Origin: Kalaharituber pfeilii
Taxonomy: Eukaryota; Ascomycota; Pezizomycetes; Pezizales; Pezizaceae
DNA: 64,000 bases
Direction of reading: 5' to 3'
Assembly (NCBI GenBank): GCA_015179045.1
Contig: WHUZ01000053.1
Location: forward strand, 372,001-436,000
Under the pieces are notes generated by a model. That model ran no database searches. It was not told where the DNA came from and was given only the letters and a program-made list of their open reading frames with translations. The position numbers and the translations under genes were made by a program. Of this stretch, positions 1 to 64,000 are shown piece after piece. Every line of letters starts with the position of its first letter. The stretch's first letter is position 1.

Positions 1-840
1 CTCACGCACCATTGACGTCGCCGTTGGCCTTACCGAGGGTTTCATTGCCGGTCTCTGCAAGCCGACTCCCCCGCACTACCGCCTCATCGGAAGCTACGTT
101 TCCTCCCCCCTCCGCTGGGCTGTTTCCACTGGGTCCAGCCGCAAGTCCGAGCTTGTCGACCCTGAAACCGGGAAGTTGAAGCTGAAGGCTAAGAAGTTGG
201 GAGTATCGAGGATTGGCAGCGGGAGCTATGTGATGGGCTATGTGCTAGCGGATCGGGAGGGGTGGTTAGAGGACGGAAAGGAGCCGTTTGAATTTGTGGT
301 GCTGAACGACTTTAAGGGACTGCGGGACGGGGTGAATAATGGTGTAGCAGATGCTTTTATGTGGGAATATTTCACGTCAAAGTAAGTCCCCCACCTCACT
401 CGCCCCAATTACCAAACGCTCGGCACTGATTTATGTTCTACAGAAAATACTACGAAACCAAGGAAATCACCCACATATCTGACCTCCCAACCCCATGGCC
501 TAGCTGGCACATCGTAGCACATACATCCCTTCTCCCCGGCTCCACTTCTCCGCACATGGACCCTCGTTTACCTCTCTTTCTTACACACCTCAACGGCGCA
601 ATAGCACACTTCAACACGCATCCCGATGAGGCAGTAAAGTTCATATCTAGCTCGACAGAAATGCATTATTCCGAAGAGGATGCGAGGAGCTGGTTGGAGA
701 CAGTACAATTTGTGAAGGATACGAGGGAGGTCAAGATGGAGGTGGTGAAAGAGTGTGTGGAGGTATTGCAAAAGGCGGGGGTCGTGAAAAAGGGAGAGGG
801 TCTTCCGGTAGAGGAGATGGTTGTGAAGGTGGAAGACTAG
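1..840 (+). CDS. Ca3427-like periplasmic-binding-protein-type II fold protein (3' part of gene)
   Basis: The gene enters from the left edge: the frame is open from base 2 and reads TIDVAVGLTEGFIAGL, then YRLIGSYVSSPLRWAVSTG, before the first in-window ATG at 176, so that ATG is internal. An intron at 382-443 (62 nt, GTAAGT...CAG) joins codon AA|A and gives FTSKKYYETK; the protein stops at 840. Fungal PBP2_Ca3427-like proteins have this layout, with a VALTEG-type strand, a G(S/T)YV..PL.WA(V/I)STG segment, a 'DG...G..DAFMWE' loop and a helical C-terminus. They are soluble two-lobed proteins related to bacterial ABC solute-binding and thiamine-precursor proteins; a substrate is not known. About 250 residues are visible. 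The family assignment rests on motif recall and no search was run. Confidence 0.75.
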
Positions 841-2096
841 GGTATAGGTAATGTGAGGTAAGCTTTAGAGTAAAAACACGAGGACGAACCAAAACGATCG
901 TCGAGCATCGCATGATCGCTGGGAGGGAATTAAAAAAAAGAAGGGAAAAAAAAGGCACAGGATGATTGTTCTTACTGGTATATCAGCAGCGTAGATTTTT
1001 CTTTTTTCTTTCTGTATTAAGAACACCCAAAAAAAGTAAACTTGTCACCGAGTGCAATTCCGTTAACTTTTCTCCTCATGACACTTACTAACCTCACCCG
1101 TAAGTTTATTTATCTCCTAACTAATTACCCCAACACCCTTCACGCAACTCAGTATTCAAATTAACAACTCCCCTCTTCCCAAGTAGTCCAACAAACTCAC
1201 ATATCCGAAAGAATTCACTAAATCTCTAGTATTACACTACTATTTATTTGCTTGATAATTTATTTATTTTCCCCCAACTAGCAGCCCACTCATTCACTTA
1301 CTAGCTTGCTCGAGAGTTATTCCACCTGATCCACCACTGAACTTACTTTACAGTTTTCAACAACAGAAGGAGGACTAGAAATAGAAATGAAAAAAATAAA
1401 AGAGAACACGACACACGCCGAAGACTCCAAGGAGAAGAAGAGGAAACCAGGAGGCGGGGAAGTTAGAAAAGTGGCAATGGTAAACGATAAACTGGGATAT
1501 GCCGCAGCAAGGAGAAGTGAAAACAGGAGGAGAAAAAAATGGGGAGGGTGGGAGTAGGGAAACCGAAAGTTAAGCACTCATTGGGCAAGACTACCTAGTG
1601 CAGAAGAGGAATGTAAAATGTGAATGTAATGTAATATGACTAACATGAAATATGAGGGCGAGCAAACTGTGTAAATTAACACCAAGTGGAGAATAAGAAC
1701 CCCGGTAAAAAAAAAAAAAAAAAAAAAAAAAGACATAACAGTGAGAAGCAGAACAAATCTGGAATGTACAAAATACTAGGGAAGCACAAGAAAATTTCCC
1801 CAAGAAGCTTAATAGAGAGGAAATAAAACAAAAATCGAGGAGAAGTGAAGTGAAGTGAAGGGTCCAAATCAGACCATGAACAGAGCCCAGTGTAGGCGAA
1901 ATCAAACAACTAGCAAGAGATAATTCAGGTAACGTATGCGATGTAGCTATATATTAGCAAAACGTTTTTGCAAGCCAAACCGGATTTGAGGATTATATGA
2001 TATGATATAATAAAAAAATAACAATCCAAGTCCCGGTCGTAAGCAAATTAGAAAGGTAAAAAATGAAAAGGCCCGACTGAAGTTGTAGAAACAAAA
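841..2096. other. Convergent intergenic region
   Basis: This spacer lies between two convergent genes (the PBP2-like gene on + and the Cyk3-like gene on -), so it should hold both 3' UTRs. It is AT-rich with many short A and T runs, including an A25 tract at 1707-1731. No ORF here looks like a protein; the 104-aa and 86-aa minus ORFs are low-complexity F/S/L translations of purine-rich DNA. I see no repeat ends. Confidence 0.6.
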
Positions 2097-5000
2097 TCAA
2101 GAAACCAGCCACTCAGCATAAACACACCACCTATGGCTTCTGTCAGCCAATACTAAAGCCCGCCATGCTCCTCTCTCGTTCACTTTCACGATCGTCTCCC
2201 AAACCATACCATTCTCGCACCCAAGTGTGTCTCCTTTCTTCATCAGCCGCAAAATCTTGCCGCTCGGGGTTTGCAGCGCCAACTTCGCCGGCTTCTCAGT
2301 GGAATTATTAGCTCCACTGCTGAGATGCTGCCTGATCGCGAAGACAAATGTGTTGTTCAGCGCAAGTTGATAACATTGCGGTTGAGCAACGTAGAGATCG
2401 TGTTTCGTTGCATGCGGAGTTGGGTGTCGTGGGATAAAGTCATACGGAGGGTTCTCTCCAGTGTGTGTAATCGGTACTGCGAAGGCGAGGGGATGCGGAT
2501 TATCCTTAATTGAATGCATCAACCCTCTTCTTCCAGCATAAACTTTAAGCACGGCGTGTCCTATATCCCCGGGGGTAATAGCCTTCACCCGGTATGTCTT
2601 GACACCATTTTCCCACGCTACTTGTGCCAGCGCACGTTTCTTGATGACCTCTCCACTCTCAAAAACTTCTCCATCAGCATCAATAGCATACCCACGAGCT
2701 TCTACCTCTGCAATGCATTCAATTTCAACAGGTGCAACAAAGTCAATTTGGACAACTTCTAAACCGTCAATCCGGAGAAGTGAGGTATCGAAATTGATCA
2801 TCTGGAGGTTATGCTGGAAAAATACAGATGTGACCAGTGGCAGAGATAACAATTGAGATGCCGGTAAATGTGGAACCATGTGCTGCTGTTTTGGCTCTAC
2901 TGGAACGTGAGTCCAACAGAATTTTGAAGGTTGTGTGAGAAAATAGTGAAATTCAGTAGTCGTATTTGACGCCCCACTGTATAAAGCACGTCTGGGGTGA
3001 GTTGGTGAAGCCAGGGAGCAGTCCATCATTCGCCATTCTCCATCACAAACGACCGCATTCCAAAAGTGGTTAGGTTTAGGAAAGGTGTCAAGGGGTATAA
3101 TTTCACCGGGAGCCTTAAGATATCCCTTCACAACTTCAGCTGTTATACCGACGGCTTTGCACATTAGCAAGACCACTGTGGCAACCTCTTCTGGACTTCC
3201 CCTTTTCGATTGCATGGCCCTTCTGACGTCCACTTTCACATCGCCACCCGGTTCGATTGGTGCAGAGGGCCTTTCCCAAGATATTTTCTCAGAAACCCAG
3301 GTGAAAATGGCACGTAGCTTCTGTACATCGGAACGGTAAGGCCTACAAATATGCATTGTTGCTAGAGTCTCAGGTGTCGTAAACAATGGAAGATTATTTA
3401 TGAACCGTGCTGTTTTATCGACCAATGCCAAATTGGCCGCATTAGCAAAATCCGTTGGCGTTTTTACTATCCCCCATCAGCTGCTTCATCTCCCTCAACG
3501 TTCTCATCAAGCGCATCCACAGGATGCAAGACTATCTGTCCTGACAGCTCAACCTTGCGGCATCGCTCCTCTCGCTCAATTCTCGATAGTGAATTTGATC
3601 GATTGACATCTCTCCTGACCTGTACCCAATCTTGCGATTGCCTTTGCACTGGCTGTGGGAAGCCCCCTTGAATTCCAGCGGTACCATCTCCTGGACTCCT
3701 GTTGAGAACCTGTGGTCCCGCAGGTACTGGTGCAGTGTAAGCAAATGTAGATTTTGCACTGGCAGTTGTAGCCTTTGCACCATTTATTAGCTTTTTGAGG
3801 AACCCAGTTTTCTTAGGCTTGGGTTCTGAGTGACCGCCAAAAAGCGCAGGATCAGAATCCGATGAACCCGCCCCCAGATTTGACGGGGGAGGTCCCCTCA
3901 AACTCCTTCTGAGCAGATTAGGCATACTCCCTGACCCCGAGCCTGACCCAGATGCCGAACCACTTTGTGACATCGATGGAGTCTCTGGTCTGGTCCTCAA
4001 TGCAGAAGGCTTGAATCCACTAGAATCAACCACACTCATTGCTCTTGTCTTTCTGCGATTAAAACTTCCAGCGGACGTTGCACTAAGCCCTCCGGCACTC
4101 ATTCCACTCATCAGGCTTATGCTCGTTAAACCTGTTGAGGACGTACTGTTAGTGACTACAGATTGGGCATTGGATGAATTAGATGCGCTGGTTGCTGAAG
4201 ATTTGACCGTCGTGAACCGCGACAGCGGTGAGCGAGTATGTCCTCGTGATGTCCCTATTTCATAGGCTGACCTTCGGTTCTCCATGAAGTTCGCGGTTTG
4301 CGGCCTTCTTATTATATCTTCAGCGACAAATTGTGTTAAATCACCACTAGTGTAACGCTTTGGAGGCGGAGCAGGCGGCACATCATCAGCGGGGCTCCAT
4401 GGCTCATTAAACTTTTGTATGCGGTCTTGTATCCTTTCACTGTAAGGTACGCTTGGTGGCCGCGGGTTTTGATATCCGAGACCTTCATTTGTAAATTGAA
4501 CAATTTCATCTTCATCATCGTCAAGATCAACATAATCAACTGCGCCAATTCCCAGAGATGTCTGGGGACGCATTGCTTGCCTGCTTGGTGAAGGGGAGAA
4601 CTCGGCCCGGAAAAGGTGGGGGGACCAAGGGTCATCATGAGGAGTCGTCGGACGGTCAACTGCATATTCGTTACTGTCATGAGAAACCATATGTTGAAGA
4701 GAAGATAGGACATCATCCATAGCATGTCGTACTGGGCTAGGAGTATGGTGGTGAGAGGGTGAAGGAGCGCGGGAGTGGCCCGGAGTAAGGTGCTGGTGAG
4801 GTGGAGGCGGAGGTGGTGTGTGAGAAATATCATCATAATCCAAGGGAATCTCAGGAGAGTACCCATGAGTATAGTGCATTGGAGGAGCTGGTGATATTGA
4901 CCGTGGAAGGTAGCTGGATGGAGAAACAGCTCTTGGGTGCTGTGGGTAGTTCGACGGAGCGGGGGAAGGGGCCCTAGTATGTTGCGCATAATGGGAAGGA

Positions 5001-5846
5001 GCAGGAGAGACAGCTCGGTTGCGCGGCGGAACTGGGGAGATTGCCCTTTCGCCTCGAGAGTACGAATGAGCGGGAGAAACAGCCCGGTGTCCTGGATAAT
5101 GAGATTGGGTGGGGGATATATCCCTGTGGACAGCTTGATGGTAGCGGGAGCGGCCCGGAGAGACCTCTCTTCTACTCTGTGAATAGTTTGAAGGACCAGG
5201 GGATACTGCTCTAGGATAGTGCATAGGTGGAGGTCCTGGGGATATTGCTCGCGAGGAACGCTCATACTGGTAGCCTGGATCTGCAGCGCGTGACCGCGGG
5301 CGCTGCTGGTAAGAACGTTCCGGAGATGCATCGCTATATTGACTATGACGTTTGTGAAGAGAGTTTCTTGCATATCTATCATCATACCCGTGTTCATATC
5401 CGCCATCTCTGGGTGAAACATTTCTTGTATGTCGTGGTGGCGCAGGACTATGTGACCGCGTCAAGCTTCCTGCTCCCCCACCACTTACGAATGGCATTGG
5501 ACTTGCCGACCCGGCTCGCGACACTGGACGTTTTACTGGTCCTTGATCATCCAGGATTTCGACAAAATTACTGGGAAATGGGCCCACCGTCCGGTTACGC
5601 TTCAGCCTTCCCATCCACCATTGGCCATCTCCAGCATTCAAACATTCGATAAGATCTCCTTCAACGAACCCCAAGTCGCCTTTGTTCTGTATTCCGGGGG
5701 AGGGGGGATGGTTCACAACGAATTAGCACTCAATTGCAATTGTCACGCGAAGAGGGCTAAGAATGACGAACCTCTCCTCCCCATGAATAAATCGCCCTAC
5801 AGAGACAAGGAAATTTTGTAGGTGGCGGACGCCCCTCGCCCGGCAT
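2097..5846 (-). CDS. Cyk3-like cytokinesis protein: SH3 domain plus transglutaminase-like domain (frame break near 3472)
   Basis: Exon 1 is 5846-5772 and starts at ATG 5846 (MPGEGRPPPTKFPCLCRAIY...). An 85-nt intron (5771-5687, GTTCGT...TACAG, TGCTAAT branch site) joins SWGGE to NKGDLGFVEGD and completes an N-terminal SH3 domain (ALYDY-like, then WWMGRL and GPFPSNFVEIL). A long Pro/Ser/Arg-rich disordered region follows, with repeated RAVSP/RAISP motifs, then a transglutaminase-like domain (FTWVSEKISWE, KRGSPEEVATVVLLMCKAVG, PNHFWNAVVCDGEWRMMDCSLASP) and a C-terminal region to 2097. As in the Cyk3 family, the transglutaminase Cys position is not Cys (RGSPEE), so the domain is probably not an enzyme. 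Cyk3 acts at the division septum with the actomyosin ring. The frame breaks at a G5 run: frame one ends DEAADGG-stop at 3467, and the next frame resumes IVKTPTDFANAANLALVDK without a gap. One extra G would join them. I find no intron that fits. Full length would be about 1,220 aa, usual for the family. Confidence 0.85.
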
Positions 5847-6338
5847 TGTGTTTGTTGTCCTCCAATCTAATCTAGTGTTTCTATTGCTGTTGTAGTACCA
5901 ACTCTATAACTGGCTTGCTAATTGCTAGAAGAAAAGTGGACTGTGGTGTTTCAGTGGGTGAAGGGTGGGCGTGATTTGCCGTGTGCTCTGGATAAGTCAC
6001 GGTGCTGTGTAGTTGAGCCGGCCCAAGCAGAGGATTAACCTCTTTCAGATTTCGCCCCGCACTGTGTTTCGCGAAGTTTGTGCTTCTCGGATTCTTTTGT
6101 TTCCCAATGCCGCTGCTGGTACTGAGTGGCCCTTGTTTACACCGTCTACTATTTGAAATTGATTCGTGTGCGTAGCGCGGACACAGGCGTGTGTGTGTAC
6201 ACACGCCTGGAGTAAAATATGTTTCGATTTGACAAAGAGCGACAAGACGGGGCCGTTGGGTCCCAAACAACGGACGACCGCCAGAGAAAGTGGTTGTAAG
6301 TGGCGTGAAGAGCACTTGTGCAGAGTGTGAGTGTGGGT

Positions 6339-6360
6339 GGGGGGGGGGCGGGGGGGGGGG
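6339..6360. repeat. Interrupted G21 tract
   Basis: Ten G, one C, then eleven G on the + strand. It lies about 0.5 kb upstream of the Cyk3-like start codon and could form a G-quadruplex. Confidence 0.85.
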
Positions 6361-6642
6361 CCTGGCCAGTGCGTTGGGAAGGAGGTAAGGGACGCAAAGG
6401 GAGCGGGATGCGGAGCGAGACTACGAAGAGAGCGAGTTAGAGCACGAGAGAGAGACAAGGTGAATAAGGGAAGGTCAGACAAAAAAAGTTCTGAACGAGG
6501 GGGGTGCAGAAGGGTGCGGACGGAACGTGCTGAGACGGACGTTCACGAGGCAGGAGCGGTACGAGCTAATCGTGCAGTGAGGTTCAGCGCGACTGGGGGG
6601 CTGCGGCTGCGGGCTGCGGACGGGGAGGGTGGTTGGTGTGCG

Positions 6643-6703
6643 AGGGGGAGGGGGGGGGGGGGGAGGGGAGGGGGGGGGGGGAGGGGGGAGGGGAGGGGGG
6701 AGG
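6643..6703. repeat. G-rich tract with single A interruptions
   Basis: About 60 bases made only of G runs (4 to 12 long) separated by single A residues on the + strand. It is a strong potential G-quadruplex former and a likely site of polymerase or assembly error. Confidence 0.85.
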
Positions 6704-6984
6704 ATACCGCTGCGCAGATGTAGGTGCGTGCTTAGTGTTTGCGAGCGTGTAGCTGCGTGGGCGCTGCTCTGCGTAAGGATGCGGCCCGTCGCGAAGCACC
6801 GGGGAGAGAAGCGCGAGCGAGTGCAAATGTGTAAGTGCAATAATGGGCACCATCGTCACCCCGCGGCGCCCTCTGCGCTGCGCCGTATCTTCAGGCCATG
6901 CGACTGCACCCATAGACTTTCATTAGCCACCCCCCCTCCCCCGGCCCCCTCCAATGCGCCTCTACACGCCCACCCTCGGTAAAC

Positions 6985-6985
<1 letters not shown>

Positions 6986-7024
<39 letters not shown>
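6986..7024. repeat. Poly(C) tract, 39 uninterrupted C
   Basis: Thirty-nine consecutive C on the + strand, flanked by AAACA and AAGAGAGG. A run this long of C/G is rare in a fungal genome; its exact length is unlikely to be reliable. Confidence 0.85.
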
Positions 7025-7026
<2 letters not shown>

Positions 7027-7377
7027 GAGAGGCATTGCCGACTGTACTTTGTAACTTCGTATGACGGCAGAGTAGCAAATGTTGCACATCCAGGGCTCGG
7101 GACTGGCGACATCCAACTTTGTTTGCCCGCAGCTCCCAAGTCCGCAGCCATTCGCTTTTCCTCGCCTCCCATGCTGCGGGCTGTATTGTAGCTGTTGCAC
7201 TGCCCGGAGCCCACCAGAGCGACGAGAAGGAAGCCGGATGTAAAGTCCCTGCTTCACAAGACTGCACCAGCCACTGAATTTTCTTTACAATTTCCGTCTT
7301 CTTTCTTTTTTTTCTTTTTTTTCAGTTATAGCCCTCTTCACTTATGTTTCGTTCAAAAAGTACCCACCATGATATGA

Positions 7378-9188
7378 TTATCTTAACAGGAGTTGAATGG
7401 ATACGTACTTAAGTAGATGTTCTAATCTCTCTCCTCTGACGCAACTGATGCATGCTTGGTTGCCTCCTTGGTATTGCAATACGAAATTCAGGACAAGCTG
7501 ATACGTTGCGAGCCGTCGTTATTGAGGCTACCTGGACAACAACAGCCAAGTTATGCAATTGTGAGCAATGCAGGTACCCTTCATAAATGATTGATTCCCG
7601 CAGTGGTGCCTATCATAAAGCGAAATTCGCCTGCGACGGAAATAGAAAACCTGGAGCCATATTAGGATTAGTTATTCCCTCTCATTGGCCATCCGGGGTG
7701 CGCAATTAGGTCTTGTGGAACAGTTCATGAGTCTGTGGAGGTATGATCCAAGAGGAAGGCCTCAAATTTATTCTTTGGCCAAGGGTCCCGGTGCAAAACG
7801 TATTTGCAGCAAGTACATGCAAAACTCAATGTTATGGGTTCAACTTAGTCTCGTATCAAGCCCAATTGATGAGAGCAAGGGCCGTTGATGTCAACGAACG
7901 TCGAATAAATATTCCTCCAACCATTTTGAAAACACAGTTCGATCTAGCAATCTTGCTTCAAAGCCTGCAAAACAGGCCATGGCAGAAATATTGCTTCTTG
8001 AACCAGATTCTCTGCTAACTGTAGGACCACCAGCAACGAGTAGTTTTCAACCAGTTAAATTGTGTTTCCCACTTTCCACTGGTCCTAGTCAACGATGATC
8101 TGCAGGAGAATGACTTGGTATATGTCCCTCTCCGGAAGCGCCAAGGTATCATAGCAAAGCGTCGGAATGCTACATATCAGCCAAATGGTGACGCTTCTGT
8201 ACATTTCAAGTTGCGCCTGGTTCCGAGACCGTACTGGGTCCTCAATATGAGTAAAAGTCTCGAAACCATACATTACAAAGCCTGACATGAAACTTCGCGT
8301 AACCAAAGATTTTGTATATTGAATTTTCTAATCAGAGAGACAAATCCTAGACCGAGAACGAGAGAAGAGCTTGATGTGTATTTGCAAGTTGCGGCGATGT
8401 CAACAGAGTTTCTATAAGGAAGAAATGGAATGGCCCGTTGCATGAGCAAGCCCAACAATAAAAGCTGTTCTCACTAGTTACGAGACTCATTTCTCGCACA
8501 CATAACTCGAGTCAAGAAAGTTGGGGTACGAGAACCTGGCAATATCCGGTTTAGTTAACATGCTTGGTATTGTCACGTTTGTATTGATTTCGTATATGGG
8601 CAACGAAGATTGCAACCACGGGACCAACACAATAAAGTTCGGCCAACCAGACTAAAAGTTCGGTAGAGCTGGCATCACAACTCTGATGAAGCCTGTAATC
8701 TTATTAGTCCAATGGCTTACCTAATCTGGTTTTTTAAAGTGAGAGACACGTCCCCTTGAGCGCAAGATGAGTGAGTTACTGTATCGCTGGAGCTAGAAAT
8801 CCATATTTGTTCTTTTTTGTTGTGATTGTATGGCCATATGCACTTACAATTCACCATAATTGCGGCTACAATACCTCACTCCCCATATCAAAAGCCCCTC
8901 ACCTGTAAAATGTCTAATTTTCAAAGGTCTGGACCTTCACCCGCGGTCCTGGATGTAAACAGAGAAAAAGGAAAAAGAAAAAAAATTGGGTGGCAGATAG
9001 CTTTCAGAATTACCTATGCCAATGATGATACCCTCTGTGGCTATATTTAGCTTTCCCTAGTAACTAAGCGCATCTGTGTTTCTGGTGACAGTCTACGTTG
9101 TTGAGAACGGCGTACTGTTTCAAGGAGGCGTTTTGTGAGGAAATGCGCACCACAACGTTTTTCTGAGATCGATATGATGAATTATGCC

Positions 9189-9232
<44 letters not shown>

Positions 9233-10429
9233 GAAAATTTTTTGACTGAAGATTTGGTCTATTTAAAAATAACCAACCTGGATGCAATATAGTCTCATTA
9301 GGAGACGCTTCACGTCGAGACCATACTACTTAGTAAGTACTAATACATTTTAATCACGCAGTTGCAGCCAGTAAGCCAGGGATAATGCTGAGAAAATACA
9401 TTCCATGGAATGACTTTCCGTTTGTTAGCAAGCCGTTTGAGGCAACATCGAACTGTGTGAATTTTTACAAGAGTTACAAGTCGTAGATGTTATGTCGTAT
9501 TCTCTGTTCTACATATGTGACCGGGGAGCGCAACAAGAGCTTTTTTATGGGCAGCGTAGTTCGTTTTTTTCTGTCAACTTATAATTCTGTAGTAGATGCT
9601 TTGGGAATTACTTAAGTTCTTTCGCCCAATCTCGAACCTCCTTGCCCCGCAAATACTCGTCCTTGATAAGTTTATGTATTGTTATTGAGCACGTGATCAT
9701 ATGCTCTTGTTCCTATGCTGTGATCATGGTCTATCATAGTCAATTGAATGAGCAGGCTGCGGTCGGGTTTCAATAGCCTAATGCAAAGAGGAAGTAGCTA
9801 TTTATCATACCTACATGAATACATATTCAAATATAGATTAGAGTCTGGGCACGAGAACTTATGTTCCAGATCTAGCACACTTTTTACTATATACCATATA
9901 TGATTTAATACTAACTACTATATATTCGCTAAATTATAACCCTCCTTGTAACTTCTATTTGTTCTTGTTTCCACTTCTACTTAATTGTTTGTGAATTGCA
10001 TGGATGACTTGGTAAATAACAATTACTATGTCAAAGGCAGCTGAGCGAGAGTAAGTGATTTTTCATAACTGTCGGGTTTACCAGCCAGATTAGCACTTTC
10101 AACGAAGCCACATGACTGAGGCTTCGTACTAGTTCGGTTAAAACCTACAAACGCCTGGGGACGAGGCTAGGTTAAAACTAAGTGCTTAACTTGATTTGTG
10201 ATAATCTACTTAGGAACTAATCTACTTGACGCAACCAGACAATCTACTGAAGTAAGTGCTTTACATTAAGTACTACTACTGAGGAAGCACGTATTGTAAC
10301 TCCTTGGAGCTTCTTCGGATACCCAACTCTTTTACCTGCGTTTGCAATCAAACTTTGTGACTACTATTGACTACATACTTGCAAACACTTTTGGAGAATA
10401 CGAACGTGCAAATACTCAGGCATTAAACA
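7378..10429. other. Gene-poor AT-rich spacer
   Basis: About 3 kb without a supported gene. The short ORFs (60-90 aa) lack motifs and overlap on both strands. The region contains a T39 tract (9191-9229) and one isolated end of the GTTCTCGTGCCC terminal-repeat family (9840-9858, AGTCTGGGCACGAGAAC). I see nothing else I can name. Confidence 0.5.
9191..9229. repeat. Poly(T) tract, 39 T
   Basis: Thirty-nine T in a row on the + strand. Unlike other long T runs in the window it is not followed by a retroposon hairpin, so it may be a decayed poly(A) tail or a simple homopolymer. Confidence 0.8.
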
Positions 10430-10435
10430 TATAAA
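10430..10435 (+). promoter_or_regulatory. TATAAA box upstream of the AIG2-like gene
   Basis: TATAAA lies 24 bases before the ATG at 10454. This is close for a fungal TATA box and would imply a very short leader or a start site upstream, so the call is weak. Confidence 0.3.
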
Positions 10436-10453
10436 GGTCGCTCTACCGCGTAG

Positions 10454-11241
10454 ATGCCAGCGGGCACCGACAATAGTGAAGCATCGGCAAGTGGGACCCA
10501 GAATTCAACAGAACGAGACTGGCACCTTGAATACGCAAAGATGGTGAAAGAATCAATATTGCCTTTAAGTGAGCTGAACGAGCTGCCAGGACAGGAAGAC
10601 TACTCAGCGCCACCTTGCTTCTTTTACGGTATTAACCTTTTTTTTTTTTTTTTTTTTCGAATGAAAATATCCATTCCGATTTTATATTCCTCTTCCACAG
10701 TATACGCACCAGCAGCTGTAACGCTTCCTAACTTACAGTAGGCACACTCATGGCTTTACCAGTCCTTTACCGTGTCGTATACGGAAACCCGGAGCCTTCA
10801 GAACTCGTAACTGCCCATCTCAAAATTCGCCCTGCCATTCTTAAGGATCATCGCCGCCGATTCGTACGCTTTTGTGATTACCCTGGGGTGACACCTCATC
10901 CAGGGTCACAGGTCGCCGGTACAATGGTTACTGGACTTACGAAACGGGACATGCGAAATTTGGAGAGATTCGAAGGCTTCGAATATACTCTCACTCCTAT
11001 TAATGTCCAGGTACTGACTTCACGGACTCCTGGTCCTCCGGGCCTTAACGGAGAGCCCTCGTGGGAAAACGAGGTCTGGGAAGAAATGGAGGCGATGACA
11101 TATATGTACACTGCCGGTGAGCGCCACCTTGAAGACAGGGAGTGGCGCTTTATAGATTATATGGAGAACCATATGCTGGGTTGGTCAGGACTACAGGTTA
11201 CATCGGCGTCAAAACAAATATGTCAGTTATTTCCTTTATAG
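10454..11241 (+). CDS. AIG2-like / gamma-glutamylcyclotransferase-like protein
   Basis: Exon 1 is 10454-10628 and exon 2 is 10742-11241. The intron (113 nt, GTATTA...CAGTAG, T-rich) splits a Gly codon and joins PPCFFYG to TLMALPVLYRVVYG. This restores the YGTLM loop typical of the GGCT/AIG2 beta-barrel fold. Further family features are PAILKDHRRRFVRFCDYPGV, then GSQVAGTMVTGLT and NLERFEGFEY, whose Glu corresponds to the proposed catalytic acid. The protein is about 220 aa, near the usual size for fungal members, with a polar N-terminal extension of about 55 residues. Members of this fold cleave gamma-glutamyl dipeptides or related amides to give 5-oxoproline, but the substrate of fungal AIG2-like proteins is mostly not known. 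The last 20 residues (QVTSASKQICQLFPL) do not resemble the family, so a further 3' intron is possible. Confidence 0.8.
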
Positions 11242-12443
11242 TGAAGTTTTGTAGGTTGTGACGCGCTTACCAATACACCAACACGCCCATGCAGACGATT
11301 CCCTAGGGTACTGGAAAGACGCTGTAGTCAACCTTGATTCCAAGTAAGAGGATGAAGCAGGCACCTTCAATTCGAGAGTGGGTGCTCTAGGGGACGTCTT
11401 TGGACGATTGATACTGTTTGAAAGTTTCAAAGCGATGAAATGGAGTTCATTGGATGTTGGTGTCAAGCTAGATGGCAAAGATAGGTAGCTTCAGATATCG
11501 GATTACCTGGAACTGTTAGCCTTGTTATATTTGCATTGTGCCATATCATTATGAAGTCAGAAAATGTCGCGAAGGTTGGGCCTTGCTTCAACAAAGTACA
11601 TCTTGATATGGGGGTACAGAACAGTACGTTGTTTGAGCTATGGCTTCATCGAAGGTTACTTCTAGAATATCGCCTGGATCGTCTAGGCGGGCCATTCTCT
11701 GACGTGGCTATTAGCCTTATGATACGAGTATCTAAGGACTGATTCAATGTTTTGCATGCACTCTCGTCAAAGCTATACGTAATTGCATCTCGTTATTATA
11801 ATTCTGGTGAAAATGGTTACGAAATGCCCGCTCTCCGTTGGCTATCTGATTTGGGGTGTCTTGTTGCCTTATGCACAGATCAAGTACATGTACTACATAG
11901 CTTACAATGTACTTACATTACTTATGCCTTACTTCTTAATACGTCTCTTTATATTATTATGCAGTCTGTCGCCTCCAATGATACAGTGCCCGAGTGCTAC
12001 AAAGAGGCAATCTCGTGAATAGCAAAGCTTTGAAGAGAAAGGCCCGCACAAGTAAACCCACCTTAGGCATTAATCAGAAGCAAGTAGGGTCGAGGCCACG
12101 TCGTGCAACTGAGAGGTACCTAAGCAAGATGTGGTGTAGTCCTACTTATCAGTATGGTCTATCCATCAGCTGCGCACTCTCAATATTTCATGCGCTCAGT
12201 TCAGCTCATACCTTCTTCTGGCCTGTTTGCACCATTACCTCATAGACTATTCGAGGAGGATCTTTCCAAGCCCCTATATTTTTTTTGCTGCACCATAACT
12301 GCGTCCTTTTGGCCCGAGACTGGTCTTGATTCCAGTCTCTTGCTGTTTCCTTTTAGCCTCCAGCAACAATCAGAGATCACATTCCTTGCTGGACGTGGTG
12401 CAGCAATTAATTATACTTAGTGGTAAATACTCTCCTCTATACC
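11242..12443. other. Intergenic spacer
   Basis: Contains only short, mutually overlapping ORFs with no recognisable motif. No repeat ends seen. The 3' UTR of the AIG2-like gene and the promoter of the next gene should lie here. Confidence 0.5.
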
Positions 12444-12453
12444 TATATATAAA
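12444..12453 (+). promoter_or_regulatory. TATATATAAA box
   Basis: A clear TATA element about 80 bases upstream of the ATG at 12534, followed by a CA/CT-rich leader. The spacing suits a fungal core promoter for the large ORF that follows. Confidence 0.5.
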
Positions 12454-12533
12454 CTACATTCATTGTCATTCTTACACGACAAGAACAATACAGCCGTTGC
12501 ACTTGAAAACTGCCCTTCTCGAATCTTGACACC

Positions 12534-15500
12534 ATGTCTTCCTCGATGTTGCAGACTCGGTCCCCTTCGAAGCTGAGAAATCTTGTATCCACGGCTTCAA
12601 CTTTCACCTTGAAGGATCCCGCAAATGCTAAGGCTTCAACTGAATCTCAAGCTACTAAGCAACATAACCGCACAAGGGGACATCGCACTCGACCGATTAC
12701 AGGGCAAACCTCAGAAAAGCCAGCCCGAAACCAGAATCTCATTAATAGTGCAAGTGAATCTGGAGCAAATAAGCCCCAGAAACAGTTTGAAGCGAACTAC
12801 GACCTGATTCATGCACTGACGTCCTCACTCAATAAACATCTCAAAAGGCAAGATGTGATCGACGATAAGTCAAAAGAGCTGACGATCAAATGCCTGGATG
12901 AGATTATCCGGATTTGTGCAATTTGTCTCAAGAGGGAGGCAAAATTGAAAGATGCCACATCTATGTCCTTGAGCGGTGTTTCATTTGAAAATAGTGCTAT
13001 ACGTCTTGAAACTGCGTACATCTCAGATCGTGTACCGGCAGACAAGATAACTAAGCAGTCAACCAAAGCTATAAACGAACACTCGAGCTTGTCTCTAGCT
13101 TCAAGCTCAAAGGAAACAAAATCACAGAATGTAGCTCAGGAAGCCTGTTGCGAAACCAGAGCAGAAGATGGAGGTCCTGTTGACTTAAGGTCAAAAAAAT
13201 TATGTGGGAAAATAGTACTCTGCCCCGCTACTCCTTCACCTGTGGGGACCGGGCTGAATACATGGTTTGAGGGCTTAAACGACCAAAAACTAACAGCACC
13301 CGAAAGGAATCGGCAAAATGAAACTTCGGCAACCTTAAGACCAACATTATCCGACCTCCAAGCGTCGGCTACACAAGACTCAACAAGCAATCTCAAGGTA
13401 TTTTTGGCCAACGTGTTACACAGCGTATATTTATATAATGCTACTGTATATAAGTATTTGAAGGCGCACGGAATTTCCAAACTGACAAGTTCGCAGGAGT
13501 TTGAGTATGAGCGCCCAGTTCCTAAAGCTCGACACGAGTCTCGATATACATCAGCTACCAACACAAATTCTCATTATTCCACAGTAATGCAACTGCAACA
13601 GTCCATGCCCCTACCCCTTCCTTCTATTACGGGCATAGAACGCCAGGATGCTCTTGTCATTCATCGTGATAATCACGGGGGTGATAGCTCGATCCTACCA
13701 CGGAAAGCATTGCATGTGTGGGAGGCAAAATCGCTTTCGACGAACATCGATCTTTACAAACCAGAGGTGATGCACTTTCCAGACAAAAAGCAGTTTCCTT
13801 TCTGGAGTTCACCTGTATATTTTTCTCGGAACACCTTGGGCCAGCCAAAGGGCATTACTAGTGTTTGGAGACATCTCTCGGTCCTAAATTCCGAAGAACT
13901 ATTCCACTGGTATCAAGTTTTTGAGGACGTTTTGGAAATGACACTTTCATGTCTGAGCAAAGAGCGCGAAGGGGTCCGAGATTCCGGCGAGGTTGATTCA
14001 GAGATTTGGCTCTCACGCAGTGATGCTTCGTTAAGCAGTGTAGAAGACTCTTATTACTGGAAAAATATCTCGTTTTCCGCCAGTTGCTTCATCAAAACCA
14101 TGAGGAGTTGCTACCTGCAGCGCTATGGAGAACCCCGATTCCTACGTGACGAGAGGGAGCTAATTCAATTTCTGAACACGAGGGATACAATTTGCTCAAT
14201 GGTTTCTGAGCCTCTTGAAATAGATGTGAGATTGAGGGATGGGAGCAATGCTCCAGCATATCAAAGTTCCGTTGGTATTAGCAGTACCGATGAGACTTTA
14301 GACATCCGCCGTTTCACAGTCCATCTTACAATCAACTCTAGCGCCCTAGGTGCCAAAATTGGAGAACAGTATAAAGTCAAGCCGAAGCTATGGGATCCTC
14401 ACCACACGTACTCAGAGATTGAGGAGCATACCACTTACACGTTGAACCCTCAGATTCCATGGCTCAAGTGGAACCCGGATAGAAAAGCGTTCATGGGGAC
14501 CGTCCCCTCAGATATACGAAATTACGAGCACTTGACTTCTGAGGTTTGGGCTCTAGATGATGTTGATCATTGGTGTAAAGGCGGTTTCCGTGTTAGGATA
14601 CAGGCTGTCAATCATGTTACTCTACCTCAAGGTGTGAGGTATATGCGTACCATTAAAGGCCAGTTCTGCGTGATACTCTCTGATGTTCAAGCATTCCGAG
14701 AAGTGCCAAAAGAGGCCGCAGATACCATGGATCCGGATAATGATGAGGGAAAAGATTACCAGGGGCCTTGCTCTCGAAAAATTTGGGACAATGATGAATC
14801 CGATGCAAATGGCGTCAACAATGCTTCTAAGGAAAGACAGTCTAATAATATTGATAGGTGCTCCCTAGAAAACAATGATAGAATGGATGTTTCAGATGAG
14901 GAGAGGAAAGTTGAAAGAAGTGGTGTATGTAGGGATGTGAAAAAGAAACCTACGACTACTAATATTAGAGCTCTTACGACTCCATTAAGGACACAAGACG
15001 ACGAACCGCCAACTGACATGTTGCCATCTGAACAACATGGAATTATGGACGGCCTTCAGTCCACTTTGCAAATGAGCCAAAGTGAAGTTGGGCCCAAGTA
15101 TCCATCTTGGACTCGTCAGCGTCCATACATTGAGAAGCAAGTTACCAACAGAGGTATGAGGATGATGGGACTATTCGGATCACAAAAGGGTGATGAGAGC
15201 GAATCTAGCGAAACAGAACTTTCTGATGGAGAAAGTCAGTACCTAAAACATATACCGTTCGTGAAAGCATACAGAAAGGGCGCGCAGCCTGCCATGAAGC
15301 CAGTCGAAGGTGGTTCCGGCCTTAATATTCCAGAGGCCAGAAAGCAGGCTTTGAGCGGTACCAAAAAAACATCAACACCCGTACTTACTCCAGTGAAGCC
15401 AGATTACAATGCTATGAATGTACTCAAAAAAGACTTTGTCAAAGCGGCCGAGACAACAAGGCAGAAGATGGACTACCCTTTAGACGAGGAATCTCGGCAG

Positions 15501-15983
15501 AACAAGCTTCAAAATAAAATCGACAGCTTTCAAGTCCATAATTCTTACTCTGAGACCCCCTACCATCTGTCGCAGCCAGCGTCGCCTACCTGGTCTATGC
15601 AGAGGCATTTTACACCTGTCACTACAACCATGAGAGTGAAAGACAGCGTGGCGAGAAATCTTGAAGCCACTAGGCCCAGTATTGACTGTGTGAGTCCACG
15701 ACTGAGCTCAGTGAGGGATTTACAACTTTCAATACACTATGCAGGAACGTCAGAGCAGGGATATCAAGATATCTGTGTTGTTGAGAGTGAGCTTGTGCAT
15801 CGGAAGAAGGGGAAGGGAGGAGGCACAAGTTCAGTTAGAAAATGTAAGTACTTTGCAAATTGCCGGGAACTGGGCCAAGAAGATAAACGTCAAGTAGATA
15901 AAGCTGACTACCACATCAGGAATCGGCAATCGTTAGTAGGTGCTACTAAATGGTCGCTATTGATGGCAAATGGATTTCAATAG
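12534..15983 (+). CDS. Large single-exon protein of unknown function (1,149 aa)
   Basis: An uninterrupted ORF with ATG at 12534 and a TATA box about 80 bases upstream. I do not recognise it. The N-terminal 130 residues are basic and polar. A short helical segment with three Cys (CLDEIIRICAICLKREAKLK) lies at about 122-141. The middle (about 390-740) looks globular, with many Trp/Tyr/His residues (for example HWYQVFEDVLEMTLSCL and EVWALDDVDHWCKGGFRVRIQ). The last 400 residues are charged and Ser-rich, typical of disorder, with SESSETELSDGESQ. No transmembrane segment, signal peptide or catalytic signature is evident. Codon use is ordinary and the frame is clean over 3.4 kb, which argues for a real gene under selection. 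It could be lineage-specific. Confidence 0.75.
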   Translation: MSSSMLQTRSPSKLRNLVSTASTFTLKDPANAKASTESQATKQHNRTRGHRTRPITGQTSEKPARNQNLINSASESGANKPQKQFEANYDLIHALTSSLNKHLKRQDVIDDKSKELTIKCLDEIIRICAICLKREAKLKDATSMSLSGVSFENSAIRLETAYISDRVPADKITKQSTKAINEHSSLSLASSSKETKSQNVAQEACCETRAEDGGPVDLRSKKLCGKIVLCPATPSPVGTGLNTWFEGLNDQKLTAPERNRQNETSATLRPTLSDLQASATQDSTSNLKVFLANVLHSVYLYNATVYKYLKAHGISKLTSSQEFEYERPVPKARHESRYTSATNTNSHYSTVMQLQQSMPLPLPSITGIERQDALVIHRDNHGGDSSILPRKALHVWEAKSLSTNIDLYKPEVMHFPDKKQFPFWSSPVYFSRNTLGQPKGITSVWRHLSVLNSEELFHWYQVFEDVLEMTLSCLSKEREGVRDSGEVDSEIWLSRSDASLSSVEDSYYWKNISFSASCFIKTMRSCYLQRYGEPRFLRDERELIQFLNTRDTICSMVSEPLEIDVRLRDGSNAPAYQSSVGISSTDETLDIRRFTVHLTINSSALGAKIGEQYKVKPKLWDPHHTYSEIEEHTTYTLNPQIPWLKWNPDRKAFMGTVPSDIRNYEHLTSEVWALDDVDHWCKGGFRVRIQAVNHVTLPQGVRYMRTIKGQFCVILSDVQAFREVPKEAADTMDPDNDEGKDYQGPCSRKIWDNDESDANGVNNASKERQSNNIDRCSLENNDRMDVSDEERKVERSGVCRDVKKKPTTTNIRALTTPLRTQDDEPPTDMLPSEQHGIMDGLQSTLQMSQSEVGPKYPSWTRQRPYIEKQVTNRGMRMMGLFGSQKGDESESSETELSDGESQYLKHIPFVKAYRKGAQPAMKPVEGGSGLNIPEARKQALSGTKKTSTPVLTPVKPDYNAMNVLKKDFVKAAETTRQKMDYPLDEESRQNKLQNKIDSFQVHNSYSETPYHLSQPASPTWSMQRHFTPVTTTMRVKDSVARNLEATRPSIDCVSPRLSSVRDLQLSIHYAGTSEQGYQDICVVESELVHRKKGKGGGTSSVRKCKYFANCRELGQEDKRQVDKADYHIRNRQSLVGATKWSLLMANGFQ

Positions 15984-17651
15984 AGTGAGAATTTTGTGTG
16001 CATGCAAAGCACGATGCAAGGTTACAGGTATAGCCTGACACTTCAAATGAATATGGAGAAACGAGAGAGGGTTTGGGAATACTGCCACCCAGAGATATGC
16101 TCTCGTATCTGTCTTCGTTTGTCTTGTGGTTTTGTTTATTTTTCAGTTGATTAATTACAATGAGGTGTTGATACGTTTCTTCGACGGCATTATTATATTT
16201 TACGTGTTGAGCAAAGTTTGTCATGGGGTGCTAGAAGAAAATCGTGAAAAAGTAACTCAGTACATAGAATTTTCTTAGGGGATCCTTTGAGACGAACTTT
16301 TTGTAGCTTTGATCCCACCTCGTAGTGTCTTGCTTATGGTCTCTCTAGTAGCAGGTAATACGTAAGCCTCCCGTCCGCTCCTTCTTCACAGTCATTGTGC
16401 GAACCAAATAAATAGCTTGAGGCAAGAAGCGTTCGGATCGAAAGCTTTGAGTCCTTTCAGTCGTTTTCTTTATCTTTACAACCAATATGATGAATCACTG
16501 TCTGCTCCATCCACGCACTCACATACACCACGCACTAGCCAGAATCTTTTGGAAGTTTATCACCTATATCGTCAGCTTTGGGCAAAACTCTGGCATTGAT
16601 AATTGCTGAAAGGTACGAACTGAAGCGCGCGTGCAAGACACAAGCTGACATCGTTGTCATGTTCAACTGTTTTCGCTGCACGTGTTGTCATCTTCAGCTC
16701 TTTTCATGAAGGTGAGAAGCTGACGTCAGCCTCACATCTTGCCTCATAGCTACTTTGGCAATCTCATGCTCGTGACAGCGTCATGGTTGACACCATCTCC
16801 CTCCTATCTATAAATAGACATATTCTTCTGTTATGTTCGGTATCAATCAGTCAATAAGTTTTCTATTGCTCGACTACCATCTCATTTTAGAATAGTACCA
16901 TATCTTTGTGCTTTCCAGCTCTATACAGAAAATGTGGGCGTTATCGTACAGTACCGGGCAATAATTCCCCCCCCCTGGCAAATTTCAACAGCAAGCTCAT
17001 CCATTTTTAAATGGAAGCTCCGGGTCACTGTTTCACCAGTCATGGACATGACTGGACCATGGCCAGAGCAACTCTATCTAGCTGCCTGAATTGACTATGG
17101 TGGTGTTCATCAAGAAGGGACCCCTGTCGACCAAAATTATTGACTTCAACGAGAAATTATATTTCATTACCTGACCACATCTGATTGAAATTTAAAACCC
17201 GTAGATATGTACTATTTCGTCTGCTCTACAACTCTTCGGAGTCCAAATTAAAAAATAAAAATGTGGTATTGAGAAATATAAGATCAAAAATTTAATACTT
17301 TATATGGGAAGCCCCTAACGAGTTACATGCCAAGACAGCCAAAATTACGGAATTGGTACTAGTGTAGAATGAAAAATTACTATATATAGAAATGATCTAC
17401 CTACTTAACTCTTCTATGACTCTTATATACACGTTGTGTAAGTAACTGAAGTTGTAGAAAAATGTAGAACTGCTAGGTGACGCTGATAATTTTGCCCAGT
17501 AACCATCTCTTTTTTACTTTTCAACTTCTTTTGTAGTACCTTAATTCCTGCTAAAATCGCCTCTGCTCCCATTTCCTCCTCAGTAGAGGATCATTAGCTG
17601 TTAGACTTGGCGCTGCCTCTGAATTTAATGGAGTAGGAGTGAAGTAAGCTG
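15984..17651. other. Intergenic spacer
   Basis: About 1.7 kb of AT-rich sequence with no supported gene, RNA or mobile-element ends. A TATAAAT motif near 16810 is followed only by non-coding sequence. Confidence 0.45.
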
Positions 17652-18283
17652 TCAACGGTCGACATCCGGTAGCTGAGTTTCGTAAATCTTGTTGAGCTTT
17701 TTTATGCCGCCATACTGTCTGGCGAGACACCTGAACTCCACACTGATATTTGAACTTACTGTAATAGTGGAGAAGTCTACATTCATTGTATTCTTCATCA
17801 GCTCATTATAAACATCCACCGCCATACTCAAGTCCTGAATATCCTGCTCATGTTCCTCCTGCTCCTCCTCTGATTCCCACTCAGACTCATCTACTAAAGA
17901 CTCTTCACTCTCGGTATATACAAGCGGTCCGGAGATATCCACATGCATCTCTGCTGTAACCGGCTCGACAGTATTTACTTCCACTCCATATATAACTGCT
18001 CTCCTTTTCGCCTTGCTGGCAGCAGCTTGAGAAGCAAGCAAGCAAGCATTTCTTTTCCTGCTCAGACGGCCTATTTTACCTATCACTACATTAGTATATG
18101 TATTTTTTAAAGCTAAAAGGTGCTATAGATCAGCGTATACTTACTCTCAGGAACCTCACTCAAGTTATCCGATGTCAAAAGGCAGTTTTGCTGTAGAGAT
18201 TCTCTGTGTGCGGCGGTGCTGAATTGTGAAAGAGAAATTGCAAGAGGGGGGTCAGAACGCAGGGGCCAGGTATTTTTAGTGTA
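17652..18283 (-). CDS. Unknown acidic protein, two exons visible, 5' end not found
   Basis: Exon 2 (18079-17652) encodes about 142 residues. It begins KIGRLSRKRNACLLASQAAA, continues with an acidic stretch (SEESLVDESEWESEEEQEEH) and ends YGGIKKLNKIYETQLPDVDR. Upstream, a GTAAGT donor at 18144 and an AG acceptor at 18080 remove a 65-nt intron in frame and add TAAHRESLQQNCLLTSDNLS as the tail of an open frame that runs back to 18283 without an ATG. The start must therefore lie in a further exon, or the gene is truncated. The basic-then-acidic layout recalls N-terminal regions of transposon-encoded proteins, but I cannot assign a family. Confidence 0.45.
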
Positions 18284-19376
18284 TTAGTCAGCAAGCAAGC
18301 CAGTGTTACACCTGGTCCCTTCTTGATGAATACCACCATAGCCCGTCCCAGGTTACGTCACTTCCTGAATGGACGTCGCTTGCGAATTTCTAGGATATAC
18401 CTACTAGTAGTTCAAGAGAACATGCAGATCCTCCGCTCATGATAACACTGCTATCTTCTTGTCAACCACAACTTCCAGAAGGCATAGGCCTTGGAAGCCC
18501 AGAGCGGCAGCTCAGATCCACTTTCGGAACCAGTGGGTCCGGCATCCTATTAAATAAAAAAAAAGGTTCAGCACTGGGATGAAGCCTGGATTATGACGGA
18601 GAACACATTTTCGTTACTTACTTACTTTACTTTTATACTTACCTAGGACAACAAAACCGCTCATATGTTTTCAATCTCACACTCATGTGGAGAAGTTTTG
18701 CTAGTTTTGTTTCATAATTTCAAGGTCCTACAAAATGGGATCATCAGTATAGGCCAAGCAGTTACGTGCCGTGGTTGCACTTTGAATGGTGGCAGCTTTT
18801 GGCCATTTTTGTATTACAGGTCGCGGATGCGAAGTCATATACATGGCCTACATAATAACCATCCTCGTGTCAGTGGTAAGCCCAGTGTCAACAATTTATT
18901 AGTTGCTTCACCTTACCGCGTAGTCTCGAACTCAAACTGCGTAGATAGTTCGGTAGAGTTAATAACTGCGGCATTGAGCAGGAGATGTCCCTAATTATTA
19001 TTATTATTATTTTTTTTTTTAATTTTTAAGAAATCGTTCAATCATCTGGCTTTGAACCAACACATGTTTCATGTTGGCTGGCTACGATAGAATGAAGTTT
19101 CTCAACTTGATACGGGAGGCTTTTGCAACGGCGCTGTGGAGAAGCTCACGTCTTAGTTATTGCCCATTGTAAGTACATCATACTGATGCCATGCATGGCG
19201 AACGGCAATTGAGGGTAACGGTTCGTTACGATACCTGAAAGGCAATTAACCACTAAAAATTAAATCGATCTATTGCATCATCTTGCGATCCCGTACACCC
19301 CCTGAGAAACCGGCGCAGGGTATATATATGCCGTGTATATCCTTCTGGCTGCCGAGACCAATTGTCCAGTTGCATT
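18284..19376. other. Intergenic spacer
   Basis: No supported gene. Contains a small (ATT)n/T-rich patch near 18995-19020 and the target flank of the LINE insertion that follows. Confidence 0.4.
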
Positions 19377-19390
19377 GACGCATCTGGATC
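19377..19390. repeat. Target-site duplication, left copy (14 bp)
   Basis: GACGCATCTGGATC, identical to 20570-20583 on the other side of the LINE fragment. Confidence 0.9.
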
Positions 19391-20569
19391 GTTTTTTTTT
19401 TTTCTTTTGGTCACGTAACCACGCATACAGGCTACAAGCCTATGGCAGGGACCCATATACCCGGGCCAGGTTGAAGCAACAACCTATCTATCCTACGTAC
19501 ACAATTGGGTATCCAGTGTACCCTCCGACCTTCGGCTAGCCCATATCGAGGCCGGCGAACCATACCTCGACCGGGTTGCTCTCAACTCCCTCCTGTCTCC
19601 ACCCTTTCTCCTCCAAGTCTTCCCAGCACTGCCAGGTGACTTGCGCCCCATCTTTATCCTTCTTCTGTGGCCGCTCCAGCTCAGTGCACTTGAACACCAC
19701 ATGCTCAGCACTCCATGCCTCTCAATTGCTGATCTCCCTCCTCCACATAGCTCCGCCCTTCCCAGTCCGCCGCCAGGTGTAATTTGTAAGTGCTCTCCGG
19801 CCTCACTTCACAAACTTACCCTTCCCAAACCCAGCTCGCTCCCTCTCCTCCTTTCTCTTTCGAACTAACTTCTGGTGCAGCCCGCCCTCAGTGGCCTGCC
19901 CTCGTACCTCATGCACTTGCCCCCCTCTTTGGCCCTCCTATCTGCCTTCTCATTACCCTCTATCCCCACATGGGCCTTGACCCATGCAAACTTCACTGCA
20001 CCAGCATTCCTCAGCCTACGCTGCCTTTCCGCCATGAGCTCTACCACCCTTGCCAGTTTTTCCTGCTCTCTTGACTGCACTGATAGCTGCTTGAGACTCT
20101 GCAGCAGCAGCCCCTTCGCCCTGCTATCGACAGCTTCAAGGGCCCCTCTCATACCTGCGACTTCACAATCCCACACAGTGGCTTTGGCGCCAACCCACCG
20201 GGACCCTTCTGACTCCCCTGCCACCAGTGACCACCTGCTTCCAGCACCATCCACCTCCAACCCCTCCTTCGTCACTGCGACTTCCATCTGTGAATATGGC
20301 TACAGAGTCGCCTTTGGCCTTGCTGATAGCCTTTTATCACTTGGCTGGGGTATCCTCCTTGCCCAGCTTAAGGTCGATGGCCTCAATCTCTGCCCCAAAT
20401 GGTCGGACATCTCGCCCACATGACACCCTCTCCACCTCATCAACCTCATCAACCTCAAGGGTACTGGCAATCCTTCCAGCTACTGACTCGAAACCATCCT
20501 TTTCTCCACGGCTCGTCCTAGGCTGAAGTCTCTCCAGTCTCTCCCCTTCTCCCCTTCTCGGTCTGGGTC
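19391..20569 (-). mobile_element. 5'-truncated Tad1-like LINE with RNase H and C-terminal coding remnants
   Basis: A 1,179-bp insertion bounded by a perfect 14-bp duplication. Its poly(A) tail appears as a T run at 19391 and its 5' truncation point is at 20569. Read on the minus strand it encodes an RNase H domain: DSVAIFTDGSRSDEGG carries the first catalytic Asp, CEVAGMRGAL the Glu, and WVKAHVGIEGNEKADRRAKE the last Asp. A frameshift separates the TDGS part from the CEVAG part (clean frame 20287-19865). A further C-terminal segment contains EHVVFKCTELERPQKK and KGWRQEGVESNPVEVWFAGL before a stop. The 3' UTR ends in a hairpin (CCCTGCCATAGGCTTGTAGC...) followed by GGTTACGTGA and the A tail. 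The copy is dead but its ends are intact. Confidence 0.88.
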
Positions 20570-20583
20570 GACGCATCTGGATC
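20570..20583. repeat. Target-site duplication, right copy (14 bp)
   Basis: GACGCATCTGGATC, identical to 19377-19390; marks the 5' truncation point of the LINE. Confidence 0.9.
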
Positions 20584-20607
20584 AAGATTTAGCGTCAACT
20601 AGGGAAC

Positions 20608-20682
20608 CTTTTTTTTTTTTTTTTTTTTATATATATATATATATATCATTACTCGCATGCCGCCCTTCAGGCTATGGCGAGA
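20608..20682 (-). mobile_element. Hairpin retroposon stub, type A
   Basis: A 75-bp insertion between CAACTAGGGAAC (20596-20607) and CAACTAGTGAAC (20683-20694), a 12-bp duplication with one mismatch. On the minus strand it reads TCTCGCCATAGCC, a short loop, GGGCGGCATGCGAG, TAATGATAT, then (AT)n and a poly(A) tail. The hairpin pairs CTCGC with GCGAG and GCC with GGC. It has no coding capacity. Confidence 0.85.
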
Positions 20683-20694
20683 CAACTAGTGAAC

Positions 20695-21169
20695 GTTAAC
20701 GTGTATGTGCGATCTGGCCAGGGCCATCTTGACCGCTCATCTTGGCCAGCTCATCATGACCGCCGGCGTCAAGTCGATATTGATCTCGAATAGCCCTTGC
20801 ACGCCCATGCAAGCCCGGCCCAGCCAGTTTCACAAACTTAATCATTTCCATTGAGCTCGACTCACGATTGTCGGCCTACCTATTTGTCAGTGCTAGCTGC
20901 TAATTTTGCCGGATCTAAGCGGTCTGCCCGTGCTGGGAGGCCTTAGAGCAGAAGGGGTGGAAGCAGGAGGAGGTGGAGGGAGACCCGGTCGAGTATTGGT
21001 TTGCCTGCCTCGATCCGGGGTAGCTGGGGGAACGCTGGGCGCTCAAGGCGTGCACGTAGAGTTTGTAGTCGGTAGCTGCTAACCTGACCCTTCTTGCCTT
21101 GATTTCCTACACACCATGAATCTTCGCTAATAAGAGCACATGATGATTATGAACGTGAAGGGGCAGCGC
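20695..21169. other. Spacer between retroposon stubs
   Basis: No supported gene. Contains a short direct repeat (CATCTTGACCGCTCATCTTG / CATCATGACCGC) near 20728-20765. Confidence 0.4.
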
Positions 21170-21183
21170 GAAATACAGAATGC

Positions 21184-21254
21184 GACCCTGCCATGGCTTG
21201 GCGCTGCAAGCGGGGTTATGTGATTTTTTTAAAAAAAAAAAAAAAAAAAAAATA
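21184..21254 (+). mobile_element. Hairpin retroposon stub, type B
   Basis: A 71-bp insertion between perfect 14-bp duplications GAAATACAGAATGC (21170-21183 and 21255-21268). It begins ACCCTGCCATGG, has the hairpin closed by GCGGGG, then TTATGTGAT and a tail of T7 followed by A21. The 3' motif GGTTAYGTGA is shared with the LINE at 19391-20569. Confidence 0.88.
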
Positions 21255-21327
21255 GAAATACAGAATGCACCTCTCGATAGAAGATTTTCGCAGTGACACC
21301 AGACCAGAGTTGTTCGCATGTTCTGAA

Positions 21328-21329
<2 letters not shown>

Positions 21330-21363
<34 letters not shown>

Positions 21364-21391
21364 CACATTACCCCGCGTGCAGCTGGCAGGG
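21330..21391 (-). mobile_element. Hairpin retroposon stub, type B
   Basis: A 62-bp insertion between perfect 15-bp duplications CGCATGTTCTGAATC (21315-21329 and 21392-21406). On the minus strand: CCCTGCCAGCTGCACGCGGGG, then TAATGTGA and a 34-nt A tail. It is the shortest hairpin of the set (about 28 nt of body) and lies 46 bp from the neighbouring stub's right duplication, in the opposite orientation. Confidence 0.9.
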
Positions 21392-21406
21392 CGCATGTTC
21401 TGAATC

Positions 21407-21991
21407 AAAAGTAGTCAAAAAAAGCGATTGACTTAGAACGGGCCCCCAACGTGAGGTATCACTGCAAAAGGGTATACGTTGCAGGCTAGACTGAGTGTAA
21501 GTAGTCGATTACTCCAGTTTTATATCTTTTCATATACTGCATTTTTAACGATATATAGAGGCATAAACTCAAGGATCTGCAATGCAAATTTGAATCTACT
21601 CCACACACACTCTGATACTCTGGCCAAAAGGCTGATACATCTAGCTATCATAGTCCATCAGCCGGTGTTGCCTCCTATTTACGAGGCCAAGAGAGGCATG
21701 CGATTAATGATATGAAAAAAGAGGCCAAGAGAGCCCTATATCTAAAACATGTGATGGGAATTTCCATTTTAACTCTTTCTCTGTAGACAGCCTGTATTAA
21801 GGGACCGCTCATGTCAGTGCAGCTGGAAGAAATGATATTGGACGGTCGACTCAATTATATCAATAATTTTTTCCCCCTTGCTGAATCTGGTGGTATTCTT
21901 AACGTTTCTCAGGATCTTGAGCATATTTTTCCTAAAGCATTACAGTAACTCTAACCTAACAAAGCCTACCTAAGCCTATTAATTCAGAGGG
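21407..21991. other. Intergenic spacer
   Basis: No supported gene; upstream region of the small gene that follows. A direct repeat of GAGGCCAAGAGAG occurs at 21682 and 21721. Confidence 0.4.
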
Positions 21992-22588
21992 ATGCAGCTA
22001 ATCAGGATATATACTTCTTTCGAATCCACTGAAACCAATCAGCACTGTCAGTCGTGTACTCCCGCAGTGCGACGGCATGAGACAGCAGAAGACACTCCAC
22101 GTCGCCGAAAAACGTTGAAAGTTGTAAATGTATTGTGGACAACATCATTGGTCCTTCAGCGACTACTTCAGAAGTCAGATGCAGAACGCCGACTTGAACA
22201 AGAATTTGAGGCCAAAAAGCAGGACGCACATAGGACCCTCTTGAGTAGGGCTTTCTCAACAGTTTACCACTCTGAGAGTATGGTGGACATTCTCTTGAGC
22301 GCCGAGGGGTTCAAAGAACCGTGGGTATGTGGTGATTATCCAGCTCCACGGGATGAAAATTCACAGAAGATGCAAACGAATTACATAAGAGTTGCTAATC
22401 TAGGTGAGTTGATGCCAGGGAGCGTCGTGAGAGAGATGGGAGAGAGGATACCTAGGACGTGGAGATTTGTCATGAGAAGGAAAGCTTATGAATGGAAATG
22501 GAAATATCTCTGGATACCAAGGGTGGATAGCGTGCAGAAGACGACGAGGGTTAAGAAAAGATTTGTGCTTGAGGAAGAGGAGAACTGA
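21992..22588 (+). CDS. Unknown protein, 198 aa
   Basis: A single ORF from ATG 21992. I do not recognise it. Residues 30-75 are basic and helical (ETAEDTPRRRKTLKVVNVLW, LQRLLQKSDAERRLEQEFEA), with coiled-coil-like spacing. The C-terminal third is aromatic and basic (RTWRFVMRRKAYEWKWKYLW), ending in an acidic LEEEEN. Amino-acid use is balanced and not low-complexity, which favours a real gene. There is no signal peptide or membrane segment. The start may be incorrect if a 5' exon exists, because the first 20 residues look less protein-like than the rest. Confidence 0.5.
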   Translation: MQLIRIYTSFESTETNQHCQSCTPAVRRHETAEDTPRRRKTLKVVNVLWTTSLVLQRLLQKSDAERRLEQEFEAKKQDAHRTLLSRAFSTVYHSESMVDILLSAEGFKEPWVCGDYPAPRDENSQKMQTNYIRVANLGELMPGSVVREMGERIPRTWRFVMRRKAYEWKWKYLWIPRVDSVQKTTRVKKRFVLEEEEN

Positions 22589-22667
22589 TCTTTCTAGCTG
22601 TGGTAGGGTTCTCTGGAGATTGGGACGAGTGGGCATTCTTGGACGGACACGCTGAACTTCAAGGATA

Positions 22668-22668
<1 letters not shown>

Positions 22669-22703
<35 letters not shown>

Positions 22704-22752
22704 AATTATTTCACGTAACCCCGCTTGCAGCTGTTCACCATGGCAGGGCGAG
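22669..22752 (-). mobile_element. (TTA)n microsatellite joined to a type B hairpin stub
   Basis: A run of about eleven TTA/ATT units (22669-22702) leads into TTTCACGTAACCCCGCTTGC, the hairpin, and CACCATGGCAGGGC, that is, a type B stub on the minus strand whose A tail has become (TAA)n. Flanks AAGGATATTTT and GAGGATTTTT are similar but do not prove a target duplication. Confidence 0.65.
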
Positions 22753-23070
22753 GATTTTTGGGTAAAGTGCACGTTGCGGATGCATATATGAACCTACTTG
22801 GAGTTAGCCAATTTTTGGTGCATCATGAACTCTGTATATGCGCATGACAAGGGAAAATGTACCAATTATGTCACAGGAGACTGGCCAGCCAGTCCCACGC
22901 GAGCCATGCTGGACGGTTTGCAACGATGTAACAAGTAGTAATCCCGAAGTACACACTTTCAGGATAACAATGCTGCTATGGCTTGAGGATTGTTAAGGAA
23001 ACATGAACTTTGAATGTTTGCAAGATAATACACTAAATCGCCAGTCTCAAGTGTATCACCCTTCTTCCTC
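22753..23070. other. Intergenic spacer
   Basis: No supported gene or repeat end in this 0.3-kb stretch. Confidence 0.4.
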
Positions 23071-23096
23071 TCTCGTGCAAAATTATTTGCACGAGA
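23071..23096. repeat. Perfect 11-bp inverted repeat with 4-base loop
   Basis: TCTCGTGCAAA, ATTA, TTTGCACGAGA. It lies about 85 bp past the stop codon of the following minus-strand gene, so it could act as an RNA hairpin in its 3' region. Its outer TCTCGTGC resembles the tip of the GTTCTCGTGCCC MITE family. Confidence 0.7.
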
Positions 23097-23180
23097 AATA
23101 AATCCCTTGGCCTCCTCCAAACAAGGTAATGAGATGCCGTCATTAAGATAAGCACTTATGTAAAGCTGACAAAAAACAGT

Positions 23181-24269
23181 TCAATGAGTATCCTCTTTAA
23201 GCGCTGGCTCAGGTTCATCCAACCCGGCCCCCACAAGCACAAATCCAGGCCCCTCTGATTTTATCGCGGCAAGATACCTATACCTAGCCCCTGCCTTCCA
23301 GTTTCCACAATACGGGAACTTCCCATCCGTTTCAGCTTGATCTAGTGACCCACTCGGAGTCACCTCCATTTTCCTCTTCATCAAGATCCCAAACTTTCTT
23401 TGAGTTCCATCACTCCCCTTCAAATCCTTTTCTTTGTCCCTCCACCTCTCCCACCTAGGTGTTGGGCTTGTGGCGGCCGACTTTAAAGCTGTCTTCACGC
23501 CTGCAGGGATCGCTAGCAAACGAGATCTCAGTGCGTGTTTGACGCACGAATGTGCTTTGGTTTTCAGTTTAAGGTCATAAGAATATGATCTCCTAATAGC
23601 AACATCTAGATCTAACGATGTGCTCTCTCGAGCATCGCTATGAATAGTGCTCTCCCCGCTCATGACTGAGAGTGTGGGTAGAGAATGGACTCTCACTAAC
23701 GCGGCTCCTAGGACCTCAAAAATCTCGTTTGCGCCGGCGTCTGGGCCGCTGCACACAGATGGTGCTGGGGTGGTTGAAACACAGACTATAGAGCCTGAAA
23801 TGTTATTCTGTGGGGGCCTGGGGGGGATATAAGAGAGTGAGGGAAGCTGAGTAGGAGAGGAAGTTTCATACTCAGAGGGCGGTGGCACGACAAGGTGTAT
23901 AAGAGTCTTCCTTCTGGAAGTAATGGTGCTTGCCAAGCTTGAATCGATGGCCATGTCAGGTACACTTGGACTGGCCATGCAATCGGCAGCTGATGCAGAA
24001 TTAACAAGTTTGGATTTGCCCACATCTGACGGCCTTGGACTTGCGATCGGGGTTGACAACGGCTTGTTCCATTGCTTGGTAGGACTAGGCAGTGGTGATG
24101 GAGTGGATATCCATGAGGCCTGGTCCGTAGCTAGATAGTTCGGGCGGCGTGAGAACTCTGGGCTGAAATCTGGATGTATCGTGCTTCCGGTGCAGCCACC
24201 GGCCAATGGCCTGAGCACTGATTTGACGACACGCCGAACCTTCACTTTTTTTGACTTCTTGTGACCCAT
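23181..24269 (-). CDS. Unknown Ser/Pro-rich basic protein
   Basis: The frame is open from ATG 24488, but I prefer the ATG at 24269. The protein then opens MGHKKSKKVKVRRVVKSVLR, a plausible basic N-terminus, while the 73 residues before it read like an untranslated or intronic stretch. The product is 362 aa, mostly Ser/Thr/Pro-rich and probably disordered, with PPRPPQNN, an Arg-rich segment near the middle, and a compact C-terminus (PYCGNWKAGARYRYLAAIKS, GPGFVLVGAGLDEPE). No family recognised. The lysine-rich start could be a nuclear or nucleolar localisation signal. Confidence 0.6.
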   Translation of the reverse strand: MGHKKSKKVKVRRVVKSVLRPLAGGCTGSTIHPDFSPEFSRRPNYLATDQASWISTPSPLPSPTKQWNKPLSTPIASPRPSDVGKSKLVNSASAADCMASPSVPDMAIDSSLASTITSRRKTLIHLVVPPPSEYETSSPTQLPSLSYIPPRPPQNNISGSIVCVSTTPAPSVCSGPDAGANEIFEVLGAALVRVHSLPTLSVMSGESTIHSDARESTSLDLDVAIRRSYSYDLKLKTKAHSCVKHALRSRLLAIPAGVKTALKSAATSPTPRWERWRDKEKDLKGSDGTQRKFGILMKRKMEVTPSGSLDQAETDGKFPYCGNWKAGARYRYLAAIKSEGPGFVLVGAGLDEPEPALKEDTH

Positions 24270-24488
24270 TTCTCTCGCGGTTGTGTGAGCTGCGTGGTGA
24301 GGAAGGTGTGATTTTGAGGTCCTTGTTCTTGTTGCAGAGTACAAGGGCCCAAAGGTTGGAAGTTGGGAGGTTGAAGTTGATATGGCCACAAACATAGAAA
24401 GTGGAAGTAGTGCAATCAAGTCCGTCGCGGAATTCGGAATGTAGTGCCAGTGGTGGACGAGACTCCGCACACCGGCGCAGCAGTACAT

Positions 24489-25999
24489 AAGCGCACGCCC
24501 TGATCTATAACTTTGTTAGCCTTTTGTTTTTTTCCCTCTGTCTCCGCTTTGCCTCAGCTATTAGAATTCCCACGTTATGCAGGTATCATGTGGTAGGCCG
24601 GCGCGACCATGTGCCTGGCCGTTAGGCCGCGCCGTTGCGATTCTCGACGTGTAGACTGTGCGAGATTGGTGGATGCGCTGGTAGGGGCGTTTCGGAACTT
24701 TAACACATTGTATGCATGCATGCAGGAGAACAAGGGGAGCGGCTCACAGAATCACGTGAAGACGTGAAGTTGGGTAAGTAGTTTTTCGGTTTGGCGGGGT
24801 TCTAGAAGGAAAATAGGGTGAAAAATACTAGTGATCAGAGGAGATATAGGAGATGCTAACTAGGCAGAGTCTACCACTACTGTACTACTAATATATATTA
24901 CTATCTACTATGTATAATAACATATCAGGGCCAAGGCAGTGCCAACGGTTGAGCGTGAACATCAGCTGCCAACCGCGCCCCAATTGTGCTTGGGAACAAG
25001 GGTAAGTCTCGCATACAATGTGACAGGGATAGTTTCCAGGATAGAGTTGACCTGTTGGTTATGTAATACTCGTTATTCTACACGCATTTTCCGTGGTTTC
25101 ATGCTTCACAGAGTAATTTAAGTTCTTTGTTTTTCAACCAACTTACAGAACTCCATTTCCCAGTCGCAGCCTCGAATCACCTACTGAAGCCTACATACAA
25201 TAGCGAAAGGGAGACTTCAGTCATGAATCTCACAATTGAGAAACTACTCAAGTTCAGAGCGTCAAAATTATTATTGCACGCGATGAATGCACAGCCAAGG
25301 TGGAAAACCCCAGGAAGGGGGGGGATACATAACGAAAGAACAGCTCCGGTCATTAGATAGAAGTGCGCCAGATTAGCTTTGAGCTGTTATGGCAGTTGGG
25401 TGGTAATTATGCAACAGTTTATTGGCTTGTATGCACTTAAAACAAATTACGTGTATCGTATTTTTGTGTGTAAAACCAAGTCTGGGCACGAGAACATTTC
25501 TGAAGACTTTTCGACAAAAAGCATACTAGGACCTACTTCATTTTTGGCCCCCTGACAGGTGACGCACATGATAAGCCTGTGAATCTGTGAATCTGCGCCC
25601 ATGGGAAGTCATCCATTATGCATGCATAGCGCTTCTGAGTATTTTTTCCCCTACCCCCGAGTACGGAATAATGATTCAGAAGGCAGAGAAGGAAAGGGTA
25701 CTAAGCTCATGCGGTTGGCGCTCGACCTTGGGCGTATTACTCTGCCTTATGATAGGAATAGCAACTGAACACTATCTTGGGTCTTGCTGAAGGCTGTCTA
25801 CTAGTACCCAGGCGATAAATTTGGCTTTGAGCATTACTCAGTGTAGCTGACACGCGCAACTGCTCTCGAGCCCAGATGGCAAGAGAGTCTGGGCACGAGA
25901 TCAGGCGCAACACGCAGCGTGGCATGCAGCGCAGTTGCATATTACCGAATTAGAAGCGCCCTTGCCGTATGTAGCATGCATAGAAATGAAGAAACTAAA
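24489..25999. other. Intergenic spacer with terminal-repeat remnants
   Basis: No supported gene. It holds two remnants of the GTTCTCGTGCCC family: a solo end AAGTCTGGGCACGAGAAC at 25479-25496, and a compact inverted pair at 25864-25900 (TCTCGAGCCCAGA facing GTCTGGGCACGAGA). Confidence 0.5.
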
Positions 26000-26083
26000 T
26001 ACTAGCTAGTAAAATATGTATTCGGACATAGCGCATAATGTGCATTGGTACCCCTGTCCGAATACATATTTTACTGGCTAGTA
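26000..26083. mobile_element. 84-bp MITE with 29-bp terminal inverted repeats
   Basis: Left arm 26000-26028 and right arm 26055-26083 match at 28 of 29 positions. The outer sequence is TACTAGCTAG and the inner sequence ATGTATTCGGACA. If TA is the duplicated target, the element proper starts CTAGC. A diverged relative lies at about 61579-61660. There is no coding capacity. Confidence 0.8.
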
Positions 26084-26992
26084 CAAAGCAACGAAAACGT
26101 GGCTGTCAACTGTGTGCATATGCAATAGCAAGCATTGCATGGCGCTGCAACGAGATTACATTCATATTACCCTTATTCGCCCCTGCATACTAAGAACACA
26201 TGCATATGAGGTCTAAGCTTACAAGAGGCTTACTGTGTGATAGATCTATTCTAGATTTCTTGTTTTTATTTTCTTTATTTTCTTTATTTTAATTTTTTTA
26301 ATCTTATTATTACCTTTTTGTATGTAGCCTTGCTAGACTGTGATGAGGCACGGTGGACATCCATGAAAGAAACGCTACATCATATACCGAAAGACTACCA
26401 CCTCCCATGCACCAGAGTTGATCCAGCTTGTCATCTGGATAAAGAGGTGTGCATGCAGCGAGTATTTATTTTTTTGACCTATTATGACGATCAAGGTGGC
26501 CTGGGAATTTGAGAATCAGCCTGGTCAGGGTCACGGCTACCAGCGGAACTATCATCTACTTGATGCTCCAAGATCACGGTTATTAGGCAACGCTAACGCT
26601 TTAAGCCTGCGCCTGCGGCACAGTGTGGCTGTCTGATTGCATTCTCGAGCTCGTGCCAAAACCTTCCAGCCAGGCGCAGTGACAGGCAACTCATTCCTGA
26701 GTTAGGTGAAGTGAGATGCACGTGTGCCACATGTAACATACTATATATGGATGGAAAAGGCCCATAACTCCGTTTATGAGACTACCCATAGCTAGAGGTC
26801 TTAATTAGTCTGGATCGAGATCTATTACATGCATATACGCGCGGGAATGGTGATATGGACACAAGGCTATATATAGATACAGAAGAGTGTAAGTTTAGAT
26901 AGTTCTAAGGGTTGGGATGTGCGGTGGACGCTCGATTAAGCGAGGACCTGGGCGTAAACTGCCAACTAAGGTACTATTTCTCATGGGTGGTA
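26084..26992. other. Intergenic spacer
   Basis: No supported gene; T-rich block at 26259-26310. One 64-aa ORF has no recognisable feature. Confidence 0.4.
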
Positions 26993-28735
26993 GAGTGCTT
27001 CACCTAGAAACCGATCATCACCGGGAAACCGATCAAGTCCATTAACTTACATACAGAGCTGCTGTGAATGCAAATGACACTCAAGTGGGCTAAAATTAAA
27101 GCCAGAGCATGAGAGAACATAGTAAATTATTTTCCACACAATCTTTTCCCAATTTGTAGCACATGAGGGGTGACATATACTGGAATATATGCAACCCTAT
27201 TCTAGGATATACTTTTGAGTCACCATATGTGAATGAGATTACCTGAGGCCTTTGCATCTCAATAAATCCTCTATTGCTTATGCTAAGTAAATATACCAAG
27301 TTTTGTGACTATTGGACTTATCAGTACAAAGTTACTGCCATGTCAAAAAAATACATTGTTGCTCACTTAGGTTGATGGCAGTATTGAGGTAATATTTGAT
27401 GAGAAAGATGCACAGAGCCTCTGTAAAGCTATATAATAGTAATACATGCATAGGGAAATGTTTTCTGACTAGATTGCTGCATTCACAAATGGTTGGGGCA
27501 GTTGAGCACAACAAGGTATACATATATGTAAAAACCTGACTTCCTCACATAGTACGTAGCAGTGTATGCCAATATGGTTACTAGAGGTTTAGAAATATGT
27601 CTTAGCACTGTCGTGCTATTGCTTGTAAGCTTATGTAGGATATACATGACTCCATTAGATCCTATAGGGCTACTATAATTGCACTAGTAAGTAAGTCTAG
27701 AATATGTATTATAAGCAGTGAATAATATATATATTACACTTATAGGACTAATACCTATGAGGTACATGGCAGTGGAAATAAGTTTACTAGTTAAGTCTCA
27801 TATTGTCCTTAATACAATATAATTCCCTATGGTGCTGACCCTTATTAGTATAGAGATAAATACTTCAATAGTATTGGTAATGGAGATAGTAAGCACTGAG
27901 AATTGACCTCCACCAGGTGAAAAAGAAACTTGACTAGCAATTCTCACTAGTTCTTCTTAGTAGCTTATATCGCCTTCATGATGGCAACACATTTTACTGC
28001 TGTCACATATTGCATGCATATTATATACATATGCTTATATATTCCATACGGAGTGCTCAATCCAAGTCAGCCCTTTAGCACCCCATCGAGTGGTAGCAGT
28101 GCCGGTAATAGTACATGAAGCTAGCAGACTATGTTTCCGAACCTCTGGTGACCATATTGGCATACACTGCTACGTACTATGTGAGGAAGTCAGGTTTTTA
28201 CATATATGTATACCTTGTTGTGCTCAACTGCCCCAACCATTTGTGAATGCAGCAATCTAGTCAGAAAACATTTCCCTATGCATGTATTACTATTATATAG
28301 CTTTACAGAGGCTCTGTGCATCTTTCTCATCAAATATTACCTCAATACTGCCATCAACCTAAGTGAGCAACAATGTATTTTTTGACATGGCAGTAACTTT
28401 GTACTGATAAGTCCAATAGTCACAAAACTTGGTATATTTACTTAGCATAAGCAATAGAGGATTTATTGAGATGCAAAGGCCTCAGGTAATCTCATTCACA
28501 TATGGTGACTCAAAAGTATATCCTAGAATAGGGTTGCATATATTCCAGTATATGTCACCCCTCATGTGCTACAAATTGGGAAAAGATTGTGTGGAAAATA
28601 ATTTACTATGTTCTCTCATGCTCTGGCTTTAATTTTAGCCCACTTGAGTGTCATTTGCATTCACAGCAGCTCTGTATGTAAGTTAATGGACTTGATCGGT
28701 TTCCCGGTGATGATCGGTTTCTAGGTGACGCACTC
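26993..28735. mobile_element. Foldback-type element with ~610-bp terminal inverted repeats
   Basis: The arms (about 26993-27603 and 28125-28735) are mirror images around one axis: every matching pair of positions sums to 55728, so there are no indels. They therefore carry the same 67-aa shadow ORF twice, at 27299-27096 and 28429-28632. Ends read GAGTGC(T/G)TCACCTAGAAACC and include a doubled AAACCGATCA motif. The arms are nearly identical outside, but the inner 30 bp differ mainly by C/T and G/A transitions. The 520-bp core has no transposase-like ORF, so the element is non-autonomous. I see no clear target duplication. Confidence 0.88.
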
Positions 28736-29276
28736 AACATGATATTCCTATAACATTGACTCTTCATCATCTACTTAGCTTCAGATTAGAAATTTCAAGG
28801 ACAAGCGACAACACAAATAAGTATGGGTTCTACCAGCATAGTTTATTCAAACTAAGCACCTACGGTTATCCAGAAAGTAAAGCTAAAAGTGACTGCCGAA
28901 AAGATCACATCATAGATCCCCCCGCTGAATACCCATAAATCTGCCTGAGATACGGCTAGTCTCGCATACAGGACTTGAACAGTAACTGTAAACTGGCAAT
29001 TATAGCGAAGCGAGAACTTCAACGCCTGACCGTGATCTCTCTTTATAAGCAACCAAAAAGCCAGTAAATTCCTACAGTAACAAAGGTATAGCACATTCGA
29101 GAACACTCATGAGTGGGAAAAGACCAGCCCAGAGGCTAATGATGACCTAACAAGGTAAGATGATGCAAGATAAAGAAATGACTCGAAACCTGTCAGCCAA
29201 TACACTCTCACCTTAGTAAAACCTATACAGAGCCGATATCAACATATACATGACCGATCTCTGGTTGCATTCCATC
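28736..29276. other. Intergenic spacer
   Basis: No supported gene. It probably contains the 3' region of the minus-strand gene that follows. Confidence 0.4.
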
Positions 29277-30446
29277 TCAGTAGCGGTGGCGAGTTTCATT
29301 CCAATTATAAGTTGGATGATTTTCAAGCAGGTGACTAACATCAACTCCAAAGAGCATTCCGCTCCTGTATGTTTTAATTTCTGCATGAGGATTGTATCTC
29401 TTATGCTCTTCAATAGCACGTCGCTCGGCAGTGAGTGATATTTCAAGAAGTCTACGAACAGCGTTTTCGTTCAAATGCCAACCAGGTTTGAAAACTTCTT
29501 CATATGCATCATCTTCTTCCCATGGTGGAGTAATAGGGGAGTCTGGGGATGGAGCAGCCAGACTAGGAGGAGCAAAATAATTCATGGATTGGTTATCGCT
29601 TTGAGATGATGAATCAGAGACCCGCCTTGGGCTGACCAATTGCATTTGGTTAGTATTTAGACTGGACAGACATTCATGGGAGGATGGGAAGAGAATATTT
29701 AATATTTCGAAAGTGACATACCGTTCGCGGCTGTTCGAGTACCTTCCTCGTCGGATTAAGTTCTGTTTTTCCTCTTCCCAGGCCTGATTGCGGATCCTCA
29801 CTCTCTCTTGCATTTCCCAATCTTCCCTCTCCCACTTGCTCAACAAGGTTTCAAGATCTTCCTCTTTGTCACCACTGTCTTTCTTTTCGCCGCCTTCCGT
29901 GTCTATTTGCCATTCATTAACTCTTCTTTCATACTCCTTCTCAACTTGGGGGTCGTGCTTGTTTCTGATTTCCTCAATAATGTTATCTGAGACATCACTC
30001 GAACCAATCCAGTTCGGCTCAGAGGAATGAAGTGTTGCATCGCTCCAGGCTCCCACAGAGCTAGACCTCGAGCCTGGAGTCCGTGAGGTGTAATCACGTT
30101 CAGTCTGACGACCATGTTCAACCCCGCCGTTTCTTGTCGAGACCAGTTTTACAGTTATATCTTCGTAGCGTATGCGTCCACTCGGGCTGGTTACCATAGA
30201 GCATTGTTCTTTTTGGCTATCAGCTGATGATGTAGTAATGCAGGCTACATCTGAGTAGTGAATCATCTCAGGCCTCATTGAAGTGTATTCATCGTAGAGT
30301 CGGTACATCTCAGCTGGTGTTTCTACTTCGTTCTTTTCGTGTTCAACCAAAGCTGGTTGGAAAGCAGAAACACCATGCATGAAGTCTGAAGAAGGGGGAA
30401 CGTTGATAGTAATATCTTGTCGGCCCCGGCGAGCGGCGAGACTCAT
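29277..30446 (-). CDS. Unknown acidic protein with a probable in-frame intron
   Basis: The frame is open from 30494 only with a TTG. The first ATG is at 30446 (MSLAARRGRQDITINVPPSS). The protein is polar, with a charged coiled-coil-like centre (DNIIEEIRNKHDPQVEKEYE, LETLLSKWEREDWEMQERVR) and a C-terminal segment NENAVRRLLEISLTAERRAI ... YRSGMLFGVDVSHLLE. A 90-nt stretch (29721-29632) has a GTATGT donor, a perfect TACTAAC branch site and a CAG end. It is a multiple of three and open, so both the spliced (ERPRRVSDSS) and unspliced forms can be translated. The hydrophobic ILNILFPSSHECLSSLN of the unspliced form is unlike its surroundings, so I think it is an intron. Spliced length is 359 aa. Function unknown. 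Confidence 0.6.
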   Translation of the reverse strand: MSLAARRGRQDITINVPPSSDFMHGVSAFQPALVEHEKNEVETPAEMYRLYDEYTSMRPEMIHYSDVACITTSSADSQKEQCSMVTSPSGRIRYEDITVKLVSTRNGGVEHGRQTERDYTSRTPGSRSSSVGAWSDATLHSSEPNWIGSSDVSDNIIEEIRNKHDPQVEKEYERRVNEWQIDTEGGEKKDSGDKEEDLETLLSKWEREDWEMQERVRIRNQAWEEEKQNLIRRGRYSNSRERYVTFEILNILFPSSHECLSSLNTNQMQLVSPRRVSDSSSQSDNQSMNYFAPPSLAAPSPDSPITPPWEEDDAYEEVFKPGWHLNENAVRRLLEISLTAERRAIEEHKRYNPHAEIKTYRSGMLFGVDVSHLLENHPTYNWNETRHRY

Positions 30447-30506
30447 TGTGGTGAATCGAGAGTCGTCGAACGAGGATATCGTTGAATATGACAAAAACTT
30501 GGTTCA

Positions 30507-30525
30507 ATATATATATATATGTATA
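30507..30525 (-). promoter_or_regulatory. (TA)n TATA-like element
   Basis: An alternating TA stretch ends about 60 bases upstream of the ATG at 30446 on the minus strand, at a distance fitting a core promoter TATA box. Confidence 0.35.
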
Positions 30526-31149
30526 CGCTATTGAAATGTGAACCAGTGATGAGGGGAGAAAAGGGCTGCACTGCTTGAATCTTGCCCTCGTTTGCACTCA
30601 GCTGTCAATAGGTATGGATTTTGAAGGCTCGGGGGCGGGGGATCCAGAGATTGAGCAAAGGTACGTTCAATTGATGAAAAGAGTGGACTGCACTTCAGGG
30701 AGTCTTGGGGAGTATTTATGCCTGCTGCCACAGCCTGATTTAGTGCGAGTTTCTGCACAATGTGCCTATTGACGAATGGCCTTAGTCTCGTAAACAGACG
30801 CTGACTAGAATGGTCTTGTGATAAGAAGTACTAGTGCTGGGGCGATGAATACTGAGAAGATGGTTCAGGACTGCTGGAAAGATGAAAAACTAGAGCGGCA
30901 TGCAAATTAGTACAGAAAAACCTGGTGGTCTCTATGGCGATTGTGAGTCTACGGGGTTCCATCAGGGTTCGGTAAAGCAGCACCAAAGTTAAATTACTTA
31001 CATACGTGAAATGTGGGCCCACAGGTCCCATTCCAGATTGGATTATGCGCTCCCAGTTCTATTGAATGGTTCGAGACTGTAATCGAGACTGGGTTTGAGA
31101 CTGGCTCTTGGAAGCAGTATCTGCCTCGCTTGGGCATGCCCTGATGCTG
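30526..31149. other. Intergenic spacer
   Basis: No supported gene. Short ORFs on both strands have no recognisable feature. Confidence 0.4.
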
Positions 31150-31158
31150 CGAATCTCT

Positions 31159-31226
31159 TGTTCTCGTGCCCAGACTCTCTTGGCACGCTTAATTTTAAGT
31201 GCCAAGAGAGTCTGGGCACGAGAACA
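31159..31226. mobile_element. 68-bp palindromic MITE of the GTTCTCGTGCCC family
   Basis: Two perfect 28-bp inverted arms (31159-31186, 31199-31226) surround a 12-bp loop. Ends read TGTTCTCGTGCCCAGACTC. Flanks CGAATCTCT (31150-31158) and CGAATTTCT (31227-31235) form a 9-bp duplication with one mismatch. This target length fits Mutator-like elements, but that rests on the length alone. Confidence 0.85.
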
Positions 31227-31263
31227 CGAATTTCTTGTTCATGAAGTGGTCTTGTAACTGTTC

Positions 31264-31322
31264 TTTTTTTTTTTTTTTTTTATATCAGTACTCGCATGCC
31301 GCCCCATGGGCTATGGCGGGGT
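31264..31322 (-). mobile_element. Hairpin retroposon stub, type A
   Basis: A 59-bp insertion between perfect 12-bp duplications TTGTAACTGTTC (31252-31263 and 31323-31334). On the minus strand it reads ACCCCGCCATAGCCCATGGG, GCGGCATGCGAG, TACTGATAT, A tail. The inner stem is GCCC/GGGC. Confidence 0.9.
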
Positions 31323-31334
31323 TTGTAACTGTTC

Positions 31335-31649
31335 GTGAACCATACTCAATCGGATTCTAAGTTGGATTTGGGGCGCTGCCAGACTAGGGGCGCTGGTCAT
31401 AACAGTGCCGACTACCATATCTGAGTGAGCCTGCTTTACTGCCTCTGTAGAACCTGCAAATGGCCCTTCTTTCCACACTTCACCTAAATAAAACAACCTG
31501 AAGATGTTTTCGATGTTTTCACTAGGTTACCAACTCCTATCTTGTTCCTTCAAGACTGTAAATGTGGGGTTTGAGACTGAATACACAATGCTAGCCTGGG
31601 ATGAAAAGGATTCAGCTGCAGCGTTTTGTTGTGGTTGCTGAAGCCACAG
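31335..31649. other. Intergenic spacer
   Basis: No supported gene in this 0.3-kb stretch. Confidence 0.4.
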
Positions 31650-31651
31650 TA

Positions 31652-31730
31652 CTCGCTCATCCAGAAAGTATTGGAACGGCTGACTAATTATGCGCTAGTC
31701 AGACGTTCCAACACTTTTCAAACGAGCGAG
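31652..31730. mobile_element. 79-bp TA-flanked MITE (CTCGCT...AAAGTATTGGAAC ends)
   Basis: The element starts CTCGCTCATCCAGAAAGTAT and its right end is the diverged reverse complement (...CACTTTTCAAACGAGCGAG), flanked by TA on both sides (31650-31651, 31731-31732). Ends match the larger element at 37135-37294. The TA target suggests Tc1/mariner-type mobilisation. Confidence 0.8.
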
Positions 31731-31732
31731 TA

Positions 31733-33540
31733 CTTACGATCACCTTGCCGCTGCGAGACTATGGGGGCGAGGCTACCATAGCTATATGCCCTGCCGTACT
31801 ATCCCACGTCCAGCCCTTTTCATTCATGTGATCACGACTGCCTCAGAGACTTTTAAATTGAGGACACGGGAACCTGAACACGAGACTTGGAGCACGGCTG
31901 CCGTGTTGACTCGCAAAATTTAATGTAGGTACCAGTCCTGCAGCTGAGAAGTAATTTTTGTTTCCAAGGCGGAAGAAGCTGACTTTATGAATTATCCAAG
32001 TTGATTACATACAGGGAAGTGAAGAAAAAGCAAGGAAAGATAACAATAGAATACAAGAACAGCAAAGACTAGATATATAGGATCTTCAGCATGCAACTCA
32101 AGCAGTGTACTTGTAAGCTGACATCTGTCGGGGTATCACATCCAAGTCTTGCGCTTGAGAGTACATCTCAATCTTTTAATTCTAGGCCTCTGTTGGTAAG
32201 ATTTAGTGTCGAGCCATACGCAGCCTGGGGTTCACAAGCCAACTTTACCCGCCACCAACGGGGCCTACCCGATCCCGGCCATTCTTCACTCAACCTGAGA
32301 ATGTTTAGCCTCATAAATACTATTATCCGACGAATCTCCATAGCAGAGTAAGAGTGACAGGATATATTCCCATCACGATATGAAGACAGTCAAATAACAG
32401 CAAAATCTGTACAGAAACATGACAAAACATCTCGGCCATCTCCTCTTTCCGCGCTGGCAAAAAAGAGAGAGGATAGTGCCAAATCAATGTCACGCCGGGA
32501 CTAAAATCGAAACTCGATCTAAAGATAGAAACATGGGAGATATATATTCCAGTCCCAGATATATGCTGCGATCGACGTTATGCTCGCTCGATAGCAGGAA
32601 CACAGTGCTTACGAGCGTGAAGTGCCTTAATCCTCATCATCGTCATGTAGGGCATCAGGACCTCGAGATCACCCAGCATCATGTGACCATGCTCTTCTGT
32701 TGGAGCATCGTCAAGGTCCTCGAACCAAACGACGGGTCCCAGGATTGCAAACGCCCTTCTCCTACAATACCGTAATACCGTGATGGCGGTCTCTGCTGTA
32801 AAACGCAGATGTTTCCCTTCCCTGCAACAGGCCCAAGTGCTTTTTTCATTCCGTGCCTTACTTTCATTTCCCCATGTACTTTTTCCTCAAGGATCGTCGA
32901 ATTGTTGATGCTCTTCTGCATCAAGGCTCACAAACCAACGTTATTTGCATAGGTGCAGTTTTCACAAGCTGTCATTATGCATCCTTGATTCCTTGTGCGG
33001 GACCTTGACCACTACACACTGAATAAACACAGTCTCTGCATTGGGGTAATCTTAGAAAAGCCCTGGCACTATCTGCTCATTGGTATTAGAAGCCACCAAG
33101 TTTCAATGAGAGCGCCTAAGTCGTTCTCAGTGAAGTTGAAGGACCGCTGGTGTAATAATTGGAAAGGTTGACGAAACAAAAGGCGGCTGAGCAGGCATAG
33201 AGTAGCGGAGTGTCATCTAGTGGTGGAAGTCCCTGTTTAATTGCTTTCCGGCCATCAGGCGGCAGAGAGACTTTCAGCTCGTTAAGAAGCGATGTATGAC
33301 TATCGAGTTCAAACCAGGAGTGCGACCGTTTGAACACTGGGCATCGCTGCGCCCCTCAGCCTCGAGCTCACTTTCCAGTGATAGCCTTTTTTTTGGCTAG
33401 GGTTGTCCGATTGCGGCATGTGAGTAGATCCAAGAGCGTCTGGTTCGTGGCTGTCAGCTTGGGAGCACTTTAACAGTTGATGATTGAGTGCTATGCTGAT
33501 AATCTATGTTGCTAGCTCTGTAGAAAAACGAAGAACGATT
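31733..33540. other. Gene-poor spacer
   Basis: About 1.8 kb. ORFs of 60-118 aa occur on both strands but none has a recognisable domain or splice pattern I could support. No repeat ends. Confidence 0.4.
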
Positions 33541-33553
33541 CTATAGTTGCTTT

Positions 33554-33614
33554 TGTTCTCGTGCCCAGACTCTCTTGTAATCAAGCGTGCCATCAGAGTC
33601 TAGGCACGAGAACA
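33554..33614. mobile_element. 61-bp MITE of the GTTCTCGTGCCC family
   Basis: Ends TGTTCTCGTGCCCAGACTC and GAGTCTAGGCACGAGAACA match with one substitution; the arms diverge inward. The 11-mer ATAGTTGCTTT sits immediately left (33543-33553) and again two bases past the right end (33617-33627), which marks a real insertion. Confidence 0.82.
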
Positions 33615-33627
33615 ACATAGTTGCTTT

Positions 33628-33929
33628 CAAGGCTTGCTGCGAGGCCAAATGATGCAGCGTGTATAGTATTGCTAGTTTATGAAACCTAGGGCGATTTTGA
33701 GAGTACATATGTAAATCTTATATATGCAGGATATGGAGACAAAGTATATGTAAGTGTGCCGGGCCATTCGTAACAAACGTTCCAGTGGCCACTAGCCCGG
33801 ACTACTCGCTGGTTAGTGATTGGCCCGGGCCACTCAGAATTTGAATTTTCTTATTCTACCTACAATTTACCCTCTCAGACTCACACACACACTCGCGTGT
33901 CCACACATCCACTGTTTAAAAAAAACAGC
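33628..33929. other. Intergenic spacer
   Basis: No supported gene. A (CA)n-like patch lies at 33882-33893. Confidence 0.4.
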
Positions 33930-34225
33930 GTCACTAAAGACCCCTCCAGGCCACAGGAAAAAACAACTCTACCAAGGACCCCTCCAGCGACAGGAAAAAC
34001 AGCTCCAACAAAGAACTCCTCCGACAGCAAAAAAAAAGCTCTACCAAGGACCCCTCCAGCGACAGGAAAAATGAGCTTCATCAAGGACCCCTCCGGCGAC
34101 AGGGCAAAAAAATATTACAGCTTCATGAATGACCCCCTCCGGCAACAGGAAAAACAGAGCCCTTCGGCGAAAAAAAAAAACAGCTTCATAAAGGACCCCT
34201 CCGGCGACAGGAAAAAACAGCTACA
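33930..34225. repeat. Minisatellite, ~38-bp unit, about 8 imperfect copies
   Basis: The core unit is AAGGACCCCTCCGGCGACAG followed by an A-rich spacer and CAGCTTCAT or CTCTACC. Copies differ by substitutions and by the length of the A run. The frame is open on + (33816-34229), giving repeated KDPSGDR/PPATGK, but changing frames along the array suggest it is not a gene. Confidence 0.75.
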
Positions 34226-34229
34226 TTAA

Positions 34230-34588
34230 AGGCCCCCTTCTGAACCTCTTGCTAAAGCATTATTAACACATCTAGTATGGTCTGATCCTTTGTCTTCTGA
34301 GGTTCCATTCGATATCTGTTTGTGTGGTCCCGAGATTGAATATATAGCTCGAATTGATGGCGAATTTTGGGTGTAAAAGGCTCCATAGGTAAAGATTGTT
34401 AAGGAATGAGGCTGAAAAGTAATTACCAGTTTAGGTAAATAAGATAGGCTTGGTGTTGTATGCTAGAGAAGTGTTTGGAACAGAATGCGATATATGTAGA
34501 ATACATTCAAAATACCGACAGCATGGAAAAATATCAAGTTTAAATACTTGAGTAAATAAACAAAAAAATAAACAAATGATTTAGAGAA
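34230..34588. other. Intergenic spacer
   Basis: No supported gene; probably the 3' region of the minus-strand gene that follows. Confidence 0.4.
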
Positions 34589-35953
34589 TTACAATTTCGA
34601 ACCTTCTAGTATTTTAACAGCCACCAACATACGAACATTCTGTTGTAGTTCTGTGCGCAGAACAAAAAGGTCAAGTTCAACTTTTCTTTCATGCTCCTGA
34701 CTTCGCATTAGACTGGTTTGTTGAGCTATTCGAGCTTGATATCGTAACATATCAATCTTATTCCTCTCAGCCTTTATCTGAACATTCTCAAACATTAAAG
34801 ATGTGATAGAGTTGAAGTCTATACTCCCTGAGCTCTTTCCTTTAGCTCGACGTCCGAATCCTTTCCCAGAGGAAGCTTCAGGTTTAAGGCGTTTTTTCGA
34901 TTCCTTAGAATCAATATCATCATCATCTGTATCCTCTTTACCTGATTCTGCTCTCTTGCCAGTGGAATCTGACTTTTCTCTTGATTTTTTCGAAATAGTA
35001 TTACTCAACTTGATTCCGAGTCTGTTGCTTGGTGTGGAGGATACAACATCACGGTTTCGTTTTTGAGAAGATTTCGGAATCTCTTGATCTTCAGGCTCTG
35101 ATTTGATAACAGTTTTAGTGTTTGTGTAAAAGGGAGACCCATCGTTCACGAAGGCAGTTCTAGTGATCTGAATATCTAGGTCCTCTTCATTATTTAACTC
35201 ATCAAAGAGTCTTTGAGATTCCATAGCATCAAGTTGGCTTTCCTCCATAACACTCGAGCAACCAGTGTCACTATCATCACCTTCGAGGAACATGGAACCT
35301 GAGCTTGAAGTTGAAGTTGAGCTTGAAGTTGAGCTTGAAGTTGAGCTTGAAGTTGAAGTTGAGCTTGAAGTTGAAGTTGAGCTTGAAGTTGAAGTTGAGC
35401 TTGAAGTTGAAGTTGAGCCTGAACTGCTATTCAATTTAGGATCAATTTGTGTGAGACCGAAATTATCATCCTGGAGTAGCAACTCTTGTGAAATACCCCC
35501 TTCTAAGATACCTATACCTCCTCCAAAGACTTCTCCAAACCGCTCACCCATAAAGGAATCAAGAATAAAAAAGGTTGGGCACTTCTGCCTCAGCTGGTCC
35601 TCTGCTGTCACAGTTACAGTTGTAATCTTTCCAGCTTTCTTCATTATCTTTTCGATAGCACCAAAGCCAGTTCCAGCTTGCATCTCTTTTGCTGCTTTGT
35701 ACTTTGCTAACATCTGTTGAACATGTGCCTTGGTCTTTTCTCCATTTCGATCTTTCTCTGCAATACCGAGCTCTCGACTCCAGTCCCTTGCAACAGCTAA
35801 TTTATTTCCACTTTTGAACTGACTGAAGTACTTGTCTTTCATTTTATATGCAAGGGCTGTATCAAGACTTCCGGCCCGCTTAATTGTGTCACTTTCAGCC
35901 TCACCGCCCCCCACTTCTAGCTCTTTGTCCTTGCTCTTGGAGTTTCGACCCAT
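34589..35953 (-). CDS. Myb/SANT-like DNA-binding-domain protein
   Basis: The ATG at 35953 (MGRNSKSKDKELEVGGGEAE) is chosen because the open frame upstream begins with GTG and contains no better start. Residues about 28-95 form a helical, basic domain (YKMKDKYFSQFKSGNKLAVA, then HVQQMLAKYKAAKEMQAGTG) and then TAEDQLRQKCPTFFILDSFM. This is the pattern of fungal Myb/SANT-like proteins, in which a divergent three-helix domain is followed by 'CP.F..LD..FG'. A Ser/Thr tract of about 45 residues, acidic and Lys-rich linkers and a C-terminal coiled coil (LMFENVQIKAERNKIDMLRY) follow; the protein has 454 aa. Such proteins are often expanded families, some derived from transposon-encoded proteins. No partner or target can be read from the sequence. 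Confidence 0.6.
   Translation of the reverse strand: MGRNSKSKDKELEVGGGEAESDTIKRAGSLDTALAYKMKDKYFSQFKSGNKLAVARDWSRELGIAEKDRNGEKTKAHVQQMLAKYKAAKEMQAGTGFGAIEKIMKKAGKITTVTVTAEDQLRQKCPTFFILDSFMGERFGEVFGGGIGILEGGISQELLLQDDNFGLTQIDPKLNSSSGSTSTSSSTSTSSSTSTSSSTSTSSSTSSSTSSSTSTSSSGSMFLEGDDSDTGCSSVMEESQLDAMESQRLFDELNNEEDLDIQITRTAFVNDGSPFYTNTKTVIKSEPEDQEIPKSSQKRNRDVVSSTPSNRLGIKLSNTISKKSREKSDSTGKRAESGKEDTDDDDIDSKESKKRLKPEASSGKGFGRRAKGKSSGSIDFNSITSLMFENVQIKAERNKIDMLRYQARIAQQTSLMRSQEHERKVELDLFVLRTELQQNVRMLVAVKILEGSKL
35302..35416 (-). repeat. In-gene minisatellite coding a Ser/Thr tract
   Basis: Units of GTTGAAGTTGAGCTTGAA (18 bp, some shortened) on the + strand encode repeated STSTSS on the minus strand inside the Myb/SANT-like gene. 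Because unit lengths are multiples of three, copy-number change keeps the frame. Confidence 0.85.
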
Positions 35954-36149
35954 TTCATAACTCCTAAATTCAGTGAGTAACACTTATATATCAGCATAGA
36001 CAAAAGAATGAGATACCTTAGGTATTTGTCAAAGCAATGGTGAGGAATGGTGAGGACTGCAATGGTGAGGACCGTGATCAGACCCTGCTGGAACTTACTT
36101 GACTTAGTAATGATTAAGACTCTTGGCAGCATAATATGCATGGACATTC
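35954..36149. other. Upstream region of the Myb/SANT-like gene
   Basis: Includes a triplicated AATGGTGAGGA(A/C) motif near 36032-36075. No gene. Confidence 0.4.
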
Positions 36150-36169
36150 GCGAGCTATGTACATCACAT

Positions 36170-36358
36170 GACATTAAGCTTGCATTACATACCGCTTGAG
36201 ATGCATAAATTTCAGTGGATTTTTGGACCCAAAACCGGTTTCGGATTTGACAAAAAAATCCGATTTTCACAAGTGGGTACTCAGAGTACAGACCGGATAA
36301 ACTGGTTTGTCCGCCGGATTCCATTTTGTATGGGGACAGTCTAATCTGAATACCGCTA
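36170..36358. repeat. Partial copy of the TTAA-flanked inverted-repeat element
   Basis: Same orientation as the right arm of the 36471-37085 element, ending ...CTGAATACCGC. Shares GGATTTTTGGACCCAAAACC, GGTTTGTCCGCCGGATTCCA and TGGGGACAGTCTAATC. Its left side is missing, so it is an older fragment. Confidence 0.75.
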
Positions 36359-36470
36359 TTGTACTAGTGTGTGATCATGAACCAGTGTTCCGTTCAATAG
36401 TCTGGGCCGTGGCCGCTGGAACGTTGTTACGAATGGCCCGGCACATAAGCATATCTGATGATATAATTAA

Positions 36471-37085
36471 TAGCGGTATTCAGATTAGACTGTCCCCATA
36501 AAATGGAATCCGGCGGACAAACCAGTTTATCCGGTCTGTAGTCTGAGTACCCTCTTGTTTTTGGTCCAAAAATCTACCAGAATTTTATGCATGCCAGGTC
36601 CTGAATACTGCATCGAGGCCTGCAAGATGCATCATATATATGCAGTTGTTGCGAAAATCCGCCTGGATTTATTTCACGAAAAAAAACCAGTTTAACTGGT
36701 TTATAACATGAAAATCCCAGATAAAATTTTGTATGGAGATGACCGGATTTTCTGGAATTGATAAAATTCTGAAATCCGGAAAATCTGGACAGATTTCTCT
36801 AATCTGAATACCGCAAGTTAAACCAGTTTATTTCGCGTTTTTTTGCGAAATAAATCCAGTCATAATTTTGCAACAACTGCAAATATATGATGCATCTTGC
36901 AGACTTCGATGCAGTATTTAGCACCTGGCATGCATAATTCTGGTGGATTTTTGGACCCAAAACTGGTTTCCGATTTGACAAAAAATCCGGTTTCCACAAG
37001 CGGTACGCAGACTACAGACCGGACAAACTGGTTTGTCCGCCAGATTCCATTTTTATATGGGGACAGTCTAATCCGAATACCGCTA
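36471..37085. mobile_element. 615-bp inverted-repeat element flanked by TTAA
   Basis: Arms of about 230 bp (36471-36700 and 36850-37085) face each other. The ends are TAGCGGTATTCAGATTAGAC and ...GTCTAATCCGAATACCGCTA. TTAA lies on both sides (36467-36470, 37086-37089), but this may equally be a TA target. There is no transposase ORF. The core includes a second palindrome (CGCGAAATAAATCC-type). Confidence 0.8.
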
Positions 37086-37134
37086 TTAAGTAAGTACTTG
37101 TACAAGCCGGCATACATGTTGTATTCTGGTTATA

Positions 37135-37294
37135 CTCGCTGGCTCGGAAAGTATTGGAACGCTGCATAAAAATATGCAACATTTCAGAAGGCGAATAGTG
37201 CATACGGGCGAATAGTGCATACGGGCGAATAGTGCATACGGGCGAATAATGCATACGCTTTATGCAGCGTTCCAATACTTTCCGAATCAGCGAG
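37135..37294. mobile_element. 160-bp TA-flanked MITE carrying an internal minisatellite
   Basis: Ends CTCGCTGGCTCGGAAAGTAT and ...CCGAATCAGCGAG pair over about 40 bp (through GGAACGCTGCATAAA). TA lies at 37133-37134 and 37295-37296. The centre has four copies of a 17-bp unit (GGGCGAATAGTGCATAC, 37193-37255). Confidence 0.85.
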
Positions 37295-37296
37295 TA

Positions 37297-37895
37297 CTTG
37301 CTGCATACATGACCCCCCACAGCTGATGTCCTGGGTTTGTGGCTCCACCCCGCGCTTCCCATCTCTGCTTTCTGCTTCCTGCTTCGAACTCTGAACCAGC
37401 TGCAACCACTTCAACGATGTCTGATCAAATAAAATTCACATATCGCGTGAACGCGTGTTTAATTCACCACCTCTCATTCTTTTCAGGTGTAGTTATTTCG
37501 CTACCCATTATTCTTTCACATACCGCATATATGTATCCCACCACCTATTATTCTCTCATGTACATAGCTATATTATTTCACTCTTTGTTCTGGACTGGCC
37601 TGGCCGGCCCGTTGGGAACACTGGTCGTGCCTGCTCTTGGAAGCATGAGGGTAAATCGAAGAAACTCCATCGCGGTTGCAACCAGCCTGGATGCCCACAA
37701 ACTTTGGAATCCAGTGAGTGCACAGTCGCAAAGCTAAAAAAAACACATACTGTACAGGGCGGCATGTGAGTAATGTTTATTTAACAAAAAAAAAACGTCG
37801 CAAAGCTGCGTATCATCGCTCTGACCGCTACATGGAGTAGATTCCCTATCTCTCACCCCGATCCACAACCGAGTATGTGATGTGTCTCATGGCAG
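37297..37895. other. Intergenic spacer
   Basis: ORFs of 65-132 aa on both strands without domain or clear start; not supported. An A9 run lies near 37785. Confidence 0.35.
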
Positions 37896-37903
37896 TAAAA
37901 AAA
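37896..37903 (-). terminator. RNA polymerase III terminator of tRNA-Leu(CAG)
   Basis: A T7 run on the minus strand about 15 bases after the tRNA 3' end. Confidence 0.7.
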
Positions 37904-37916
37904 GTCTAACATATCT

Positions 37917-38033
37917 TGAATGGAGTGGGATTCGAACCCACGCGGTTTCCCACTGCGATTCCCAGGGATTCTGCATAACCATGATGACTTAAGAATCCTG
38001 AACACAGCGCCTTAACCACTCGGCCATCCATCC
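37917..38033 (-). tRNA. tRNA-Leu(CAG) with 38-nt intron
   Basis: Acceptor GGATGGA pairs with TCCATTC (one G-U), discriminator A. The D-arm is GCC GAGTGGTTAA GGC. The anticodon stem CTGTG pairs with CGCAG, and the loop TTCAGG|T carries anticodon CAG. A 38-nt intron follows position 37 and contains CCTGGG, complementary to the anticodon loop, as expected for nuclear tRNA introns. The variable arm has 11 nt, the T-arm is GTGGG TTCGAAT CCCAC. The class II form and TGGCCGAGTGG A box agree with leucine. Confidence 0.93.
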
Positions 38034-38943
38034 TCAGGTGATATGATGGAGCTAGCTTGATTCAGCTCACGTGGTTATTGGGTCATAATGTTTGTTCGGG
38101 CACTGGAGGCACGTTCATGGCGGCTGGTTGGGTTTAAATTTAGAGAATGTTTTATCGCTTCTGGGATGACCAAGTGCTATGTATGATTGCAAGTGAGATG
38201 TTACTCGGTTGTCATCAACATATCTCTAATTAAGCACGTTATGCAAAGTTGAAAGCTGAGATGCCATTGAATTTAATGGCCTGGCGGTGCGAGAACTTGA
38301 ATATTTATCGTCGCACTGTGGGGAAGCTGAAAGAATTGGTATTGCACCGGAATAGGCCAAGCCTTGTGATGCCCGGTTGTCCTATGGCATAAAGGATGGA
38401 TCTTTCTATGGCTTCTTTAATTATTCTTCTTTGATTATTTGGACTTCTTTCATTATTAGAATTCTTTGACATAGAATCTTTCTTTACTTTGTGATTCGAG
38501 GTATTACTTTCTTTGCTTCCTTTGTTAATATGTAGATTAAAGTAGCATGTTTGTTCTGTAATTAGGATAAGCAATCTTTTCGGTGCGCTTGCAATACTAC
38601 ACTTCGCATCCACGGTTCGCATTCGCTATTCAACATGTGAATACAAGCCTTGTGTGTGTATTCCGCCAGTTCTCAACCTTCCGGCCACTCTGAGGATAGT
38701 GGACACTTTCGCTCCCCTCTTACAGCACTCGATCAATTTTCTGAATGATAATAATGTCCTTGCCCCTCTGGACGTGATTTTGCTCCGGCCATTCGCCATG
38801 AGGGCAATTTGGTAATCTCATAACTATTTGACACAACAACATGAAACCAAAAGCGGTCTTTATCATTTTGCTGTGTGTGAGTTGGGTCCTATGCAGAAGG
38901 ATATTCCTCGTGCAGAGATTCTTGTAGTGTAAGGGAGTAAAGG

Positions 38944-38945
<2 letters not shown>
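38034..38945. other. Intergenic spacer
   Basis: No supported gene. A 105-aa minus ORF (38622-38305) is K/N/S-rich without motif. Confidence 0.4.
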
Positions 38946-38983
<38 letters not shown>

Positions 38984-39036
38984 GGGGGGGGGGGGGTCAC
39001 GTAACCGCGCATACAGGCTACCAGCCTATGGCAGGG
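38946..39036 (-). mobile_element. Type B hairpin stub with T37-G14 tail
   Basis: T37 and G14 (38946-38996) precede TCACGTAACCGCGCATACAG, the hairpin, and CCTATGGCAGGGA. On the minus strand this is the LINE type B 3' end followed by C14 and A37. The C14 between body and A tail is unusual. The hairpin is almost identical to that of the LINE at 19391-20569. Confidence 0.7.
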
Positions 39037-39089
39037 ACAGCAAGGGCGAGGAACGGTCTGCCGGTTAGGCATACCGGTTTCGGTTCGTA

Positions 39090-39155
39090 TTTTTTTTTTT
39101 TAATATCATCACTCGCATGCCGCCCTAAGGGCTATGGCGAGGTAAAAATCTCATC
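39090..39155 (-). mobile_element. Hairpin retroposon stub, type A
   Basis: A 66-bp insertion between TCGGTTCGTA (39080-39089) and TCGGTTTGTA (39156-39165), a 10-bp duplication with one mismatch. On the minus strand: ACCTCGCCATAGCCCTTAGG, GCGGCATGCGAG, TGATGATATT, A tail. The inner stem is GCCC/GGGC. Confidence 0.8.
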
Positions 39156-39349
39156 TCGGTTTGTAGGTACTAGCCACTTCTACAATAGAGGAAGGCTGCA
39201 AATAAGAGAGAGCGACTGTATTACACTAAAGTACATATATATCCCCTTCTTACATGAGTTGCATGGCGACGAGCCATCTACAGGTGGGAGAATGAACAGA
39301 TATTTGTAGACGAAGAGAATAACACTAAAATGATGGTTAAACCGACAAA

Positions 39350-39386
39350 CACACACACTCACACACACACACACACACACACACAC
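39350..39386. repeat. (CA)n microsatellite
   Basis: About 17 CA units with two interruptions. Confidence 0.85.
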
Positions 39387-40891
39387 TCTTCACTAGCACG
39401 ATGAACAAGAGAGAACATGAGAGAAGACTACTAGGATGGTCAACACATGGTGACAATCAGCCCGTTCGATCCATTGGGACGATCCCTATGCATATGTTAG
39501 TGCGCATCTAATCACTTCCTGCACTGAGACATCGCTATGTCAACTCATCGCTCGGCTGCTGCTAAGTCGGCTGTTCGTCTTTCGGTAACTCGACTCGGCT
39601 TAGCCGTCATTACATGTAGCAATGCTAAAATAAATTTGAATACGAGAGCAAGATGAAGCAGTATATACGCAGATTGAAATGAAACGCGTCGACTCAAATA
39701 TTTAGTAATAAGAAACACATCACAACGCAAAACCAAATCCAACAAGAGCTGCGAGTAAACAAAGCTGATAAGTTGCAGCTGCTGCGAAGGCTCGCTCAAC
39801 GCAATAGCCTCCATAATTATGAGGCAGGTCTCAAATGCCAATCGAGAAGCAAAAGGCGGGGCTAGGTAGATATTCTTCAGAGTTGTTAATTTAGCGAAGC
39901 ACAGTGGAAACACTTTTCTTTATAAGTATGAAAACGAGTAGCAACATTTTTCTTGGGGCTTTACAATATTAGCAAGGGTGACTGGAGACAAGGGGTCTCA
40001 AAAAAATTGGGGGCCGATAAGCCCGAATTCGGTAGGTTGGGACGTCAGTTCTTGGCGGAGTGCACAGTTGTCGGAATACATAGTAGAGAGAGACCAGACA
40101 GACCAGATTCACTGACAATACAATTGACTGCTCTTCTTTTATGACCCTATCTTTGACGTTTGACCATTGAGATAGCACGGAGGAGAGGCCTGGTGATGAT
40201 TGACGGTGGGGTGCTTGAAGAAATGAGCAGTCTAAATGTGCTATTGTTGTTATTATTTTTTCACGCACTATGAAACTTGTAGATAGCTGGCTTCTTGCTA
40301 AGTCTGGTTGGGTGAAGCTTGTTGGTGATAGGCTAACTTACTTTGTCAGATGTTAGGCACTTTGCCTAGTTTCCCTTCTGTCATGGCTGTACTATCGAGA
40401 CTGACCGTACTAACCATACAACGCCGGGAGATGAGGCTAAGTGTTAACAAAGTTGCGAATAAAGCTCCAAATACGGAGTAGCAAATGCGCTACCCCTAGT
40501 TCCGAAGCTTTGAGGGGCGCAAATGTGGGACTGATAATCCATGCATAAACTGCACATAGCAAGGTCAATATCGACTGCCAGCACTTTCGCTGCACCAAGT
40601 CAGAAGCCATCACACTCCATCACCATGTCGGTTAGGTAAATTTGCTGCGCCTTCGCTCATGATGGAATCGGACTACATGCTGGCTAGGGAATACAGAAGA
40701 GGGGCAAATAGACATACTACGCATGTTTGTATACTAGGGCAATATTGCAATATTCTGGTTTCTGTATTGGAGCTATGAAGTTGTGCACAGAATCGGGCAT
40801 AGATACCGTCGAAATTGGCTCGTAAGAGATTACGGAATTATATGAAACCATGTTCTTTAACTACCAAAAAACAAGTCCGGCTATAACTATA
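39387..40891. other. Gene-poor spacer
   Basis: 1.5 kb without a supported gene. The 122-aa minus ORF (39913-39545) is hydrophobic (LISFVYSQLLLDLVLRCDVF) but has no family resemblance or spliced context, so I do not call it. Confidence 0.35.
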
Positions 40892-41091
40892 CTGTTACGG
40901 TTTCTACGATAATGTAGTAAATATGAGGGTGTAACTTAGGACAACGCTTGGTGCTTGACCTTTCGACAGGGCAGCCTAGCTGGCCCTTCTTATAGTCAAC
41001 CCGGCGTGCCTTCCTTCTATTGTCTCTCTATGCTATGATATCACGATGTTCTATCTATAGGCATTCCTCAGCCACTGCCTCGCCTCATCTA

Positions 41092-41194
41092 GAGGTCCAT
41101 CCGGTGGCTCTGCTCCTGGAGGTCCGTTCAGTGGCTCTGCTCCTGGAGGTCCATTCGGTGGCTTTGCTCCTAGAGGTCCGTCCGGTGGCTGTCG
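41092..41194. repeat. Minisatellite, 27-bp unit, about 4 copies
   Basis: Unit GAGGTCCRTYCRGTGGCTYT GCTCCTR repeated inside the left TGTTACGG repeat; the right repeat lacks the expansion. Confidence 0.75.
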
Positions 41195-41451
41195 CTACGC
41201 TTTGACCATGCCGGCATTCCTTGTGATACACATCCGTGCCCGACCCATGTTTCATTGCCAGACTGCAGCTATCGGTTGATCAGGCCGAATTGTCGCTAGT
41301 AGCTTCACAGGCCAATGTGGGTGGATATCCCCTTCGCGGGTAGACCCTGACATATACTGTACAGACAACCCTGTCATTGGATAAGGCTCCGGCCGGGAAA
41401 TCTTATGCAATACACAAGTTATCCAGTATGACAGGTTGGAATTGGGAGATC

Positions 41452-41472
41452 AAGAGTCTGGGCACGAGAACA
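41452..41472. repeat. Solo end of the GTTCTCGTGCCC MITE family
   Basis: CAAGAGTCTGGGCACGAGAAC-like end without a partner nearby. Confidence 0.6.
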
Positions 41473-41611
41473 GGAAATCAATTTTTGACGTAAATACATG
41501 CAATAATAGATACCTACATGAATAAGAGACCATACAGGAGCAAAATGAGAGGTAATAGAGGCCTGTTTAGAAACGACACTTCAATCACAACAGAGTCATG
41601 TTCTTTTCAAG

Positions 41612-41824
41612 CTACTGAAGTGCGAGTGCTGCTTGTTCATCCTCCTGCGCTGTACCTCTCATGGCTGGATTCTGCTGAACAAAGCACTTGAATGTTAGCA
41701 ATGTATTATTTGCTTCAGTGAGTGAGACTGGCTCTAGTTCCTCGAATTCACCTTCATCAAGCTCATCCTGATCTATTAGGTCTAAGTCTTCTGGGTTTGC
41801 CAGTTCTGGGCAATAGGAATCCAT
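41612..41824 (-). pseudogene. C-terminal remnant of a pogo/Fot1-like transposase
   Basis: Seventy residues with an acidic stretch (DLIDQDELDEGEFEELEPVS) followed by LTEANNTLLTFKCFVQQNP. This mirrors the C-terminal tail in the element at 52131-53473 (VNEAEKALSTSKLYIQTAP). The DDE catalytic region is absent. Nearby CTATCCAATATGACAGG-type motifs (42065, 42190) are also pogo-like sequence. Confidence 0.55.
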
Positions 41825-41843
41825 TAAATGATAGGCATGCCAT

Positions 41844-41887
41844 TTTTTTCACGTAACCCTGCTTATCGCTATTCGCTATGGCAGGGC
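41844..41887 (-). mobile_element. Hairpin retroposon stub, type B (44 bp)
   Basis: The smallest insertion: 44 bp between GATAGGCATGCCAT (41830-41843) and GATTGGCATACCAT (41888-41901), a 14-bp duplication with two mismatches. Minus strand: GCCCTGCCATAGCG ... AAGCAGGG, TTACGTGA, A6. The closing stem CCCTGC/GCAGGG is perfectly paired here, where other copies have a T-G wobble. Confidence 0.88.
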
Positions 41888-42861
41888 GATTGGCATACCA
41901 TAGTAGTACTCTCAACTACAAATATACCAAAGAGACAGAAGCACAACTAAGATAAACACTACAGAAGCATGACTAGGATAAATAACACCATCTGTTTGCC
42001 CAATTAGGATACCGAAATGAAAATTCTATCACTAAGCATTATGATCCTTATTAGCATTGGCACTATCCAATATGACAGGTCCAGTTACTAGTAAATCCAG
42101 GAAAGCGGCCGGCGAAATCGTTATCCATCCCCAATAAATGAAAATATCCAATAATCCCACAGCACCAAATTCGGGCCGACAAGGTTTATGCAATATGACA
42201 GGTTTGTCTGTATAAGGTACTACTACTGGTGTAAGGAGGAGTGCCATCAAAGCAGTCAATATACTATTGGTAAAAGGACACGAGTCAATTGAGCGATGCT
42301 CCTAAGCCTGTCTCATTGACCAGCGTTTCTAGAATCACGTTCGGCGAGGAAATCCTGTAATACGGTGCAGTTATACTATGTCGTAGTATATATTCGTTAT
42401 ATGAAACGATTTCTATAAGCGACCGATAGCTGGAGTCCCCCCACCCCCTTGTCACAGGCCTACCCAGAGATGCTGGGGATATCCACCTGAGTTGACCCGT
42501 AAGGCTGCTAGTGACCATTCGGCCTGATCAACCGATAGCTACAGCAGGGCAATACAATTGACAGGTCGGGTCACGGAAGTGTATCACAAGCAGAGCGCAT
42601 GGTTGAGTGAGTTGCGCCACTGAGTGGCAAGAGTACGCGTAGGCTTGTTGTGCACAGCCTCAGACGTTGTTATTGATTGTTAGGGGTTGATATCAATTGT
42701 TAAGCATAGATAGCATAAGCAATAGAACAGACAGTGGACGTGCGCGGGGACCTGGTTATATAACGAGGGCCTTCTGCCCTCGAGAGATGGTCAAGCTTCA
42801 AGCGTTGTCCTAAGTTACACCCTCACTTTTGCTACATCATCGTAGGCTCCGTAACACCCCC

Positions 42862-43159
42862 TCCCCCCACATACAGCGACAACCACTTCCATATGACGAG
42901 CGCTTGGCAGCTACTCCACAAGCACAACGCTCCCCCCAGCGAAACCTACATAGATTGAAAGCACTAGTGCGCTGAGTCTTTCGAGCGCACTGAGCGATTT
43001 CAATCTGATTTTCATTCCAAAATACCTGACTCCTCAAGTTTCCCCTTGGAGTAAAGTTTTAAGGAAATTTTCTGTTCGCCACTTCGTTGCCAGCATAGCA
43101 TCCTAACTTCTAAGCATTCTCAACATAGATTAGACCAATAGATTCATAGTATTAGGTAG
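42862..43159. other. Spacer with short palindromes
   Basis: Contains GAGTCTTTCGAGCGCACTGA and an ATAGATTGAAAGC / CGATTTCAATCT inverted pair. No gene. Confidence 0.35.
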
Positions 43160-43194
43160 CCCTGCACCGCAACATACAATGGCGGAGGAACTCT

Positions 43195-43783
43195 ATGTTA
43201 AAGGAGGTTCGCCAGACCCCCGTACAAGTTCCAAACCAATTCCTGTCAAGTACCTGTCTCGAGGCCTCACTACTCAAGTCTATCAGCGAAAGACTCAGTG
43301 GAGTCAATCAGACTGGTATGCTGGACGCAGTAGCAGATGTCTTAAAACACGTCCATGAATGTATAGAAGACCAAAGGACATGACCAAACTTCGACCAAGT
43401 ACAAAGCACACATGTGCATATTGCCAAGCTCGCACTCGAAGTAGATACTGCAGATATCCACAGAGAGTACAGGCTTCAGGTCTCCAAGGAAGGAAAAACA
43501 CAAACTGAACCAGAAACTCCATCTCCGCTGTCCTATGCAGCAATCGTTTCACAGCACATTCCACCAAATACACCCCCTACACAGAAATCTAACTGACCTC
43601 CAGCAACACCACCAAAAAGCCGAACAAAGTCCACCACTTCCCAATCCAAAAACGCGGAAAGGGGACCCAGTGCCAACCCCCCAAGCAGAATTTCTTCGAA
43701 TCAAGTTTGAAAAAATCACTGTAGAGGATTTTCTCTGCCGAAGCCTAGCTGTGGAATCTGATAGAAATGCTGATGGCTATTGA
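43195..43783 (+). pseudogene. Decayed ORF resembling a retroelement gag/ORF1-like protein
   Basis: Three successive frames read protein-like: FLSSTCLEASLLKSISERLS ... MLDAVADVLKHVHECIEDQR, then LALEVDTADIHREYRLQVSK ... PSPLSYAAIVSQHIPP, then FLRIKFEKITVEDFLCRSLA. The SYAAIV(S/A) motif and the polar linker resemble the first ORF of fungal retroelements, but stops and frame changes show decay. Assignment is tentative. Confidence 0.35.
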
Positions 43784-44451
43784 CCACTCCGCGTATAGTT
43801 CAGTGTCCGGAGCCAAAGTTAGTGAAGGCTGCATACCAGTTATTTCCTATGCAGTTTAGTCGCCCGCGGATATACATATTTTTCAGACTGGTTGTGGCAT
43901 ATTCCCCTGCCAAGCTCATATACTTCCTTATTACCTTGTCGTATCTCACTAGGATCATGCCTTTCGTAGCTTCAGAAGTAGGTATAGTAACTTTCCATAC
44001 TGGTCCGGATCCTCTCTTCTAAGTAAGTACTATTCCACCTCTCAGGGTGCTCGATCATTACTCCTAACAGGAGTAGCCCTCCGCCGGCTCCCCTACGGAC
44101 GCTCGCCATGGGATGGAATGCTATGTATCTTGAGTACTACAACTAGATAGACAATCAAGTTTTTTTTTATATTAAATACTACCTGAAATTTCATGGTTCT
44201 GGTCGTGGAACAGGTGGTCAAATCATGTGGCTGCTGAGATAAAATCACAAACTTCGAAGAATGCGAAGATTGCCAAATTCCCATACAAAATTGCCATTTT
44301 GAGATTAAGAACAGTATTGGCGTCTGCAAACAAATAGCTCTACACGGAATTTACAACGCAACGTAAAAAATATAAAAAGTATGAAATAAGAGGGATTCAA
44401 TATGTATTTTTATAGTGAAATTTGTTAGCCCTAAAAAATTTTCCTTGCATA
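43784..44451. other. Spacer next to LINE remnant
   Basis: Short ORFs only; no recognisable feature. Confidence 0.35.
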
Positions 44452-44860
44452 CTATTTTTTTATATACATATCATTACTCGCATGTCGCCCTGTAGGCTAT
44501 GACGAGGTTAACTACAAAGGAGACTTAAGGAAAAATGATTTATAGGGGAAAATTGCTCCGCCTCTTCCTTGCCCTTCCAACCCCGATAACGTAGAGGATC
44601 TTAGAGATAAGGAAAGAAAGTCATCGTCCCGCCCGCCCCAGCATCTCGGCCAAGGGGTCCCTCTCGCCCTCCTTCGCCTTCGGTGGATCTCTCACCACGT
44701 CTGCCTGCCCTGGCCACTTCCGTCTCCATACTCTGCACCTGTTCCAGATGTGATCCGCCGTCTCTTCGCCCTCCCCACGCCACCTGCGCTCTGGGCTATC
44801 TTCTTTGCCTATCTTGTGTCTCCAGGCCCTGAGGCCCTTGCGCCCCGGAAATCCCGCAAC
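44452..44860 (-). mobile_element. 3' fragment of a LINE with type A hairpin end
   Basis: Minus-strand coding reads FPGRKGLRAWRHKIGKEDSP, then GEGEETADHIWNRC and DPLAEMLGRAGR-stop at 44621. This is the C-terminal zinc-knuckle-like tail that follows RNase H in Tad1-like LINEs. The 3' UTR ends in CTCGTCATAGCCTACAGGGC, GACATGCGAG, TAATGATATGTATA and a short A tail. It shows that the type A hairpin is a LINE 3' end. The fragment is 5'-truncated; I could not find its target duplication. Confidence 0.75.
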
Positions 44861-45031
44861 CATACTATTATGCAGAGTGATTCTAGGTAAAAAATGCTTA
44901 TCTGCTCCTGTTTTATTGGTCCATGTCATTAACTGCCACTATTTTTAAGAGTGCTTCATGTGATATACCATACCATATACATGGGTCTATAAATTGTGAA
45001 GACATGAACATTTGAAGTTGTGTAAAGTGTT

Positions 45032-45170
45032 CTGGCCCACCGACGAACATTCTCCGGTTCGTGAACCGGCCAGCGCAGCCACGAACACCTGGCCTAGCGG
45101 CGAACATGAATGTACCTCTATGTACCTATATGCCCAGTTTTGCGAACCACAATGTTCGTCGGTGGGCCAG
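45032..45170. mobile_element. 139-bp MITE with perfect 20-bp ends (CTGGCCCACCGACGAACATT)
   Basis: Left end 45032-45051 and right end 45151-45170 are exact reverse complements. The interior contains the palindrome CCGGTTCGTGAACCGG. A diverged relative is at about 45789-45863. No target duplication is evident. Confidence 0.82.
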
Positions 45171-45788
45171 TACATGAGTAATGAATTGGGCCTTAGATAG
45201 GTAATAGAGAGGGTTGAGGAGAAAATCTCCAGCTCAGTTGTGATATACCTAGAGGAGCAAAGTATACCCAGAGCCCGGGCAGATTCAATACCAACGAGAG
45301 TGAGATTAGTGCTGAAATCCTGCCAGTACGAGTGGAATAGAGCACCAACTTGCTTGAAGTGGAAGCTTGGCGCTTGCAGGGAATCTATTAAGTACCACGC
45401 AATCCTTATTACTACCCAAGATATACTAGAAATGGCGGAGGAATCCGGATATCTCTACCTAAGAAGATAACACTCCAGAATTTCACCTAGAGCAAGAAAA
45501 ATACTAGAAGTCACTAATTATCTTATAGTTATTCTATTAATAATAATTTAGCCATGATAACAAATCTATATTCTTAACTACAGCAGTCTTAGAAGCGCAG
45601 TAAATTTTTAATTATGTTTTCTTTATTATCTTCTAGCATGTGGCAACTTGCATGTTGCAACCTGTAGGTTGCAAGGGGCTGTGCAAGCACAAAGTAACTG
45701 GCTTATCAATTATCCAACGTTTCTCTGTAATGTTTCTCTATACTCATTACTAGCAGCACATAGAGGTACCTAGTAGTACTTGTAAAAA
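45171..45788. other. Intergenic spacer
   Basis: A 76-aa plus ORF at 45240-45470 is balanced in composition but has no recognisable motif or splice partners. Near 45640-45675 is the imperfect repeat GTGGCAACTTGCATGTTGCA/ACCTGTAGGTTGCA. Confidence 0.35.
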
Positions 45789-45863
45789 TAATTGTTCGCG
45801 GCCCATTCCCAAATCGGCCAGCCCACCAGCGAACCGCAATGTTCGTCGGTAGGCCAGAACACA
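45789..45863. mobile_element. Diverged relative of the CTGGCCCACC MITE
   Basis: AATGTTCGTCGGTAGGCCAG closes the right side; the left has TTGTTCGCGGCCCATTCCC and GGCCAGCCCACCAGCGAACC. Ends are degraded. Confidence 0.5.
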
Positions 45864-46184
45864 AGCAAGTATTTGAGGTGCCAAGAAAAGTGACGTCACC
45901 AAGATTTTTGACCAGTGATTTTAGAATTGGCAGAATTATTCTCAACTCTTTAGTAACTAAAGTACTAGTAACTCAGGCAACAGCTACATAATACCTAACT
46001 GTTACTACCATTCCCTTCACTGCTCATGTCACTCGCTGCTCAGGTTTTTTCGTACTACTCCGCTGCACTAAGCTAATCTAGGCACCGACTCGAGTACCGA
46101 AACTATCACTAAGTCGAACACCAACCCTCCCAACTAAGTCATGGCACTCTGTTATGTTGTTCAATTTAACTTCTTTCAATTAAA
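45864..46184. other. Upstream region of the tRNA pair
   Basis: No gene; AT/C-rich spacer. Confidence 0.4.
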
Positions 46185-46290
46185 GGATGGTTGGCCGAGT
46201 GGTTATGGCGGCAGTTTTAAGTACCAATAGTGATTGTGTATTTGAACACTGCTATCGAGAGATGCAAGGGTTCAAATCCCTTACCATCCA
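46185..46290 (+). tRNA. tRNA-Leu(UAA) with 25-nt intron
   Basis: Acceptor GGATGGT pairs perfectly with ACCATCC, discriminator A. D-arm GCC GAGTGGTTAT GGC. Anticodon stem GCAGT/ACTGC, loop TTTAAG|C with anticodon TAA. A 25-nt intron follows position 37. Long variable arm TATCGAGAGATGC; T-arm AAGGG TTCAAAT CCCTT. A and B boxes are intact. Confidence 0.94.
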
Positions 46291-46304
46291 ACATCCACGT
46301 CCAA

Positions 46305-46438
46305 GGTTCTATGGCGCAATTGGTTAGCGCGTCCGGCTGTTAACAGAGCGAGCCTGATTTCAGCAACAGTTGATGCTGGAGCTTTGGTGAGTTCATTAGG
46401 GGACCGGGAGGTTGGAAGTTCGAGCCTTCCTAGAACCG
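46305..46438 (+). tRNA. tRNA-Asn(GUU) with 60-nt intron
   Basis: Acceptor GGTTCTA pairs perfectly with TAGAACC, discriminator G. D-arm GCGC AATTGGTTA GCGC. Anticodon stem TCCGG/CCGGG, loop CTGTTA|A with anticodon GTT. A 60-nt intron follows position 37. Variable loop AGGTT; T-arm GGAAG TTCGAGC CTTCC. It starts 14 nt after the preceding tRNA-Leu with no T run between. Confidence 0.93.
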
Positions 46439-46455
46439 CTTTATTTTCATATATC

Positions 46456-46463
46456 TTTTTTTT
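46456..46463 (+). terminator. RNA polymerase III terminator (T8) after the tRNA pair
   Basis: Eight T 18 bases downstream of tRNA-Asn; no run of four or more T lies between the two tRNAs. Confidence 0.75.
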
Positions 46464-47304
46464 ACGTATTTATATATACTTCTGGCAAGTTTTGGTAACA
46501 CTATTTTTGCTTCTACGAGTTGAGTGCACAATTTAGTCTGGTTGCATGCACAATTAATGTTGAATGCGCAGCAGCAGGTCGGGAATATTGGTGTGGGAGT
46601 AGAGAAATAAACTCTCCGGGTTAGATGATAAAAAGCCTATTTGACATTCCGGATTGATAATTTTTGTTTTAAATATCCCCTACGGTCCAAATTGATAGAA
46701 AAAGCCAATAACCAACAACCTAACTGGCGAAGCTGAGCTCATTATGTGTAGTTGAACGGACGTAGATATATTTAAGAGGATTTCATAGATAATGCGAAAA
46801 AGTACCGAATAAAAATATACAGTAAAGAAAAGACAAGAAACAGAAGCAGAGAAGAATGTTTCGTTATTGATTTCTTTTCTTTTTGTACTCCGAGTACGTT
46901 TTCCTTTACATTCTTTCTTCCCTTTATTGTTGTTGGCACTTAACCTCGCTCTTCCATGCAGTCATCCAGTTCGTCTAAACTAGAAGAGAGACAGTGAACT
47001 CAAAATGTAAACCAAAATCCAATCCAATTCTTATAGTATCCAATTATGTCCTTCTGTTAGAGAAAAATCCCATCTTTTCCCTAGGATCCATACTCTTGTA
47101 GACTGCACGTGGATGACACGAGCCTTAAATTTGGTAAGAATATTCAAAAGAGAGATTGCGTGCACCATATACGACTGATGCCGTCTTCGACAAAGCTATA
47201 ACCAAAAAGAGGTGGAGCAAGGGAACAAATTAGATTTGCTGCAGTAGCAAAATCCGGGCCCGGAATTAGACAATCTTTGGCAACTGCCTAACTGAGGCCA
47301 ACTC
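46464..47304. other. Intergenic spacer
   Basis: No supported gene; T/A-rich, probably 3' region of the following minus-strand gene. Confidence 0.4.
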
Positions 47305-48022
47305 CTACGATTCTTCATCGTCCGGCTCTACCACCTTCCTATTAACGTAGTACTTGCCGTCTTCCCCATAGTAAGAGACCGTACGGAACACAGGACCTTT
47401 CGGTTTAGGAGAAGGAAACTCGGGGGTTGCGGTTCCTGAACTTGTGATGGGCGAATCGCTGTCATCATCACTGCTCTCGCTAGCTTTAGAGTTCTGCAGT
47501 GTGCTCTGTAGGTTCGAATTCGGTGGAGGCAACAAGTGGCCAGGGAGTAAGGATGGCCCTGCTGTTCGTTTAAGTATCTCGTTAGCATGGGGGGGGCGCC
47601 AGAAGGGTCGACCGGGGAGAGGCTTTTGAGGACTGGTTAGGATTCATACCCTCTGTGTACTGTACAGGAGCAGCGGGCTTTTCTTCTGAGCTGGGAGCTT
47701 CGACTTGAGGTGAAGGGGCATTATTGACCTTTAGAATTATTCGTCGGTATTTGAAAGGGGCTTCAGTGCGCGGATCAATAGGCCATTTGGTCTCCTTTCT
47801 GGGAGCCGACACACCAAATTTCTTCTCAAGATCCTCCCAGTTGTCAGCAACGTGAGGACTATCCGTCGCGGCCTTTGGAGCCGTGTGTAGTGGGACCTCG
47901 ACATTAGAGCTTGGAATAGCTGCAGGGGCAACATCAGAGCTGCTGAGATCATTTCCCTTCCCTCTAAGCTTCTGCGATGATACTTTTCTGCGATTATTCT
48001 TTCCCTTTCTGCGGGGCATCAT
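47305..48022 (-). CDS. Unknown basic/Pro-rich protein, frame broken at a C8 run
   Basis: The ATG at 48022 (MMPRRKGKNNRRKVSSQKLR) is chosen because the frame upstream starts with TTG. The first frame runs to 47582 and includes WEDLEKKFGVSAPRKETKWP and DPRTEAPFKYRRI, then ends in LLAPPPC-stop. After the C8 tract at 47589-47596 a second frame is open with no stop (HANEILKRTAGPSLLPGHLL), reaching KASESSDDDSDSPITSSGTA and YYGEDGKYYVNRKVVEPDDE before a stop at 47305. One C fewer would join them into about 238 aa. Both parts are protein-like and of similar composition. I do not recognise the family. The basic N-terminus suggests nuclear or RNA/ribosome-associated placement, which is only a guess. 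Confidence 0.6.
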
Positions 48023-48043
48023 GGATGTCGGTGCTGTGCTCAA

Positions 48044-48570
48044 AAACTCGCGACTCTAATAGGATATTTCCTGGACCAGGTCTTGATGCCTCGGAGAGTC
48101 ACCGTGCCTATTAGTGATAATAGATATTCGATAGATACTGATCAAAATACGTTTTGCTTTCAGGAAGCGAATGTGTACACATATATTATATGTATATGCT
48201 ATAAGAGAAGGAGCCCTCTTTAGTATTACCTGAGCAGGTATCAGATCCAAGTAGTGAGCAAGAATCGTATAAGAGGATCCAGCGGCTGAATACTGGGAAA
48301 CATATATGGAAAGAATACCATCACCACCACCACAGCATGCAAGGATATAAATAGGAATAAGAAGCTGATTTGGAGAAATAAACGTTGGCCCGTTGGGTAT
48401 TAAGGTTCTAATTCACCTTATGCACTAACAAGAATCTAGCTTGCCAATCTGGAACCTATTTCTCAATGCGGTACGAGGGAGGCATAATCAAAAATCAGTC
48501 TAGCCATAGTATGAGCAGCAGAATTTGTTTCACCTCGTGCCTTGGTACCATATCAGGCCTCGGTTATGGA
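48044..48570. other. Intergenic spacer
   Basis: A short (ACC)n patch near 48320. No gene. Confidence 0.4.
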
Positions 48571-48575
48571 AGCAG

Positions 48576-48619
48576 CTTTGCCCTGCCATGGCGAACAGCT
48601 GGAAGCGAGGTTACGTGAT
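48576..48619 (+). mobile_element. Type B hairpin stub without A tail
   Basis: GCCCTGCCATGGCGAACAGC, TGGAAGCGAGG, TTACGTGATA. Matches the type B body but lacks a poly(A) tail and a clear target duplication, so it may be an old copy. Confidence 0.55.
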
Positions 48620-48691
48620 ATCTATTGTAGCAGTATTCTGATGTGCTACCGCTCGAGCTCATTGGTGTTGTGGTGTTAGTATATTTTGCAT

Positions 48692-49030
48692 CAAAAAAAA
48701 AAAAACATTATTCGTATACCGCCCTATGGGCCTGATGAGTGTAGATACCAAGGAGACAATAAATACCAAGCCACAAAACTAAAGCAAAAAGCAAAAACAC
48801 ATAAAGTCAAATCCAAAGCGCGCCATTATCTCTCCTCCACCTCAACAGATCAGCAAGTGGGTCCTCTTCGTCTTCCTTGCCCCCCCGGGGCCTTCTTATT
48901 GCATCCAACCCCCTTAGCCACCTTCTCCTCCACACCTCGCACCAGCTCCAAATGTGTGCCGTTGTCTCCTCTTCATTCAACACTGCCAGCACTCCGGGCC
49001 ATCTGCCTTCCCTATTCTGGCCCTAGTACA
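48692..49030 (-). mobile_element. 3' fragment of a LINE, type A, with an A run where T is expected
   Basis: Minus-strand coding NEEETTAHIWSWCEVWRRRW ... DPLADLLRWRRDNGALWI is homologous to the tail at 44621-44860. The degenerate hairpin region reads (on +) CATTATTCGTATACCGCCCTA and CGATGGGCC-like sequence. The homopolymer next to it is A13 on +, whereas a poly(A) tail of a minus-strand copy should be T on +. Confidence 0.6.
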
Positions 49031-50323
49031 TCAAGTTGTATCAAAGTCCGCACGGGCTAATGTAGGTCATGAGTAAGATATTGACCCGATAGTCACCATG
49101 CACACGATCCCTTCGACGGTCTGTGATTCAGAGTTAGCGAGGCACCTAGATATGTTGCTCGTATATAAATAAAGACATCTGTGAGTGGTTTGACTGCATA
49201 GGCAGCACATCAAAACTCAAATGTTGGCAGCTAAAACCTTTCATATATATTTGGGATTGAAAGTTCAACAGCACAGTAAGTGTTGTTGGGAAGACTATTA
49301 TGGAAGCTATTAGAAAGTGGTGGGTACTCGGTTTCGCGGTATGGAACAGTTTGAACTGAGGAAATTGGGGCGTGCGCTTTTTGCAGTTACGGACGACACT
49401 GAAATGGAAGGCAGGGGATTCTGAGATGGCCCCACCTATTTAGACCTGCCGCCATGCTGGGAGACTAAGCTAAAGGAGGATCTGACAGGAATTCGAAGCG
49501 GACCGCTCAGGACAGAGCAACTCGAGAGGCAATGTGCTACATGAAGTTGATTTTGAAGCTGTAGAAGAAAACTAGTAACCGCTTGCTGACTGTTTTTTCG
49601 ACCCTATTTTCTTTTCAGCAACACCTTTATAACCGCCGGCATTGTTACTTCTCCTTTCCTGGTCAGACTCTGTAGAAAGCGTGCTTTTACTTCCCAGGCA
49701 CTCAAATATTTGGACTTCACGTTGTGTTTCTAGTCTCAAACAGTGCCGATATTTGTAACCCCCTTTAAGTCTGAGTAACCTAGCACATTGTACATTCACT
49801 GCTCACAAGCTAGGTTTATCTTGGAAATTGACTCAAAAGCACATGGTATATTATGCAACCAAATCAATCTCTGCGCCCACAGTTAACTTGAAAAAAGAAA
49901 AAAAAAATACCGCAGTCAGAAACTACAGAAGTATGGCTCAAGGCCTGACAAATTCAGACACCTCCAAATTTTTGGACAAAGAAGGGCCGTAAACACCACC
50001 CTAACCAGCTTAATCATACAAGCGAAGCAAAAAGAAGCCCCTTATTACCTAGATGACTAGGTACAATTGTAACTCAATATCAAGAAAGGGCCAGCTGGTA
50101 AACGCCCACAGATCACATGTGAAACCAATCCTGGATGGAAGTGACGAGGATAAGTACTCTGCTATATAGCGCAAGTACTTGACAGACCAGAAATGAGAAA
50201 CGAGAATAGGCCATATTCAGGCCATGTAGATTGTTTTCCTGAACATGTAGGAATCATGCTAGGAAATAGTCCCAGAAGGGTGACGTGTTTACAGGACCGA
50301 TGATGTCATTCAGTCTTCGGATC
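49031..50323. other. Gene-poor spacer
   Basis: 1.3 kb with only short ORFs, none supported. Confidence 0.4.
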
Positions 50324-51170
50324 TTATTTGGTCCACCTCCTCTCCGCATCATTAGAGTAAATTTGTTTCTCTTTGGGTTTCTTCTCCTTTCGTGCTAGAG
50401 AGCGGCATTTCCTATGTGGAACGGCCTTCAGCCGGGCAATAGCAGTAGGCTCCAAGAGGCCCTCTGTCTCCATAATGGTGGCTAGATGCCTAGCCAAGGG
50501 AGAAGACTTCTGCGGAATGTATAGTCTCCAGTTATTGGCATTTAGCTTTCTTCTAATCGGTGGCAAGTATTCGACCCAATTAGGACTTCTATATATGTTT
50601 TGATTTATAGATCGCTGAATTTGTTGTGCAAACTGGCTCCATTGAATCATATTAGAGCTTTAATTTGCCTCTTAAACAACGCATAGCAGTCCGTGCAGGT
50701 TTACTCACTTGAGGCTCCTCTTTTTTTGCTGTATCTGCCCCTTCTTTGGTCGAACAGTACAAAGGTCGTTTATAGTCCTGGGGAATCGTCTTCAGGTCGC
50801 GAACAACAATTGAAACGAATTCCTTCTGGGGTAATTCCCCAGCACTCTGGGACCTCACCGCAACCTCGACAGGCTTAGGAATCTCTATCTCGAGTGGTGG
50901 GTCTAAAATATACTGTACACACTTTTGTTGGAACAAGATACCAGTCGCCCAAGAAATTTTATCGGGTTCGGAGTCTGTATCGCTCTCTGTATCAACATCC
51001 ATTTCGCCGAAATCGGCATCTTCTTTGTCGAAATCGGGTTCGACTATGATCGAATCATCCGAATCTGAAGATGAGTTCGATGGCATTCTAGCAAGCAAAG
51101 GGAGTTTGTCCAAATCCTTCTCCACTTCGTGTAAGGCAAAAGTTTCTAAATGCCTTTGGCTTGCTGACAT
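50324..51170 (-). CDS. Unknown acidic-then-basic protein, two exons
   Basis: ATG 51170 (MSASQRHLETFALHEVEKDL); the frame upstream has only a TTG. Exon 1 is 51170-50709, exon 2 is 50632-50324, and the 76-nt intron has GTGAGT donor, CTAAT branch-like site and CCAG acceptor, phase 0, joining KKEEPQ to FAQQIQRSIN. The protein is about 256 aa. An acidic segment (SSSDSDDSIIVEPDFDKEDA, DVDTESDTDSEPDKISWATG) is followed by a possible strand-rich part (EFVSIVVRDLKTIPQDYKRP) and a basic C-terminus (PPIRRKLNANNWRLYIPQKS, CRSLARKEKKPKEKQ). No family recognised; the composition suits a nuclear protein. Confidence 0.6.
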
Positions 51171-51212
51171 GTTTGTTTCTGCTGCTGAGGCCCAAGTCAG
51201 AGATGATATCAA

Positions 51213-52128
51213 GTCAATTGAGGTTGAAGCACTTGCGATTATCTAATTCGGCGTCCTCACCAATGCAAACCGACATACCCGCTCTTGCCTTGTAACTATG
51301 AAAAACGCTTCTGTACTGTACAGTCCTGTGATCGAGCCTGATGGAAGCAAGAAGCACCCGAAAAGAGAGTATGGAGCTTGAGATTGCGTGTGGTTAGGCC
51401 GAGGTGCTGGCGTGCTATATTGAGTCCAGCTGCGGGTCTAGGGTCGTTATATGCAATTGCGATGTGGTGTAAGTACTACTAAGTAGTAGATGAATCGTGT
51501 AATTGTGGAAAACTTTGTACTCGACAACTCAGCGTCACTAAGCCGGGGACTGATTTCTTATTAGGGTGATGCCAAGCCTATCGCTTATTAGGTATCAGCT
51601 CACGTGCACGCCAATACACATATTCAGCGTCATGGAGCCTGCATGCTACCCACAATCTTCGCATAAACAGCTCTACAGATTTTTACACTGTACTATACAT
51701 AGATCTGACCTGTTCTCGTACCCAGACGGGAACTGGGGATCTAACCCCTCTATTCACGTAGTGACCAAATACATAATCATCAAACACAGAGTACGTGACC
51801 AGAAAGGCTGCGTACGAGATCAGTACTATTCTCGAACCTGTTCTCGTACCCCTCGAACCCAGACTTCCTTTATTTGAGCGAGCCAAAAACTTCTGCGCAC
51901 GAGAACAACCTATACTCGAGCTCTAGTCCCATAGGTCAGTCCTAACGCATTGAATGGCCTGCCCTCCAACCAGAACCTAAGGCCCACTTGAGGGCATTGA
52001 GGGATCTGTCCACATGAATCAATAAAGTATGGTTCGAATATCACGAAACTAGGTTTGAATTTAGTCTCGTAACCAGATGCTGACTAGTTCAAACCTGAAA
52101 TTTGTAAAGTATATCTAGTATTTAGGTA
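51213..52128. other. Intergenic spacer with MITE remnants
   Basis: A solo end TGTTCTCGTACCCAGACG at 51711-51728 and a degraded inverted pair at 51840-51905 (TGTTCTCGTACCCC facing GCGCACGAGAACA), both of the GTTCTCGTGCCC family with the G-to-A-like change CGTGCC to CGTACC. No gene. Confidence 0.5.
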
Positions 52129-52359
52129 TACAGTCGAACCTCTCATATTGGATATCGTCAGGGGCGGGAGTTATATCCAATATCGCCTCATATCCAGTAA
52201 GAGAGGTTTATTGAGCAGAGAGTCTATCTACATACAAATAGTGTCAATACATGAATAGAAGTGAGTTAACAATATATAGGCTAGATAATAGAGTAAACAA
52301 GGTAGGCTAAGTGCCGTAAGACTTAGAGGAGGTACCTTTGCAGTCCAAAAGAAGTGCTC

Positions 52360-52755
52360 TTATGTCCGGCGGACGTGCCCTGAGGTCTGTCGCAGGTGCC
52401 TTGCGGTCGGAAGGAGGTGCCGTGGGGCCCGGAGGTAACTTGACGAACAAGGTGGACAAGCTTGAATGAAGCCAGCTGACACTCTAATTGATGAACTTGC
52501 TAGTACCTCAAGCTCACTGTCTGATTGAGTTGTAGGAGCTGTTTGGATATATAGTTTTGATGTCGAGAGTGCCTTTTCTGCCTCATTTACAGAAATTCTA
52601 GGTAGGTCTTCTTCATCCACGTCATCGGAGTAATGAGTGGTAGTTTCTAAGTCTGGGCGGTAAGTGTCAATCAAAGTATTTAAGGTCACCGCTTCTGAGT
52701 CCTCAACATATTCTTCCACTATTATGCCATTCTTTCCATTTATCCAACAAACCAT
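52360..52755 (-). pseudogene. Transposase C-terminal remnant inside the pogo-like element
   Basis: Reads TLIDTYRPDLETTTHYSDDV, then EEDLPRISVNEAEKALSTSK and YIQTAPTTQSDSELE. The acidic stretch plus NEAEKAL helix is like the tail of pogo/Fot1 transposases and like the remnant at 41612-41824. The final 40 residues (APRHLLPTARHLRQTSGHVR) come from a degenerate repeat and are probably not transposase. Confidence 0.55.
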
Positions 52756-52993
52756 TCGGAAATTTCAGCAATTCAGTGTTGATACCATAAATTAAAACCA
52801 GTCATAAAGTATCGTATCCAATTCTGGATGCTCTATTTGTCTGAGACACTTTTGAGTACTTCGAAGTAATAGTTCAGCATCTTCTGCATTGGCAGGCTTT
52901 TCTCAAAAATGTTTAAGAGCTCCTAGTACATTTAGTGCTTTTTGTTTATTCATAGATTTACTGCTTACTTGACACTGTAGACTGTGCAATTCA

Positions 52994-53140
52994 CTAATCA
53001 AATGTAGCTTCAAACCATTCGTGCAGCTCATGCTGAGAAAGTAAAGGATCTGCTTGAGCATGGAGAAAAAGTTGATACTGTTCCGCATCTATAGGGTTCT
53101 GATGCCTGCGGCATGAGGAGGAGCTTGAGTTTGAGGCCAT
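52994..53140 (-). pseudogene. Transposase N-terminal remnant inside the pogo-like element
   Basis: ATG 53140: MASNSSSSSCRRHQNPIDAE, LFLHAQADPLLSQHELHEWF, stop after 48 residues. It has the expected position for the N-terminus but stops before a complete helix-turn-helix region. Confidence 0.45.
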
Positions 53141-53477
53141 GATTGCAGATACCAGAGTATTGGTACCAGAGCGTTCGAGTTTGAGTCAAATTCAGATATT
53201 CTTCACATATAGCTTGAGACGAAGGCCTATACACTACTATATTCGCTTTGCATATTTTACCCACTAGTGTCATATACTAAGCATTAGTTGGTTGTGCTAT
53301 CCAATATGACAGGGAAAAATTGTTAGAGAAACCCCTGTCTGGGCGGGCTATGATATCCATCCAATATTGCTAAATATCCAATACTCCCCATAGTCCCGAG
53401 CTCGGGAGAGGACCTCTTATCTAATAGCGGCTAATATCCAATAAGTGAAGATCCAATATGAGAGGTTCGACTGTATG

Positions 53478-53569
53478 TAACCTCGCCATAGCCCAAAGGG
53501 CGGCACGCGAGTAATGATATGAAACTAAAATAAAAAAAAATTAATAAATTAAAAAAAATTAAAAAAAAA
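53478..53569 (+). mobile_element. Hairpin retroposon stub, type A, directly abutting the pogo-like element
   Basis: ACCTCGCCATAGCCCAAAGG, GCGGCACGCGAG, TAATGATATGAAAC, then an A-rich tail of about 50 nt with T interruptions. It begins a few bases after the TA target of the pogo-like element. A duplication GTATGTA / ATACGTA at its flanks is possible but weak. Confidence 0.7.
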
Positions 53570-54360
53570 TAGGGATACGTATTTCATGCAGCTTGATGTG
53601 AATGTTGAACTATGCGCTGGTCATGACAATTGAGTCTTTAATCATACTTATCTATCATAGAGTAATCTGAACCTGTTCTTTTCGAAGGAGAAGTTCGGTA
53701 AAAGTCCACTTAGTCTAGTCTCGTGACCATTTACCTCAACAGTTAAGAGATTGCTAAGCTTAGTACCAAAAGGATATTCCAGCCAAGTACTTGATGTCGA
53801 CTCACGAAAATGATAAAATTTAATAAAAAACAAAGACAAAAGACTCGGCACGTGACTTCACTAGGGCTCTTTCTAAGGCAGACCACCCTAATGCCGAAAG
53901 TAACGACAGCCTTCAGCCAATCCCTCGAAATACCAAACCACAACTAGCGCGACGCCACAAGATCAACCCTGAGACTAACATCGATATCCTCAAGAAAGGT
54001 GACCGAACAGTCTCGAGGGACCGTCATAGGTACAATAACAGTCGCCCACTTGCACTCTGAAATGCTAATAAGCCCTGTCAGAAGTACATGTTGTGAAACA
54101 TCTAATTGAACGCAAAATCGGCGGTTATATAACCTTCCTCAGTCGAAACTGAACAACTGCCTTGAAGATACCAATATCCAGAAACTGTGACGAGTAGCTG
54201 CGGGGATGCCCAACCAAATCAAGAACCACATCTCCATAATCAAGGCGGAGGCAAATATTGGAGGTACATGACACAATGCCCCCAGTTTAATGTACATGTG
54301 CCTCCTTTTGCATGAAGCGGAAAGACTAAAACCACGGCCTAATCCACGTTATCGACAGGT
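53570..54360. other. Intergenic spacer
   Basis: No supported gene; probable promoter region of the first Cys-motif gene. Confidence 0.4.
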
Positions 54361-55584
54361 ATGCCTTCACCACTGCGATACTCTACTACAGCTGCGTCCC
54401 CAGCAAGGCAAAGCAGAGAATCGCAGCCAAGTTATGAGTCTTCTCAGAATGCCAGGGCAGGTGCTTCCTTCGCTAGCTTGACAGACAGGAGTGCAAATGC
54501 AAGCAATACAGAGAAGAATAATCAGTATGCGGAGCATTCGCTTGCGAATTCCACTTCTAGCAGCAACGGAGCCGATGCAAATATCCAACTAGAAGAGAAG
54601 TTGGTTTCTTCAACGGCACTAGCGGAAATTATAGAGCAGGAGGCTCGAAGTTTGACTATAGGGAAAAGCCGAAGCCGATCTCGATCCAGCGTTGAGTGTT
54701 TAATAAAAATGCCGCGCATCCGCGGAATCCAGATGCGGTCAGGTAGAAAAATCAGATATAAGCCAATTCAAAACCTTGAGGCCGCCATTGCGCAAACTAG
54801 GGGGGTCCTCCATACCGGCGAAAAAGCTTGTTTACCCTGTAGAAGGATACTTGGGCCTTTTGCACAGTGTGTACGGGTCCCAGGTCAGTTTATGGAATCC
54901 TGTGCGTCTTGCCATTACAATGCAATGGGAGCAAGATGTTCTTTCCGGCAAACTGTAAGGGTGATTGCAGGTTTGTGGTCCTAATCGGTCTGCATTGAGA
55001 GAAACTGCGGTTTTATACTGATGAGTACATCTTTAGGGGAATCCCAACATAATACAGAAGCGACAGAACCAAATACATCACAACAGGAAAACACTCACCC
55101 AGCGGAGGAGGATATCAACACAAATGCAGGGGAGCGTGCGGTTGTCAATACAACCCGTTCGACGCCTATTGCTTCAGCCTCAAGTGGGCTTGTTAACCCT
55201 CCAATCGAAGCTTCAACTATTCAGGAACATCCACAGTTCCACACATTCCGCCTCCAAGCTACTCCATATAGCACTACCGTGGATTCGGTCTCTAAATCCA
55301 CCTCCGTAGCTGCAGCTGCTAGGCCAACTGGTGTGGGTAAAGTATATACCGCAACTACTACTTCCCATGTTGCGACTAGTTCAGAAAGTTCAGTGGCCTA
55401 TCGTACTGGGCCCGTAGCTGAGCCAAGGAGCCAGAAGATGCAAAAAGTTCTCAACTGCTACATGGCGCTAGGGCAGCTTATGAAGGATATGGTCTCCGAT
55501 ATGCAAAACAAGATGAACAGTATCGATGAACTTTTAACAGCGCTAGGACAGGAAGTAGCTCAAGTACAGCAGAACGTGCAGTGA
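54361..55584 (+). CDS. Cys-rich DUF3716-like protein, copy 1
   Basis: Exon 1 is 54361-54954 and exon 2 is 55000-55584; the 45-nt intron (GTAAGG...TTGAG, CTAAT branch-like site) is phase 0. It is the shortest I propose here, so exon 2 could be a separate gene. A Ser-rich, disordered N-terminus leads to the domain at about 140-195: LEAAIAQTRGVLHTGEKACL, PCRRILGPFAQCVRVPG, ESCASCHYNAMGARCSF. The spacing TRG-x(6-9)-C-x2-C-x4-G-x-F-x2-C ... C-x2-C ... C-S is that of fungal DUF3716-type proteins, with six Cys that could bind zinc; function unknown. The second exon is Thr/Ser-rich and ends in a coiled coil (MKDMVSDMQNKMNSIDELLT). Two paralogues lie downstream on the same strand. Confidence 0.65.
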
Positions 55585-57015
55585 GATGCCTTGATACTGC
55601 AAATTACAATAGCCGTCTAGCCCAAATATTCCAATTTATAATGTCTTGAGGCATAAGAGCTATATCTCATTCCATTCGTTTTAATTCGATGTTTTTAAAT
55701 TTCTGCAAAAGAGATTGGCAATTGATAGTGGACACGGCTAGTATCACAGTGAATATCTACTTGCTTTTTATGTCGCATTGACCGTTCTATGTAATGTACC
55801 CCGATGATACGTTTTGATTTTGTGGCAGAACAGAACAGTTTGGACACCCAGTCCACATAAGCTTGGCGTGATTGGAAGCACAGTTTAGTCAGCATCTGGT
55901 TATAGGAAGTAACAGTGGGATCCGAAGCAAGTGGTAAGCTTCTTAGTAAGGCCTATTACAGATCGGGTGGGGAGGCTCAGCCGGCCGACACGTATACATA
56001 CTGGTCGACTCCGAGACCGAAGGCCGCGTGGAAAACATTAGCTGAAACTTTTGTCCAAACATGACACAGCACTTAGCTTCCCAATATAATCTTTCGAAGT
56101 GCTGTCACCCGGGCTAAGTTGTTGCTTCTGGGGTTTATCATGTTGCCTCTTAGCTGCCTAGATGGGGGAAGGATATTAGGCCTAGTATGGATGTGCTACT
56201 CCAGTTTAGGATCAAAAGCTTCGCTGAAGCTTCGTGTATGCGGGGGAAAGAGTATCAGCATTTTAATAGAGTCGTAACTAACCAGAATATACAGGCCTAT
56301 AGATTAGCTGCATAGCGTACTACTCGGTGGACAGGTGCTCGTTGGGTCTTGGATTCAGGGTGATATAAAGGCTTACTACGGCATAGCGTCGCTCCAGCGG
56401 TATGATCCTCTGGCCCGGCCTTTCCTCGCTGTGCGCGTCGACACCAGTATACAAAGGGCGTAGCAGTTTCTAATTCCAAACGGTTCCGTCACCAGAATCA
56501 CGGGGAAGGGCAAGTCGACTATCCGGAACTGGGTCTGTCGTTGATACAAACACGAGATTTTGTACTCGTGGAGCTAATGCACAGTTTTCTTGGTAGGCCT
56601 ACAAGTTGTTTCAAGTGGCTGGGCACTTATCAGTTCGATCGCTTTCCGGAGTATACGCACTAATTCGATGTAGTTATACAGCCTCATTTCCTCTCCTCAA
56701 CCAGGCAACATCTCCCTCAGGGCCCGAGCCTGATTCAGCAGACATATCCCTGGGCAAGTTTGTCTACAAGCGCTCTCAACTAGTTTTCGATCAACCACCC
56801 AGTCGCCTGAGAAACCAATTCACGGTAATAAGCGCCAGATAGACCAATCGTCATCACCAGAGATTGCACACAATAAGAACGAACAGGACGTTTTAAGGCT
56901 TGCCAAAAGGATTTTTAGTGGTCGAATAATATAAACACAACTCCGGTCCTGTTGCTACTTGAAAGCCTGTACGATAATTCGCGGAACTTCTTAGCACACG
57001 CCCCATGTGCTTCAT
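55585..57015. other. Spacer between Cys-motif paralogues
   Basis: 1.4 kb without a supported gene. A 78-aa plus ORF (56606-56842) is not convincing. Confidence 0.4.
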
Positions 57016-57798
57016 ATGACGAACATCCCAAACGACATGAAACAGCAGTCCGCAGGCCCTATTGTTCCTCCGTCACCAATTTCAAGCTCTTGCCACGCTA
57101 GCTCTAGTACGGAACCTGAAATCGAAACAAAACCTCTTGAACGGCACAGTGGGGAAGGCGCCACCAATTACAACGTTCGCATAAAATTCATCCAAGAGCT
57201 GAATGATCTCCAGAGTGGCCGCATTGAGCCCACTCAACCAACGGTGCAACTGAACGGGATCGTTAACGATGATTCAGCTAACCGCAGTCGCACCCGAGCG
57301 AGCAAGCTGTTTCAACAAAAACTTGTTCGAGGGCTTACGCTGCGAGAACGTAGCGGACAGCCTCGAACAAAAGTTACCATGACAGTTCCCCGCCGTCTTG
57401 AAGGGGCGTTGATTCAGACTCGTGGCCAGATCAACACTGGCGAAGGACGTTGTTCAAGATGCTCATCAGGGGCCGGCGTGTTCGCTGAGTGCATATCTAT
57501 ACACTGGGAGGACCTTACAGACAGCCAGCTTTTAGATGTCGACAGAGCGTGCGGTAATTGCAGGTTTGCTGGCCTTGCGAGATATTGTTCCCTTGTTACT
57601 GGAGAGCCAAAAGTTACGAAGCGGAAATACTGGCCGAACGAGACTAATAAGCAATCCGAAAACCGTGGGACCATAAGAGTTTGTGAACTGAGGGCAAGGG
57701 CACCCTTCTTGGGAGGTAATACTCTAGCAGTCAACATAATAAACAGCGTGCATATATACTTACAAGTCTACAGAGGGCCCATTATGTGTGAAATCTGA
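57016..57798 (+). CDS. Cys-rich DUF3716-like protein, copy 2
   Basis: ATG 57016 (MTNIPNDMKQQSAGPIVPPS); the frame above starts with GTG. The protein is 260 aa. A disordered N-terminus and a basic segment (RASKLFQQKLVRGLTLRERS) precede the domain: LEGALIQTRGQINTGEGRCS, RCSSGAGVFAECISI, then a 12-residue longer loop and CGNCRFAGLARYCSL. All six Cys of copy 1 are present. The last 40 residues (VNIINSVHIYLQVYRGPIM) look like translated intron, so the real gene probably splices near 57715 and continues into later sequence; I could not settle the splice sites. Confidence 0.6.
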   Translation: MTNIPNDMKQQSAGPIVPPSPISSSCHASSSTEPEIETKPLERHSGEGATNYNVRIKFIQELNDLQSGRIEPTQPTVQLNGIVNDDSANRSRTRASKLFQQKLVRGLTLRERSGQPRTKVTMTVPRRLEGALIQTRGQINTGEGRCSRCSSGAGVFAECISIHWEDLTDSQLLDVDRACGNCRFAGLARYCSLVTGEPKVTKRKYWPNETNKQSENRGTIRVCELRARAPFLGGNTLAVNIINSVHIYLQVYRGPIMCEI

Positions 57799-58624
57799 TC
57801 TACTTGATTTTAGACAGAAGCAGGAAGACTTTACCGGGGAGCTGAACGGGAGCGTGGATAGCGGCCCTTCTGAGGGTGATCGTACTCCTCAGGCTCACAA
57901 CATTGCTCAGGTATCGCCTCAGGGGGCAGAAGTATCGGCTTCAGGTGGGTACCGTCTCCATGGATGGACATGTATCAACCCACCAATTGCAAGAAAGTAG
58001 GGCACGTCTCATTTGGGTTGCTGAAATGACGCGTTTGCAATAGTAGAAGTCGATGAAAGGGGAGTTTTGCGATTGCCTTTTTTCAACGGCAGATTTGCTG
58101 TCGAGGATGATTCGGCACATTCTCCAGACTCTTTTGACTGTCGAATTTTCAATGAATTTCTTACTCTTTCTTTGTTTTCATTTTATTCCTTGTTTAGACT
58201 AGTCTTCAAGTGTGAGGGCAACCAGATTAGTTCAAATTCCTTGGTTCCTGTTAAAGTTAGCCTCATGCTCCTCTAGGAATTACTCTTATTCCTAACTTAC
58301 CGATCGCGAATTCGATCCGAAGTATATATTCCTCCTGTTCCCCACCATCCTTGTTTCGCGATCTGCGTCTCAACTCTCCCTCGACATTTGGTCGTTCGAC
58401 TAGCAATACCTTCCACTCACACCAATAGATATCACGCATATATATTTTCAGCAGAGTCGTTCATTTTCAATTCCGGCCTCAAAGATTGGCGACAGCGTGG
58501 CTAGATCAATTGCTGAAGTCACTGAGGTTCCCACGGAGGCGGAACGATACAAGCCGTGTACAGAAGCCTATGTTGCCTGAAGGCTCCGACAGGGCAAGTC
58601 TCGTAGTCTTGACAATGTCTCGGG
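57799..58624. other. Spacer, possible missed exons of the Cys-motif genes
   Basis: A plus ORF at 57788-58000 (EGDRTPQAHNIAQVSPQGAE) has a composition like the disordered parts of the neighbouring genes and may be a 3' exon of copy 2. The rest is T-rich and non-coding. Confidence 0.35.
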
Positions 58625-60193
58625 ATGAAGACTGCCAACATCCAAACCTTCTTATCCCCTCTACAGAAATGCTCAACCCAGACAGGCTTCAAGGAGGTCG
58701 CGAAAGAGAGAGTGCCAGGATTACCCGTATTTATTTTTTTCAACCAACTTCTTCAACTAGTGACCAATCCTCAATATCGCTGGGAAAAGCCTCACGAGAC
58801 TGACATCAAGTCCCCGAAATTTTTTGGGAAGCCAGATGGTCCTAGTGACAGGATGCTTGTTCTCCCACCAGTTCGTAAAATCGTGTTGAGGCCTTCAGTC
58901 GATACTGTGTTATATCATACTGCAATTCACATCCGCGCAGCAATCCTACATACTCGTGGCATTGTGAAGTCTCTTGAGGAAAGCTGTGACGGATGCAAAG
59001 TCGGTAACGGGCCCTTTGACAACTGCGTCGTTCTGCCTGGCGAGATGGATGGCGAGTGTTCAAATTGCGTCTATGGGAAGTGGGCAAGATCCACTGCAAG
59101 AGATGAGACGTCGGCATCTTGGGTGAAGTGGTGCTCCTTTGCACCTGAATTGAGGCAAAAGGCTCTACAAACGATGAAAACGTGGAAGGAGCAGCAAGCT
59201 TTGAAAAAAGCACTGAAGGGAAAGGAGATCCGAAACGCAGCAGAGCCAACGAAAATGACTACTTCAAGGAAACGAAAGCCAACAGCTAAGATTCTGGAAA
59301 TTTCTACGGCAGCGGGGACTGGGGACCTAAAGCAAACGGGTTGTAGTAAGCCACAACAAGTACAAATGGATACTAATAATGGTAATTTTGGTAAGCATGC
59401 CCAGTTTGCTTCTGGTGTATATATACCGGTGAGGTACTTATTTATATATATGCCTATAGTTAAACGACAGAAAAATGGACCTCTACCAGCTCCATCGGCC
59501 TGTGAGAAACGGTCTATGGGGCATAAAATACAGTTATCCCACTCAGCTGCTCCAAATCTGAAACGTCCTTACAGCTTGGGGCAGCCACCTACACCCAAGC
59601 CTATAACTGATGTATCAGTGAGTTTCAACTTCTCTCCCCAGAAGGCTCGCCATCAATTGTCGCCCAAGCCATGTAAGGCAAAACAAGAGGGCAATACGCG
59701 TTCCTCTAATTCTCATATGGCCCAAGATTCGCATGATGCTATCAAGCCCGGCAAAGACAATCTCAACAATGTCCTCATTCAGCCAAAATTCACCAACTCC
59801 TCCATATCTTGCACATCTAAGGCAGAAACCAGCCCTACACCCTCTGCGGTCCCGCAATTCCCCAAGCCACTCCCCATCCCCGATTCGCGGCCAATCTCTC
59901 CAGCATTGTCCACCTCACTCATTACGCAACGGCTCTTTTCTGGCGCACTACGGACTGCAGAAGACGATAGGATCCACAAAGAGATAAACTACATCCTAGG
60001 CGAGTGGGAGCATCTCAACCAGACTGGGTGTATAGATGGGCATGGATCTCTTGATAGCGAAGACACGAGTGAGAATGGGAAGGATGAGGATGGGGAGAGT
60101 GAGGACGGGGAGAATGAAGAAGGGCGGGAATATGTATGCTTAAATGAGGAGGAAGGACAGGTGGGTGAACAAGGTGAATTGCAGATGGAATGA
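58625..60193 (+). CDS. Cys-rich DUF3716-like protein, copy 3
   Basis: A 522-aa ORF from ATG 58625. Domain at about 98-180: IRAAILHTRGIVKSLEESCD, GCKVGNGPFDNCVVLPGEMD, ECSNCVYGKWARS, then an insertion and VKWCSF. It keeps GPF and the C-x2-C pair. A basic helix follows (TMKTWKEQQALKKALKGKEI), then a long Pro/Ser/Lys-rich part and an acidic tail (DSEDTSENGKDEDGESEDGE). A 42-nt stretch after GVYIP (GTGAGG...CGACAG, in frame) codes RYLFIYMPIV, unlike its surroundings, and is probably an intron. The first 60 residues are also doubtful; a 5' exon is likely. Confidence 0.6.
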   Translation: MKTANIQTFLSPLQKCSTQTGFKEVAKERVPGLPVFIFFNQLLQLVTNPQYRWEKPHETDIKSPKFFGKPDGPSDRMLVLPPVRKIVLRPSVDTVLYHTAIHIRAAILHTRGIVKSLEESCDGCKVGNGPFDNCVVLPGEMDGECSNCVYGKWARSTARDETSASWVKWCSFAPELRQKALQTMKTWKEQQALKKALKGKEIRNAAEPTKMTTSRKRKPTAKILEISTAAGTGDLKQTGCSKPQQVQMDTNNGNFGKHAQFASGVYIPVRYLFIYMPIVKRQKNGPLPAPSACEKRSMGHKIQLSHSAAPNLKRPYSLGQPPTPKPITDVSVSFNFSPQKARHQLSPKPCKAKQEGNTRSSNSHMAQDSHDAIKPGKDNLNNVLIQPKFTNSSISCTSKAETSPTPSAVPQFPKPLPIPDSRPISPALSTSLITQRLFSGALRTAEDDRIHKEINYILGEWEHLNQTGCIDGHGSLDSEDTSENGKDEDGESEDGENEEGREYVCLNEEEGQVGEQGELQME

Positions 60194-60531
60194 AAGCTGA
60201 GTGCAAACTTATGTGAACTTAGGGTATTTGAAGGGCTTTTGACATTGCAAAGGCCCCAAATGTGATATATTAGATTGAGCCAGGCATGTGGCGGGTAAGC
60301 TTGTGAATACTTCATATATGGAGGACCAATTGATGTCATGGTTTCGAACCAACGAAACAGTATTGATGGGAATCCCAACCGAGTTCTTACAGTGTACAGT
60401 GAGCTTTTACAGATTAGGGATAGTTTCTTTACTTGTCTATCGTGACCAGTTCGATAATTCATGATTGGAACGTGAACGGAAGAATGCACGTTTTTTTTTT
60501 TGTTATTGCTGTGTCAAAACGTGTGGTTCAG

Positions 60532-60533
<2 letters not shown>
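60194..60533. other. Intergenic spacer
   Basis: 3' region of copy 3; no gene. Confidence 0.4.
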
Positions 60534-60616
<83 letters not shown>

Positions 60617-60640
60617 CATTCCTCGCATGCCCATACCATA
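60534..60640 (-). mobile_element. 78-T tract with a truncated type A stub
   Basis: 78 consecutive T (60534-60611), then AATTTCATTCCTCGCATGCC as in the type A 3' end, after which similarity to the hairpin stops at CATACC. It is therefore a poly(A) tail of a minus-strand copy, the longest homopolymer in the window. Confidence 0.7.
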
Positions 60641-60915
60641 TCAAATACACAAATACCTTACTTAATCATTTGACACATATACACTTCACCACCTTGAATA
60701 CTATTACCTTGGCATGGACGGTTAGAGATTAGGTGCCCGGGCTTTATTACCTACATGCTGAGGTGACCGTTTGGAAGGGCAACAACGCTTTGTTTCGTAG
60801 GCATAACCATGTGTACTTAAAGGTCGAAATTTTAATTTTACTTCACTCTACAGCCAGTCTAACTAGATCACTGCATTACTTCTTTGAAGGTGTTTGGTTC
60901 CTAGCAAACAGGAAG
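60641..60915. other. Intergenic spacer
   Basis: No gene recognised. Confidence 0.35.
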
Positions 60916-60976
60916 TTTTTTTTGTTTTTTTTTTTAATATTGGTATTCGCATGCCGCCCTTCGGACTATGGCGAGA
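60916..60976 (-). mobile_element. Hairpin retroposon stub, type A
   Basis: T8GT11 then AATATTGGTATTCGCATGCC, GCCCTTCGGACTATGGCGAGA. Minus strand starts TCTCGCCATAG, the same 5' boundary as other type A copies. No clear target duplication. Confidence 0.7.
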
Positions 60977-61578
60977 TTGGTTACATATGGAACAAGAGGT
61001 TGTACTCACAGTGTTTTTGTGCACCTGTACATTTTCGCCGCCCCGCTGGAGCATACTGTAAGAGCTCAGAAGGCCGATCTGCGTATACGCCGAGAAAAGA
61101 AAGGATGTTCCTTGATTTGAAGGCGACATGTATGGAGCAGTATGAAGTGCTTAACGTCCTGCGGGAACGCGCGTTTTGAAAAAAAAAAAAAAAATGAAAA
61201 AAAATAGTAAATCCCCAACTGGACAATGATTTGAAAGCGATAGACTAGACCTTTCTGTCCCGTACTCCCCCGTTCTCGTGCCAAGACTATTATTTTCGGC
61301 TGTAGTACTCGAGTACTCCCCTGAGGCACACACCTTTTTTTTTACAACTCCGCTGCCACCGCCACCACCCACAACACCATCAAACGCACGATTGCTGCAG
61401 GAGGAAACATAAGACGCATATCTATAGTTGTACCGCCTAGTATTTTAACAACGGGCTCTACTGAAATATACACAAGTACACACCATGGAAGTTCCTAGCC
61501 ATGTACGCCTGTCGCCTTTGACCTAAGCAATTGCTTCCCAAATAAGACTTAGCTTGGTCTGGGGAAGAAGCGCCTGCA
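60977..61578. other. Intergenic spacer
   Basis: Contains a solo GTTCTCGTGCCAAGAC end at 61273-61288 and A/T homopolymers. No supported gene. Confidence 0.4.
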
Positions 61579-61660
61579 TACTATCCAGTACAATATGTAT
61601 TCGGACAGGAGTACTAATGCACATTATGCACTACGTCCGAATACATATTTTAGCTACTAC
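61579..61660. mobile_element. Diverged relative of the ATGTATTCGGAC MITE
   Basis: ACAATATGTATTCGGAC and GTCCGAATACATATTTT face each other around a core that shares TGCACATTATGC with the 26000-26083 copy. Outer ends are less well preserved. Confidence 0.7.
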
Positions 61661-62096
61661 ATATGTAACCGCACACCGACAACAACTTTTTCAGAACGAG
61701 CGCTTGGAAGAACTCCAACTTCCCGGCGCCTCCAGAACGTGAAAGTTATATCAAAGCGAAGCTCAGGACCGCCTGAGAAAGAATACCTCATTTGATTTAC
61801 AGAATTCAGAAGTTTAGGACTCGTTTCGTCAAGGTCAAGTTTTCTGAGGTTTTTCAGAGAATTCCCACACAAATCTCGAGAGGCAGGGACCCGCACCTAG
61901 GATCGCGCGATCGCTTCGGAGATCGGCCGATCGGCTGCAGAACGGGCGACCAAGAACAGTAATAGCGCAAACGAGCAACGAGCAGCGACCTTCCCTTTTC
62001 AGTCTTAGCAACAAGAGCTAGGATTGAAGCGGCGCACAGCCAGAAAAGGCAGGACTAAGCGAAGGTCACGAGAAGTTAAGGAAGTCAGGGAGCAGG
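61661..62096. other. Probable 5' UTR of the LINE at the right edge
   Basis: From about 61890 the composition changes to GC-rich with CGATCG-type palindromes (GCGCGATCGCTTCGGAGATC, GGCCGATCGGC), then becomes purine-rich into the ORF. The true 5' end of the element cannot be fixed. Confidence 0.4.
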
Positions 62097-64000
62097 ATGT
62101 CGGTGGAAGAGGAAGTACCAAAGATGCAGTTCTTGGGACCGGTAGGAGAGGGATGGACAGGGGAGGTATATGTAATGGACAGGAATATAGTGTGGGGGAT
62201 AGACACTATCCACACATGGGAAACGAAGGATTGGTGGCTGGCGAGGCTGGGAGAGGGGGAGGATATGATTACGGTGAAAGAAAGAGTAGCGAGGGCATAC
62301 AGAAAGGGGGGAGAATATGATGGGAAGTTGGATATGATCGAAGAGATTAGAAAGGATGCAGTGGAGGCAGCAGCGAGGAGGGGAGCAGAGGAGGTGGAGT
62401 GGGTGAAGACGGAGGAGCTCACGGGGATCGCGGAGGTAGCAAGGGTCGTGAAGCTCTGGAGTAAGGATGCGGCGATGTTCCGGAGGTATGTGGAGGGGGA
62501 GGATGGAATCGTGGTAGAAAGGGAGAAAGAAGTTCTAAAGAATGCGACAAGGGAGTGTATCACAGTCAAGAGGGGACCGTTAGTGGTTTTCCAGAAGCAG
62601 GAACGGGTTCCTAGGGTCACGAGGGTGATGATGAGCTGGGGAAGGAGGAGGGAGAGGGGAGGCAGCAGGAGCAGGTCTCCATGCGACAGAAGGGGAGGAA
62701 GGAGGGAAGGATTCAGGGATAGGAACGGGGGGGAATGGGAGATCGGAGATTCACAGCTGGGCGTTAGGCCGGTGGCAGAGGCGCCGGCAGCAGCGCCGGT
62801 GCTAGCTAGGGTGGAGGAACGAAGAGAAGAGAAAGAAAAGGTAGGTGGAGCTGAGAGGGGAAAGGAGGAAGAGGACGATGAGGAGATGGGGGAGAATGAG
62901 GAAGAGGAGGAGGACGAAGAAGGGGTGGGGAGGGAGGAGAAAGAGGTGCTAGCGCTCGTGCATGCGGCACAGGTGCTGGATGGGAGAGTGGACAAGCTGA
63001 GGCAAGAAGGGAAGGAAAGAGAGGCGAAGAGGCTGGGGGCAGCATGGGTATGGGTGACGGCAACTTTGGGGGAAGCTGCCTTTGAGAAAGGGTGGAAGGC
63101 GCTGAAGGAGAAGGGGGGGGAAGGGGAGAGTGTGTTGGAATATAGGAGGAGGGCGAAGATGACGGGGAGGGAGATAAAGGAATGGAGAGAGGGGGTGAAA
63201 GAGGTCAGGAAGGAGTGGGAAGAGACTAGGGAGAGTGATATGGAGAAAAGAATGGGGAAGCTGGAGGGAATGGTCCTGGAGATACATGCAGCGATGGGAC
63301 TGGCATCGGTGAAGGAGGAAAGGGCGCTGGAGAGGGAGAAGAAGAAGAGGGAGGAAGAGAAAAGGGAGGAGGAGAAGAGGAGAAAAAGAGAAGCAGAGAT
63401 TCGGGAGATCCGGAAGCTCCAGGAGGAGACGGAGAAGAGAAAGAAGAGGGAGGAGGAAAGGTGGAGAAAAAGCAGAGGAGGAGAGCAAGAAGAGGGTAGC
63501 GGAGGAGCGGAGGAAGGCGGTGGAGAGAGCACAGGTGCTGAATAAGGTGGCAGAGGTGATGGAGATGCCGGCGGGATCACAGGAGGAGGTGGCAGCCCTG
63601 GAGGAGAAGGAGAGGAAGCTGAAGGAGGAGGAGGAGAAGGCGGCAAAGGAGGCGGAGAAGAGGATTGAGGGGGAGAACTGGACAGTGGTAAGGGGGAAGA
63701 AGCTGTGGAAGAGGATGCTGAGAACGGTACATGCGAAGCCGGTACCGTATGGAACGGAGGGGACAGAAGAGAGGGACGTCCTCCTGAAGAGGTGTGAATC
63801 TCTTTGGGAGACATCAGCGAAGGTGGAGGGGGAGAGGGGGTGGAGGGTAACACAGGTGACGAGGAATCCAGCGGCGTCGAAGTACGAGAGGGTCTGGCTG
63901 CTGGTGGATATTCGGGAGGAGGAGAAAGCAAAGGGGGTAATGGAGAAATTCGGTGCATGGATGAGGCTGATCTTTGGCGAGGATCTCCTAAAGGTGGAGG
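62097..64000 (+). mobile_element. LINE first ORF (ORF1), frame broken at an A5 run, runs off the window
   Basis: ATG 62097 opens MSVEEEVPKMQFLGPVGEGW; an early part (IRKDAVEAAARRGAEEVEWV, TGIAEVARVVKLWSKDAAMF) precedes an Arg/Ser linker (RSRSPCDRRGGRREG) and a very long charged coiled coil rich in Glu/Lys/Arg. The frame stops at 63545, but after an A5 run near 63467-63471 the +1-base frame continues the coiled coil (AEEESKKRVAEERRKAVERA), then ENWTVVRGKKLWKRMLRTVH and YERVWLLVDIREEEKAKGVM to the edge. One more A would join them. The layout resembles ORF1 of Tad1-like fungal LINEs; no reverse transcriptase is in view. The coding strand is strongly purine-rich. Confidence 0.6.

Follow-up and report, generated by a model that had tools for sequence, protein, structure and literature searches.

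Terminal hairpins of LINEs inserted on their own in the genome of Kalaharituber pfeilii

The window analysed here, a whole stretch of 64,000 nucleotides from contig WHUZ01000053.1 of the ascomycete Kalaharituber pfeilii, contains several ultra-short inserts made of a hairpin and an A tail (Table 1), and these are local examples of something that occurs often and genome-wide: the insertion of LINE 3' ends alone, about 40 bases long, with the 5' end set precisely at an RNA hairpin's foot. We call such inserts stubs. The original prediction claimed target-site duplications (TSDs) around six of the inserts, and at a lenient threshold (score of at least 7, ending no more than 10 nt from the hairpin) five of the six were recovered, abutting the hairpin, the exception being 39090-39155, where the claimed 10-bp duplication is absent at that threshold; the copies listed at 22711, 38997, 48576, 53478 and 60916 as lacking a duplication do lack one by the same measure. 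The hairpins at 60945-60975 and 44476-44506 show weak similarity, about 76-84%, to other loci that extends roughly 17-29 nt beyond the hairpin, and so are perhaps not genuine stubs. In the copy at 19411..19600 LINE sequence continues upstream for 150 nt or more (similarity runs to the 150-nt limit tested). The stub at 21170..21268 has the loop CTTGG, the same as in B2 LINEs, and the extra GA before its hairpin at 21186 matches the template, while the 29-nt variant at 21363-21391 was rejected as a family, its core pattern matching the genome once. A SINE head was also sought in the window: ARAGORN gave 0 matches and Rfam three, all tRNAs elsewhere and none at the hairpins, so that the copies have no tRNA part, as had been proposed.

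Table 1. Stubs, hairpins and a LINE-attached copy in the window (TSD, target-site duplication)
Feature	Coordinates	Strand	Parts	TSD and remarks
Type C copy, LINE-attached	19411..19600	-	hairpin 19411-19450	additional to earlier list
Type A stub	20596..20694	-	hairpin 20651-20681, tail to 20608	20683-20694 / 20596-20607, 12 bp, 1 mismatch
Type B2 stub	21170..21268	+	extra GA, hairpin 21186-21215 + TTATGTGA, A tail	21170-21183 / 21255-21268, 14 bp, perfect
Shortened type B stub	21315..21406	-	hairpin 21371-21391 + TAATGTGA (together 29 nt), A tail	21392-21406 / 21315-21329, 15 bp, perfect
Type B hairpin	22711..22748	-	GAACAG-like loop, G precedes hairpin	no TSD found
Type A stub	31252..31334	-	hairpin 31290-31320, A tail	31323-31334 / 31252-31263, 12 bp, perfect
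Type C hairpin	38997..39036	-	without LINE leader; C14 run separates hairpin and A tail	no TSD
Type A hairpin	39090..39155	-	hairpin 39111-39141	
Type B stub	41830..41901	-	extra G, hairpin 41857-41886, short tail	41888-41901 / 41830-41843, 14 bp, 2 mismatches
Type A hairpin	44476..44506	-		no TSD; weak upstream similarity to other loci; additional to earlier list
Type B hairpin	48581..48618	+	G precedes hairpin	neither TSD nor A tail seen
Type A hairpin	53482..53512	+		no TSD
Type A hairpin	60945..60975	-		no TSD; weak upstream similarity to other loci

Pattern searches of the 78-Mb genome returned 1661 type A and 421 type B hairpins, counts that are lower bounds since only exact matches were taken, and samples were drawn as the first loci in contig order, picked by a hairpin-only pattern regardless of flanks. 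Among these, 24 of the 94 type A loci and 15 of the 70 of type B had a TSD whose end lay 0-6 nt ahead of the pattern, whereas shuffling the upstream/downstream pairs gave on average 1.05 and 0, an excess that excludes chance for TSDs at the hairpin foot; a looser threshold gives 28/94 and 16/70, and it is this looser set that enters the loop comparison below. (L136, among the 24, is doubtful, with its TSD copy 89 nt downstream, and is at least one such case.) The inserts are therefore real and genome-wide, with fixed 5' ends as predicted, and neither a smooth spread of 5' ends nor a lack of TSD enrichment, the outcomes that the original prediction had named as speaking against it, occurred in the genome sample. 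Rather than the scatter of LINE truncation, which the remaining type A ends do display, there are spikes at 0-6 nt and, in the B3 subfamily, also at 36-40 nt. The expected marks of retroposition are likewise present, namely an A tail and TSDs mostly of 9-15 bp: they measure 9-14 bp in A stubs, 10-15 bp (one of 34) in B stubs and 11-17 bp in longer A copies, and this agreement points to one insertion machinery. TSDs most commonly begin with AA, GA or AT (41 of 75), a trait of LINE endonucleases.

Hairpins of types A, B and C form the 3' ends of LINEs, and many sampled copies continue into LINE sequence; among 90 type B copies 24 are stubs, 59 are LINE-attached and 7 are neither. Seven upstream ORFs at A, B1 and B2 loci were scanned, and an RNase H domain (PF00075) was found in five of them (L011, L015, L020 and L033 of type A, L067 of B2), so that A and B2 LINEs have an ORF2 with RNase H, and the two B1 ORFs gave no Pfam match. 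L020 is itself a stub locus, hence its ORF may be a neighbour's. The source LINEs are putative members of a Tad1/I-like clade. Type A hairpins are preceded by T-rich leaders (of two that were folded, one is unpaired and one partly paired with the tail), and 14 of 20 fetched type C copies share a leader, allowing 4 mismatches in 20 at most, while 2 more resemble diverged forms of it. The nucleotide preceding the hairpin is in most cases that of the LINE, namely A in B1 and B2, T in C and G in B3. Two type C loci, L222 and L223, have TSD-like matches scoring 9 and 8.

The LINE tails end in a conserved, structured stem-loop: 778 of 810 type A cells are paired, two pairs covary among 90 distinct type A hairpins (the outer pair CG 70/AT 11, the loop-closing pair CG 59/TA 21), and six folded tails are structured, yet with z-scores of only -0.1 to -2.0. 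This terminal hairpin is probably the site at which the reverse transcriptase (RT) of its LINE binds. With a LINE 3' end, an A tail and TSDs the stubs look like 5'-truncated LINEs, and equally like SINEs that have a 3' end in common with a partner LINE. However, since they start at the hairpin foot, the sampled stubs leave no room for a Pol III-derived head, and none carries a tRNA, 5S or 7SL head with a promoter. The proposal of a separate SINE-like class finds no support: many sampled copies of all three hairpin types are LINE 3' ends, and the largest stub subfamily has its tail and flanking G in common with a LINE.

As far as sequence can establish them, the LINE identity, TSDs, discrete 5' ends and structure of the stubs are firm, and there is good evidence that LINE machinery inserted them; the trimming of LINE RNA before reverse transcription, and the enzyme responsible, we infer. 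The explanation we favour, with somewhat better than even confidence, is that stubs are trimmed 3'-terminal fragments of LINE RNA inserted by LINE target-primed reverse transcription. LINE RNA would lose sequence from its 5' side by degradation or cleavage, the loss would stop where it meets the 5' foot of a hairpin that is stable or has protein bound, and the remnant would be some 40 nt of terminal hairpin plus poly(A), or some 77 nt in LINE B3 where an upstream hairpin survives too; RT would then bind the hairpin of the remnant, prime on the A tail and run off the 5' end of the fragment. Of the two mechanisms put forward originally, a template already ending at the hairpin foot is the more likely.

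The other mechanism is that RT aborts on a full-length template just past the hairpin, for example when the RT or another hairpin-bound protein obstructs it or does not let go of the hairpin, and we regard this as rather unlikely. It would fit the 3' ends and TSD lengths common to LINE-attached and stub copies, stub end bases that mostly match a LINE template, and the fact that stringent LINEs are known to bind their own 3' stem-loop (PMC4176376, in excerpt). But it is the 5' feet of hairpins that coincide with the ends, whereas an RT stopped by structure would leave them at the 3' feet, and many A and B copies run past the site into LINE sequence. B3 has a second discrete 5' end, with TSDs 36-40 nt upstream in nine copies (L118, L217, L242, L243, L244, L248, L251, L257 and L261; shuffles 0-1), where a further hairpin of 7 bp is predicted to have its 5' foot; by that point RT would already have copied two more predicted hairpins. 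None of 141 B copies, 62 with a TSD, ends at 7-35 nt, which counts against RT halting as it enters upstream hairpins from the 3' side (the 141 were pooled from several fetch patterns, so their stub share is no genome rate). It speaks against the trimming model, on the other hand, that the middle B3 hairpin (4 bp) has no 5' end. Finally, six stubs with GAACAG loops carry two extra bases, TG in three, CG in two and TT in one, and in none of them B3's GG, which is what untemplated addition following run-off would produce. This is qualified by the GCTGC core of two of the six, whose parent LINE is uncertain, and by the GA of the B2-loop copy at 21186, which is that of its template.

It is also conceivable, and in our estimate quite improbable, that at least the G-start stubs with GAACAG loops are a self-amplifying, promoterless ultra-short SINE, excised from host RNAs and retroposed again. 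One exact core speaks for it: GCTAC-core copies number 453 without GGGG versus 68 with it (exact matches in the genome), and 16 of 20 fetched HG copies have a TSD at 0-2 nt, that of L194 being only a second-best match beside a higher-scoring one at 51 nt. Against it, LINE B3 can be the source, having the same tail, the same G and both main 3' variants of the stubs (TCACGTGA and TCATGTGA), the copies examined have no stub-specific diagnostic base, and by eye no promoter is evident in the 39 nt. That G-start stubs are an independent SINE lacking any LINE parent was suggested by a G ahead of the core in 521 of the 534 copies, with only 2 of the 13 others LINE-attached, but was rejected, as 68 GGGG copies were found and 20 of 20 fetched carry the B3 leader, or no less than its final 14 or so bases; the flanking G can therefore be templated, and a cap-derived extra G was discarded on that ground as well. 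Since the most abundant stubs do have a LINE parent, a SINE class of their own is not shown. Nevertheless, trimming alone does not explain the unequal stub fractions (453 versus 68, and, among GAACAG-like loops, 5 stubs to 34 LINE-attached copies when A precedes versus 16 to 4 when G does, 7 others being excluded). If a 39-nt promoterless retroposon whose hairpin sets its own 5' end did exist, which we hold to be a long shot, any transcript with a hairpin and an A run could be trimmed to the hairpin and retroposed by a LINE, and every new 39-nt copy could act as a source without a promoter. An origin at the DNA level, as miniature fold-back (MITE-like) transposons or microsatellite-borne hairpins, has in its favour the short inverted repeat between duplications and is barely credible given variable TSDs (9 to 15 bp) with the LINE-type starting bases already described, a one-sided A tail and hairpins that continue into LINEs.

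The trimmed-RNA reading bears on how LINEs are shortened at all. LINE 5' truncation is usually ascribed to early stopping of RT, whereas the clustering of ends at hairpin feet suggests templates of truncated RNA, and this genome supplies many natural endpoints at base resolution for testing that idea. Exonuclease-resistant RNA fragments, in which a structure that stops 5'-to-3' decay sets the 5' end, are an analogy only, and simple hairpins may need a bound protein to stop decay; template jumps in Magnaporthe are reportedly the subject of one study. The stubs bear furthermore on the minimum size of a retroposon and on the share of short repeats that could be bare RT-recognition hairpins, perhaps missed by repeat annotation. 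Usual truncated LINEs have the same 3' end, A tail, TSDs and machinery as the stubs, but break off at various positions to leave copies of 100-1,000 bp (PMC3747384, in excerpt), whereas stub ends cluster at hairpin feet and the inserts are some 40 nt plus tail. Fungal SINEs (Mg-SINE, SINE2-1_BG with Tad1-24_BG, AfuSINE2) are likewise non-autonomous with fungal-LINE 3' ends (PMC3747384 and PMC5063351, in excerpt), and Tad1 in fungi is among the LINE/SINE pairs with common 3' ends (PMC5135761, in excerpt); these SINEs have tRNA heads (5S rRNA in AfuSINE3) and are longer, AfuSINEs starting at 140 bp, and the stubs are headless. A platypus retroposon is also short and without a Pol III promoter, but derives from a snoRNA rather than a LINE's own tail, as excerpted from PMC3747384. 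Among the matches listed from the open-licence PMC literature, no title or opening of an abstract described hairpin-only LINE inserts.

Similar to the hairpins described here are also the tails of the stringent LINEs UnaL2, ZfL2-1 and ZfL2-2, which end in a conserved 3'-terminal stem-loop that is probably the RT recognition site (PMC4176376, in excerpt), the difference being that here the hairpin alone was inserted in many copies. The loop matters for recognition in ZfL2, whereas here loops vary strongly between families. Type A stubs have many different loops, and 16 of 28 recur among copies that are LINE-attached or unclassified, which would fit the shedding of stubs by many LINE families; with 21 distinct loops in 28 versus 14.5 expected, they are more diverse than the remaining copies and do not mirror them.

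The hairpins are LINE tails. A protein search with a fragment of one LINE ORF gave 10 proteins, every one from Kalaharituber pfeilii (Pezizaceae), and the genome is probably that of this truffle. In the whole genome (78 Mb, 360 contigs) the exact patterns of types A and B matched 1661 and 421 times, with no genome match to the reversed-pattern control of either, and type C, which has two copies in the window, matched 207 times; flank comparison shows many sampled copies running on upstream into repeated sequence, the leader being T-rich in A, GC-rich in B and of a third kind in C, where 14 of the 20 fetched copies have one leader in common, two more resemble diverged forms of it, and in two, L222 and L223, a short TSD-like match lies at the hairpin. 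RNase H was found in five of the seven upstream ORFs scanned, four at type A loci and one at a locus of B2 (B1, B2 and B3 are LINE subfamilies ending in type B), and nothing in Pfam matched the two B1 ORFs, those of L057 and L064. One RNase H ORF may be a neighbour's, because its locus, L020, holds a stub; that stub has its TSD within another type A hairpin and so landed in either a stub or a LINE tail. At five B1 loci (L040, L052, L057, L062 and L064) the hairpin directly follows an ORF that is ORF1-like by eye, and such tails resemble internally deleted LINEs.

When copies were picked solely by a pattern inside the hairpin, and a target-site duplication (TSD) was then sought up to 300 nt upstream, the best TSD ended 0-5 nt before the pattern in 24 of 94 type A copies, was scattered over 13-247 nt in 30 and was absent in 40, whereas shuffles that re-paired the flanks leave 14 copies with a match at all and 1.05 whose match falls within 8 nt; for 70 type B copies the counts were 15 at 0-6 nt, 14 elsewhere and 41 with none, versus 7.9 and 0 in shuffles. 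In a larger pooled set the ends concentrate at 3-4 nt in A, which is 1-2 nt before the predicted 5-bp stem, and at 0-2 nt in B, where the predicted 7-bp stem begins. The upstream flank resembles another sampled flank at 6 of 75 stubs (hairpin-only inserts) versus 99 of 144 other copies. The phenomenon is real; it is also unusual and occurs widely in the genome, as a by-product of LINEs whose ends are precise to the base. The original prediction had proposed a SINE-like class, of which the fixed 5' ends and the flanking duplications hold, while a new class of SINE is unproven, the hairpins being LINE tails.

The type B core is preceded by GGGA in 861 genome copies and by a non-G followed by G (HG) in 804, and its GCTGC form by the same two in 229 and 220. 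Among 20 HG copies, the first 22 of the matches listed minus two already sampled, a TSD lies at 0-2 nt in 16 (one of them, L194, having a higher-scoring match at 51 nt), at 6 nt in L203 and at neither place in three; in L203 a 28-bp imperfect duplication surrounds the core and the A tail is absent. G precedes the GCTAC core in 521 of 534 copies, the 13 others comprising 10 stubs, 2 LINE-attached copies and 1 unclear case. GGGG precedes this core in 68 copies, versus about 6-11 expected by chance, and each of the 20 fetched has the B3 leader upstream, in full or at least its final stretch, so the idea that the abundant B stubs are a family without a LINE parent was dropped. Some stubs (L189, L193 and L200, for example) end 3' in TCACGTGA, a perfect palindrome containing an E-box (CACGTG), and stubs could spread such sites.

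A second discrete 5' end exists in B3: TSDs end 36-40 nt before the terminal hairpin in 7 of the 20 B3 copies and in two further copies, L118 and L217 (shuffles 0-1), at or beside AAGCCTG, which forms the foot of a further hairpin with a predicted 7 bp, the bases in L118 differing somewhat. In an eighth B3 copy, L250, a T run, perhaps a non-templated addition or a nested tail, separates a 12-bp TSD from AAGCCTG at the 5' junction. Among 141 copies (62 with a TSD) none ends at 7-35 nt. Reverse transcriptase, which reads its template 3' to 5', would be held up where it enters an upstream hairpin, at the 3' foot, and for one such predicted hairpin that foot lies inside the empty stretch. Erosion of the RNA from its 5' side would stop at 5' feet instead. 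Ends at 5' feet and none at 7-35 nt are the main argument for trimming, and from these positions and the predicted folds we infer that templates were probably trimmed before copying.

The stub fraction differs sharply between families. Among GAACAG-like loops, A precedes the hairpin in 5 stubs versus 34 LINE-attached copies and G in 16 versus 4 (p=6e-7), and loops are more diverse in type A stubs than in other type A copies. These differences may mean that certain hairpins are more strongly protected or serve as better templates, or else that some of the stubs amplify again.

Across 90 distinct type A hairpins standard pairs fill 778 of 810 cells, versus 260-352 for slid partners, percentages that are inflated because most copies were fetched by patterns fixing most stem bases. 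The loop-closing pair (CG 59, TA 21) was unconstrained in that pattern, the AT form of the outer pair (CG 70, AT 11) was observed in bystander copies, and the loop varies most; single-sequence folds gain modestly over shuffles (z -0.1 to -2.0). This pattern fits a recognition hairpin under selection, like that of stringent LINEs (PMC4176376).

Of the six TSDs originally claimed in the window, five were borne out and one was not. The shortened hairpin, 29 nt long with a core matching the genome once, has a perfect 15-bp TSD and possibly arose by internal deletion during reverse transcription. Rfam finds three tRNA genes in the window, versus none listed by ARAGORN; they probably bear introns, because they are 106-134 bases long. 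In the tabulated type C copy a run of 14 C separates the hairpin from the A tail.

Window positions of individual features
Feature	Window position	Source
Shortened hairpin	21363-21391	
tRNA gene	37917-38033	Rfam
Type C copy	38997-39036	
tRNA gene	46185-46290	Rfam
tRNA gene	46305-46438	Rfam
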